Shown here: piece by piece, positions 1 to 64,000 of the stretch | Numbering within the stretch: the stretch's first letter is position 1 | How the letters are laid out: every line of letters begins with the position of its first letter | Assembly (NCBI GenBank): GCA_963680875.1 | Contig: OY804580.1 | Span: 93,029,353 to 93,093,352 of the forward strand | From: Bathymodiolus brooksi | Taxonomy: Eukaryota; Mollusca; Bivalvia; Mytilida; Modiolidae | Length of the DNA: 64,000 bases | Direction: 5' to 3' | Notes under the pieces: generated by a model | Told to the model about the DNA's origin: nothing | The model's input: only the letters and a program-made list of their open reading frames with translations | Databases searched by the model: none | Program-made: the position numbers and the translations under genes

Positions 1-480
1 AAGGTTGTTTTTGTCCTACAGGAATGGTTCCTGTATTCTGTGCTATATCATATTTGTCGTAAGGTTGTTTTTGTACTACAGGAATGGTTCCTGTATTCTG
101 TGCTATATCATATTTATCATAAGGTTGTTTCTGTTCTACAGGAATGGTTCCTGTATTATGTGCTATATCATATTTGTCGTAAGGTTGTTTCTGTTCTACA
201 GGAATGGTTCCTGTATTATGTGCTATATCATATATGTCATACGGTTGTTTTTGTTCTACAGGAATGGTTCCTGTATTCTGTACTATATCATATTTGTCAT
301 AATGTTGTTTCTGTTCTACAGGAATGGTTCCTGTATTATGTGATATATCATATTTGTCGTAAGGTTGTTTCTGTTCTACAGAAATGGTTCCTGTATTATT
401 TGCTATATCATATTTGTCATAATGTTGTTTCTGTTCTACAGGAACGGTTCCTGTATTTTGTGCTATATCATATTTGTCAT

Positions 481-3400
481 AGGGTTGTTTCTGTTCTACA
501 GGAATGGTTCCTTTATTCTGTGCTATATCATATTTGTCATAAGGTTGTTTCTCTTCTACAGGAATGGTTCCTGTATTCTGTACTATATCATATTTGTCAT
601 AATGTTGTTTCTGTTCTACAGGAATGGTTCCTGTATTCTGTACTATATCATATTTGTCATAATGTTGTTTCTGTTCTACAGGAACGGTTCCTGTATTTTG
701 TGCTATATCATATTTGTTATGGGGTTGTTTATGTTCTACAGGAATGGTTCCTGTATTCTGTACTATATCATATTTGTCATAAGGTTGTTTCTGTTCTACA
801 GGAATGGTTCCTGTATTCTGTACTATATCATATTTATCATAAGGTTGTTTCTGTTCTACAGGAATGGTTCCTGTATTATGTGCTATATCATATTTGTCAT
901 AAGGTTGTTTTTGTCCTACAGGAATGGTTCCTGTATTCTGTGCTATATCATATTTGTCGTAATGTTGTTTCTGTTCTACAGAAATGGTTCCTGTATTATT
1001 TGCTATATCATATTTGTCATAATGTTGTTTCTGTTCTACGGGAACAGTTCCTGTATTTTGTGCTATATCATATTTGTCATAGGGTTGTTTCTGTTCTACA
1101 GGAATGGTTCCTTTATTCTGTGCTATATCATATTTGTCATAAGGTTGTTTCTGTTCTACAGGAATGGTTCCTGTATTCTGTACTATATCATATTTGTCAT
1201 AATGTTGTTTCTGTTCTACAGGAATGGTTCCTGTATTCTGTACTATATCATATTTGTCATAATGTTGTTTCTGTTCTACATGAATGGTTCCTGTATTATG
1301 TGCTATATCATATTTGTCATAAGGTTGTTTTTGGCCTACAGGAATGGTTCCTGTATTCTGTGCTATATCATATTTGTCGTAAGGTTGTTTTTGTACTACA
1401 GGAATGGTTCCTGTATTCTGTGCTATATCATATTTATCATAAGGTTGTTTCTGTTCTACGGGAATGGTTCCTGTATTATGTGCTATATCATATTTGTCTT
1501 AAGGTTGTTTTTGTACTACAGGAATGGTTCCTGTATTCTGTGCTATATCATATTTATCATAAGGTTGTTTCTGTTCTACAGGAATGGTTCCTGTATTATG
1601 TGCTATATCATATTTGTCGTAAGGTTGTTTCTGTTCTACAGGAATGGTTCCTGTATTATGTGCTATATCATATATGTCATACGGTTGTTTTTGTTCTACA
1701 GGAATGGTTCCTGTATTCTGTACTATATCATATTTGTCATAATGTTGTTTCTGTTCTACAGGAATGGTTCCTGTATTATGTGATATATCATATTTGTCGT
1801 AAGGTTGTTTTTGTTCTACAGAAATGGTTCCTGTATTATTTGCTATATCATATTTGTCATAATGTTGTTTCTGTTCTACAGGAACGGTTCCTGTATTTTG
1901 TGCTATATCATATTTGTCATAGGGTTGTTTCTGTTCTACAGGAATGGTTCCTTTATTCTGTGCTATATCATATTTGTCATAAGGTTGTTTCTCTTCTATA
2001 GGAATGGTTCCTGTATTCTGTACTATATCATATTTGTCATAATGTTGTTTCTGTTCTACAGGAATGGTTCCTGTATTATGTGCTATATCATATTTGTCAT
2101 AAGGTTGTTTTTGTCCTACAGGAATGGTTCCTGTATTCTGTGCTATATCATATTTGTCGTAATGTTGTTTCTGTTCTACAGGAATGGTTCCTGTATTATG
2201 TGCTATATCATATTTGTCATAAAGTTGTTTTTGTTCTACAGGAATGGTTCCTGTATTATGTGCTATATCATATTTGTCATAAGGTTGTTTCTGTTCTACA
2301 GGAATGGTTCCTGTATTCTGTACTATATCATATTTATCATAATGTTGTTTCTGTTCTACAGGAATGGTTCCTGTATTATGTGCTATATCATATTTGTCAT
2401 AAGGTTGTTTTTGTCCTACAGGAATGGTTCCTGTATTCTGTGCTATATCATATTTGTCGTAATGTTGTTTCTGTTCTACAGAAATGGTTCCTGTATTATT
2501 TGCTATATCATATTTGTCATAATGTTGTTTCTGTTCTACGGGAACAGTTCCTGTATTTTGTGCTATATCATATTTGTCATAGGGTTGTTTCTGTTCTACA
2601 GGAATGGTTCCTTTATTCTGTGCTATATCATATTTGTCATAAGGTTGTTTCTGTTCTACAGGAATGGTTCCTGTATTCTGTACTATATCATATTTGTCAT
2701 AATGTTGTTTCTGTTCTACAGGAATGGTTCCTGTATTCTGTACTATATCATATTTGTCATAATGTTGTTTCTGTTCTACAGGAATGGTTCCTGTATTATG
2801 TGCTATATCATATTTGTCATAAGGTTGTTTTTGTCCTACAGGAATGGTTCCTGTATTCTGTGCTATATCATATTTGTCGTAAGGTTGTTTTTGTACTACA
2901 GGAATGGTTCCTGTATTCTGTGCTATATCATATTTATCATAAGGTTGTTTCTGTTCTACAGGAATGGTTCCTGTATTATGTGCTATATCATATTTGTCGT
3001 AAGGTTGTTTCTGTTCTACAGGAATGGTTCCTGTATTATGTGCTATATCATATATGTCATACGGTTGTTTTTGCTCTACAGGAATGGTTCCTGTATTCTG
3101 TACTATATCATATTTGTCATAATGTTGTTTCTGTTCTACAGGAATGGTTCCTGTATTATGTGATATATCATATTTGTCGTAAGGTTGTTTCTGTTCTACA
3201 GAAATGGTTCCTGTATTATTTGCTATATCATATTTGTCATAATGTTGTTTCTGTTCTACAGGAACGGTTCCTGTATTTTGTGCTATATCATATTTGTTAT
3301 AGGGTTGTTTCTGTTCTACAGGAATGGTTCCTTTATTCTGTGCTATATCATATTTGTCATAAGGCTGTTTCTCTTCTACAGGAATGGTTCCTGTATTCTG

Positions 3401-5580
3401 TACTATATCATATTTGTCATAATGTTGTTTCTGTTCTACAGGAACGGTTCCTGTATTTTGTGCTATATCATATTTGTTATGGGGTTGTTTATGTTCTACA
3501 GGAATGGTTCCTGTATTCTGTGCTATATCATATTTGTCATAAGGTTGTTTCTCTTCTACAGGAATGGTTCCTGTATTCTGTACTATATCATATTTGTCAT
3601 AAGGTTGTTTCTGTTCTACAGGAATGGTTCCTGTATTCTGTACTATATCATATTTATCATAAGGTTGTTTCTGTTCTACAGGAATGGTTCCTGTATTATG
3701 TGCTATATCATATTTGTCATAAGGTTGTTTTTGTCCTACAGGAATGGTTCCTGTATTCTGTGCTATATCATATTTGTCGTAATATTGTTTCTGTTCTACA
3801 GGAATGGTTCCTGTATTATGTGCTATATCATATTTGTCATAAAGTTGTTTTTGTTCTACAGGAATGGTTCCTGTATTATGTGCTATATCATATTTGTCAT
3901 AAGGTTGTTTCTGTTCTACAGGAATGGTTGCTGTATACTCTACTATATCATATTTGTCAGAATGTTGTTTCTGTTCTACAGGAAAGGTTCCTGTATTCTG
4001 TACTATATCATATTTGTCATAAGGTTGTTTTTGTTCTACAGGAATGTTTCCTGTATTTTGTGCTATATCATATTTGTTATGGGGTTGTTTATGTTCTACA
4101 GGAATGGTTCCTGTATTCTGTGCTATATCATATTTGTCATAAGGTTGTTTCTCTTCTACAGGAATGGTTCCTGTATTCTGTACTATATCATATTTGTCAT
4201 AAGGTTGTTTCTGTTCTACAGGAATGGTTCCTGTATTCTGTACTATATCATATTTATCATAAGGTTGTTTCTGTTCTACAGGAATGGTTCCTGTATTATG
4301 TGCTATATCATATTTGTCATAAGGTTGTTTTTGTCCTACAGGAATGGTTCCTGTATTCTGTGCTATATCATATTTGTCGTAATGTTGTTTCTGTTCTACA
4401 GGAATGGTTCCTGTATTATGTGCTAAATCATATTTGTCATAAAGTTGTTTTTGTTCTACAGGAATGGTTCCTGTATTATGTGCTATATCATATTTGTCAT
4501 AAGGTTGTTTCTGTTCTACAGGAATGGTTGCTGTATACTCTACTATATCATATTTGTCATAATGTTGTTTCTGTTCTACAGGAATGGTTCCTGTATTCTG
4601 TACTATATCATATTTGTCATAAGGTTGTTTTTGTTCTACAGGAATGTTTCCTGTATTATGTGTTATATCATATTTGTCATAAGGTTGTTTTTGTTCTACA
4701 GGAATGGTTCCTGTATTCTGTACTATATCATATTTGTCGTAAGGTTGTTTTCGTACTACAGGAATGGTTCCTGTATTCTGTGCTATATCATATTTATCAT
4801 AAGGTTGTTTCTGTTCTACAGGAATGGTTCCTGTATTATGTGCTATATCATATTTGTCGTAAGGTTGTTTTTGTACCACAGGAATGGTTCCTGTATTCTG
4901 TGCTATATCATATTTGTCGTAAGGTTGTTTCTGTTCTACAGGAATGGTTCCTGTATTATGTGCTATATCATATATGTCATAAGGTTGTTTTTGTTCTACA
5001 GGAATGGTTCCTGTATTCTGTACTATATCATATTTGTCGTAATGTTGTTTCTGTTCTACAGGAATGGTTCCTGTATTATGTGATATATCATATTTGTCGT
5101 AAGGTTGTTTCTGTTCTACAGAAATGGTTCCTGTATTATTTGCTATATCATATTTGTCATAATGTTGTTTCTGTTCTACAGGAACGGTTCCTTTATTCTG
5201 TGCTATATCATATTTGTCATAAGGTTGTTTCTGTTCTACAGGAATGGTTCTTGTATTCTGTACTATATCATATTTGTCATAATGTTGTTTCTGTTCTACA
5301 GGAATGGTTCCTGTATTCTGTACTATATCATATTTGTCATAATGTTGTTTCTGTTCTACAGGAACGGTTCCTGTATTTTGTGCTATATCATATTTGTCAT
5401 GGGGTTGTTTATGTTCTACAGGAATGGTTCCTGTATTCTGTACTATATCATATTTGTCATAAGGTTGTTTCTGTTCTACAGGAATGGTTCCTGTATTCTG
5501 TACTATATCATATTTATCATAAGGTTGTTTCTGTTCTACAGGAATGGTTCCTGTATTATGTGCTATATCATATTTGTCAT
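481..5580. repeat. Higher-order block I of the 60-bp array
   Basis: Variant units in this stretch recur in the same order in the next 5.3 kb. Lines 481-2,040 match 5,581-7,140 at an offset of 5,100 (85 units), and 2,041-5,580 match 7,380-10,860 at about 5,280-5,340. Diagnostic units include a CTACGGGAACAG unit at 1,021 and 2,521, an AAGGCTG unit at 3,361, an AATATTG unit at 3,781 and a TTCGTACTACA unit at 4,741. A shorter period is also visible: units ending TATATGTCAT start at 181, 1,621, 3,001 and 4,921. Confidence 0.85.
1499..4879 (-). other. Long open frame made of 20-residue repeats (probably not a gene)
   Basis: The minus strand is open for 1,126 codons and reads as a 20-residue repeat, DKYDIAQNTGTIPVEQKQPY, with swaps A/V, Q/H, E/G/V and P/H/L. 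It would be hydrophilic and rich in Tyr, Gln and Lys, the kind of composition seen in secreted structural proteins. A copy of the same frame occurs at 7,312-10,158 (948 codons). Against coding: the open length follows simply from a stop-free 60-bp unit, a + frame is open even longer (2,080-6,882, 1,600 codons), and only a minority of recurrent variants (unit positions 11, 56, 59 and part of 38) are synonymous in this frame. No start, promoter or splice context can be assigned. Its left end is set by a TAC-to-TAA change at about 1,500. Confidence 0.15.
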
Positions 5581-8500
5581 AAGGTTGTTTTTGTCCTACA
5601 GGAATGGTTCCTTTATTCTGTGCTATATCATATTTGTCATAAGGTTATTTCTCTTCTACAGGAATGGTTCCTGTATTCTGTACTATATCATATTTGTCAT
5701 AATGTTGTTTCTGTTCTACAGGAATGGTTCCTGTATTCTGTACTATATCATATTTGTCATAATGTTGTTTCTGTTCTACAGGAACGGTTCCTGTATTTTG
5801 TGCTATATCATATTTGTTATGGGGTTGTTTATGTTCTACAGGAATGGTTCCTGTATTCTGTACTATATCATATTTGTCATAAGGTTGTTTCTGTTCTACA
5901 GGAATGGTTCCTGTATTCTGTACTATATCATATTTATCATAAGGTTGTTTCTGTTCTACAGGAATGGTTCCTGTATTATGTGCTATATCATATTTGTCAT
6001 AAGGTTGTTTTTGTCCTACAGGAATGGTTCCTGTATTCTGTGCTATATCATATTTGTCGTAATGTTGTTTCTGTTCTACAGAAATGGTTCCTGTATTATT
6101 TGCTATATCATATTTGTCATAATGTTGTTTCTGTTCTACGGGAACAGTTCCTGTATTTTGTGCTATATCATATTTGTCATAGGGTTGTTTCTGTTCTACA
6201 GGAATGGTTCCTTTATTCTGTGCTATATCATATTTGTCATAAGGTTGTTTCTGTTCTACAGGAATGGTTCCTGTATTCTGTACTATATCATATTTGTCAT
6301 AATGTTGTTTCTGTTCTACAGGAATGGTTCCTGTATTCTGTACTATATCATATTTGTCATAATGTTGTTTCTGTTCTACATGAATGGTTCCTGTATTATG
6401 TGCTATATCATATTTGTCATAAGGTTGTTTTTGTCCTACAGGAATGGTTCCTGTATTCTGTGCTATATCATATTTGTCGTAAGGTTGTTTTTGTACTACA
6501 GGAATGGTTCCTGTATTCTGTGCTATATCATATTTATCATAAGGTTGTTTCTGTTCTACGGGAATGGTTCCTGTATTATGTGCTATATCATATTTGTCTT
6601 AAGGTTGTTTTTGTACTACAGGAATGGTTCCTGTATTCTGTGTATATCATATTTATCATAAGGTTGTTTCTGTTCTACAGGAATGGTTCCTGTATTATGT
6701 GCTATATCATATTTGTCGTAAGGTTGTTTCTGTTCTACAGGAATGGTTCCTGTATTATGTGCTATATCATATATGTCATACGGTTGTTTTTGTTCTACAG
6801 GAATGGTTCCTGTATTCTGTACTATATCATATTTGTCATAATGTTGTTTCTGTTCTACAGGAATGGTTCCTGTATTATGTGATATATCATATTTGTCGTA
6901 AGGTTGTTTTTGTTCTACAGAAATGGTTCCTGTATTATTTGCTATATCATATTTGTCATAATGTTGTTTCTGTTCTACAGGAACGGTTCCTGTATTTTGT
7001 GCTATATCATATTTGTCATAGGGTTGTTTCTGTTCTACAGGAATGGTTCCTTAATTCTGTGCTATATCATATTTGTCATAAGGTTGTTTCTCTTCTATAG
7101 GAATGGTTCCTGTATTCTGTACTATATCATATTTGTCATAATGTTGTTTCTGTTCTACAGGAATGGTTCCTGTATTCTGTACTATATCATATTTGTCATA
7201 ATGTTGTTTCTGTTCTACAGGAACAGTTCCTGTATTTTGTGCTATATCATATTTGTTATGGGGTTGTTTATGTTCTACAGGAATGGTTCCTGTATTCTGT
7301 ACTATATCATATTAGTCATAAGGTTGTTTCTGTTCTACAGGAATGGTTCCTGTATTCTGTACTATATCATATTTATCATAAGGTTGTTTCTGTTCTACAG
7401 GAATGGTTCCTGTATTATGTGCTATATCATATTTGTCATAAGGTTGTTTTTGTCCTGCAGGAATGGTTCCTGTATTCTGTGCTATATCATATTTGTCGTA
7501 ATGTTGTTTCTGTTCTACAGGAATGGTTCCTGTATTATGTGCTATATCATATTTGTCATAAAGTTGTTTTTGTTCTACAGGAATGGTTCCTGTATTATGT
7601 GCTATATCATATTTGTCATAAGGTTGTTTCTGTTCTACAGGAATGGTTCCTGTATTCTGTACTATATCATATTTATCATAATGTTGTTTCTGTTCTACAG
7701 GAATGGTTCCTGTATTATGTGCTATATCATATTTGTCATAAGGTTGTTTTTGTCCTACAGGAATGGTTCCTGTATTCTGTGCTATATCATGTTTGTCGTA
7801 ATGTTGTTTCTGTTCTACAGAAATGGTTCCTGTATTATTTGCTATATCATATTTGTCATAATGTTGTTTCTGTTCTACGGGAACAGTTCTTGTATTTTGT
7901 GCTATATCATATTTGTCATAGGGTTGTTTCTGTTCTACAGGAATGGTTCCTTTATTCTGTGCTATATCATATTTGTCATAAGGTTGTTTCTGTTCTACAG
8001 GAATGGTTCCTGTATTCTGTACTATATCATATTTGTCATAATGTTGTTTCTGTTCTACAGGAATGGTTCCTGTATTCTGTACTATATCATATTTGTCATA
8101 ATGTTGTTTCTGTTCTACAGGAATGGTTCCTGTATTATGTGCTATATCATATTTGTCATAAGGTTGTTTTTGTCCTACAGGAATGGTTCCTGTATTCTGT
8201 GCTATATCATATTTGTCGTAAGGTTGTTTTTGTACTACAGGAATGGTTCCTGTATTCTGTGCTATATCATATTTATCATAAGGTTGTTTCTGTTCTACAG
8301 GAATGGTTCCTGTATTATGTGCTATATCATATTTGTCGTAAGGTTGTTTCTGTTCTACAGGAATGGTTCCTGTATTATGTGCTATATCATATATGTCATA
8401 CGGTTGTTTTTGTTCTACAGGAATGGTTCCTGTATTCTGTACTATATCATATTTGTCATAATGTTGTTTCTGTTCTACAGGAATGGTTCCTGTATTATGT

Positions 8501-10860
8501 GATATATCATATTTGTCGTAAGGTTGTTTCTGTTCTACGGGAACAGTTCCTGTATTTTGTGCTATATCATATTTGTTATAGGGTTGTTTCTGTTCTACAG
8601 GAATGGTTCCTTTATTCTGTGCTATATCATATTTGTCATAAGGCTGTTTCTCTTCTACAGGAATGGTTCCTGTATTCTGTACTATATCATATTTGTCATA
8701 ATGTTGTTTCTGTTCTACAGGAACGGTTCCTGTATTTTGTGCTATATCATATTTGTTATGGGGTTGTTTATGTTCTACAGGAATGGTTCCTGTATTCTGT
8801 GCTATATCATATTTGTCATAAGGTTGTTTCTCTTCTACAGGAATGGTTCCTGTATTCTGTACTATATCATATTTGTCATAAGGTTGTTTCTGTTCTACAG
8901 GAATGGTTCCTGTATTCTGTACTATATCATATTTATCATAAGGTTGTTTCTGTTCTACAGGAATGGTTCCTGTATTATGTGCTATATCATATTTGTCATA
9001 AGGTTGTTTTTGTCCTACAGGAATGGTTCCTGTATTCTGTGCTATATCATATTTGTCGTAATATTGTTTCTGTTCTACAGGAATGGTTCCTGTATTATGT
9101 GCTATATCATATTTGTCATAAAGTTGTTTTTGTTCTACAGGAATGGTTCCTGTATTATGTGCTATATCATATTTGTCATAAGGTTGTTTCTGTTCTACAG
9201 GAATGGTAGCTGTATACTCTACTATATCATATTTGTCAGAATGTTGTTTCTGTTCTACAGGAATGGTTCCTGTATTCTGTACTATATCATATTTGTCATA
9301 AGGTTGTTTTTGTTCTACAGGAATGTTTCCTGTATTTTGTGCTATATCAAATTTGTTATGGGGTTGTTTATGTTCTACAGGAATGGTTCCTGTATTCTGT
9401 GCTATATCATATTTGTCATAAGGTTGTTTCTCTTCTACAGGAATGGTTCCTGTATTCTGTACTATATCATATTTGTCATAAGGTTGTTTCTGTTCTACAG
9501 GAATGGTTCCTGTATTCTGTACTATATCATATTTATCATAAGGTTGTTTCTGTTCTACAGGAATGGTTCCTGTATTATGTGCTATATCATATTTGTCATA
9601 AGGTTGTTTTTGTCCTACAGGAATGGTTCCTGTATTCTGTGCTATATCATATTTGTCGTAATGTTGTTTCTGTTCTACAGGAATGGTTCCTGTATTATGT
9701 GCTAAATCATATTTGTCATAAAGTTGTTTTTGTTCTACAGGAATGGTTCCTGTATTATGTGCTATATCATATTTGTCATAAGGTTGTTTCTGTTCTACAG
9801 GAATGGTTGCTGTATACTCTACTATATCATATTTGTCATAATGTTGTTTCTGTTCTACAGGAATGGTTCCTGTATTCTGTACTATATCATATTTGTCATA
9901 AGGTTGTTTTTGTTCTACAGGAATGTTTCCTGTATTATGTGTTATATCATATTTGTCATAAGGTTGTTTTTGTTCTACAGGAATGGTTCCTGTATTCTGT
10001 ACTATATCATATTTGTCGTAAGGTTGTTTTCGTACTACAGGAATGGTTCCTGTATTCTGTGCTATATCATATTTATCATAAGGTTGTTCCTGTTCTACAG
10101 GAATGGTTCCTGTATTATGTGCTATATCATATTTGTCGTAAGGTTGTTTTTGTACCACAGGAATGGTTCCTGTATTCTGTGCTATATCATATTTGTCGTA
10201 AGGTTGTTTCTGTTCTACAGGAATGGTTCCTGTATTATGTGCTATATCATATATGTCATAAGGTTGTTTTTGTTCTACAGGAATGGTTCCTGTATTCTGT
10301 ACTATATCATATTTGTCGTAATGTTGTTTCTGTTCTACAGGAATGGTTCCTGTATTATGTGATATATCATATTTGTCGTAAGGTTGTTTCTGTTCTACAG
10401 AAATGGTTCCTGTATTATTTGCTATATCATATTTGTCATAATGTTGTTTCTGTTCTACAGGAACGGTTCCTTTATTCTGTGCTATATCATATTTGTCATA
10501 AGGTTGTTTCTGTTCTACAGGAATGGTTCTTGTATTCTGTACTATATCATATTTGTCATAATGTTGTTTCTGTTCTACAGGAATGGTTCCTGTATTCTGT
10601 ACTATATCATATTTGTCATAATGTTGTTTCTGTTCTACAGGAACGGTTCCTGTATTTTGTGCTATATCATATTTGTCATGGGGTTGTTTATGTTCTACAG
10701 GAATGGTTCCTGTATTCTGTACTATATCATATTTGTCATAAGGTTGTTTCTGTTCTACAGGAATGGTTCCTGTATTCTGTACTATATCATATTTATCATA
10801 AGGTTGTTTCTGTTCTACAGGAAGGGTTCCTGTATTATGTGCTATATCATATTTGTCATA
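5581..10860. repeat. Higher-order block II, tandem copy of block I
   Basis: This block repeats the unit order of block I with few differences. One unit is missing at 8,521, where two parental units are fused (3,181 and 3,241 in block I). A single-base deletion near 6,643 turns TGCTATATC into TGTATATC and shifts the register by one. Shared rare variants (a CTCTTCTATAG unit at 7,081 and 1,981; a TTCGTACTACA unit at 10,021 and 4,741) show recent duplication rather than independent mutation. Confidence 0.85.
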
Positions 10861-11460
10861 AGGTTGTTTTTGTCCTACAGGAATGGTTCCTGTATTTTGT
10901 GCTATATCATATTTGTCATAAGGTTGTTTCTGTTCTACAGGAATGGTTGCTGTATACTCTACTATATCATATTTGTCATAATGTTGTTTCTGTTCTACAG
11001 GAATGGTTCCTGTATTCTGTACTATATCATATTTGCCATAAGGTTGTTTTTGTTCTACAGGAATGTTTCCTGTATTATGTGTTATATCATATTTGTCATA
11101 AGGTTGTTTTTGTTCTACAGGAATGGTTCCTGTATTCTGTACTATATCATATTTGTCGTAAGGTTGTTTCTGTTCTACAGGAATGGTTCCTGTATTATGT
11201 GCTATATCATATTTGTCATAAGGTTTTTTCTGTTCTACAGGAATGGTTACTGTATTCTGTGCTATATCATATTTGTCATAATGTTGTTTCTGTTCTACAG
11301 GGATGGTTCCTGTATTCTGTGCTATATCATATTTGTCATAAGGTTGTTTCTATTCTACAGGAATGGTTCCTGTATTCTGTACTATATGATATTTGTCATA
11401 ATGATTGTTTATGTTCTACAGGAATGGTTCCTGTATTCTGTGTAATATCATATTTGTCAT

Positions 11461-13980
11461 AAGCTTGTTTCTGTTCTAGAGGAATGGTTCCTGTATTCTG
11501 TACTATATCATATTTGTCGTAAAGTTGTTTCTGTTCTAAAGGAATGGTTCCTGTATTATGTGCAATATCATATTTGTCATAATGTTGTTTCTGTTCTACA
11601 GGAATGGTTCCTGTATTATGTGCTATATCATATTAGTCGTAAGGTTGTTTCTGTTCTACAGAAATGGTTCCTGTATTATATGCTATATCATATTTGTCGT
11701 AAGGTTGTTTCTGTTCTACAGAAATGGTTCCTGTATTATATGCTATATCATATTTGTCATAATGTTGTTTCTGTTCTACAGGAACGGTTCCTGTATTTTG
11801 TGCTATATCATATTTGTCATGGGGTTGTTTCTGTTCTACAGGAATGGTTCCTGTATTCTGTACTATATCATATTTGTCATAAGGTTGTTTCTGTTCTACA
11901 GGAATGGTTCCTGTATTCTGTACTATATCATATTTATCATAAGGTTGTTTCTGTTCTACAGGAATGGTTCCTGTATTATGTGCTATATCATATTTGTCGT
12001 AAGGTTTTTTTTGTACCACAGGAATGGTTCCTGTATTCTGTACTATATCATATTTGTCGTAAGGTTGTTTCTGTTCTACAGGAATGGTTCCTGTATTATG
12101 TGCTATATCATATTTGTCATAAGGTTTTTTTTGTTCTACAGGAATGGTTACTGTATTCTGTGCTATATCATATTTGTCATAAGGTTGTTTCTATTCTACA
12201 GGAATGGTTCCTGTATTCTGTACTATATGATATTTGTCATAATGATTGTTTATGTTCTACAGGAATGGTTCCTGTATTCTGTGTAATATCATATTTGTCA
12301 TAAGGTTGTTTCTGTTCTAGAGGAATGGTTCCTGTATTCTGTACTATATCATATTTGTCGTAAAGTTGTTTCTGTTCTACAGGAATGGTTCCTGTATTAT
12401 GTGCAATATCATATTTGTCATAATGTTGTTTCTGTTCTACAGGAATGGTTCCTGTATTATGTGCTATATCATATTAGTCGTAAGGTTGTTTCTGTTCTAC
12501 AGAAATGGTTCCTGTATTATATGCTATATCATATTTGTCGTAAGGTTGTTTCTGTTTTACAGAAATGGTTCCTGTATTATATGCTATATCATATTTGTCA
12601 TAATGTTGTTTCTGTTCTACAGGAACGGTTCCTGTATTTTGTGCTATATCATATTTGTCATGGGGTTGTTTCTGTTCTACAGGAATGGTTCCTGTATTCT
12701 GTACTATATCATATTTGTCATAAGGTTGTTTCTGTTCTACAGGAATGGTTCCTGTATTCTGTACTATATCATATTTATCATAAGGTTGTTTCTGTTCTAC
12801 AGGAATGGTTCCTGTATTATGTGCTATATCATATTTGTCGTAAGGTTTTTTTTGTACCACAGGAATGGTTCCTGTATTCTGTGCTATATCATATTTGTCG
12901 TAAGGTTGTTTCTGTTCTACAGGAATGGTTCCTGTATTATGTGCCATATCATATATGTCATAAGGTTGTTTTTGTTCTACAGGAATGGTTCCTGTATTCT
13001 GTACTATATCATATTTGTCATAATGTTGTTTCTGTTCTACAGGAATGGTTCCTGTATTATGTGATATATCATATTTGTCGTAAGGTTGTTTCTGTTCTAC
13101 AGAAATGGTTCCTGTATTCTGTGCTATATCATATTTGTCATAAGGTTGTTTCTATTCTACAGGAATGGTTCCTGTATTCTGTACTATATGATATTTGTCA
13201 TAAGGTTGTTTCTGTTCTAGAGGAATGGTTCCTGTATTCTGTACTATATCATATTTGTCGTAAAGTTGTTTCTGTTCTACAGGAATGGTTCCTGTATTAT
13301 GTGCAATATCATATTTGTCATAATGTTGTTTCTGTTCTACAGGAATGGTTCCTGTATTATGTGCTATATCATATTAGTCGTAAGGTTGTTTCTGTTCTAC
13401 AGAAATGGTTCCTGTATTATATGCTATATCATATTTGTCGTAAGGTTGTTTCTGTTCTACAGAAATGGTTCCTGTATTATATGCTATATCATATTTGTCA
13501 TAATGTTGTTTCTGTTCTACAGGAACGGTTCCTGTATTTTGTGCTATATCATATTTGTCATGGGGTTTTTTCTGTTCTACAGGAATGGTTCCTGTATTCT
13601 GTACTATATCATATTTGTCATAAGGTTGTTTCTGTTCTACAGGAATGGTTCCTGTATTCTGTACTATATCATATTTATCATAAGGTTGTTTCTGTTCTAC
13701 AGGAATGGTTCCTGTATTATGTGCTATATCATATTTGTCGTAAGGTTTGTTTTGTACCACAGGAATGGTTCCTGTATTCTGTGCTATATCATATTTGTCG
13801 TAAGGTTGTTTCTGTTCCACAGGAATGGTTCCTGTATTATGTGCTATATCATATATGTCATAAGGTTGTTTTTGTTCTACAGGAATGGTTCCTGTATTCT
13901 GTACTATATCATATTTGTCATAATGTTGTTTCTGTTCTACAGGAATGGTTCCTGTATTATGTGATATATCATATTTGTGG
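11461..13980. repeat. 14-15-unit higher-order repeats marked by TCTAGAGG units
   Basis: Units containing TTCTAGAGG start at 11,461, 12,301 and 13,201, giving periods of 840 and 900 bp. Each is followed by the same series: a GTAAAGTTG unit, a TGTGCAATATC unit, a TATTAGTCG unit, two CAGAAATGG units, an AACGG unit, and then a GGGGTTG unit. The marker creates an XbaI site (TCTAGA). A unit carrying one extra base (AATGATTGTTTATG, near 11,404 and 12,244) recurs as a second marker. Confidence 0.8.
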
Positions 13981-15240
13981 TAAGGTTGTTTCTGTTCTAC
14001 AGAAATGGTTCCTGTATTATTTGCTATATCATATTTGTCATAATGTTGTTTCTGTTCTACGGGAACAGTTCCTGTATTTTGTGCTATATCATATTTGTCA
14101 TAGGGTTGTTTCTATTCTACAAGAATGGTTCCTTTATTCTGTGCTATATCATATTTGTCATAAGGTTGTTTCTGTTCTACAGGAATGGTTCCTGTATTCT
14201 GTACTATATCATATTTGTCATAATGTTGTTTCTGTTCTACAGGAATGGTTCCTGTATTATGTGCTATATCATATTTGTCATAAGGTTGTTTTTGTCCTAC
14301 AGGAATGGTTCCTGTATTCTGTGCTATATCATATTTATCATAAGGTTGTTTCTGTTCTACGGGAATGGTTCCTGTATTATGTGCTATATCATATTTGTCG
14401 TAAGGTTGTTTTTGTACTACAGGAATGGTTCCTGTATTCTGTGCTATATCATATTTATCATAAGGTTGTTTCTGTTCTACAGGAATGGTTCCTGTATTAT
14501 GTGCTATATCATATTTGTCGTAAGGTTGTTTTTGTAACACAGGAATGGTTCCTGTATTCTGTGCTATATCATATTTGTCGTAAGGTTGTTTCTGTTCTAC
14601 AGGAATGGTTCCTGTATTATGTGCTATATCATATATGTCATAAGGTTGTTTTTGTTCTACAGGAATGGTTCCTGTATTCTGTACTATATCATATTTGTCA
14701 TAATGTTGTTTCTGTTCTACAGGAATGGTTCCTGTATTATGTGGTATATCATATTTGTCGTAAGGTTGTTTCTGTTCTACAGAAATGGTTCCTGTATTAT
14801 TTGCTATATCATATTTGTCATAATGTTGTTTCTGTTCTACAGGAACGGTTGCCGTATTTTGTGCTATATCATATTTGTCATAGGGTTGTTTCTGTTCTAC
14901 AGGAATGGTTCCTTTATTTTGTGCTATATCATATTTGTCATAAGGTTGTTTCTCTTCTACAGGAATGGTTCCTGTATTCTATACTATATCATATTTGTCA
15001 TAGTGTTGTTTCTGTTCTACAGGAATGGTTCCTGTATTCTGTACTATATCATATTTGTCATAATGTTGTTTCTGTTCTACAGGAACGGTTCCTGTATTTT
15101 GTGCTATTTCATATTTGTTATGGGGTTGTTTATGTTCTACAGGAATGGTTCCTGTATTCTGTACTATATCATATTTGTCATAAGGTTGTTTCTGTTCTAC
15201 AGGAATGGTTCCTGTATTCTGTAGTATATCATATTTATCA

Positions 15241-17160
15241 TAAGGTTGTTTCTGTTCTACAGGAATGGTTCCTGTATTATGTGCTATATCATATTTGTCA
15301 TAAGGTTGTTTTTGTCCTACAGGAATGGTTCCTGTATTCTGTGCTATATCATATTTGTCGTAATGTTGTTTCTGTTCTACAGGAATGGTTCCTGTATTAT
15401 GTGCTATATCATATTTGTCATAAGGTTGTTTTTGTTCTACAGGAATGGTTCCTGTATTATGTGCTATATCATATTTGTCATAAGGTTGTTTCTGTTCTAC
15501 AGGAATGGTTGCTGTATACTCTACTATATCATATTTGTCATACTGTTGTTTCTGTTCTACAGGAATGGTTCCTGTATTCTGTACTATATCATATTTGTCA
15601 TAATGTTGTTTTTGTTCTACAGGAATGTTTCCTGTATTATGTGTAATATCATATTTGTCATAAGGTTGTTTTTGTTCTACAGGAATGGTTCCTGTATTCT
15701 GTACTATATCATATTTGTCGTAAGGTTGTTTTCGTACTACAGGAATGGTTCCTGTATTCTGTGCTATATCATATTTATCATAAGGTTGTTTCTGTTCTAC
15801 AGGAATGGTTCCTGTATTATGTGCTATATCATATTTGTCGTAAGGTTGTTTTTGTACCACAGGAATGGTTCCTGTATTCTGTGCTATATCATATTTGTCG
15901 TAAGGTTGTTTCTGTTCTACAGGAATGGTTCCTGTATTATGTGCTATATCATATATGTCATAAGGTTGTTTTTGTTCTACAGGAATGATTCCTGTATTCT
16001 GTACTATATCATATTTGTCGTAATGTTGTTTCTGTTCTACAGGAATGGTTCCTGTATTATGTGATATATCATATTTGTCGTAAGGTTGTTTCTGTTCTAC
16101 AGAAATGGTTCCTGTATTATTTGCTATATCATATTTGTCATAATGTTGTTTCTGTTCTACAGGAACGGTTCCTTTATTCTGTGCTATATCATATTTGTCA
16201 TAAGGTTGTTTCTGTTCTACAGGAATGGTTCTTGTATTCTGTACTATATCATATTTGTCATAATGTTGTTTCTGTTCTACAGGAATGGTTCCTGTATTCT
16301 GTACTATATCATATTTGTCATAATGTTGTTTCTGTTCTACAGGAACGGTTCCTGTATTTTGTGCTATATCATATTTGTCATGGGGTTGTTTATGTTCTAC
16401 AGGAATGGTTCCTGTATTCTGTACTATATCATATTTGTCATAAGGTTGTTTCTGTTCTACAGGAATGGTTCCTGTATTCTGTACTATATCATATTTATCA
16501 TAAGGTTGTTTCTGTCCTACAGGAATGGTTCCTGTATTATGTGCTATATCATATTTGTCATAAGGTTGTTTTTGTCCTACAGGAATGGTTCCTGTATTCT
16601 GTGCTATATCATATTTGTCATAAGGTTGTTTCTGTTCTACAGGAATGGTTGCTGTATACTCTACTATATCATATTTGTCATAATGTTGTTTCTGTTCTAC
16701 AGGAATGGTTCCTGTATTCTGTACTATATCATATTTGTCATAAGGTTGTTTTTGTTCTACAGGAATGTTTCCTGTATTATGTGTTATATCATATTTGTCA
16801 TAAGGTTGTTTTTGTTCTACAGGAATGGTTCCTGTATTCTGTACTATATCATATTTGTCGTAAGGTTGTTTCTGTTCTACAGGAATGGTTCCTGTATTAT
16901 GTGCTATATCATATTTGTCATAGGGTTGTTTTTGTCCTACAGGAATGGTTCCTGTATTCTGTGCTATATCATATTTGTCATAATGTTGTTTCTGTTCTAC
17001 AGGAATGGTTCCTGTATTCTGTGCTATATCATATTTGTCATAAGGTTGTTTCTATTCTACAGGAATGGTTCCTGTATTCTGTACTATATGATATTTGTCA
17101 TAATGATTGTTTATGTTCTACAGGAATGGTTCCTGTATTCTGTGTAATATCATATTTGTC
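15241..17160. repeat. Third, partial copy of the 5.3-kb higher-order block
   Basis: This stretch is collinear with 9,541-11,460 at an offset of 5,700 bp (95 units). The matching order includes the TTCGTACTAC unit at 15,721, the TTGTACCAC unit at 15,841, the AACGGTTCCTTTATTC unit at 16,141, the TTATG unit at 16,381, the GCTGTATACTC unit at 16,621 and the AATGTTTCC unit at 16,741. The preceding 13,981-15,240 is a mosaic of units also seen in block I. Confidence 0.75.
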
Positions 17161-20100
17161 ATAAGGTTGTTTCTGTTCTAGAGGAATGGTTCCTGTATTC
17201 TGTACTATATCATATTTGTCGTAAAGTTGTTTCTGTTCTACAGGAATGGTTCCTGTATTATGTGCAATATCATATTTTTCATAATGTTGTTTCTGTTCTA
17301 CGGGAATGGTTCCTGTATTATGTGCTATATCATATTAGTCGTAAGGTTGTTTCTGTTCTACAGAAATGGTTCCTGTATTATATGCTATATCATATTTGTC
17401 GTAAGGTTGTTTCTGTTCTACAGAAATGGTTCCTGTATTATATGCTATATCATATTTGTCATAATGTTGTTTCTGTTCTACAGGAACGGTTCCTGTATTT
17501 TGTGCTATATCATATTTGTCATGGGGTTGTTTCTGTTCTACAGGAATGGTTCCTGTATTCTGTACTATATCATATTTGTCATAAGGTTGTTTCTGTTCTA
17601 CAGGAATGGTTCCTGTATTCTGTACTATATCATATTTGTCATGAGGTTGTTTCTGTTCTAGAGGAATGGTTCCTGTATTCTGTGCTATATCATATTTGTC
17701 ATAAGGTTGTTTATGTTCTACAGGAATGGTTCCTGTATTCTGTACTATATCATATTTGTCATAAGGTTGTTTCTGTTCTACAGGAATAGTTCCTGTATTA
17801 TGTGCTATATCATATTTGTCATAATGTTGTTTCTGTTCTACAGGGATGGTTCCTGTATTCTGTGCTATATCATATTTGTCATAAGGTTGTTTCTGTTCTG
17901 CAGGAATGGTTCCTGTATTCTGTACTATATGATATTTGTCATAATGATTGTTTATGTTCTACAGGAATGGTTCCTGTATTCTGTACTATATGATATTTGT
18001 CATAAGGTTTTTTCTGTTCTACAGGAATGGTTCCTGTATTCTGTACTATATGATATTTGACATAAGGTTGTTTCTGTTCTACAGGAATGTTTCCTGTATT
18101 CTGTACTATATGATATTTGTCATAAGGTTGTTTCTGTTCTACAGGAATGGTTCCTGTATTCTGTACTATATCATATTTGTCGTAAGGTTGTTTCTGTTCT
18201 ACAGGAATGGTTCCTGTATTATGTGCTATATCATATTTGTCATAAGGTTGTTTCTGTTCTACAGGAATGGTTACTGTATTCTGTGCTATATCATATTTGT
18301 CGTAAGGTTGTTTCTGTTCTACAGTAATGGTTCCTGTATTCTGTACTATATCATATTTGTCGTAAGGTTGTTTCTGTTCTACAGGAATGGTTCCTGTATT
18401 ATGTGCTATATCATATTTGTCATAATGTTGTTTCTGTTCTACAGGGATGGTTCCTGTATTCTGTGCTATATCATATTTGTCATAAGGTTGTTTCTATTCT
18501 ACAGGAATGGTTCCTGTATTCTGTACTATATGATATTTGTCATAATGATTGTTTATGTTCTACAGGAATGGTTCCTGTATTCTGTGTAATATCATATTTG
18601 TCATAAGGTTGTTTCTGTTCTAGAGGAATGGTTCCTGTATTCTGTACAATATCATATTTGTCGTAAAGTTGTTTCTGTTCTACAGGAATGGTTCCTGTAT
18701 TATGTGCTATATCATATTTGTCGTAAGGTTGTTTCTGTTCTACAGAAATGGTTCCTGTATTATATGCTATATCATATTTGTCGTAAGTTTGTTTCTGTTC
18801 TACAGAAATGGTTCCTGTATTATATGCTATATCATATTTGTCATAATGTTGTTTCTGTTCTACAGGAACGGTTCCTGTATTTTGTGCTATATCATATTTG
18901 TCATGGGGTTGTTTCTGTTCTACAGGAATGGTTCCTGTATTCTGTACTATATCATATTTATCATAAGGTTGTTTCTGTTCAACAGGTATGGTTCCTGTAT
19001 TCTGTGCTATATCATATTTGTCGTAAGGTTGTTTCTGTTCTACAGGAATGGTTCCTGTATTATGTGCTATATCATATTTGTCATTAGGTTGTTTTTGTTC
19101 TACAGGAATGGTTCCTGTATTCTGTACTATATCATATTTGTCATAAGGTTGTTTATGTTCTACAGGAATGGTTCCTGTATTCTGTACTATATCATATTTG
19201 TCATAAGGTTGTTTCTGTTCTACAGGAATGGTTCCTGTATTATGTGCTATATCATATTTGTCGTAAGGTTGTTTCTGTTCTACAGAAATGGTTCCTTTAT
19301 TCTGTGCTATATCATATTTGTCATAAGGTTGTTTCTGTTCTACAGGAATGGTTCTTGTATTCTGTACTATATCATATTTGTCATAATGTTGTTTCTGTTC
19401 TACAGGAATGGTTCCTGTATTCTGTACTATATCATATTTGTCATAATGTTGTTTCTGTTCTAGAGGAACGGTTCCTGTATTCTGTACTATATGATATTTG
19501 ACATAAGGTTGTTTATGTTCTACAGGAATGTTTCCTGTATTCTGTACTATATGATATTTGTCATAATGTTGTTTCTGTTCTACATGAATGGTTCCTGTAT
19601 TCTGTAATATATCATATTTGTCATAAGGTGTTTCTGTTCAACAGGAATGGTTCCTGTATTCTGTGCTATATCATATTTGTCGTAAGGTTGTTTCTGTTCT
19701 ACAGGAATGGTTCCTGTATTATGTGCTATATCATATTTGTCATAAGGTTGTTTTTGTTCTACAGGAATGGTTCCTGTATTCTGTACTATATCATATTTGT
19801 CATAAGGTTGTTTATGTTCTACAGGAATGGTTCCTGTATTATGTGCTATATCATATTTGTCGTAAGGTTGTTTCTGTTCTACAGAAATGGTTCCTGTATT
19901 ATATGCTATATCATATTTGTCTTAATGTTGTTTCTGTTCTACAGGAACAGTTCCTGTATTTTGTGCTATATCATATTTGTCATGGGGTTGTTTCTGTTCT
20001 ACAGGAATGGTTCCTGTATTCTGTACTATATCATATTTGTCATAAGGTGTTTCTGTTCAACAGGAATGGTTCCTGTATTCTGTGCTATATCATATTTGTC

Positions 20101-23100
20101 GTAAGGTTGTTTCTGTTCTACAGGAATGGTTCCTGTATTATATGCTATATCATATTTGTCATAAGGTTGTTTTTGTTCTACAGGAATGGTTCCTGTATTC
20201 TGTACTATATCATATTTGTCATAAGGTTGTTTATGTTCTACAGGAATGGTTCCTGTATTCTGTACAATATCATATTTGTCATAAGGTTGTTTATGTTCTA
20301 CAGGAATGGTTCCTGTATTATGTGCTATATCATATTTGTCATAATGTTGTTTCTGTTCTACAGGGATGGTTCCTGTATTCTGTGCTATATCATATTTGTC
20401 ATAAGGTTGTTTCTGTTCTGCAGGAATGGTTCCTGTATTCTGTACTATATGATATTTGTCATAATGATTGTTTATGTTCTACAGGAATGGTTCCTGTATT
20501 CTGTACTATATGATATTTGTCATAAGGTTTTTTCTGTTCTACAGGAATGGTTCCTGTATTCTGTACTATATGATATTTGTCATAAGGTTGTTTCTGTTCT
20601 ACATGAATGTTTCCTGTATTCTGTACTATATGATATTTGTCATAAGGTTGTTTTTGTTCTACATGAATGGTTCCTGTATTCTGTGCTATATCATATTTGT
20701 CATAAGGTTGTTTCTGTTCTACAGGAATGGTACCTGTATTCAGTGCTATATCATATTTGTCATAATGTTGTTTCCTATTCTACAGGAATGGTTCATGTAT
20801 TATGTGCAATATGATATTTGTCATAAGGTTGTTTTTGTTCTGCATGAATGGTTCCTGTAGTATGTGTTGTATCATATTTGTCATAAGGTTGTTTCTGTTC
20901 TGCAGGATTGGTTCCTGTATTATGTGCTATATCATATTTGTCATAAGGTTTTTTCTGGTCTACAGGAATCTTTCCTGTATTCTCTGCTATGTCATATTTG
21001 TCATAATGTTGTTTCTGTTCTACAGGATGGTTCCTGTATTCTGTGCTATATCATATTTGTCATCAGGTTTTTTCTGTTCTACAGGAATGGTTTCTGTATT
21101 ATGTGCTATATCATATTTGTCATAAGGCTGTTTTTGTTCTACAGGAATGGTTCCTGTATTCTGTACTATATCATATTTGTCGTAAGGTTGTTTCTGTTCT
21201 ACAGGAATGTTTCCTGTATTCTGTGTAATATCATATTTGTTATAAGGTTGTTTCTGTTCTAGAGGAATGGTTCCTGTATTCTGTACTATATCATATTTGT
21301 CGTAAAGTTGTTTCTGTTCTACAGTAATGGTTCCTGTATTATGGCAATATCATATTTGTCATAATGTTGTTTCTGTTCTACAGGAATGGTTCCTGTATTA
21401 TGTGCTATATCATATTTGTCGTAAGGTTGTTTCTGTTCTACAGGAATGGTTCCTGTATTATATGCTATATGATATTTGTCGTAAGGTTGTTTCTATTCTA
21501 CAGAAATGTTTCCTGTATTATATGCTATATCATATTTGTCATAATGTTGTTTCTGTTCTACAGGAACGGTTCCTGTATTTTGTGCTATATCATATTTGTC
21601 ATGGGGTTGTTTCTGTTCTACAGGAATGGTTCCTGTATTCTGTACTATATCATATTTGTCATAAGGTTGTTTCTGTTCTACAGGAATGGTTCCTGTATTC
21701 TGTACTATATCATATTTATCATAAGGTTGTTTCTGTTCTACAGGAATGGTTCCTGTATTATGTGCTATATCATATTTGTCATAAGGTTGTTTTTGTTCTA
21801 CAGGAATGGTTCCTGTATTCTGTACTATATCATATTTGTCATAATGTTGTTTCTGTTCTACAGGAACGGTTCATTTATTTTGTGCTATATCATATTTGTC
21901 ATAGGGTTGTTTCTGTTCTACAGGAATGGTTCCTGTATTCTGTGCTACATCATATTTGTCATAAGGTTGTTTCTGTTCTACAGGAATGGTTCCTGTATTC
22001 TGTACTATATCATATTTGTCATAAGGTTGTTTCTGTTCTACAGGAATGATTCCTGTATTATGTGCTATGTCATATTTGTCATAATGTTGTTTCTGTCCTA
22101 CAGGAATGGTTCATGTATTCTGTGCTATATCATATTTGTCATAAGGCTGTTTCTGTTCTACAGGAATGGTTCCTGTTTTCTGTGCTATATTATTTTTGTC
22201 ATAAAGTTGTTTCTGTTCTACAGGAATGGTTCCTGTATTCTCTACTATATGATATTTGTCATAAGGTTGTTTTTGTTCTACAGGAATGTTTCCTGTATTC
22301 TGTACTATATGATATTTGTCATAAGGTTGTTTCTGTTCTACATGAATGGTTCCTGTATTCTGTGCTATATCATATTTGTCATAATGTTGTTTCTGTTCTA
22401 CAGGAATGGTACCTGTATTCAGTGCAATATCATATTTGTCATAATGTTGTTTCCTATTCTACAGGAATGGTTCATGTATCATGTGCAATATGATATTTGT
22501 CATAAGGTTGTTTTTGTTCTGCATGAATGGTTCCTGTAGTATGTGTTGTATCATATTTGTCATAAGGTTGTTTCCGTTCTGCAGGATTGGTTCCTGTATT
22601 ATGTGCTATATCATATTTTTCATAAGGTTTTTTCTGGTCTACAGGAATGGTTCCTGTATTCTCTGCTATGTCATATTTGTCATAATGTTGTTTCTGTTCT
22701 AGAGGAATGGTTCCTGTATTCTGTGGTATATCATATTTGTCATAAGGTTTTTTATGTTCTACAGGAATGGTTCCTGTATTATGTTCTATATCATATTTGT
22801 CATAAGGCTGTTTTTGTTCTACAGGAATGGTTCCTGTATTCTGTACTATATCATATTTGTCGTAAGGTTGTTTCTGTTCTACAGGAATGGTTCCTGTATT
22901 CTGTGTAATATCATATTTGTCATAAGGTTGTTTCTGTTCTAGAGGAATGGTTCCTGTATTCTGTACTATATCATATTTGTCGTAAAGTTGTTTCTGTTCT
23001 ACAGGAATGGTTCCTGTATTATGTGCAATATCATATTTGTCATAATGTTGTTTCTGTTCTACAAGAATGGTTCCTGTATTATGTGCTATATCATATTTGT

Positions 23101-26100
23101 CGTAAGGTTGTTTCTGTTCAACAGAAATGGTTCCTGTATTATATGCTATATCATATTTGTCGTAAGGTTGTTTCCGTTCTACAGAAATGGTTCCTGTATT
23201 ATATGCTATATCATATTTGTCATAATGTTGTTTTTGTTCTACAGGAACGGTTCCTGTATTTTGTGCTATATCATATTTGTCATGGGGTTGTTTCTGTTCT
23301 ACAGGAATGGTTCCTGTATTCTGTACTATATCATATTTGTTATAAGGTTGTTTCTGTTCTACAGGAATGGTTCCTGTATTCTGTACTATATCATATTTAT
23401 CATAAGGTTGTTTCTGTTCTACAGGAATGGTTCCTGTATTATGTGCTATATCATATTTGTCATAAGGTTGTTTTTGTCCTAAAGGAATTGTTCCTGTATT
23501 CTGTGCTATATCATATTTGTCGTAAGGTTGTTTCTGTTCTACAAGTATGGTTCCTGTATTATGTGCTATATCATATTTGTCATAAGGTTGTTTTTGTTCT
23601 ACAGGAATGGTTCCTGTATTCTGTACTATATCATATTTGTCGTAAGGTTGTTTCTGTTCTACAGGAATGGTTCCTGTATTATGTGCTATATCATATTTGT
23701 CATAATGTTGTTTTTGTTCTACAGGGATGGTTCCTGTATTCTGTGCTATATCATATTTGTCATAAGGTTGTTTCTGTTCTACAGGAATGGTTCCTGTATT
23801 CTGTGCTATATCATATTTGTCACAAGGTTGTTTCTGTTCTACAGGAATGGTACCTGTATTCTGTACTATATCATATTTGTCATAAGGTTGTTTCTGTTCT
23901 ACAGGAATGGTTCCTGTATTCTGTGCTATATCATATTTGTCATAATGTTGTTTCTGTTCTACAGGAATGGTTCCTGTATTATGTTCTATATCATATTTGT
24001 CATAAGGTTGTTTCTGTTCTATAGGAATGGTCCCTGTATTCTGTGCTATATCATGTTTGTCATAATGTTGTTTCTGTTCTACATGAATGGTTTCTGTATC
24101 CTGTGCTATATCATATTTGTCGTAAGGTTGTTTCTGTTCTACAGGAATGGTTGCTGTATTCTCTACTATATCATATTTGTCATAATGTTGTTTCTGTTCT
24201 ACAGGAATGGTTCCTGTATTTTGTGCTATATCATATTTGTCATGGGGTTGTTTCTGTTCTACAGGAATGGTTCCTGTATTCTTTACTATATCATATTTGT
24301 CATAAGGTTGTTTCTGTTCTACAATAATGGTTCCTGTATTCTGTACTATATCATATTTGTTATAAGGTTGTTTCTGTTCTACAGGAACGGTTCATTTATT
24401 TTGTGCTATATCATATTTGTCATAGGGTTGTTTCTGTTCTACAGGAATGGTTCCTGTATTCTGTGCTACATCATATTTGTCATAAGGTTGTTTCTGTTCT
24501 ACAGGAATGGTTCCTGTATTCTGTACTATATCATATTTGTCATAAGGTTGTTTCTGTTCTACAGGAATGATTCCTGTATTATGTGCTATATCATATTTGT
24601 CATAAAGTTGTTTTTGTTCTACAGGGATGGTTACTGTATTCTGTGCTATATTATATTTGTCGTAAGGTTGTTTCTGTTCTACATGAATGGTTGCTGTATT
24701 CTCTACCATATCATATTTGTCATAATGTTGTTTCTGTTCTACAGGAATGGTTCCTGTATTCTGTACTATATCATATTTGTCATAGGGTTGTTTTTGTTCT
24801 ACAGGAATGGTTCCTGTATTATGTGTTATATCATATTTGTCATAAGGTTGTTTTTGTTCTACAGGAATGGTTCCTGTATTCTCTACTATATCATATTTGT
24901 CATAAAGTTTTTTCTGTTCTACAGGAATGGGTACTGTATTCTGTACTATATCATATTTGTCGTAAGGTTGTTTCTGTTCTACAGGAATGGTTCCAGTATT
25001 ATGTGCTATATCATATTTGTCATAAGGTTGTTTCTGTTCTACAGGAATGGTTACTGTATTCTGTACTATATGATATTTGTCATAATGATTGTTCATGTTC
25101 TACAGGAATGGTTCCTGTATTCTGTACTATATGATATTTGTCATAAGGTTGTTTCTGTTCTACAGGAATGGTTCCTGTATTCTGTACTATATGATATTTG
25201 TCATAAGGTTGTTTCTGTGTTACAGGAATGTTTCCTGTATTCTGTACTATATGAAATTTGTCATAAGGTTGTTTCTGTTCTACATGAATGGTTCCTGTAT
25301 TCTGTGCTATATCATATTTGTCATAAGGTTGTTTCTGTTCTACAGGAATGGTTCCTGTATTCAGTGCTATATCATATTTGTCATAATGTTGTTTCCTATT
25401 CTAAAGGAATGGTTCATGTATTATGTGCAATATGATATTTGTCATAAGGTTGTTTTTGTTCTGCATGAATGGTTCCTGTAGTATGTGTTGTATCATATTT
25501 GTCATAAGGTTGTTTCTGTTCTGCAGGATTGATTCCTGTATTATGTGCTATATCATATTTGTCATAAGGTTTTCTTCTGGTCTACAGGAATGGTTCCTGT
25601 ATTCTCTGCTATGTCATATTTGTCATAATGTTGTTTCTGTCCTACAGGAATGGTTCCTGTATTCTGTGCTATATCATATTTGTCATAAGGCTGTTTCTGT
25701 TCTACAGGAATGTTTCCTGTTTTCTGTGCTATATTATTTTTGTCATAAAGTTGTTTCTGTTCTACAGGAATGGTTCCTGTATTCTCTACTATATGATATT
25801 TGTCATAAGGTTGTTTCTGTTCTACAGGAATGTTTCCTGTATTCTGTACTATATGATATTTGTCATAAGGTTGTTTCTGTTCTACATGAATGGTTCCTGT
25901 ATTCTGTGCTATATCATATTTGTCATAAGGTTGTTTCTGTTCTACAGGAATGGTACCTGTATTCAGTGCAATATCATATTTGTCATAATGTTGTTTCCTA
26001 TTCTACAGGAATGGTTCATGTATCATGTGCAATATGATATTTGTCATAAGGTTGTTTTTGTTCTGCATGAATGGTTCCTGTAGTATGTGTTGTATCATAT

Positions 26101-29100
26101 TTGTCATAAGGTTGTTTCCGTTCTGCAGGATTGGTTCCTGTATTATGTGCTATATCATATTTGTCATAAGGTTTTTTCTGATCTACAGGAATGGTTCCTG
26201 TATTCTCTGCTATGTCATATTTGTCATAATGTTGTTTCTGTTCTACATGAATGGTTCCTGTATTCTGTGCTATATCATATTTGTCATAAGGTTTTTTCTG
26301 TTCTACAGGAATGGTTCCTGTATTATGTTCTATATCATATTTGTCATAAGGCTGTTTTTGTTCTACAGGAATGGTTCCTGTATTCTGTACTATATCATAT
26401 TTGTCGTAAGGTTGTTTCTGTTCTACAGGAATGGTTCCTGTATTCTGTGTAATATCATATTTGTCATAAGGTTGTTTCTGTTCTAGAGGAATGGTTCCTG
26501 TATTCTGTACTATATCATATTTGTCGTAAAGTTGTTTCTGTTCTACAGGAATGGTTCCTGTATTATGTGCAATATCATATTTGTCATAATGTTGTTTCTG
26601 TTCTACAGGAATGGTTCCTGTATTATGTGCTATATCATATTTTCGTAAGGTTGTTTCTGTTCTACAGAAATGGTTCCTGTATTATATGCTATATCATATT
26701 TGTCGTAAGGTTGTTTCTGTTCTACAGAAATGGTTCCTGTATTATATGCTATATCATATTTGTCATAATGTTGTTTTTGTTCTACAGGAACGGTTCCTGT
26801 ATTTTGTGCTATATCATATTTGTCATGGGGTTGTTTCTGTTCTACAGGAATGGTTCCTGTATTCTGTACTATATCATATTTGTTATAAGGTTGTTTCTGT
26901 TCTACAGGAATGGTTCCTGTATTCTGTACTATATCATATTTATCATAAGGTTGTTTCTGTTCTACAGGAATGGTTCCTGTATTATGTGCTATATCATATT
27001 TGTCATAAGGTTGTTTTTGTCCTACAGGAATTGTTCCTGTATTCTGTGCTATATCATATTTGTCGTAAGGTTGTTTCTGTTCTACAGGTATGGTTCCTGT
27101 ATTATGTGCTATATCATATTTGTCATAAGGTTGTTTTTGTTCTACAGGAATGGTTCCTGTATTCTGTACTATATCATATTTGTCGTAAGGTTGTTTCTGT
27201 TCTACAGGAATGGTTCCTGTATTATGTGCTACATCATATTTGTCATAATGTTGTTTTTGTTCTACAGGGATGGTTCCTGTATTCTGTGCTATATCATATT
27301 TGTCATAAGGTTGTTTCTGTTCTACAGGAATGGTTCCTGTATTCTGTGCTATATCATATTTGTCACAAGGTTGTTTATGTTCTACAGGAATGGTTCCTGT
27401 ATTCTGTACTATATCATATTTGTCATAAGGTTGTTTCTGTTCTACAGGAATGGTACCTGTATTCAGTGCAATATCATATTTGTCATAATGTTGTTTCCTA
27501 TTCTACAGGAATGGTTCATGTATCATGTGCAATATGATATTTGTCATAAGGTTGTTTCTGTTCTAGAGGAATGGTTCCTGTATTCTGTACTATATCATAT
27601 TTGTCGTAAAGTTGTTTCTGTTCTACAGGAATGGTTCCTGTATTATGTGCAATATCATATTTGTCATAATGTTGTTTCTGTTCTACAGGAATGGTTCCTG
27701 TATTATGTGCTATATCATATTTGTCGTAAGGTTGTTTCTGTTCTACAGAAATGGTTCCTGTATTATATGCTATATCATATTTGTCGTAAGGTTGTTTCTG
27801 TTCTACAGAAATGGTTCCTGTATTATATGCTATATCATATTTGTCATAATGTTGTTTTTGTTCTACAGGAACGGTTCCTGTATTTTGTGCTATATCATAT
27901 TTGTCATGGGGTTGTTTCTGTTCTACAGGAATGGTTCCTGTATTCTGTAATATATCATATTTGTTATAAGGTTGTTTCTGTTCAACAGGAACGGTTCCTG
28001 TATTTTGTGCTATATCATATTTGTCATGGGGTTTTTTCTGTTCTACAGGAATGGTTCCTGTATTATGTGCTATATCATATTTGTCATAAGGTTGTTTTTG
28101 TCCTACAGGAATTGTTCCTGTATTCTGTGCTATATCATATTTGTCGTAAGGTTGTTTCTGTTCTACAGGTATGGTTCCTGTATTATGTGCTATATCATAT
28201 TTGTCATAAGGTTGTTTCTGTTCTACAGGAATGGTTCCTGTATTCTGTACTATATCATATTTGTCGTAAAGTTGTTTCTGTTCTACAGGAATGGTTCCTG
28301 TATTATGTGCAATATCATATTTGTCATAATGTTGTTTCTGTTCTACAGGAATGGTTCCTGTATTATGTGCTATATCATATTTGTCGTAAGGTTGTTTCTG
28401 TTCTACAGGAATGGTTCCTGTATTATGTGCTATATCATATTTGTCATAATGTTGTTTTTGTTCTACAGGGATGGTTCCTGTATTCTGTGCTATATCATAT
28501 TTGTCACAAGGTTGTTTCTGTTCTACAGGAATGGTTCCTGTATTCTGTACTATATCATATTTGTCATATGGTTGTTTCTGTTCTACAGGAATGGTTCCTG
28601 TATTCTGTGCTATATCATATTTGTCATAATGTTGTTTCTGTTCTACATGAATGGTTAATGTATTCTGTGCTATATCATATTTGTCGTAAGGTTGTTTCTG
28701 TTCTACAGGAATGGTTGCTGTATTCTCTACCATATCATATTTGTCATAATGTTGTTTCTGTTCTACAGGAACGTTTCCTGTATTTTGTTCTATATCTTAT
28801 TTGTCATGGGGTTGTTTCTGTTCTACAGGAATGGTTCCTGTATTCTGTACTATATCATATTTGTCATAAGGTTGTTTCTGTTCTACAGGAATGTTTCCTG
28901 TATTCTGTACTATATGATATTTGTCATAAGGTTGTTTCTGTTCTACATGAATGGTTCCTGTATTCTGTAATATATCATATTTGTCATAAGGTGTTTCTGT
29001 TCTACAGGAATGGTACCTGTATTCAGGGTAATATCATATTTGTCATAATGTTGTTTCCTATTCTACAGGAATGGTTCATGTATCATGTGCAATATGATAT

Positions 29101-32100
29101 TTGTCATAAGGTTGTTTTTGTTCTGCATGAATGGTTCCTGTAGTATGTGTTGTATCATATTTTTCATAAGGTTGTTTCTGTTCTGCAGGATTGGTTCCTG
29201 TATTATGTGCTATATCATATTTGTCATAAGGTTTTTTATGTTCTACAGGAATGGTTCCTATATTATGTTCTATATCATATTTGTCATAAGGTTGTTTCTG
29301 TTCTATAGGAATGGTTCCTGTATTCTGTGCTATATCATGTTTGTCATAATGTTGTTTCTGTTCTACATGAATGGTTTCTGTATTCTGTGCTATATCATAT
29401 TTGTCGTAAGGTTGTTTCTGTTCTACAGGAATGGTTGCTGTATTCTCTACTATATCATATTTGTCATAATGTTGTTTCTGTTCTACAGGAATGGTTCCTG
29501 TATTTTGTGCTATATCATAGTTGTCATGGGGTTGTTTCTGTTCTACAGGAATGGTTACTGTATTCTTTACTATATCATATTTGTCATAAGGTTGTTTCTG
29601 TTCTACAGGAATGGTTCCTGTATTCTGTACTATATCATATTTGTTATAAGGTTGTTTCTGTTCTACAGGAATGGTTCCTGTATTATGTGCTATATCATAT
29701 TTGTCATAAGGTTGTTTCTGTTCTACATGAATGGTTACTGTATTGTGTGCTATATCATATTTGTCGTAAGGTTGTTTCTGTTCTACAGGAATGGTTGCTG
29801 TATTCTCTACTATATCATATTTGTCATAATGTTGTTTCTGTTCTACAGGATTGGTTCCTGTATTATGTACTATATCATATTTGTCATAAGGTTGTTTTTG
29901 TTCTACAGGAATGGTTCCTGTATTATGTGTTATATCATATTTGTCATAAGGTTGTTTTTGTTCTACAGGAATGGTTCCTGTGTTCTGTGCTATATCATAT
30001 TTGTCATAAGGTTGTTTTTGTTCTACAGGAATGGTTCCTGTATTCTGTACTATATCATATTTGTCATAATGTTGTTTCTGTTCTACAGGAATGGTTCCTG
30101 TATTCTGTACTATATCATATTTGTCATAATGTTGTTTTTGTTCTACAGGAATGGTTCCTGTATTCTGTACTATATCATATTTGTCATAATGTTGTTTTTG
30201 TTCTACAGGAATGGTTCCTGTATTCTGTACTATATCATATTTGTCATAAGGTTGTTTTTGTTCTACAGGAATGGTTCCTGTATTCTGTACTATATCATAT
30301 TTGTCATAATGTTGTTTCTGTTCTACAGGAACGGTTCCTGTATTTTGTGCTATATCATATTTGTCATAGGGTTGTTTCTGTTCTACAGGAATGGTTCCTG
30401 TATTCTGTACTATATCATATTTGTCATAATGTTGTTTCTGTTCTACAGGAATGGTTCCTGTATTATGTGCTATATCATATTTGTCATAAGGTTGTTTCTG
30501 ATCTACATGAATGGTTACTGTATTGTGTGCTATATCATATTTGTCGTAAGGTTGTTTCTGTTTTACAGGAATGGTTGCTGTATTCTCTACTATATCATAT
30601 TTGTCATAATGTTGTTTCTGTTCTACAGGAATGGTTCCTGTATTCTTTACTATATCATATTTGTCATAAGGTTGTTTTTGTTCTACAGGAATGGTTCCTG
30701 TATTATGTGTTATATCATATTTGTCATAAGGTTGTTTTTGTTCTACAGGAATGGTTCCTGTATTCTGTACTATATCATATTTGTCGTAAGGGTGTTTCTG
30801 TTCTACAGGAATGTTTCCTGTATTCTGTGCTATATCATATTTGTCATAATGTTGTTTCTGTTCTACAGGAATGGTTGCTGTATTCTGTACTATATCATAT
30901 TTCTCATAATGTTGTTTCTGTTCTACAGGAATGGTTCCTGTATTCTGTGCTATATCATATTTGTTATAAGGTTGTTTCTGTTCTACAGGAATGGTTGCTG
31001 TATTCTCTACTATATCATATTTGTCATAATGTTGTTTCTGTTCTACAGGAATGGTTCCTGTATTCTGTACTATATCATATTTGTCATAAGGTTGTTTCTG
31101 TTCTACAGGAATGGTTCCTGTATTCTGTACTATATCATATGTGTCGTAAGGTTGTTTTTGTTCTACAGGAATGGTTCCTGTATTCTCTACTATATCATAT
31201 TTGTCATAATGTTGTTTCTGTTCTACAGGAATGGTTGCTGTATTCTCTACTATATCATATTTGTCATAATGTTGTTTCTGTTCTACAGGAATGGTTCCTG
31301 TGTTCTGTGCTATATCATATTTGTTATAAGGTTGTTTCTGTTCTACAGGAATGGTTGCTGTATTCTCTACTATATCATATTTGTCATAATGTTGTTTCTG
31401 TTCTACAGGAATGGTTCCTGTATTCTGTACTATATCATATTTGTCATAATGTTGTTTCTGTTCTACAGGAATGGTTCCTGTATTCTGTACTATATCATAT
31501 TTGTCGTAAGGTTGTTTCTGTTCTACAGGAATGGTTCCTGCATTATGTTCTATATCATATTTGTCATAAGGTTTTTTCTGTTCTACAGGAATGGTTACTG
31601 TATTCTGTGCTATATCATATTTGTCGTAAGGTTGTTTCTGTTCTACAGGAATGGTTCCTGTATTATGTGCTATATCATATTTGTCATAAGGTTGTTTTTG
31701 TTCTACAGGAATGGTTCCTGTATTCTGTACTATATCATATTTGTCGTAAGGTTTTTTCTGTTCTACAGGAATGGTTCCTGTATTATGTGCTATATCATAT
31801 TTGTCATAATGTTGTTTCTGTTCTACATGAATGGTTCCTGTATTCTGTGCTATATCATATTTGTCATAAGGTTGTTTCTGTTCTACAGGAATGGTTCCTG
31901 TATTCTGTACTATATGATATTTGTCATAATGACTGTTTATGTTCTACAGGAATGGTTCCTGTATTCTGTACTATATGATATTTGTCATAAGGTTGTTTCT
32001 GTTCTACAGGAATGGTTCCGGTATTCTCTACTATATGATATTTGTCATAAGGTTGTTTCTGTTCTACATGAATGGTTCCTGTATTCTGTGCTATATCATA

Positions 32101-33437
32101 TTTGTCATAAGGTTGTTTCTGTTCTACAGGAATGGTTCCTGTATTCTGTGCTATATCATATTTGTCATAATGTTGTTTCCTATTCTACAGGAATGGTTCC
32201 TGTATTATGTGCTATATCATATTTTTCGTAAGGTTGTTTCTGTTCTACAGGAATGGTTCCTGTGGTCTGTGCTATATTATATTTGTCATAAGGTTTTTTC
32301 TGTTCTAAAGGAATGGTTCCTGTATTATGTGCTATATCATATTTCTCGTAAGGTTGTTTCTGTTCTAAAGGAATGGTTCCTGTATTATGTGCTATATCAT
32401 ATTTCTCGTTAGGTTGTTTCTGTTCTACAGGAATGGTTCCTGTATTATGTGCTATATCATATTTCTCGTAAGGTTATTTCTGTTCTAAAGGAATGGTTCC
32501 TGTATTATGTACTATATCATATTTGTCATAAGCTGCTTCTGTTCTACAGGAATGGTTCCTGTATTCTGTGCATTATCATGTTTGTCATAATGTTATTTCT
32601 GTTCTACAGGAATGGTTCCTGTATTATGTGCTATATCATATTTGTCATAAGGTTGTTTCTGTTCTACAGGAATGGTTCCTGTATTAAGTGCTATATCATA
32701 TTTTTCATAATTTGTTTTTCTGTTCTACAGGAATGGTTGCTGTATTCTGTATTATATCATATTTGTCATAAGGTTGTTTCTGTTCTACAGGAATGGTTCC
32801 TGTATTATGTGCTATATCATATTTGTATTAAGGTTGTTTCTGTTCTACGGGAATGGTTCCTGTATTCTGTGCTGTATCATATTTGTCATAATGTTGTTTC
32901 TGTTCTACAGTAATGGTTCCTGTATTCTGTGTTCTATCATATTTGTCATAATGTTGTTTTTGTTCTACAGGAATTGTTCTTGTATTCTGTGCTATATCAT
33001 TTTTTTCATAGTTTGTTTTTCTGTTCTACAGGAATGGTTGCTGTATTCTGTACTATATCATATTTGTCGTAAGGTTGTTTCTGTTCTACAGGAATGGTTC
33101 CTGTATTATGTGCTATATGATATTTGTCATAAGGTTGTTTCCGTTCTACAGGAATGGTTCCTGTATTCTGTGCTATATCATATTTGTAATAATGTTGTTT
33201 CTGTTCTACAGGAATGGTTCCTGTATTCTGTGCTATATCATATTTGTCATAATGTTGTTTCTGTTCTACAGGAATGGTTTCTGTATTCTGTGATATATCA
33301 TATTTGTCATCAGGTTGTTTCTGTTCTACAGGAATGGTTCCTGTATTCTGTGTTATGTCATATTTGTGATAAGGTTGTTTCTGTTCTACAGGAATGGTTC
33401 CTGTATTATGTGCTATATCGTATTTATCATAAGGTTG
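17161..33437. repeat. Right, more diverged half of the 60-bp array
   Basis: Units here differ more from each other and single-base indels are frequent (for example near 19,629, 20,049, 20,775, 21,027, 25,390, 28,990 and 32,540). Higher-order copies are still visible. A cluster of units with TTCCTATTCTACAGG, GTTCTGCATGAATGG and GTTCTGCAGGATTGG is collinear at 20,761-21,260, 22,441-22,940 and 25,981-26,480. The segment after 22,921 matches that after 26,461 (offset 3,540). The last kilobase, from about 32,200, is the most irregular, as expected at a satellite edge. Confidence 0.85.
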
Positions 33438-33578
33438 GTTTCTACACAATGTGCGATATCATATTGATCATAAAGCTGTTCCTCAACTACATGGATGGTT
33501 TCTGTATTCTGTGCGATATCATATTGATCATATGGCTGTTCCTGGACTACAGGAATGGTGTCTACATAATATGAGTCT
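33438..33578. repeat. B-type (diverged) 60-bp units at the array edge, copy A1
   Basis: After a shortened 41-bp junction unit (AAGGTTG fused to GTTTCTACACAATG), the repeat continues as a diverged subfamily with GAACTACAGGAATGGTTTCT and TATCATATTGATCAT. It is about 78% identical to the A-type consensus (13 differences in 60 bp when I align them). The minus-strand reading becomes DQYDIAQNTETI-like, but the 19-bp shortening puts it out of frame with the giant array. The last unit runs into GAGTCTGTGTTGTGAACACC and then SINE sequence. Confidence 0.8.
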
Positions 33579-33599
33579 GTGTTGTGAACACCTACAATG

Positions 33600-33985
33600 A
33601 TAATAGTGATATATATATTTGAATTTGAGTTAGTGAGTGATTGCTATTTAACGCCATCACCGTTATGTAAATACGAGACCAATTAATTTTCAATGACATG
33701 ATGATGAGATCCACTTTGTTCTAGACAAACAGGATTAGTTGGATTTTCATAATGTTACCTCATTGAAACAACAGTCTGCGAATAGATATGTCGCCCCACT
33801 CAGACGCATTACCTGATTCCGACCTAACCAATCTTTGCTCTTTCACATTAACGTTGCGTTCTTTGCGCAGTAGCAACACATATCAGGTTTATTGTCTTTC
33901 GTTTGGCCCGATCGGGGCTCGGACCAGCGACCTACATCACTCGAAGCGAGCACACTAACCACTACAGACCTGACGCGGTTATTTT
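33600..33985 (-). mobile_element. tRNA-derived SINE, copy A1
   Basis: Read on the minus strand, the element starts near 33,985 with a tRNA-like head: an A-box-like GTAGTGGTTAGTGTGCTC and a B-box-like GGTCCGAGCCCC. An unrelated body of about 250 bp follows. It ends near 33,610 in GGCGTTAAATAGCAATCACT and CACTAACTC, the GGCGTTAAA-plus-short-repeat end typical of bivalve SINEs. It is old, with no clear target duplication left. The same element is found beside B-type units at 34.9, 37.1 and 38.4 kb. Confidence 0.6.
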
Positions 33986-34639
33986 ATTTTTATTTTTCAT
34001 TTTTATTTTCCACGGTATAATTGTAAACATATATACAATATACTTGAAAGAAGAGTTTGAAGATGCCAAATCAGTAAATCGAAGGACAGGCAACACAATG
34101 GCGCAAAGAATAAAAGGACAAACAACAATCTACAAACACTACATAGAAAATTCAATCTAGGGTAACACGACCCCCCCCCCACCCCCCCCCCCCAAAAAAA
34201 TGCAACACAAATACAACCGAGGTTGAAATCCGGTACTGCAATCAATCAATCTGATATGATAAAGCATAGAAATGAAATTAAATTAATTAGCGATCTTAGC
34301 ATTTACAAGATTACTTATTATTTCTAAAAATGTTTTTTTTTAATAATAAGTCCCATTTATGGAGAACGTATCACTTCTGAGCATACTACATTTATTTTGA
34401 TGTAAAACATGAACATGTGTTGGGAGTATTATAATCAGAACTCTATGGTAGTTTGCATTCATGAAACATACATTGTTGATAACAAGCATTTTCATTGCAA
34501 AAGATCAAGTAAGAAAGGATCTTAATGATCAAAATGATTGGAGATGAATTAGTTAGAAAGGTTATTTCACTTAGGTACATATACAAGTATAGGACAAGCG
34601 TATGGTAAGGAAGAATATGGACGTAAATAATTGATGAAT

Positions 34640-34915
34640 TGACCACATGAACTACAGGAATGGTTCTTACATAATGTGATATATCATATTGATCATAAGT
34701 CTGTTTCCGAACTACAGGAATGGTTTCTACATAATGTCCTATATCACATTGATCATTAAGTATGTTCCCGAACTACAGGAATGCCTTCTACATAATGTGC
34801 TATATCATATTGATCATAAGTCGGTTGCCGAAGTACATGAATGTTTTCTACATCATGTGCTATATCATATTGATCATAAGGCTGTTCTTGGACTACCGGA
34901 CTGGTTTCTCCATAA
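34640..34915. repeat. B-type 60-bp units, copy A2 (about 4.5 units)
   Basis: These are four to five diverged 60-bp units with CTACAGGAATGGTTTCTACA and ATATCATATTGATCATAAG. On the minus strand they read YDQYDIAHYVE-like 20-residue repeats. A TAA and a one-base insertion break that frame near 34,755-34,925. Toward lower coordinates the frame stays open for 67 more codons to a stop at 34,443. The equivalent frame in the duplicate (stop at 38,022) is also open, but most differences between the two change residues, so selection is not indicated. Confidence 0.75.
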
Positions 34916-34939
34916 TATGCTTATGTGTTGTGAACATCT

Positions 34940-35312
34940 AGAACAATAAAGATGAAATATATGTGAATTTGAACAAGTGAGTGATTATTATTTAAGGCCA
35001 GCTCAGCTATGTCATCACGAGACAAAGTTAATTGTCAATGAGATGATAATGTGATCCGCTTTCTTCTAGACGAAGACGATTAGTTGGATTGTTATGGTGC
35101 TACCTCACAGAAAGAACATGTCGCCCCACCCGGACACATTATGCTCATTCCGAGCCAAACAGTGTTTCCTCGTTCACTTTAATCTTGCGTTCTTAGCGAA
35201 GAAGCAACATATACGTATGTGCTTGGTCTTTGGCTTTACCCGATTGTGGCTCGAACAAGCTACATATCTCACTCGAAGCGATCACACAAATCATTACACC
35301 CCTGACGTGGTT
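34940..35312 (-). mobile_element. tRNA-derived SINE, copy A2 (degraded)
   Basis: This is a diverged copy of the element at 33,600-33,985, in the same minus orientation and the same position relative to B-type units. The tRNA-like head is recognisable from the + strand sequence GTGGCTCGAACAAGCTACAT and CACTCGAAGCGATCACAC at 35,245-35,295. The tail, read on the minus strand, is GGCCTTAAATAATAATCACT. Confidence 0.5.
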
Positions 35313-35559
35313 TATTTTTTATTATTTTCCATTTGACTTTGTTGCTGTATAATTGTAAACATACATCCTATATACTTGAAAGAAGAATTTGAAGATACCA
35401 ACTCAATAAATCGAAGGACAGACAAAACACAATGGCGCAATTAATAAAAGGACAAACAACGATCTACAAAACACTACACAGAAAACTAAATACAGGTTAA
35501 CACGACCCCCCCTCCCATGCCCCCCCCCCCCCCCCCCCCCAAACACAAATTGTGAAATA

Positions 35560-36912
35560 TAAGCTATATAAGTCTCTCCAGTATATTAGAAAGTCTTCCT
35601 TGTTTTCAACAATAAACCAGGAAATGTTTTTCCCCTTTAATAGCTAAGCATACTCGACAATAGACACTCATAATTGATGACCTCTCATTTCAACAAACAC
35701 AATAGATGGCGTGAATTAAATATTGTAAGTACCATAGCCCCGCTATTTCATATTGAAGTGTATTTATCAAGTCAGGAGATTAATTAATCATGTATATGCA
35801 TGCAAATGGAATCGCATTTATAATTTTACAGAAGGTGTATACAGCATGTGTTTGAGAATACAAAAAAATAATAAAAACCATGAGGACATACTCTCACAAT
35901 AATACATGTACATGTAATTTTGGACTATCACGTTTAGAGCATTTCCTTTTCTTGCTGATATTTTTTTCAAATTATTTGGCTTTCCAATATTTCGACTCAA
36001 TGTCGTGCGCCCTAAATTAGAGCTCTACTTTTTTACTTTTCTATGAAAAATTCACTTTGATCTTTTAGGATATTTCACAACATTGTATACCAAGCTTTGT
36101 GTTTAGAAAACATATGCTGTATATGTAGTTGTCGACATTTCACAGTTAGAAATACCTTTGTTTTGCATTAACCATTTAATCAAAATACCACAGTGGGTAC
36201 GGTACATAAACGTTATCGAGGAAATTGCAGCATTAAAATAGAAACTCATCCTCGGTGTGATTAGATTCACAAAGATGGTAAATGTATCAATTCGTGGTAG
36301 GATTTACAATGTCTCAACAGAAAACAATGAAACTTACATCTAAATTTACAAAAGCTAGTACTAAGTTTTTCATTGTTTAATTTATTAATGAAAAATCATC
36401 AATTCTTAGTCATCCTCTCCTTATAAAATATATTAATCTTAGTTGTTGCTAATATTAATTTCCACCGTTCACAATGTTTATCATTAATTGTAATTCTCCG
36501 CAATATTAGCCGAACATACAAATATAAAAAGAATCAACCATATTCATAATTTATTTTCAATGCCAAACATAATGGATTATACTCGATTAGTATTAACATT
36601 CTCTAATAAAAAAGTTTTGAAGACCATTTAAATATTAGGGAAATAGTAAAGGCGGAAATTTTAACTTTGCCCAAGAATTAGCTATATTTATTGATTAAAA
36701 TGTATTACAATATGACAATTCAATGTTAATATCTTTGTAATCACCGATTGTGCATGAACCCTCTTGCAGAGACTGTGAATAATATTTTAGAACAAAACTT
36801 TTCACGCGACGACAAATCCACTTCGTTTTCATTAGTCGTCCTGGTAAACAGATGACTTATTACACTGTGCATGACAAATAATGCTCTGGAAGTCCATCAA
36901 TGTCGTATTATT
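35560..36912. other. AT-rich spacer, no gene seen
   Basis: The first 240 bp match 38,980-39,235 (right end of the duplicated block). The remainder, 35,800-36,912, is single-copy within this window and AT-rich, with only short chance open frames (at most 60 codons). No coding similarity, RNA gene or structured repeat was recognised. Confidence 0.6.
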
Positions 36913-37118
36913 TCATAAGACTGTTCCTGTGTTACATGAATGGTTCCTGTATTCTGTGCTATATGCTGTTTGTCATCAGGTTCTTTCTATTCTACTGGAA
37001 TGGTTCCTGTATTATGTGCTATATCATATTTATCATAAGGCTGGTTTCTACACAATGTGCGATATCATATTGATCATATGGCTGTTCCTGGACAACAGGA
37101 ATGGTGTATACATAATGT
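36913..37118. repeat. Short 60-bp cluster (about two A-type units plus B-type), copy B1
   Basis: About two decayed A-type units (36,915-37,034, containing GAATGGTTCCTGTATTCTG and TGGAATGGTTCCTGTATTATG) run into the same 41-bp junction unit (AAGGCTGGTTTCTACACAATG) seen at the edge of the giant array, then into one B-type unit. The flank to the right matches the flank of the giant array at 33,578. This is therefore the same locus structure with a tiny array, and it shows what the pre-expansion state may have looked like. Confidence 0.75.
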
Positions 37119-37139
37119 GAGTCTGTGTTGTGAACACCT

Positions 37140-37530
37140 ACAATGATAATGGTGATATATATTTGAATTTGAGTTAGTGAGTGATTGCTATTTAACGCCA
37201 TCACAGTTATGTCATGACGAGACCAAATTAATTTTCAATGACATGATGATGAGACCCACTTTGTTCTAGACCAACACGATTAGTTGGATTTCCATAGTGT
37301 TACCTCATTGAAACAACAGTCCGCGAATAGATATGTCGCCCCACTCGGACACATTACCTGATTCCGACTTAACCAATCTTTGCTCTTTCACATTAATGTT
37401 GCGTTCTTAACGCAGTAGCAGCAAATATCAAGTTGATATTCTTTGGTTTGGCCCGATCGGGGCTCGAACCAACGACCTACATCACTCGAAGCGAGCACTC
37501 TAACCACTACAGTCCTGACGTAGTTAATTT
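37140..37530 (-). mobile_element. tRNA-derived SINE, copy B1
   Basis: This is the best preserved head of the four. On the minus strand it reads GTAGTGGTTAGAGTGCTCGC (A box region) and GGTTCGAGCCCCGATCGGG (B box region). The tail at about 37,160-37,200 reads GGCGTTAAATAGCAATCACT. Acceptor-stem pairing is absent, so this is a SINE rather than a tRNA gene. Confidence 0.65.
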
Positions 37531-38221
37531 ATTTATTTTTTTATTTTAATTTGCTACGGTATATTGTAAACATATATACTATATACTTCAAAGAAGAGTT
37601 TGAAGATGCCAAATCAGTAAATCGAAGAAGGACAGGCAACACAATGGCGCAAAGAATAAAAGGACACACAACGATCTACAAAACACTACACAGAAAACTA
37701 AATATAGGGTAACACGACCCCAACACCCAAAAAAAGACAAAAACAAAAACAAAAAAATACAACACAGACAACCGAGGTTGAAATCGGTAGTGCAATCAAT
37801 CAATCTGATATGATAAAGTATAGAAATGAAATTAAATTAATTAGCGATCTTTGCATTTACAAGATTACTTATTATTTCTAAAAAAAAAATTTTTAATAAT
37901 AAGTCTCATTTATGGAGAACGTATCGCTTCTGAGCATATTACATTTATTTTGATATAAAACAAGAACAAGGGTTGTGAGTATTATAATCAGAACTCCATT
38001 TCAAAGGGAGAAATTGTAAACCTATGGTAGTTTGCATTCATGAAACATACATTGTTGATAACAAGCATTTCCATTGCAAAACATCAAGTAAGAAAGGATC
38101 TTAATGATCAAAATGATTGGAGATGAATTAGTTAGAAATGTCATTTCACTTAGGTACATATAAAGGTATAGGACAAGCGTATAGTAAGAAATAGCATGGA
38201 CGTAAATAATTGATGAATTGA

Positions 38222-38375
38222 CCACATGAACTACAGGAATGGCTTCTACATAATGTGCTATATCATATTGATCATAAGTCTGTTGCCGAAGTACAGGAAT
38301 GGTTTTTACATCATGTGCTATATCATATTGATCACAAGGCTGTTCCTGGACTACCGATTGGTTTCTACATAATAT
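38222..38375. repeat. B-type 60-bp units, copy B2 (about 2.5 units)
   Basis: Two full units and a partial unit carry CTACAGGAATGGCTTCTACA and ATCATATTGATCA. They match 34,640-34,915 but with fewer units. A one-base loss near 38,360 breaks the minus-strand 20-residue frame. They are followed at higher coordinates by TGTTGTGAACACCTAGAACG and a SINE. Confidence 0.7.
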
Positions 38376-38394
38376 GCTTTAGTGTTGTGAACAC

Positions 38395-38770
38395 CTAGAA
38401 CGATAAAGATGAAATATATGTGAATTTGAGCGAGTGAGTGATTATTATTTAAGGCCAGCTCAACTATGTCATCACGAGACAAAGTTAATTTTCAATGAGA
38501 TGATAATGTGATCCGCTTTCTTCTAGACGAAGACGATTAGTTGGATTTGTATGGTGCTACCTCACAGAAAGAACATGTCGCCTCACCCGGACACATTATG
38601 CTCATTCCGAGCCAGCCAATGTTTCCTCGTTCACTTTAATCTTGCGTTCTTAGCGAAGAAGCAACATATACGAATGTGCTTGGTCTTTGGCTTTACTCCA
38701 TTGTGGCTCGAACCAACTACATATCTCACTCGAAGCGATCACACAAACCATTACACCCCTGACTCGGTTT
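38395..38770 (-). mobile_element. tRNA-derived SINE, copy B2 (degraded)
   Basis: This is the fourth copy of the same SINE, minus orientation, next to B-type units. The head is recognisable at 38,700-38,765 (ATTGTGGCTCGAACCAACTA on the + strand). It is closest to copy A2, consistent with the block duplication. Confidence 0.5.
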
Positions 38771-39235
38771 ATTGTTTAATTTTCTATTTGAATTTGTTAC
38801 GTATAATTGTAAACATATATCCTATATACTTGAAAGAAGATTTTGAAGATATCAGTTCAATAAATCCAAAGACAGACAACACGATATGGCGCAATTTATA
38901 AAAGGACAAACAACGATCAGCAAAACACTACACAGAAAACTAAATATAGGTTAACACGACCCCCCCCCCTCTCCCCCCAAAAAATTTTGTGAAATATAAG
39001 CTATATAAGTCTCTCAAGTATATTAGAAAGTCTTCCTTGTTTTCAACAATAAACCAGGAAATATGTTTCCCCTTTAATAGTTAAGAATACTCGACAACAG
39101 ACACTCATAATTGATGACCTATCATTTCAACAAACACAAGAGATGGCGTGAATTAAGTATTTGTTAGTACCATAACCCCGCTATTTTATATTGAAGTGTG
39201 TTTTTCAAGTCAGGAGATTAATTAATCATGTATAC

Positions 39236-42200
39236 ATGTATATACGAAATATATCTGAATAATTGTATATCTTTCAGGCTTGATGCACCTTTAACTCCCT
39301 TTCAGAAAATACTTTAATTCCATTCAAATAATGTTCGCAGATTCCGACCTTAGATTAACAGGTGGAACAAATCCGTTTTTGCTACCATTTGTGATAGACT
39401 AGTCCCTATTTTTTGGAGTTTTCTCCATTCGTGTGACATCTAACCCAGTTCTTCTGATGTGATAATGTATGCATATATAGCATGGGACTTACTTACAAAC
39501 TTGGAGACTTTCTCCACATTAATTGATTTTCAGAAGAGGTGTTATGGTAAATATACCCCCAAACTGTTTTTTGTTCCTGGTTTATATATACTAAGTATCA
39601 CACCAATTTTCAGAAGAGCCAGTTATTCTAGATGCTCCTATTGTTTCCTATTTCATAGTTCACAATGCCTCCTAATACTCTGAATGCAGTTATCTCCATC
39701 TAATATACAATGAATCTATTGACAATTAATAGAGTTCTGACGTTTCGTATATATAATGAAATTATATGGTTTTGGTAGATTTCGCCCAAACATGTCTTTT
39801 TGTGCGATTTCGATAAATCATTTCTAAAATCATAATTTCATTAACAAATCAACTCGATATTTCCAGAATTTTACATATTTCGAAAACATATGTACCCATA
39901 TAAAGTTGTTTCACGAGAAATAAATCATTCGATAAATTGTATGTACTATCGACGCCATTTTGGTGCCAAATGGAAAAATTCTCGGGTAACCTGTTCCTTA
40001 AAAAATGAGGGTCTCCACCTATCAATTTTCGCTACGAATCATTGCTTGTAAATAAATTCATTCGTATTCTTTTCTGGATTTGTTAGTATTATACATGTGT
40101 ATCTGATATGCTTTCTAATTAGCTACTTACGGTATAATACAGTTACTAGGTGAGAATACACTAGTGTGTTCTATAGTAACCACCGGCATTGCCACAGTAA
40201 GAATTGTTAGGTATATACGAAATATATCTGAATAATTGTATATCTATCAGGCTTAACACACCTTTAACTCCCTTTCAGAAAATACTTTAATTCCATTCAA
40301 ATAATGTTCGCAGATTCCGACCTTAGATTAACAGGTGGAACAAATCCGTTTTTGTTACCATTTGTGATACCAGTCCCTATGTTTTTGAGTTTTCTCCCTT
40401 CGTGTGACATCTAACCCAGTTCTTCTAATGTGATAATGTATGCATATATAGCATGGGATTTACTTACAAACTTGTAGACTTTCTCCACATTAATTGATTT
40501 TCAGAAGAAGTGTAATGGTAAATATACTCCCAAAGCTGTTGTTGTTGCTAGTTTATATATACTAAGTATCACACCAATTTTCAGTAGAGGCATTTATTCT
40601 AAATGCTCCTATTATTTCCTAATTGATAGTTCACAATGCCTCCTAATACTCTGAAAGCAGTTATCTCCATCTAATATACAATGAATCTATTGACAATTAA
40701 TAAAGTTCTGACGTTTCGTATATATAATGAAATTATATGGTTTTGGTAGATTTCGCCCAAAAATGTCTTTTTGTACGATTTCGATATATCATTTCTAAAA
40801 TCATAATTTCATTAACAAATCAACTCGATATTTCCAGAATTTTACATATTTTGAAAGCATATGTACCCATGTAAAGTTGTTTCACGAGAAATAAATCATT
40901 CCATAAATTGTATGTACTATCGACGCCTTTTTGGTGCCAAATGGAAAAATTATCTGGTAACCTGTTCCTTAAAATATGAGGGTTTCCACCTATCAATTTT
41001 CGCTACGAATTATTGTTTGTAAATAAATTCATTCGTATTCTTTTCTGGAATTGTTAGTGTAAATAAATTCATTCGTATTCTTTTCTGGAATTGTTAGTAT
41101 TATACATGTGTATCTGATATGCTTTCTAATTAGCTACTTACGTATAATACAGTTACTAAGTGGGAATACACTAGTGTGTTCTATAGTAACCACCGGCATT
41201 GCCACAGTAAGAATTGTTAGGTATATACGAAATATATCTGAATAATTGTATATCTTTCAGGCTTGACACACATTTTACTCCCTTTCAGAAAATACTTTAA
41301 TTCCATTCAAATAATGCTCGCAGATTCCGACCTTAGATTAACAGGTGGAACACATCCGGTTTTTGCTACCATTTGTAATACCAGTCCCTATTTTTTTGAG
41401 TTTTCTCCCTTTGTGTGACATCTAACCCAGTTCTTCTTATGTGATGATGTATGCATATATAGCATGGGCCTTATTAACAAACTTGGAGACTTTCTCCACA
41501 TTAATTGATTTTCAGAAGAAGTGTTATGGTGAAGATACTCCCAAATATGTTTTTTTGTTGCTAGTTTATATGTACTAAGTATCACACCAATTTTCAGTAG
41601 AGCCAGTTATTCTAGATGCTCCTATTGTTTCCTAGTTGATAGTTCACAATGCTTCCTAATTTTCTGAAAGCAGTTATCTCCATCTAATATACAATGAAGC
41701 TATTGACAATTAATAGAGTTCTGACGTTTCGTATATATAATGAAATTATATGGTTTTGGTAGATTTCGCCCAAACATGTCTTTTTGTACGATTTCGATAT
41801 ATCATTTCTAAAATCATAATTTCATTAACAAATCAACTCGATATTTCCAGAATTTACATATTTTGGAAACATATGTACCCATGTAAAGTTGCTTCACGAG
41901 AAATAAATCATTCCATAAATTGTATGTACTATCGACGCCTTTTTGGTGCCAAATGGAAAAATTATCCGGTAACCTGTTCCTTAAAATATGAGGGTTTCCA
42001 CCTATCAATTTTCGCTACGAATCATTGTTTGTAAATAAATTCATTCGTATTCTTTTCTGGAATTGTTAGTATTATACATGTGTATCTGATATGCTTTCTA
42101 ATTAGCTACTTACGGTATAATACAGTTACTAGGTGGGAATACACTAGTATGTTCTATAGTAACCACCGGCATTGCCACAGTAAGAATTGTTAGGTATATA

Positions 42201-44470
42201 CGAAATAAATCTGAATAATTGTATATCTATCAGGCTTGACACACCTTTAACTCCCTTTCAGAAAATACTTTAATTCCATTCAAATAATGTTCGCAGATTC
42301 CGACCATAGATTAGCAGGGGGAACAAATCCGGTTTTTGCTACCATTTGTGATACCAGTCCCTATTTTTTGGAGAGTTCTCCCTTCGTGTGACATCTAACC
42401 CAGTTCTTCTGATGTAATAATGTATGCATATATAGCATGGGACTTACTTACAAACTTGGAGACTTTCTCCACATTAATTGATTTTCAGAAGAAGTGTTAT
42501 GGTAAATATACCCACAAAGCTGTTTTTTGTTGCTGGTTGATATATACTAAGTATCACACCAATTTTCAGTGTTGAGGCAGTTATTCTAAATGCTCCTATT
42601 GTTTCCTAATTGATAGTTCACAATGCCTCCTAATACTCTGAAAGCAGTTATCTCCATCTACTATACAATGAATCTATTGACAATTAATAGAGTTCTGACG
42701 TTTCGTATATATAATGAAATTATATGGTTTTGGTAGATTTCGCCCAAACATGTCTTTTTGTACGATTTCGATATATCATTTCTAAAATCATAATTTCATT
42801 AACAAATCAACTCGATATTTCCAGAATTTTACATATTTTGAAAACATATGTACCCATGTAAAGTTGTTTCACGAGAAAACAATCATTCGATAAATTGTAT
42901 GTACTATCGACGCCTTTTTGGTGCCAAATGGAAAAATTCTCAGGTAACCTGTTCCTTAAAATATGAGGGTTTCCACCTATCAATTTTCGCTACGAATCAT
43001 TGTTTGTAAATAAATTCATTCGTATTCTTTTCTGGAATTGTTAGTATTATACATGTGTATCCGATATGCTTTCTAATTAGCTACTTACGGTATAATACAG
43101 TTACTAGGTGGGAATACACTAGTGTGTTCTATAGTAACCACCGGCATTGCCACAGTACGAATTGTTAGGTATATACGAAATATATCTGAATAATTGTATA
43201 TCTTTCAGGGGTGACACACCTTCTAATCCCTTTCAGAAAATACTTTAATCCCATTCAAATAATGCTCGAAGATTCCGACCTTAGATTAACAGGTGGAACA
43301 CATCCGGTTTTTGCTACCATTTGTAATACCAGTCCCTATTTTTTTGAGTTTTCTCCCTTTCTGTGACATCTAACCCAGTTCTTCTGATGTGATAATGTAT
43401 GCATATATAGCATGGGACTTATTTACAAACTTGGAGACTTTCTCCACAATAATCGCTTTTCAGAAGAGGTGTTATGGTAAATATACTCCCAAAGCTGTTT
43501 TTTGTTGCTGGTTTATATATACTAAGTATCACGCCAATTTTCAGTAGAGGCAGTTATTCTAGATGCTCCTATTCTTTCCTAATTGATAGTTCACAATCAT
43601 TCCTAATACTCTGAAAGCAGTTATCTCCATCTAATATACAATGAAGCTATTGACAATTAATAGAGTTCTGACGTTTCGTATATATAATGAAATTATATGG
43701 TTTTTGTACATTTCGCCTAAACATGTCTTTTTGTACGATTTCGATATATCATTTCTAAAATCATAATTTCATTAACAAATCAACTCGATATTTCCAGAAT
43801 TTTACATATTTCGAAAACATATGTACCCATGTAAAGTTGTTTCACGAGAAATAAATCATTCGATAAATTGTATGTACTATCGACGCCTTTTTGGTGCCAA
43901 ATGAAAAAATTCTTGGGTAGCCTGTTCCTTAAAATATGAGGGTCTCCACCTATCAATTTTCGCTACGAATCATTGTTTGTAAATAAATTCATTCGTATTC
44001 TTTTCTGGAATTGCTAATATTATACATGTGTATCTGATATGCTTTCTAATTAGCTACTTACGTTATAATACAGTTACTAGGTGTGAATAAACTAGTGTGT
44101 TCTATAGTAACCACCGGCATTGCCACAGTAAGAATTGTTAGGTATATACGAAATATATCTGAATAATTGTATATCTTTCAGAAAATACATTAATTCCATT
44201 CCAATAATGCTGGCAGATTCCGACCTTAGATTACCAGGTGGAACAAATCCGGTTTTTGCTACCAGTTGTAATACCAGTCCCTAATTTTTTGAGTTTTCTC
44301 CCTTTGTGTGACATCTAACCCAGTTCTTCTGATGTGATAATGTATGCATATATAGCATGGGACTTATTTACAAACTTGGAGACTTTCTCCACATTAATTG
44401 ATCTTCAGAAGAAGTGTTATGGTAAATATACTCACAAAGCTGTTTTGTTGTTGCTGGTTTATATATACAA
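39236..44470. repeat. Satellite with about 975-bp unit, six copies (last truncated)
   Basis: The motif GTATATACGAAATATATCTG recurs near 39,241, 40,211, 41,221, 42,194, 43,170 and 44,147, giving periods of about 970-1,010 bp. Copies are highly similar. The second is longer because a 40-bp segment (GTAAATAAATTCATTCGTAT...) is duplicated at 41,019-41,098. The sixth copy has an internal deletion at about 44,469. No open frame is conserved between copies and I see no coding signal. Confidence 0.95.
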
Positions 44471-44510
44471 AGTTGTTTCACAAGAAATAAGTCATTCGGT
44501 AAATTATATG
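44471..44510. repeat. Continuation of sixth 975-bp unit before an insertion
   Basis: The sequence AAGTTGTTTCACAAGAAATA at 44,470 jumps to a point near the middle of the 975-bp unit, skipping several hundred bases. It then stops at CGGTAAATTATATG (44,497-44,510), where foreign sequence begins. Confidence 0.7.
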
Positions 44511-44980
44511 AATCCTAGACATCTCGGTATCTGGACATCTCGGTACTGACTTGGACATCTCGGTACTCGGTCCTGGACACTTCGGTACTGACCTGGACAT
44601 CTCGGTACTCGGTACTGGACAGTTCGGGACTTGGATGAGACAATATTCCTTACTGACCACAATTGTTTGGTACTTATTAATTGTCAATATTTTTGTACTA
44701 GTAGTTCTTTAATATATATGAACCAAAAGTGTTTTTGATAATTCCAGTGTAGATCGATCCCGGAGATCGTTGTTTTAGTATACATTGATTTTTATTTATA
44801 TTTTCATTATTTTGACCTTGGTTTCAGATTATCTGATATCCCTGATGTATGAAAGTTCGTCACCCTAACGATTCGTCAATAATTTCTACTTTGGTTTATT
44901 AAAACGGACTGATTGATTGCTTTTCCCCACAAAAATTCTTCATACTTTGTAGTGGCGTTACCAATTATTTAGGGTATGTG
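44511..44980. mobile_element. 470-bp insertion with internal minisatellite, of unknown type
   Basis: The insertion is flanked by near-identical 14-mers, CGGTAAATTATATG (44,497-44,510) and CGGTAAATTGTATG (44,981-44,994), and the 975-bp unit resumes after the second. Inside, 44,519-44,636 is a minisatellite of about 21-bp units around GGACATCTCGGTACT. I see no terminal inverted repeats or coding potential. It could be a transposon remnant or a repair patch. Confidence 0.5.
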
Positions 44981-45290
44981 CGGTAAATTGTATGTGCTAT
45001 TGACGCCTTTTTGGTGCCAAAGGGAAATAATCTCGCGTCATCTGTTCCTTAAAATATGAAGGTCTACAACTACCAATTTTCGCTACGAATCATTGTTTCA
45101 ATGTTTGTAAATAAATTCATTCGTATTCTTTTCTGGAATTGTTAGTATTATACATGCGAGTCTGATATGCTTTATTAGTTTCTTACGGTATAATACAGTT
45201 ACTATGATTATGTGGCAATATATTTGTCTGTTCTATAGTAAGTTACTGTAACCACCAGTAAGAATATGCTAGGTATTTATCTGAATAATA
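44981..45290. repeat. End of sixth 975-bp unit, diverged
   Basis: From CGGTAAATTGTATGTGCTAT the sequence again follows the 975-bp unit (GACGCCTTTTTGGTGCCAAA; AAATAAATTCATTCGTATTC) to about 45,290. It is more diverged than the internal copies, as expected for an array edge. Confidence 0.8.
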
Positions 45291-45434
45291 CGATTGTTTC
45301 GAATCATTTCCATTCCGTCAAAATTTTGTCATTTTCGTCCGCCAGATCACGTGATTTCGATGGAATGTACAGCACCATCTTCGCTAGCCAAGGGTTACGA
45401 TTCGGGTCCCCCTTCTATATATAGTAACAGCAGT

Positions 45435-45630
45435 CATGTTGGATGACTGACAGTATCATCGGATACAATTTTGAAAGTAACCATGCAACGCCAACGGATG
45501 ATTCAAACCAAATTTGGTTGAATTGAGGCCCAGTAGTTTGTAGAAGAGAAGATGTTTTAACAGTTTACATTGGGGGGTCAGATGACAAGACACAATGTGA
45601 TGGCAAAAGCTCATCTGACCCTTTGTGTAA
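45435..45630 (-). repeat. Dispersed repeat fragment, bivalve type
   Basis: On the minus strand this reads GGTCAGATGAGCTTTTGCCA, then CATCTTCTCTTCTACAAACT and ACTGGGCCTCAATTCAACCA. I recall this motif order as an abundant dispersed repeat in bivalve genomes, but could not verify it by search. No termini or target duplication were identified. Confidence 0.4.
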
Positions 45631-46283
45631 GATGGAATAAAAATGATAAAATTTATTAAAGAAACATAAATTATTATCAAGAACAACAATAATTAAAATC
45701 TTAAAATACATTGAGGATATAAAACATGATAAATGTTGTAGGATATTTGATATACTAAGCATATGAAAAGAATAAGAAATCAGATCTAAAAAATATGGTT
45801 GATCTGACTGAAGGCAGATCTAAAACAGAACATTTCTTTGAGAAAAAAAACTGTTCTAAAACTGGGGATACTATGAGCAAAGCTTGCTGAATAATACCGC
45901 AAAAACACACACCCCAAATCTAGTGATACAAACTTGAAATAAAAAATAAATTTGTTTGACCTTGACATTAAACTTCAAGGTAGGTCACAGTGACTTAAAA
46001 ACCTAATACAACAAAGAAATTCAAAGATGTTCTCCCTATTTAATATTAATTCAGTTACATTGTACATGTCAGATATACATGTACAATGAAATTGACTATC
46101 ACACAAAAATGATTTCTGATTTGTTATAAAAAAAAATGATGAAAACTAGAAAAGAAGTATGCCCCAGCACTTGATAATTATGGACAAAGCTGTTTTGTTA
46201 GGAGTGATTTAAAAAAAATGAAGTGTGTCTGTAAGACACAAATGATGACCCCCGCCTTACCACAAGAAATTATAAACTAGTCA
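45631..46283. other. AT-rich non-coding, nothing recognised
   Basis: Poly-A-rich sequence with only short chance open frames (at most 77 codons including the flank). An imperfect palindromic stretch, TTACATTGTACATGTCAGATATACATGTACAATG, lies near 46,054-46,087 and was not examined further. Confidence 0.5.
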
Positions 46284-46548
46284 ACCTCCATTATCTGCAT
46301 AAACATCATACAAAATATTAAAGCTGTAGCTCCAAAACTGTAGGAGGAGATAGCCGGACAAACCATATCTATATCCGAAGAAACGAACAAAATGTCCAAC
46401 TACCTGTCATTTTGAGAATATTTGAAGAAAATCTAAATCCTGTGGACATGCACACCTCCATTATGTGTATAAACATCCTACAAAATATTAAAGCTGTAGC
46501 TCCAAAACTGTAGGAGGAGATAACCAGACAAACCACGTATCTATATCT
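46284..46548. repeat. Pair of direct repeats of about 93 bp, 170-bp period
   Basis: ACCTCCATTATCTGCATAAA... at 46,284-46,376 recurs with few changes at 46,454-46,548. Both contain AAAGCTGTAGCTCCAAAACT and GTAGGAGGAGATA. The conserved phrase about GTAGGAGGAGATAGCCGGAC is one I recall from dispersed bivalve repeats; this is unverified. Confidence 0.8.
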
Positions 46549-49065
46549 GGATGGACGGACAGGGGTAAATTAATTTGCTCGGTTTAGACAGGTGTTTGGT
46601 TTACACAGGTTCAAATTAAAGAAATATTTAGTAGATGGGACTGTAAAATCTGTCTGGTTTTACCGGTTAGACTGGTTTTCGGTTTACACAGTTTCACTAT
46701 ATATAGGACGATAATCTATTCTGCTAAACTAGGGTTAGGGTTATGGTGTTTAATGCAACTTTCAACAATTTTTCAGGTATATCATGGTTGATTATAAAAT
46801 GTTATGCATCTTACCTTTATATCCAACTGTCCATTTATACTATATTACAGTCCACATAAAATCACTGTGGTGATAGAATACATAACAATGAACTGAGATC
46901 AGTACAGAGACAATAAATAGGATACTCTGCCACAAAACTCAATCCAGTGAAAATGTGAAATTATTGACCATCTTCAAAAACTGTTATGAACATGCCATCC
47001 GCCATACTGTTATGCCTATAATATAAGGACAGGCTGGTAAAAAAAAAACACAAATAAATAAAAACAAGTAAGTGGATATTAAAATCTGAGGAACAACAAT
47101 ATGATTATGAACTTGGGTTTTATTTCCCAGCAGCTGTGTAGAAAGAATGATTTATTGTTGTGTGACATCAAATATCCCCTATACAGTGACCCTGCCTTGC
47201 ATTAATAACTTAATCATTACATGTTATTTCCTTCTAATAAGATCAAGTACTTATAGTAACTAATCAACACCCCCCTCCACAAAAAAAAATCCTGAATTCC
47301 TCTCTGTTTTCTATAAAGATTCTCTTCCAAAATTTAACCACCATTTAATTTGAACTGACAATTTAAAAAAAAAAACGATGACAAAAAAAGATACAACAAA
47401 CATCTAATTTTAATTAAATTGCATTAGTTTATGTGGTGAGCAAAGATAAGAGTGAATTCAATATGTCAAAACTTGTGTTCAAGGGTCATGCTTTGTAAGA
47501 TCATAGTATCTGACTGGCTGATCTTAAAGTTAAGGCTGTTGTTGATGTGTATCGACTGATATAAAATAAATATAGTCGACTGGCAAAAATCCTAGATTGT
47601 GTCCGTCAGTAAATCCTGTATATATTCAGAGAAAAACGGTTAGAGAAAGCATAAACAATAGAACAATATGTATTTTATTCTGTAAGTCATGGGCAAGGGT
47701 CATGAGACAATCACATGGAACTTTTCGATTACATTACAACGACTTGCACCTCAGTTCTGAAAAAAAAAATTTGTGTGCATAATGGGAATAGACAACATTG
47801 AAAATTTGCATTCCTGGGCAGAAAATATCCATCAAAATCAAAAAGATACCCGTTCTATACATACTTACATTGTATATGTTTTGTATCTATATCAACTGTA
47901 ATAAATTTATCTGCATTTCCCAATTACGTTCCTCGTTTTATATATTTAAATTTTTTAAATATGCTTCTTTTTGTTGCCATATTGCCTTAATAAAAATTTC
48001 AAGAGATTTAATTTGAAAGTAAAATGTATCCACCTGTGACCGTAAATCAGTCAGTTAAGACATTTCCTCATTATTCAAATTGGTATTTATATCAAAGATA
48101 AAGGCCATGTTCACTTGGGTACTTGCCAAATAAAATGCCAAAAGATCGCCTAAGTCGGCTCACTGACCTATTTTGTTTGCATAGGTTTTGTAATGGCGCC
48201 CAAGTCACGTTACCTAAAATCGGTTAACCATAAAATAATCATGTGGAACACCAATAGGCCCAGGAGATTGTATTTTAATACAAATGTATATTTATCTTTA
48301 AAGGAAAGTAGCATAATCAATATTTCTAAAATAGCTGTCCTGAAAATTGTCTCAGGAATTAATTACTTAATTTCAAAACGAAAACAATACAATTGCTGTG
48401 GCCTAACAGAGTTGTAAATATAGGTTAAGATGCACAGTGGAATGTAAACAAACACATTGCATGCAAATTACCACTACAGACTCTGTTTTTCTGGAAATAT
48501 TTGACTTTGATTATTAAAGGAAAACTCCAGTCCATATATTTATGTATTATGAGCGTAGTAATACATGTACACGTATACAGAATTTTCGCGGGTTTAGTAG
48601 TTTGGTTCGGGGTGGTATAAAATAAATTGTTTAAAGTAGTTCCATATCGAGGTTGGGCAGTGACCAAATCGGATGCACCTTAAGTTTAACTAGCTGAAGT
48701 ATTATTTTATGGTACTTTTATTTTATTAAGCTAATTATTATGCTTATGGCTACAATTGTTGTGTATATTTCAATATTGAATTTTTTCTTTATAGATATGT
48801 AGTTGTAAAGTAAAAGAAGAGACAATGTTTCTTTTCATGATGGACAGTAAATGTGATTTTCATTATTGTATATAATAATATGTATGTGATGATGTATGAT
48901 TGATAAATAATAAATCGATATGGTCACTGCGCCAGACAATTTCATTACGAGTTTGTCTTTATTTGTTTTATCAACAAATCAGAAGTTGTTTAAGCTTGGA
49001 TTATTGTACATAAATAATTTATGTTCGCTTGAACATGGTGAATTAGAACTTAGTTGAACAATTGT
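46549..49065. other. AT-rich non-coding, no gene supported
   Basis: This 2.5-kb stretch has only open frames of 60-80 codons with no recognisable domain, start context or conservation. Poly-A runs occur near 47,040, 47,280 and 47,365. I see no RNA gene, terminator or structured repeat that I can support. Confidence 0.5.
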
Positions 49066-49070
49066 TATAA

Positions 49071-49913
49071 CAGTGTTCTCGCTAGCCCGTTTTTACAGGG
49101 CGCAGCGCCCGCCCTTGTCCGAGTGACGCCCTGCCCTTTTTCTCTATTTGTAGCAGCGCCCTGCCCTTTGTGACTAGCGTGGATGTCTTTTTCCATACCT
49201 GTTACTAGTTCATAATAATATATTTTTTCATATTAGATGCATCAAGTCACGATTAGCGTTATCTGTGTAAGACCGCCATTTTTTTTTACAGGTAAGTTGT
49301 TCACTTGATGATTTATTATTGTTGTTTTGGTTTATTTGGGTTTATTTCTTATTTATATTAAATATTTAAAATTGCTTACTATAGAAAATACCGTTTTAAT
49401 CTTTCAATTTTATAAATAAATAATCGTGATTTTGAAAATTATTGAATTCTGAAGTACTGGTTCCCAGCATATATTTCTGTCAACATTCGATTAACGCGCG
49501 GTAACAGATCAAGGTAAACACATGCTGATTGTGTGATTATGCTATTTTTAGCTTTCGGCGATTGATTGAAGTTGAATTTTAACTTTTTGTCAGGAAATTT
49601 CATTCTTCTAATCATAATGATTAATTCTAATTACGATGACAATTAAGATAACAGAAAGTAAAAAACTCGATCATTTAATATAATTTTTTTTTTTTTTTTA
49701 ATAATTTCACCCACAAAGGACGGAAATATTTAAAGGATATTAAAGCTCGTTTTAACATATATTTTTTCAGCTCGTGACGAAGGTTGTTTCTTTTCAATTT
49801 AATTGTAAAAACAATCCAAAAATAAAGTGCCCTTTTTCAGGCAACGTTTACGCTTAAAAGTGCCCTTTTTAGAAGTAGCGCCCTGCCCTTTTGAAATCCT
49901 AGCTAGAACACTG
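49071..49913. mobile_element. 843-bp non-autonomous DNA element with inverted ends and TATAA duplication
   Basis: The left end starts CAGTGTTCTCGCTAGC and the right end, reverse-complemented, starts CAGTGTTCTAGCTAGG: 14 of 16 bases match. TATAA directly flanks both ends (49,066-49,070 and 49,914-49,918), consistent with a 5-bp target duplication. Near both ends lie direct GC-rich copies of GCGCCCTGCCCTTT. The interior is AT-rich with no transposase frame, so it is non-autonomous. CAGTG-type termini recall hAT elements, but those make 8-bp duplications, so the superfamily is unassigned. Confidence 0.65.
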
Positions 49914-49918
49914 TATAA

Positions 49919-52143
49919 TTCAATACATTGTAACTTTTTATTCGTAAATAACTAATTATTAAACAAAAAACACCTTTATTAACATTAATATACCCAATTA
50001 GAAATATGAATATTTGGAATTTCCTGTCGTAGTGTAAGCGGCCATGACACCTCTTCATGTGACGTCACGGGGACAGATCATGTTAGTTGAATAAATACTG
50101 TATCTGACTTCCCAACATCGCTCCCTTTTGGTTATGTTTTAATATCAGATCAACTGCAATACAATGTTTACAATTGTATACCGTCCTAATTTTTTTCTTA
50201 ATATTGCCATCCCATGTTACATTTTCATAAAACAAATGAGTTTATTTGCATTGGGGGGGGGGGGGGGTATCTACATGTACGTATAATTTCCTGTGTTACG
50301 TGATTGACCGTACGTTAAATAACTGATAACTGTCAGTTTTAACTTGTTTTATGCGTACGTTCACATGTTTTTTTCTTTATTGTCGCCAATGATGTCATAC
50401 ATTGTACTTTCCTGTGGTCACTGGTCGATGTGTTGACAAGGGTAGTCCTGATCGGTAATTACAACAAAAAAATTCTTCTCACACTTTCCCTTTTCTTTAG
50501 TGCAATAAAGTCATAATGATATTGTAAATATCAAAAGATAAATATACAACTGATCAATGCTGATATAATATACGATACCACTATTGTGACGTCACTGCTC
50601 TTTCGGAAGAGCTTTAATTGCAGGTATAATCAGAGAATGGATTATGCCTTTTGTCTTCTCACATTGAAGAGTTCTGAAAAATGGTGATCCCCATATATTA
50701 TTTGGTGCTACAGGCAACTTCAATCGTCAAATTCTACCTTATGGTATACTATTTTTAACATTCATTAATACAAATGTCTTTTATTTACTGTCATTTAAAT
50801 TTTCACGCAAACTTGTTAAGACCATGACGTTTTCCTTTAAGTCCAAATGGTAATAGTAAAATGACACCATTTTAGCACCAAAACCTATATCGTCACGGTA
50901 TGTGTTTTCGTGCGTCATCTGTTTTTGTGGTATCCATTTTAATTTGATTTCCACAGCGCACGCATTATTTTTGACGTGTCTTCTGGTTTCTATTTATGGA
51001 ACATAAACAATACGAAAGCTGACATCTGTAAAACATGATAAAGTTTACTTTTAAAGACGTAAGTACCAAAAACAGTGAACCTACCTACTGAACCATACTT
51101 TTTGTAGTGCCAAAAATGTACTTCATTTATAAAGTAGCTGGAAAAAAATCCAGAAGGGCTATATAAAATTTAACTATGTCGTCTGCCTCTCAGACACCTG
51201 CTCTTCCTGTCATGTAACTATCATGGTGTCACTAATCGTATTTGTAAACAAAATAGCCGACTGAAATGTGCCTGTTTCTTATATAAAATACATGTCACTT
51301 TGCAGTGCTTTGTGGTTTCAGCACTAAAAAAACGTCAAAAGTAAACACAATTTTGAAAGTGGTCATTTTCAAACATTCTGTTATTTTATTTAGATGTAGT
51401 ATGATTTGGTAGATGGCCAGAACCATGAAATTTTAAAACCAGCCATTTCGGGATTTTATATTCGTTTCCATCCCGTATATCGGCCTTGTTTTTATTTGCC
51501 ACGGAAACAGATGACGCCATTTTACTGACAACAAAAGTTGCCAGGTAATCGAGAGTATATTAAAATACAAGAATGGCTTTAAAAACAATTTTATGCACAA
51601 AGAAATATTTAACTAGCCATTCTTTGAAAATTCCAATCGTCATATGAATGAAGGGTTAACACTGTTAATCGCTATATCTAAAAATCGATAATAGCACGAA
51701 AACCGATAACACGATGGTAGATATTATCATGATCAGTTCTCGATAGTTTTGCGTGTGTGCAATTTGACAGATTTCGCGAAATCACACATATTTTCTGTTT
51801 TCTTGGGTTTTACCTACAGAATACTACCTCACTTTCATAAAATTACCTCTTCGACTAAGCGTGCATTTCTTGTTGGTAATAAAACGACCTTGACTTACGA
51901 TCCTACTAAGTTGTTTCCCTTAGTTGCTGACTGCTAAATTGATCGTTAAAATTAACGATAGTTTTATAGTAAAAGGGAGAGTACTATTTTAGCTAGCAAT
52001 AGTCACGCCCCTATGTTATTGAGGTAAGACATAGGATCGTGCGAAATATGTGGTATGTCAAATAAACAGTTTTGCTATTTCTATCAACACAGTAATGATA
52101 GGCTTTTAATATGTTTTATCATACTTTACATTGGAACATGCTT
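49919..52143. other. AT-rich non-coding, no gene supported
   Basis: No coding signal was seen. Minor items are a poly-G run at about 50,253-50,268 and two palindromic TGACGTCA (CRE-like) octamers at 50,060-50,067 and 50,587-50,594. The octamers could be regulatory, but there is no gene nearby to attach them to. Confidence 0.5.
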
Positions 52144-53052
52144 AATATGAAACCGGCACGGCCTTGAATGCTCGCGCATCTGAAAATTATCTGGCAATTT
52201 CATCAAAAAGTGTCGAGATTTTTTGGGCCGAGATATATTGGGGACGACTTATTTTAGGGCCGAATCTAGTCTCATTCAATCGAGCTGTCGTTCCTTTATT
52301 CGAGTTATCGTTCCTTACGAGAGAGGGAACGAGACTTCAGGATCACCTTTGCGCTTTATGTTAAGAAGATCTTCATTAGTTGAGTGTGTTAGTGTGTTAC
52401 CCGGAAACCGGTGTTTACAAAACGTAGAATTTTTTTTTCTTCGACAATATGTTCAGCCATGTTTGTTAAAAAATCCTAAGTACACATTTTATACCATAAA
52501 GAGCTCGCTTAAGCTCGCATAATATGAAACCGGCACGGCCTTGAATGCTCGCGCATCTGAAAATTATCTGGCAATTTCATCAAAAAGTGTCGAGATTTTT
52601 TGGGCCGAGATATATTGGACACGACTTTTTTAGGGCCGAATCTAGTCTCATTCAATTGAGCTGTCGTTCCTTTATTGGAGTTATCGTTCCTTACGAAATC
52701 TCAAAAGTTAACTTCCACGTTGAAACAACAATTTTTGTCAGTATGTCAGAAGAGATTTAATAAATTGAAAAATATCAATATAAGTAAAACAAGCTAACAA
52801 AATGACTTTTATTATACACGGGTTCCGGGTTTCAGTGGTATCTGACGTACGAGAGAGGGTACGAGACTTCAGGATCACCTTTGCGCTTTATGTTAAGAAG
52901 ATCTTCATTAATTGAGTGTGTTAGTGTGTTACACGGAAACCGGTGTTTACAAAGTGTAGAATTTTTTTTTCTTCGATGGTATGTTCAACCATGTTTGTTA
53001 AAAAATCCTAAGTACACATTTTATACCATAAAGAGCTCGCTTAAGCTCGCAT
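52144..53052. repeat. 377-bp tandem duplication, second copy interrupted
   Basis: Copy 1 (52,144-52,520) starts AATATGAAACCGGCACGGCC and ends at GAGCTCGCTTAAGCTCGCAT. Copy 2 (52,521-53,052) repeats it but contains an extra 151 bp at 52,697-52,847. The extra block is bounded by TACGA direct repeats (52,692-52,696 and 52,848-52,852), which occur once in copy 1. Short open frames here are chance products of the duplication. Confidence 0.9.
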
Positions 53053-54265
53053 ATAAATGCAGATCACTTTTTTCGACAACATCAAATCCCTTCATACCAC
53101 TAATAAATAAAATACACCCAAACTCCCTATTTTCTGTTTTTAAAAGAGTAAATTAGGTTTGGGCGAAACGACTTTGGGAGAACTTTTTTATTACACGATT
53201 TAATTACCAAAATTAAAGTAATGTTTATTGTTTGCCTAAAAAAAAGAATAATTCACCGCCGACACCCAGAACAAAATATACGGTTATCGAGATATAGTGG
53301 TTTAAAAAGTGTCGCCCAACATACAACAAAAATATATATATTCGCCCAACCTCCCCATTTGTAGATATATATATATATATATTTGTGCATATTCTATTAA
53401 AAATAACGAGTTGTTTTTAATACGTGTGCATCAATGTATTACGCATTTAAAATATGTTTACAAGATTATCAACGTGTACACAGCCATATAAGTAATATCA
53501 TTAAGCTAATATTAAACAATTAATTAAATTTCTAACAATAGAAGGGTGTGGAAGTTGCCAAAGAGCCCCCCCTTCTTTTCATGATAGATGCTCATTTCCC
53601 TGATTAATTCTCGAAACATGGACAATTTATTTCATTCTAACAAGTGTGGACACAGAAATGTGCTGTCCAAAAGGAAAGTGTGGATGTCAATATTTCATAT
53701 TATTAACTTTTAAGAAAAGAAAAAAATTCATGGACACAGGGGTCCTGGATTTTTTTAATAAAAAAAATAATCCTGGATTATTATTTTTGCTTGAAGTCCG
53801 GTCCTGTGTTTTTATTTCAAATGTTCATCATAGCCCCTCTCGCCCTCCAAAGGGATATAAAATTGTATCATTAACAATAAATTAATAAATAATAAATTCA
53901 GATTTTCTATTTAAAATAAATTTCATTTACAAACCACTGAAATTTGTTCAATTTTTAACGCTGATTTAAGCTTTAGTCGCAACAAATTTTTATTTTTCTC
54001 TTTAAATTGTCGAACATTTATTTAACTGTAAAATTCACAAATAAAATTCACCCCCCCCCCCCTTTTTCCCTTTTTTCTTGTTTGAATCAATGATCAACAA
54101 TATTCCAGAATCAAACAAATGAATAAATATAACATAGATTTCTTTTACATGCATCTTTTTACCATGCGAGTCAGTGTGTTTTAAATCGGTCATCCAATCA
54201 GGACGTTCATTATTCTTGTCCAAGATAAAAATACATCGCTAAAATTACCTATGGGTGTTTCCCCA
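53053..54265. other. AT-rich non-coding with simple repeats
   Basis: It contains an (AT)n microsatellite near 53,366-53,383 and a poly-C tract near 54,050-54,062. No gene or known element was recognised. Confidence 0.5.
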
Positions 54266-54609
54266 CTTCAACTCGTCAATTTACATAGAAATCGGAGATA
54301 TTTCGTCATAAAACTTCACACATGGTTTTGTCTATCATATTTCTTGAAGACAAACATAAAATTTTATTGCATTTATCAATATTTTATGAGTATCAACAGT
54401 TTTTTCAACACCGTATCTGTTTCTCGATACAGCCGCAACTTCAACTCGTAAATTTACATAGAAATCGGAGATATTTCGTCATAAAACTTCACACATGGTT
54501 TTGTCTATCATATTTCTTGAAGACAAACATAACATTTTATTGCATTTATCAATATTTTATGAGTATCAACAGTTTTTTCAACACCGTATCTGTTTCTCGA
54601 TACAGCCGC
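54266..54609. repeat. 173-bp tandem duplication, two copies
   Basis: CTTCAACTCGTCAATTTACA at 54,266 recurs as CTTCAACTCGTAAATTTACA at 54,439, and the copies are nearly identical through GTTTCTCGATACAGCCGC. The high identity indicates recent duplication. No coding function was seen. Confidence 0.9.
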
Positions 54610-55467
54610 CCGATTACAGTGACCCGTGACCCAGATTAGCGCGTTCCACCAGTTTTTTCTAAATATGTTGTTAACAAAATTTAGCTGGATCACCTTTTTT
54701 AATTAGCGTGTTCCTACTGTGGCCATTCTCTGTTTACATGTATATACAATTTAAATGTTCAGAGTTTTAATATTCGAATTGTTCACATGATATATTTATA
54801 TAAGGTAATATTAACGAATAAGAAAGAATACAGTAGTACGTAATAAATAAACATTAGAGAATACCGAAGGGGCAATCAAACATGGACAATCCAGAGAAAC
54901 TGGCAATATAGGGTAAACAAGACGAATTTTTAAGAAAAACGAAGCAAAAACACAACACTATGCGCACACAAACACAGATAACTTAAATAAGACATGAGAT
55001 CTCCTACAAACAACTGGAGATAACGACGTAAATTATAAATGAATTTCAACCTGGTGAAGAATTATAGAGAAACACCGCTTTGATATATGTAAATAACAAA
55101 TATTTAAAATCAACGTAAGCATTTGAAACATGCTTTGACTAAGTCCAGTGATTATTTTCCCTCCACCGATTTTTTTCATATCATACATTTCTACGTAACA
55201 TTATATCCAAAATTCAATCTACTATATTTTGTCTTTAAAATGTCTTTTGTCCTTTTTTATGGATTATTTTCCACATAAAGATGTATATGACTAACATATA
55301 TTTAAATGTTACATTATTCTACCCACAAATCTACAAGGCAATCATTCATCCAGCGCTAAGCTAAACAAACAAAATTATTAATAATCTTTGACATAACCTT
55401 CAACTTGTTATTTAAAAGGCAGTAAGTATATACATTGTAGTAGAAATATGTCGAATATTCATACGTT
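54610..55467. other. AT-rich non-coding, nothing recognised
   Basis: No open frame, repeat or structured RNA that I can support. Confidence 0.5.
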
Positions 55468-55479
55468 TCAATTCGACCT

Positions 55480-55769
55480 GGGGCCCGGTGGCTCAATGAG
55501 TTAGGTACTTGGATTACCTAACAACTCATACAAGCCTATCACCAATACGGCATGGGTTCGCGCCCGGCTTCGTAAATTACAAAAAAGGCTGCACTCGACT
55601 CGCAGCAGCAAGTGATAACGTTTACCAGTTGCTTGCCCATGGTCGGTGGTTCTCTCCGGGTACTCCGGATTCTTCCATCACTAAAACTGGTCGCCATGAT
55701 TATCATGATGATATAGCTGAAATATTGCCGAAAGTGGCGTTAAAGCACCAACAATCAAATCAAAATAAA
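55480..55769 (+). mobile_element. tRNA-derived SINE with perfect 12-bp target-site duplication
   Basis: TCAATTCGACCT flanks the element exactly on both sides (55,468-55,479 and 55,770-55,781). The 290-bp insert starts GGGGCCCGGTGGCTCAATGA (tRNA-like A-box region GGCTCAATGAGTTAGG). It has a B-box region GGGTTCGCGCCCGG at 55,554-55,567, then a body, then a 3' end with GCTGAAATATTGCCGAAAGT, GGCGTTAAAG and CAATCAAATCAAAATAAA. The perfect duplication and clear promoter boxes suggest a relatively recent insertion. This is a different family from the minus-strand SINEs at 33-39 kb, although both end in GGCGTTAAA-like sequence. Confidence 0.85.
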
Positions 55770-55781
55770 TCAATTCGACCT

Positions 55782-57249
55782 AAGACTTTTTATTAGAGTA
55801 ATAAGCTTGCAGAAGTTGACTGTTTTTGAATCGGTCCGGGCATCCGTCATTTATCAGGTCGGCCGTTGATCATATACAAATGTATATATTTATTCTCATA
55901 AAGCTAATGTAGAACAATGGTACAGAGATATAACAATCGAATTAAAATAACATCAACTATTTACAATATATATACAAATTAGGAGAACGGTTACAAAGGA
56001 CTAAAAACCTGGAGGACAAACACCGGTATTAGTAGTTCTTATGAAATGTCAGAGTGTCTTCAATATTGGTTTTCTTTTACTTGATATAGGTTCAGAAAAT
56101 GTAATGATAGTATGTCTGTTTATAAAATAATTAACTAATATGTTGCTTCTCTCTGCGGCCCGGAAGTCATTACCAAACACCCGTATGGCCAGCCCGCCTC
56201 TGCCCATAAGTCTATTCTGCTATATCGTCTAGTGGCGGATCCAGAGATTCTTTTGACGGGGGACTCAGTTATGGAGCAATATTTTCAATAATAAATGGAA
56301 CCAACTGTAGCCCCAAGGCGGTTCTGGTGTGTCTGAGCAATAGCAGGGGGGGGGGGGATCTAACAAGTCTATTATTATTATTTTAATTAATTTTAATTAT
56401 TTTATACGTATTTATATTTTCAGTTAGAGTTTAAGATATTCTGTTTTCATATATTTTCAAAACGGAAACTCGTGTATTTTTTTTAATTTGCAGCAACATT
56501 TGACTTTAATTTTATTTGGAAAAATATTTGATATTTAAAAAAGAATTTCCTTCAAAGAGCCTCAATTTACAGGTGTTGGTGGTTATACCGACACTAGACA
56601 AGTTTATATACATTCGAAACAGATCATTTACAATTAAAGGCATACAGGCTGTCAGAATTGAATTTTTATTATATATTAAAAGTTGCCAATATTCGATGTT
56701 TTATACTAATTGCAGTTGAAATTTTTCATAATATCATACGTAAATGGCCTAGAACGAAGGAAACACGTCGCTGTTTGATTTTCTTCCGTCCAGTCAAGAC
56801 TCCAATGTTTACCCGCACAATATTCATACAATCATACGACCTACACAGTGAACTCATTCGGTAAAGCGTTTGCGCATGTGCGAAATTGTTTGTTGAAGAA
56901 AAAGCACATGGCACAAACCAAAATATTGACGGATTCTACACGAAAACGACACAAAAAGGTTCAGCAAGCTTTGTGTAAAAATTAAAAAAAGATGTTATAC
57001 CGACCTACTCCATTTTTCAACACGTAAGCATAATTTAGTATCTTTTTTCGGCCGAATCGTATTTTGACAGTAGAATTACATCATAGTTTTTTTATACATT
57101 CTTTTTTTCAGGAGAAAACGCTAGGTGATATCTCTTTTAAATTAGAGACTAAAATAATGATCTTCATGTTTGTTTTTTTCGAAAAAAATATAATCAAGGC
57201 AACTCAAGTGTTGTCAATAATATGCAATACAATTTGTTTATAATTTTCC
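55782..57249. other. AT-rich non-coding
   Basis: No gene supported. TAGTGGCGGATCCAGAGATT near 56,230 and a poly-G run near 56,345-56,357 could be remnants of a mobile element, but boundaries are not visible. One arm of a 39-bp inverted repeat lies at 56,672-56,710. Confidence 0.45.
56672..56710 (+). repeat. 39-bp inverted repeat, left arm
   Basis: TATATTAAAAGTTGCCAATA and the following 19 bases are found in exact reverse complement at 58,004-58,042. The interval of about 1.3 kb holds a LINE 3' fragment. Confidence 0.8.
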
Positions 57250-57660
57250 CTTTATCGGACTGTGTCGATTTAGGACAACAAATCACTATCTACCGATTGC
57301 AACCGGTAGATGGAGAAATATTGATAGAGAAAACAGGTACTGTAATTTATGTGATTGTCAGAAATTAGGCGATGAATACCACTATGTTTTAGAGTGTTCC
57401 TCTTTAAACGACAAACTCAAGCAGCTTCTTCCAAAATATTTTATGAAAAGACATAATGTTGTCAAATTCTTGGAACGTCTATCTACCAAAAAAACAATTG
57501 CTGTTACGAAAATTATGTATATTTATCAAACATATCAATAAGGTCTTTTGTAACCTATGTATATTTTGTAAAAAGTCTTGTTATGTTATTATTATGTTGT
57601 TATGTTTCTCTGTACCAGTGTATTTGGCAGCTGTATGAGAATAAAGATAAAGATATATCG
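57250..57660 (+). pseudogene. 5'-truncated non-LTR retrotransposon: C-terminal coding end and 3' UTR
   Basis: From about 57,255 to a TAA at about 57,542 the + strand encodes the C-terminus of a LINE reverse transcriptase polyprotein. It reads FRTTNHYLPIATGRW, then a CCHC zinc-knuckle-like CNLCDCQKLGDEYHYVLEC, ending IMYIYQTYQ. A 3' UTR of about 110 bp ends in GAATAAAGATAAAGATA, a short tandem tail rather than poly-A, as in several non-LTR clades. It is related to the LINEs at 58.4-64 kb, whose equivalent region reads LPIETGRW. The reverse transcriptase and endonuclease are missing, so it is a dead, 5'-truncated insertion. Confidence 0.75.
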
Positions 57661-58003
57661 GGCCCCTTTGCAGAGTTTGGGTTTGTTCTTATTGATTTCA
57701 TCACGTATTTCCGATTTTAAGTGTCATTCTTACTAAATACCATTATATAATATTAACTGATTACCCCGGGACCAATTTCATAGATATATTTCTTAAATTA
57801 TATTAATTCTAACGAATTTACGTGCAAAATGCTTCCTGGTTATTTATAGCAGTTATCAGTATTCGGCAAACTTCGGAAACAAGAAGCCGACTTATAATTA
57901 GATGTGTTAATGGCGATTCCACCGATAGACATTCGAATTCTTTTCACTAATTACGACATTATAGTATATATTTTTAAACCTGGCTTCTTGTTCAGAACAT
58001 TTT

Positions 58004-58042
58004 ATTAGTATAAAACATCGAATATTGGCAACTTTTAATATA
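58004..58042 (-). repeat. 39-bp inverted repeat, right arm
   Basis: Perfect reverse complement of 56,672-56,710. The match does not extend clearly outside 39 bp. The arms may be ends of an element or two opposed copies of a dispersed motif. Confidence 0.8.
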
Positions 58043-58339
58043 AACAAAAAAATCCTCCAGAAACGGGTGTATTATTTGTAAAGCTAACACAATATATTAT
58101 ATACATTTTTGTACATATTGTATGTGCGACATCGATGGAATAAGTGAACCGGAAATTGAAACAAAATGAGCTAATATTAGTACGTGTACGACATATTGAA
58201 AACGTTTTGGTTCGAGGGCGTATTAGAATCTTACTTTAGCAATGAATAAGTCCGATGTATCTGGCAATCAGCAGTTGTCGGAACAATTTGTTTTTTTTCT
58301 TCAAAATTTTTACATCTGTCTGTACCCATACGATAATTA

Positions 58340-58446
58340 GTATATGATTCTTTGTAAGAGCATAACGTCACGATATAGTTGACACATGGCTAAAGTTGGC
58401 GTTCAACACCAATCAATCAATTTATAAGAATAAAGCGGTATATCTT
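58340..58446 (+). mobile_element. SINE 3'-tail fragment
   Basis: GACACATGGCTAAAGTTGGC GTTCAACACC AATCAATCAA has the GGCGTT-plus-AATCAATCAA end of bivalve SINEs. No tRNA-like head is recognisable upstream, so this is a truncated copy abutting the LINE at 58,447. Confidence 0.45.
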
Positions 58447-60266
58447 CGTAATCTGATTCTGGTAGTAATGTGGGTTTGGATGCTTTTTATGAATACTTTA
58501 AGAATCAAAACGAGACTCCTGATGGAGATGATGAGGTAGATATTGATTTTGATCAAATCCCACCAGAAAACATTAACAATATTTTAAATTCGCCTATCAC
58601 AGAGGATGAAATTCTCTGTGCTGTGAAAAATCTTCAAAATAACAAAGCTTCTGGGTACGATAATATAGTTGATGAACATATCAAACATACAATTCATATG
58701 ATGATGCCAATATATTGTAAATTATTTTATTTTATTTTAAATACTGGTAAGATTCCTAATTCATGGTCAGAAGGTATCATTTTACCAATTTATAAAAATA
58801 AAGGTAGTGTGTCTGAGCCAAGCTCATACAGACCAATTACAATAGTGTCGTGTTTAGGAAAGACTTTTACAGCCATTTTAAATAATAGACTTTAGTCAGT
58901 TGTCAGATGAAATAGAATTAATTACAGAAGCTCAAACTGGCTTTAGGAAGGGTTATGGTACAATTGATAATATTTTTACACTAAGCTTTGTTCTCTATTT
59001 ACCAGTCCCTTGGGAAAAAATGGTAGTGTACCTTCGTCGATTTCTCCAAGGCATTTGATTCTATTTCCAGAGCTGCTCTGTGGGTCAAGCTACAAAATGC
59101 TGATATTAATGGACAACCTCTTAAAGTCATGCATAATCTCTATGATAATGTAAAATCTGGTGTGAGAAATAATCAAGAATATTCTGTCTTTTTCAGATGT
59201 GACATTGGGGTTAGACAGGGAGAACATTTATCAACTTTCTGTTTGCTTTTTATTTCAATGATCTTGAAAAATTCTTTATACAAAATGACATTAATAGTTT
59301 AGAAAAGGTTGAAACTTTATGTGTAGATAATCTCCATATCTATATTAAAATATTTGCATTGCTATATACAGATGACACCATAATTCTTGCTGAAACTCCT
59401 GAATCTTTACAGAATGCTTTGAATAGTTTTGAAAATTATTGTACACGGTGGAAGTTAAAAGGAAATCCAGACATATTCAGTCCTTTAAGCTTTTTGGACA
59501 TGATTTGGATATTGTAGAATCTTACTCATATTTGGGTGTCACTTTTAATTACACAGGTACATTCTTAAAAGATGGGAAACTTCAGTCAAAGCAGGCGCAA
59601 AAGGCTTATATAGAAAGTTACGTAATATATCTGTGCCAGTAGATTACTATTCGACACCCTCATACTCCCAATCCTAACATATGGATGTGAAATTTGGGGG
59701 TACGAAAATGTACAAGTGTTAGAAAAAATACATTTACAATTCTGTAGAAATATTTTTAAAATAAGAACTAGTATACCTAATTTTATGTCATATGGTGAGA
59801 TTGGTAGAGTCCCTATTGATGTTGTCATTTGTCATTAATGTAAGAATGATCTCTTTTTGGAATAAGCTTCTCGCTTATAACCAAAAATTAAGTAGTATAT
59901 TATACAGGATTATGTATATACGGAGAAAATGTTAATTTTAAATGGATCAATCATATTAAGTCTATTTTTGATAATGTAGGCCTTAGTTATGTTTGGAATC
60001 AACACAATCCAATTCAGTTAGTTGAATTAAAACTCACAGTGAAACAAAAGCTCACAGATCAATTTATACAGAAATGGTACAATCTTATAGCTACTTCTTC
60101 TAGGGGAAACTTATATGGGCAATTTAAAATGGAATTTAAATTGGAAAACTATTTGCTTAAATTATCTCCAAACGAGAGAGCTTTAATTACTAAATTAAGG
60201 TGTTGTAATTTAAAAATACCTGTAGAAACAGGTAGATGGGTAAATATCCCGAGAGAAGAAAGAATA
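58447..60266 (+). pseudogene. Decayed non-LTR retrotransposon reverse transcriptase (Jockey/CR1-like), + strand
   Basis: The longest intact piece is 58,470-58,895 (141 codons), with the RT N-terminal region: NKASGYDNIVDEHIK and SSYRPITIVSCLGKTF. Beyond it a frameshift precedes motif-2 FRKGYGTIDNIFTL, catalytic motif A VDFSKAFDS (about 59,033-59,064), GVRQG-like motif B, and motif C, which reads YTDD (about 59,359-59,376) instead of the usual YADD. Thumb and connector pieces follow (LILPILTYGCEIWGYE; KWYNLIATSSRG), ending in IPVETGRW. Several frameshifts and stops show it is inactive. The element lacks its 5' endonuclease part. It stops abruptly at 60,266 in PREERI, where a minus-strand LINE is inserted. 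The superfamily assignment is by motif memory. Confidence 0.85.
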
Positions 60267-61351
60267 GTTCAAGTTCAAGTTCTTTATTCACTCAGACACA
60301 TATACAAGTGTAACAAGAGGAATATTATACAAAATATTGTACATATTATGACGGATATAACTAACATAAAATAATACAGCTTCAGAATATAATTATAATG
60401 ACAATTTTTTCAGAACCTTAACATTACACAAAGATAACAGGGCTTTCATTTTGTACATGTATGCATATCTAGTATAATAAATTGGAATACATTTACATCT
60501 AAGCCTTTGTACATCAGCAGAGGTACATTCAAATAAAAAAATGAAATTCAGTGCCTAAGCCAACATTACACAGATGACAAATACGTTCTTCTCTTGGAGT
60601 CATCGACCATCTTCCAGTTTCTATTGGAAGTTTACTGTTACTACATCTAAACTTTGTTATCATGTTTCTCTCATGTGGTATTAATTTCAATAAATATTTC
60701 TCTAAATTAAATTCATTTTTAAATATGCCATAAAATTCTCCCCTAGAAGAGTTCTCAATTTGGTTAAACCAGTTTTGAATATATTAGTTGCACTGAATGA
60801 ACTGGCTGTTGTTGGTTCCATAGATAATTAAGTCCAGTTCTCTCAAAAATTGATTTGATAAAATGTATCCACTTAAATTGAACATTATCAATAATACTCA
60901 AATTAAACATAATCTTGTATAAAATACAACTAACTTTCTTCTCGTTTGAAATAAGTCTATTCCAAAAATTTACAATCCTTAATTTTATACATATATCTAT
61001 AGGTGTTCTACCAAGTTCTTCGTATGTCATAAAATTCGTAGTGGTTGTAACACCTAAAATATTTCTACAGAACTGAAGGTGAAGTTTTTCTAGTTGCTTA
61101 GTGTTCTCATAACCCCATACTTCACAGCCATAAGTAATTATTGGAAGTATAAGTGTATCAAACAATTTAAGTTGTAAATCTATTGGAATCGATATATTTC
61201 TCAATTTTCTATTCAAACAATATAAAGCTTTCTGAGCTTGATCCATCAATTTAGCTCTTGCTTTCACAAAAGAGCCGTTATAATTAAATATGACACCTAG
61301 ATATGAATAGGAGTCTTCAATTTGTAAATTCTCTCCACATAGCTTAAAAAT
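60267..61351 (-). pseudogene. Minus-strand LINE, 3' part (RT C-terminus, zinc knuckle, 3' UTR)
   Basis: The 3' end lies at 60,267 with an (AAGTTC)n-like tail (GTTCAAGTTCAAGTTC on +), then a 3' UTR to a stop at 60,393-60,395. The C-terminal frame (60,393 to about 60,790) contains LPIETGRWSMTPREERI followed by a CCHC-like ICHLC...HFLFEC knuckle. A frameshift at about 60,790 joins it to a 167-codon frame at 60,764-61,267 with LFDTLILPIITYGCEVWGYE and LEKLHLQFCRNI. The coding sequence upstream of 61,267 continues as SYSYLGVIFNYNGSF to 61,351, where another element has been inserted. Confidence 0.85.
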
Positions 61352-61723
61352 GGGGAATGGGGGTCCGACCTATAATCCGACAGTCCGATAGTCCGAGTCT
61401 GATAGTCCGATAGTCCGACGGTCCGATAGTCCGACAAATGCTTTATTTCTTTGAAAGTTAACACTATAACATGTGTAATATGGGGCCAGAAACCGAACCG
61501 TTTACTCACCAAAGAAAGGTCCAGAACATCGGAAACACGATATCATAGACGGACAAACAATTGGCAGGGCAACACAAGAACTAAAAAAAAACACATATGA
61601 ACAATACGGACTCCATAAAAACCTGGATCCAGGAAAAGACAAAAAGAAGAGCGTACCATGGAATATTTATGTTAAAAAGCAATGTCGACACATCAATAGA
61701 GCTGGATACAATAATATGTGCGA

Positions 61724-61724
<1 letters not shown>

Positions 61725-61763
<39 letters not shown>

Positions 61764-61800
61764 CTTAAGGTCCAGCAAGCAATATTTCAGTCATATTCAG
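61725..61800 (-). mobile_element. SINE 3'-tail fragment nested in the inverted-repeat element
   Basis: On the minus strand it reads GAATATGACTGAAATATTGC, CTTAAGCAATCAATCAATCA and further (ATCA)n repeats. This matches the GCTGAAATATTGCC plus CAATCA tail of the SINE at 55,480-55,769. No head is visible. Confidence 0.55.
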
Positions 61801-62211
61801 GATGAGAAAAGTTTGTAAACAAAAAATCAGAAAGAGGGGACTCTGGGATGGATCAACATGGGCAACCACTTAACACGGGAATTTGTTTTTCTGTCTCTTC
61901 CGACGACAAGTTGGTCTTATTTTTATTCCCTGGATTCCGACGGGTGACCCTGCTATAGTCACCTTCTACGACAAACGCATATATAAAAAGTTACGATTGA
62001 AGGAATTGTCCCTAAGTGACCCCTTATATCACGGAAAGAAACAGCATCGAATATGACAAAATAAACAACTGTGTCATGTTACGCCCCCTCCCTTTGTGAC
62101 AATTAAAGGTCAGTTGCACAGCGTGAGAACAGTAATTAATATGCTGCATTTTTTAAATCAATTAATTGTAAATACCATATGAAGACTGGTGTTTTTCAAA
62201 CTGACTAAAAT

Positions 62212-62300
62212 CACACCTCTCACTTGCTCCCCCTTTTATCAATACAATGTATGTCACGACGTGACCTATCAGTAAAAGGGGGAACAAGTGAGAGATGTTA
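62212..62300. repeat. Imperfect inverted repeat inside the 1,169-bp element
   Basis: CACCTCTCACTTGCTCCCCC TTTTA on the left is mirrored by TAAAAGGGGGAACAAGTGAG AG on the right, with about 30 bp between. A transcript would form a strong hairpin. It may be the core of another, smaller element. Confidence 0.7.
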
Positions 62301-62520
62301 TCGTATGAGGCGTGGACGGACGAACGAAGGAGCGGAATGCCACAATAAGCCCGTATTTTGACGGGCGTATAAAAATGAACGGCCCATATCCTGAAATTAC
62401 GAATATATCATTTTTGGCCAAATTATTTTTCAAAACTTTCATCAGTTTAAAGCATTTGTCGGACTGTCGGACTATCGGACTGTTGGACTATCGGACTGTC
62501 GGATTATAGCTACGGTCCCC

Positions 62521-64000
62521 TTAAAAATAGGTTGATTTTTTTATGTTCTTTTACAAAATATTATTACTTTAGTCTTTTGCAAGTTAACCTTCAATTTCCA
62601 ATGATGACAATACTTTTCAAATATAGTCAAAGAATATTGCATATATTTCAGTTTCTGAAAGAATAATAGTATCATCTGCATACAGCAATGAGAAGAGTTT
62701 TACAAATATATTCAAATTTTCTGAATATATATTTCTAATATTTTCTAAATCATTTAAACTTAAAATCTGATTCAACCCACCATTTCTTTAGAAATGCCTG
62801 TAGCAAGTCAGGGTCATTACGGTTTTCACAGTTTTCCGGTTGTTGACTGATTTTGTCTGTTTATATACCTATGAGTTTTGACTTTCCCTTTGTAAGATTG
62901 TTCGGAATTCGGTAATTTTGTTATTACCCTTATTTACATTGTTTTCAACAAAAAATTGTTCCAAATCATGTAGATAGATGGCAAAAAGGAAGGTGACAAA
63001 TTTCCCCCTTGCCTAACACCAATATCACACCTGAAAAATGATGAAAACTTATCATTATTCTTAATACAAGACTTGACATTGTCATAAAGACTGTGAATAA
63101 TTCTAAAAACTTTACCGGTAATATTTGACTTTTGAAGTTTGATCCATAATGATGAGCGAGTTATAGTGTCAAAAACCTTTGAAAAGTCAACACATGTGCA
63201 GTACAATTTTTTTCCTAGAGACATATATAGAAATCAATACATGTAAACTAAATATGTTGTCCAATGTACTGTATCTCTTCCTGAACCCTGTTTGTGATTC
63301 TGAAATCAAGCCTACTTCATCTGATAATTCACACAACCTGTCATTTAGAACAGAAGTAAACGTTTTACTGAGACATGACACTAATGTTATAGGTCTATAT
63401 GAACTAGGATCCTTGGTATCACCTTTGTTCTTGTAAATTGGAAAAATTACACCCTGAGACCATGATTCCGGAATTAATCCAGAGTTTAATACAATATTAA
63501 AGTGTTTACAATAAATAGGCAAAACAATATTAATTGTACTTTTAATGTGTTCATTAACTATATCATCATAACCTGAAGCTTTATTACTTTTAAAATTTTC
63601 AACAACTTGCAAAATTTCTTCTTCATTAATCGGTGAATTCAAGATATTGTGAACATTTTCCCTATCTACACATATCAAAATCAATTTCCTGATCTTTTTC
63701 ATTCTCAGGCAATTCATTCAAATTCTTGAAATATTCAACAAACTGTTCCAATGTTACATTATTACTAACATCAGATTTTTTTTTATCAATATTGTTTAAT
63801 ATTTTCCAAAGACCTTTTGGATCAGTCCTTGATTTTTCCCTAATAATATTTGCAGTTTTGTCCTGGTATTCACAATAACTTTTGTTCAATTGAGTTTTAT
63901 AAAGTTTACTTGCATTTTTCATATCAGTCTTATTAATTTGGTTTTTAATATGACTGTATTTTCATTTACATCTATGGAATTCCTGTCTTTTTTCTCTACA
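62521..64000 (-). pseudogene. Minus-strand LINE, 5' part in window (reverse transcriptase), running off the right edge
   Basis: Coding order from the right edge: linker region (63,662-63,922, KKSDVSNNVTLEQFVEYF); RT N-terminus (63,187-63,717, SNKASGYDDIVNEHIK and SSYRPITLVSCLSKTF); motif A VDFSKVFDT and motif B GVRQGGNLSPSF (62,934-63,224); and motif C YADD at 62,671-62,682. The pieces are separated by frameshifts at about 63,665 and 63,225. A foreign insertion lies at about 62,769-62,928, and another frameshift follows YADD. An in-frame TGA lies near 63,950. It is the same family as the + strand LINE at 58.4 kb. Any endonuclease domain would lie beyond 64,000. Confidence 0.85.
62769..62928 (-). 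mobile_element. Roughly 160-bp insertion inside the LINE RT, dispersed-repeat fragment
   Basis: The LINE frame breaks here between FFxxN-like sequence and SLNDLENIRNIYSENLNIF, and resumes after the insert. On the minus strand the insert contains ATGACCCTGACTTGCTACAG and GGCATTTCTAAAGAAATGGT. I recall this as part of a very abundant mussel repeat; this is unverified. Target duplication is not resolved. Confidence 0.5.

Follow-up and report, generated by a model that had tools for sequence, protein, structure and literature searches.

Three described systems come closest to the locus reported here. In Lathyrus sativus, short tandem arrays within LTR retrotransposons gave rise to expanded satellites (PMC7004042); in Drosophila, the TIR-220 satellite was derived from the Tetris foldback transposon (PMC4079207); and in Crassostrea gigas, the central repeats of the Cg_HINE Helentron and Cg170 have been described (PMC7492417, PMC11136912).

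The beginnings of satellites are usually guessed from finished arrays. At the Bathymodiolus brooksi locus, small relatives, intermediates, the giant product, and a junction that links them are found in one genome, so that models of satellite birth (unequal exchange vs replication- or circle-based amplification) become testable on real breakpoints.

A New 60-bp Satellite

The window, that is, the whole stretch of 64,000 nucleotides that was analyzed, lies on a contig here called C6, and the genome searched comprises 2.0 Gb in 136 contigs. TRF identified one 60-bp array on the plus strand at window 1-33443 (557.2 copies, 91% matches, score 54,671; consensus AAGGTTGTTTCTGTTCTACAGGAATGGTTCCTGTATTCTGTGCTATATCATATTTGTCAT), which bears out the initial annotation of at least 33.4 kb and about 557 units running off the window. 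This segment is the right end of a single-strand array of 175.9 kb (C6:92,886,903-93,062,795) that starts 142.5 kb to the left of the window and is about five times longer than first seen; the claim that no element interrupts it holds in the window and across the full length. The 2,933 head-to-tail, near-identical monomers include 2,764 of exactly 60 bp and measure 58-61 bp throughout, save for two partial units at the ends. A cyclic-consensus parse of window 1-33600 gave 560 units with a mean identity to the consensus of 0.949: 532 are of 60 bp, 18 of 61 bp, and 8 of 59 bp, and two odd-length units (41 and 69 bp) stand at the right end. The array had also been called perfectly phased, which is a slight overstatement: 28 of the 560 units, two of them at the end, deviate from 60 bp, and single-base indels, none of which occurs within the first 6.6 kb of the window, shift the phase.

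Exact matches to a 28-base core number 7,684 in the genome, versus 0 for the reversed pattern used as a control, and the array is therefore far beyond chance. The core count suggests, very roughly, a genome total of ~1.4 Mb for the 60-bp satellite. The array is satellite DNA, a known kind of sequence but a new satellite, whose origin is unusually visible. The initial annotation knew of no named satellite with this unit, and among the papers listed on bivalve satellites, on 60-bp repeats, and on satellites from exons or internal repeats there was likewise no match in titles and the opening parts of abstracts, although supplementary tables could hold a 60-bp monomer; the portion of PMC12818792 available to us names no 60-bp family. 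Scans of viral contigs for related loci gave no relative, and window 1-6000 gave no phage match. A 22-base core matched once in each of five bacterial records, which we take as chance, and had 0 matches in viral contigs.

Block Duplication and Homogenization

Long blocks of the array are duplicated: 326 units at a lag of 22,254 bp (99.954% identity), 142 units at 8,525 bp (99.953%), and 62 units at 3,780 bp (100%), besides shorter blocks. The fraction of unique monomers is 0.37 in the first block, 0-0.03 in 15 of the 30 blocks, and 0.73 in the last 33 units at the right end. These results support the recent expansion with homogenization that had been proposed from the window, and the block duplications together with the decayed edges are compatible with unequal exchange. 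A fixed higher-order repeat was rejected, as no lag is dominant (the best, 371 units, gives 4.51 mean mismatches and the next, 46 units, 4.86). Another 10 of the 30 blocks show intermediate unique-monomer fractions of 0.08-0.19, including one central block (0.19 at 92.947 Mb), and these count against the model of satellite birth given below.

It might be argued that the array length is an assembly artifact, because 22-kb blocks that are 99.95% identical might have been duplicated in error. We consider this highly improbable: the 264 kb covering the array region contain no N, unique monomers follow an edge gradient, the same junction is seen in three arrays, and the 60-bp repeat recurs in five proteins that come from other contigs in public records. 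An artifact of the array as such is unlikely, and the exact copy number is an assembly-based figure.

The Flanking Module and the Right End of the Array

The flanks had been thought to be full of transposons, but the near flank (window 33.4-44.5 kb) consists of two tandem families. The first, a ~3.45-kb module revealed by self-comparison and genome search, is present in ~1.7 copies at window 33444-39237, has three further copies at C6:92,862,094-92,873,200, and is found on a second contig, C15, too. It holds two minus-strand mini-arrays of 60-bp units, types A and B. TRF placed type-A arrays at window 34649-34921 (4.5 diverged units) and 38228-38378 (2.5 units), and a type-B array of 3.67 units, a small relative of the giant array, lies at window 36900-37119. 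The second family, a 972-bp tandem satellite of ~5.4 copies at window 39238-44473 (self-comparison), adjoins the left end of all three 60-bp arrays seen on C6; in a genome search for it, the best 1 of 113 candidates was scored, which gives little information on its spread. Beyond 44.5 kb, a Pfam scan of three reading frames gave one RVT_1 match below the cut-off (window 63.19-63.72 kb), so that transposons may or may not lie farther right.

The right end of the giant array is formed by a type-B mini-array head (window 33431-33591, minus strand; from the parse and a match to a C15 head). A 41-bp unit with a 19-bp deletion at 33431 is followed by diverged units and then by a leader, which reaches an acceptor-like TAG at window 33592-33594 (minus strand). 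The shortened unit and the following leader recur in all four small type-B arrays read on C6 as well as where the giant array ends, and with window 33161-33459 as the query, positions 1-299 match the head of a type-B array on C15 at 91%. Type-B arrays range in size from 3.67 units in the window module and roughly four at C15:80.94 Mb, through more than 6 at C15:74.63 Mb (extending beyond the piece read) and 26 at C6:29.24 Mb, to the 2,933 of the giant array. The modules are spaced 4.1-5.0 kb apart at C15:74.63 Mb versus 3.3-3.9 kb in other clusters. One type-B unit of the window differs from the array monomers by a mean of ~8 mismatches in 60 (minimum 4-5) and a second comparable unit by ~12 in 60 (minimum 8-10); they are no nearer to the array's right end, the last block being more distant (9.1 and 12.7 mismatches). 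Because these units are not close copies of array monomers, the window type-B arrays are, by sequence comparison, relatives of the satellite unit rather than its actual progenitor, which counts against the model given below.

Related Loci on C6 and C15

The number of genomic loci had been left to be counted; C6 proved to carry at least two more 60-bp arrays, up to 1 Mb leftward, and thus three or more in all; neither these nor the other 60-bp loci on C15 had been foreseen. The junction between the 972-bp and 60-bp satellites is identical in kind at C6 positions 91,885,433, 92,740,993, and 92,886,898, and the three junctions are pairwise 97.4-98.9% identical over 1,800 bp. One junction common to three arrays suggests that a composite of array and 972-bp border was duplicated. 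Arrays 1 and 2 are known from partial reads of their sequence; array 2 ends at 92,862,093 in a different part of the module and lacks a type-B head, so that under the model below this end would have been deleted there.

Among the matches listed, the 60-bp unit and the module occur only on C6 and C15. Such a distribution, not one locus per chromosome, argues against a functional centromeric or pericentromeric satellite, a role that could be suggested by how large and homogeneous the array is and by its proximity to two other satellites in a cluster (C6:91.83-93.07 of 131.5 Mb). Moreover, none of the eight 300-bp samples from 92.05-92.58 Mb belongs to the 60-bp or the 972-bp satellite, and no CENP-B-box-like motif is present in the 264 kb. 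A centromeric role would thus seem rather improbable on these sequence features.

It is also conceivable, although we doubt it, that the module represents a non-autonomous transposon containing tandem repeats, comparable with the oyster Helentron HINE, and that these central repeats gave rise to the satellite. Module copies at several C15 places and at C6:29.24 Mb are consistent with this reading, and precedents are published (PMC7492417, PMC11136912, PMC7004042, and PMC4079207). A tRNA-like stretch was spotted by eye in the module spacer, but an ARAGORN scan of window 33-64 kb detected no tRNA; Rfam gave no match. However, the three short frames scanned in the module include no transposase-like frame, and the copies listed (the best 40 of 9,867 candidates were scored) fall on two contigs and mostly in local clusters, unlike those of a dispersed element. 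The 60-bp unit in up to 2,933 copies also departs from Helentron/HINE repeats, which have monomers of ~140-180 bp in at most tens of units.

Coding Potential and a Possible Exon Origin

The consensus is open in three of the six frames, and since the unit is 3 x 20 bases, long frames come free. A giant coding gene was rejected: frames reach 1,626 codons, none spans the array in the window, and distinct variants are neutral. Among 2,848 gap-free units (85 of the 2,933 were left out), 566 distinct monomers carry 149 distinct variants, and synonymous, changing, and stop variants are near the neutral expectation in all six frames. The giant array thus shows no coding constraint, as is expected of satellite DNA and not of a coding exon. 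Pfam matches of the array (Parecho_VpG, FlgI, T4_UVSX_C, and Bflower_3) and of the open frame at C6:29.24 Mb (Rad21_Rec8, DUF7447, FlgI, V-cyclin_C, and YscJ_FliF) were rejected as weak matches added up over identical repeats; whole-protein sums exceed the curated cut-off for Parecho_VpG, Bflower_3, Rad21_Rec8, and DUF7447, and only one single stretch passes the Pfam cut-off (Bflower_3 in a plus frame).

In another reading that we doubt, the satellite unit corresponds to a repeat of 20 codons within the frame of a protein gene, the type-A/type-B modules being copies of its last exon (acceptor, 20-amino-acid repeats, stop, and poly-A signal) and the satellite the runaway exon minisatellite of a pseudogenized copy. 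The unit length fits (60 = 3 x 20), a minus-strand TAG precedes the conserved leader in all 11 aligned C6 module copies, and C6:29,244,622 to ~29,242,986 bears 545 open codons over 26 units, a TGA end, and then AATAAA. However, all five distinct between-unit variants of this copy alter the amino acid, all 10 mini-array copies on C6:92.86-93.07 are broken when translated from the acceptor-like site, and stops are present in all three C15 pieces. The leaders of two type-B copies differ from the 29.24-Mb copy at 1/2/6 and 1/2/5 sites across codon positions 1/2/3, but the only type-A copy counted differs at 3/4/4, and leader identity to the 29.24-Mb copy (0.83-0.88 in four copies) barely exceeds that of the putative intron (0.83-0.85). 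In the array, counts weighted by distinct monomer show more synonymous variants (553 vs 402 expected) and fewer stops (78 vs 176) in the proposed exon frame, but the excess is not frame-specific: plus frame 2 has 500 synonymous versus 320, and weighted counts deviate in several frames that exclude one another. When each distinct variant is counted a single time, the proposed exon frame has 32 synonymous versus 30.4 expected and 8 stops versus 9.5. Furthermore, no relative was found at E<=0.001 among six candidates, and none in PDB sequences.

With its open frame and its acceptor-like, stop, and AATAAA signals, the 29.24-Mb copy is possibly of exon origin, judged from its sequence. It is perhaps a shade more doubtful that the satellite as a whole, about a megabase in inferred total, descended from a 20-codon coding minisatellite, seen at 3.7, >6, 26, and 2,933 units, of which an open version may survive at C6:29.24 Mb and the composite of which spread by segmental duplication. 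Should the 29.24-Mb copy prove to be an exon still in use, it would exemplify the change of a protein-coding repeat into a satellite, a conversion that is probably rare.

Probable Birth of the Satellite inside a Larger Repeat

The evidence is best explained by a noncoding satellite that probably originated inside a larger repeat, as a runaway of the module's type-B minisatellite. A ~3.45-kb module bears a short type-B minisatellite of a few 60-bp units. In one C6 module this minisatellite would have grown into an array of thousands of units. The minisatellite head remains joined to the array at window 33431-33591, and the opposite end of the array is a breakpoint in the 972-bp satellite. The blocks copied range from a few units to over 300, and the copying, perhaps by unequal exchange or by replication-based amplification, would have left near-identical interior blocks and decaying edges and purged insertions. 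The shared junction suggests that the array and its 972-bp border were then duplicated together, so that such composites now occupy three or more places within ~1 Mb of C6, after which the C6 and C15 arrays may have evolved partly separately. We infer the direction from small to large within a single assembly, and shrinkage of a large array is the alternative.

The three described systems share parts of this history. As in L. sativus, a short internal array occasionally grows long and short versions remain elsewhere (PMC7004042); the carriers in that species are LTR retrotransposons scattered throughout the genome, whereas in the present case the short arrays are carried by a ~3.45-kb tandem module without recognized element ends, on two contigs among the matches listed. 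As with Tetris and TIR-220, internal repeats of a larger element become the building blocks of a satellite (PMC4079207), but TIR-220 has a 220-bp unit located in terminal inverted repeats and arrays of kilobase size, compared with a 60-bp unit and a 175.9-kb array. Cg_HINE and Cg170 likewise represent tandem repeats nested within a larger repeat and tied to a classical satellite; the Cg_HINE monomers are of 140-180 bp, its longest array has 29 monomers, and its copies are dispersed (PMC7492417), whereas the satellite described here consists of 60-bp monomers, 2,933 in one array, in local clusters.

The giant 60-bp array and its internal turnover

The genome assembly analysed totals 2.0 Gb in 136 contigs, and the contig bearing the window (OY804580.1, here C6) is 131.5 Mb long; the window spans C6:93,029,353-93,093,352. 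TRF reports a single period-60 array at window 1-33443 (557.2 copies, 91% matches), and parsing of window 1-33600 gave 560 units (532 of 60 bp, 18 of 61 bp, 8 of 59 bp and 2 odd ones at the right end); among 558 units there are 261 distinct monomers, 185 of them singletons. After 200 kb left of the window was added, the array was found to occupy C6:92,886,903-93,062,795 (175.9 kb), on a single strand and without a break, and its 2,933 units comprise 2,764 of 60 bp, 89 of 61 bp, 66 of 59 bp, 12 of 58 bp and 2 partial ends. The initial annotation had described a 60-bp array that runs off the window and carries no interrupting element; the array is confirmed and larger than described, its left end indeed lies outside the window, and the absence of insertions holds over the whole length. 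It had also called the array perfectly phased, which is true of the unit length in 532 of 560 cases, but single-base indels shift the phase.

No fixed higher-order repeat was found in the giant array, which consists of copied blocks of varying length; these span 326 units (lag 22,254 bp; 9 mismatches, 99.954% identity), 142 units (8,525 bp; 99.953%), 112 units (7,314 bp; 99.866%) and 62 units (3,780 bp; 0 mismatches). Unequal exchange is classically expected to leave the edges of an array decayed and its interior turned over. When monomers are counted per block of 100 units (30 blocks, the last of 33 units), the share that is unique in the array starts at 0.37, is 0-0.03 in 15 blocks and 0.08-0.19 in 10 others, including a central one, and reaches 0.30-0.38 in the three full blocks at the right end and 0.73 in the final 33 units. 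Edges and interior fit the expectation, and unequal exchange would also explain the missing insertions, inserted DNA being either lost or itself copied.

Probable origin from a minisatellite of the 3.45-kb module

The tandem family adjoining the giant array, the 3.45-kb module, contains mini-arrays of two types, both built of related 60-bp units. Six type-A copies have 1.5 to 6.5 units, and all four small type-B copies on C6 have 3.67; the type A and B halves of the module are 76-78% alike. At its right end (window 33348-33573) the giant array is a type-B array head: a 41-bp unit (19 bases missing) followed by the leader is common to this end and the small type-B arrays. On C15, another contig of the assembly, a type-B head shows 91% identity with window 33161-33459. 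By eye, the type-B array at C15:74.63 Mb runs on in satellite-type monomers beyond the 400 bases examined, and that at C15:80.94 Mb has roughly four units. The module copy at C6:29.24 Mb has 26 units, with one flank 81% identical over 1,256 bp and the other 79% over 546 bp. Because type-B arrays occur with 3.67, about four, 26 and thousands of units, one locus type covers the whole range of sizes.

One finding complicates this picture: small type-B units next to the giant array differ from its monomers by a mean of 8 to 12 mismatches of 60, and this distance is not smaller towards the right end; they are thus cousins of the satellite unit. Growth probably went from small to large: one end of the array retains the head, the module has diverged and is older, and the array's internal identity marks it as young. 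The type-B minisatellite of one module would then have grown into the giant array with its head still attached. At C15:74.62-74.64 and 74.95-74.97 Mb, module copies are spaced by 4,919 and 4,136 bp in turn, which gives a period of 9,055 bp; there is an offset of 326.3 kb between the clusters, suggesting another large duplication.

Neighbouring arrays and genome-wide spread

To the left, the giant array gives way to a 972-bp satellite (about 13.7 kb), the 3.45-kb module (3 copies, about 11 kb) and then a second 60-bp array (92,741,002 to 92,862,093); a further one starts at 91,885,442. Sequence was examined as three pieces of the former and as two pieces plus two samples of the latter, and each is probably continuous along its length. 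The 972-bp tandem satellite (window 39238-44473; C6:91.83-91.885, 92.66-92.741 and 92.873-92.887 Mb) also lies immediately left of these two arrays, so that it forms the left border of all three. The break between the two satellites is the same at 91,885,433, 92,740,993 and 92,886,898 (pairwise 97.4-98.9% over 1,800 bp). With the same break at three C6 sites, the simplest reading of the sequence is that this junction formed once and was then copied.

Twenty 300-bp pieces of the C6 surroundings were sorted by family match. The 60-bp satellite was found in two (91.96 and 92.00 Mb), the 972-bp satellite in four (91.83, 91.86, 92.66 and 92.70 Mb), and a weak module match (69-74%) in two (92.10 and 92.18 Mb); one (91.78 Mb) matched the window flank over a short stretch, and the remaining 11 showed no match to any of the repeat families. 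Three of the four 972-bp samples are identical over their common 247-283 bases, up to 870 kb apart. Neither satellite occurs in any of the eight samples from 92.05-92.58 Mb, and hence other DNA lies between the two left arrays.

Exact matches to a 28-base core of the 60-bp unit number 2,901 on the forward and 4,783 on the reverse strand of the genome, against 0 for the reversed-core control; the 100 listed matches all lie on C6, from 91,885,468 onward. Given core densities of 5.41 per kb in the giant array and 5.19 per kb in the examined part of its left neighbour, these counts suggest about 0.54 Mb of satellite on the plus strand and about 0.9 Mb on the minus strand, although monomer density on C15 may differ. 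A 301-base C15 array query gave 179 matches (39 of 1,663 candidates scored), those listed lying on C15 (63.97, 74.62-75.18 and 81.56 Mb) and C6. The module spacer gave 46, 7 on C6 and 39 on C15 (40 of 9,867 scored), a 67-aa repeat query 221, on C6 and C15 among those listed (150 of 11,088 scored), and window 1-600 343, of which the 150 listed all lie on C6; further contigs may carry copies as well.

In the right flank, window 44981-45279 holds a diverged fragment of the 972-bp satellite (about 81%), and at 54265-54609 a 173-bp unit occurs twice in tandem with 98% identity. Inverted copies of a sequence of about 800 bp (59484-60260 and 60586-61348; 63% identity), possibly an old transposon, have short GTCGGAC/AGTCCG repeats nearby (61372-62507). 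A weak RVT_1 (reverse transcriptase) match, below the cut-off at 26.1 bits, lies at 63190-63717 on the minus strand.

Coding potential

Three of the six reading frames of the 60-bp consensus are open. Variants were drawn from 2,848 gap-free units (85 of 2,933 omitted), giving 149 distinct variants among 566 distinct monomers. Counted as distinct variants, synonymous, amino-acid-changing and stop changes are near the neutral expectation in all six frames; the minus frame DKYDIAQNTGTIPVEQKQPY has 32 synonymous (30.4 expected) and 8 stop variants (9.5 expected). Weighted by distinct monomers, the same frame shows 553 synonymous against 402 expected and 78 stops against 176, plus frame 2 shows 500 synonymous against 320, and stops number 48 against 139 in plus frame 0 and 44 against 90 in plus frame 1. 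The departing frames are mutually exclusive, so that selection cannot act on all of them; shared ancestry of the common variants explains the departures better. We take the 60-bp satellite as non-coding.

A protein-coding exon is a possible ancestor of the module, and the 29.24-Mb copy a possible live gene. That copy stays open for 545 codons before a TGA, with an AATAAA further downstream, and a minus-strand TAG precedes the conserved leader in all 11 aligned module copies. In two of three copies the leader differs mainly at third codon positions (1/2/6, 1/2/5 and 3/4/4), which would favour a live gene. However, the five distinct unit variants of the 29.24-Mb copy are all amino-acid-changing, the leader and the putative intron are conserved about equally, all 10 nearby copies are broken, and searches found neither a relative nor a passing domain stretch. 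The open frame could be due to chance, preserved by recent homogenisation. Beside this copy, at C6:29,245,000-29,254,999, other minisatellites of 22, 31, 42, 44, 62 and 89 bp are clustered, some of them open in frame.

Relatives and comparison with known systems

In a protein search with a 300-aa array frame, five of eight candidates had E<=0.01, all of them from JGI or ENA contigs and with variants of the repeat DKYDIAQNTGTIPVEQKQPY; the 60-bp unit is thus present on other public contigs, of the same species or another. One (P0002) also has, by eye, the sequence following the small type-B array.

The initial annotation knew no named satellite with this unit, and no described match was found among the titles and abstracts searched or in the passages of PMC12818792. 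In the portions of the reports consulted, internal short tandem arrays of LTR retrotransposons have expanded to satellites (PMC7004042), and events of the same kind are described for Tetris TIR-220 in Drosophila (PMC4079207) and the central repeats of Helentrons in oysters (PMC7492417, PMC11136912). Compared with these cases as described there, the 60-bp unit and the array size differ, the carrier lacks known element ends, and small, intermediate and giant versions are found together with the junction in one genome. The 60-bp satellite is a new family of a known kind, with an unusually readable origin.
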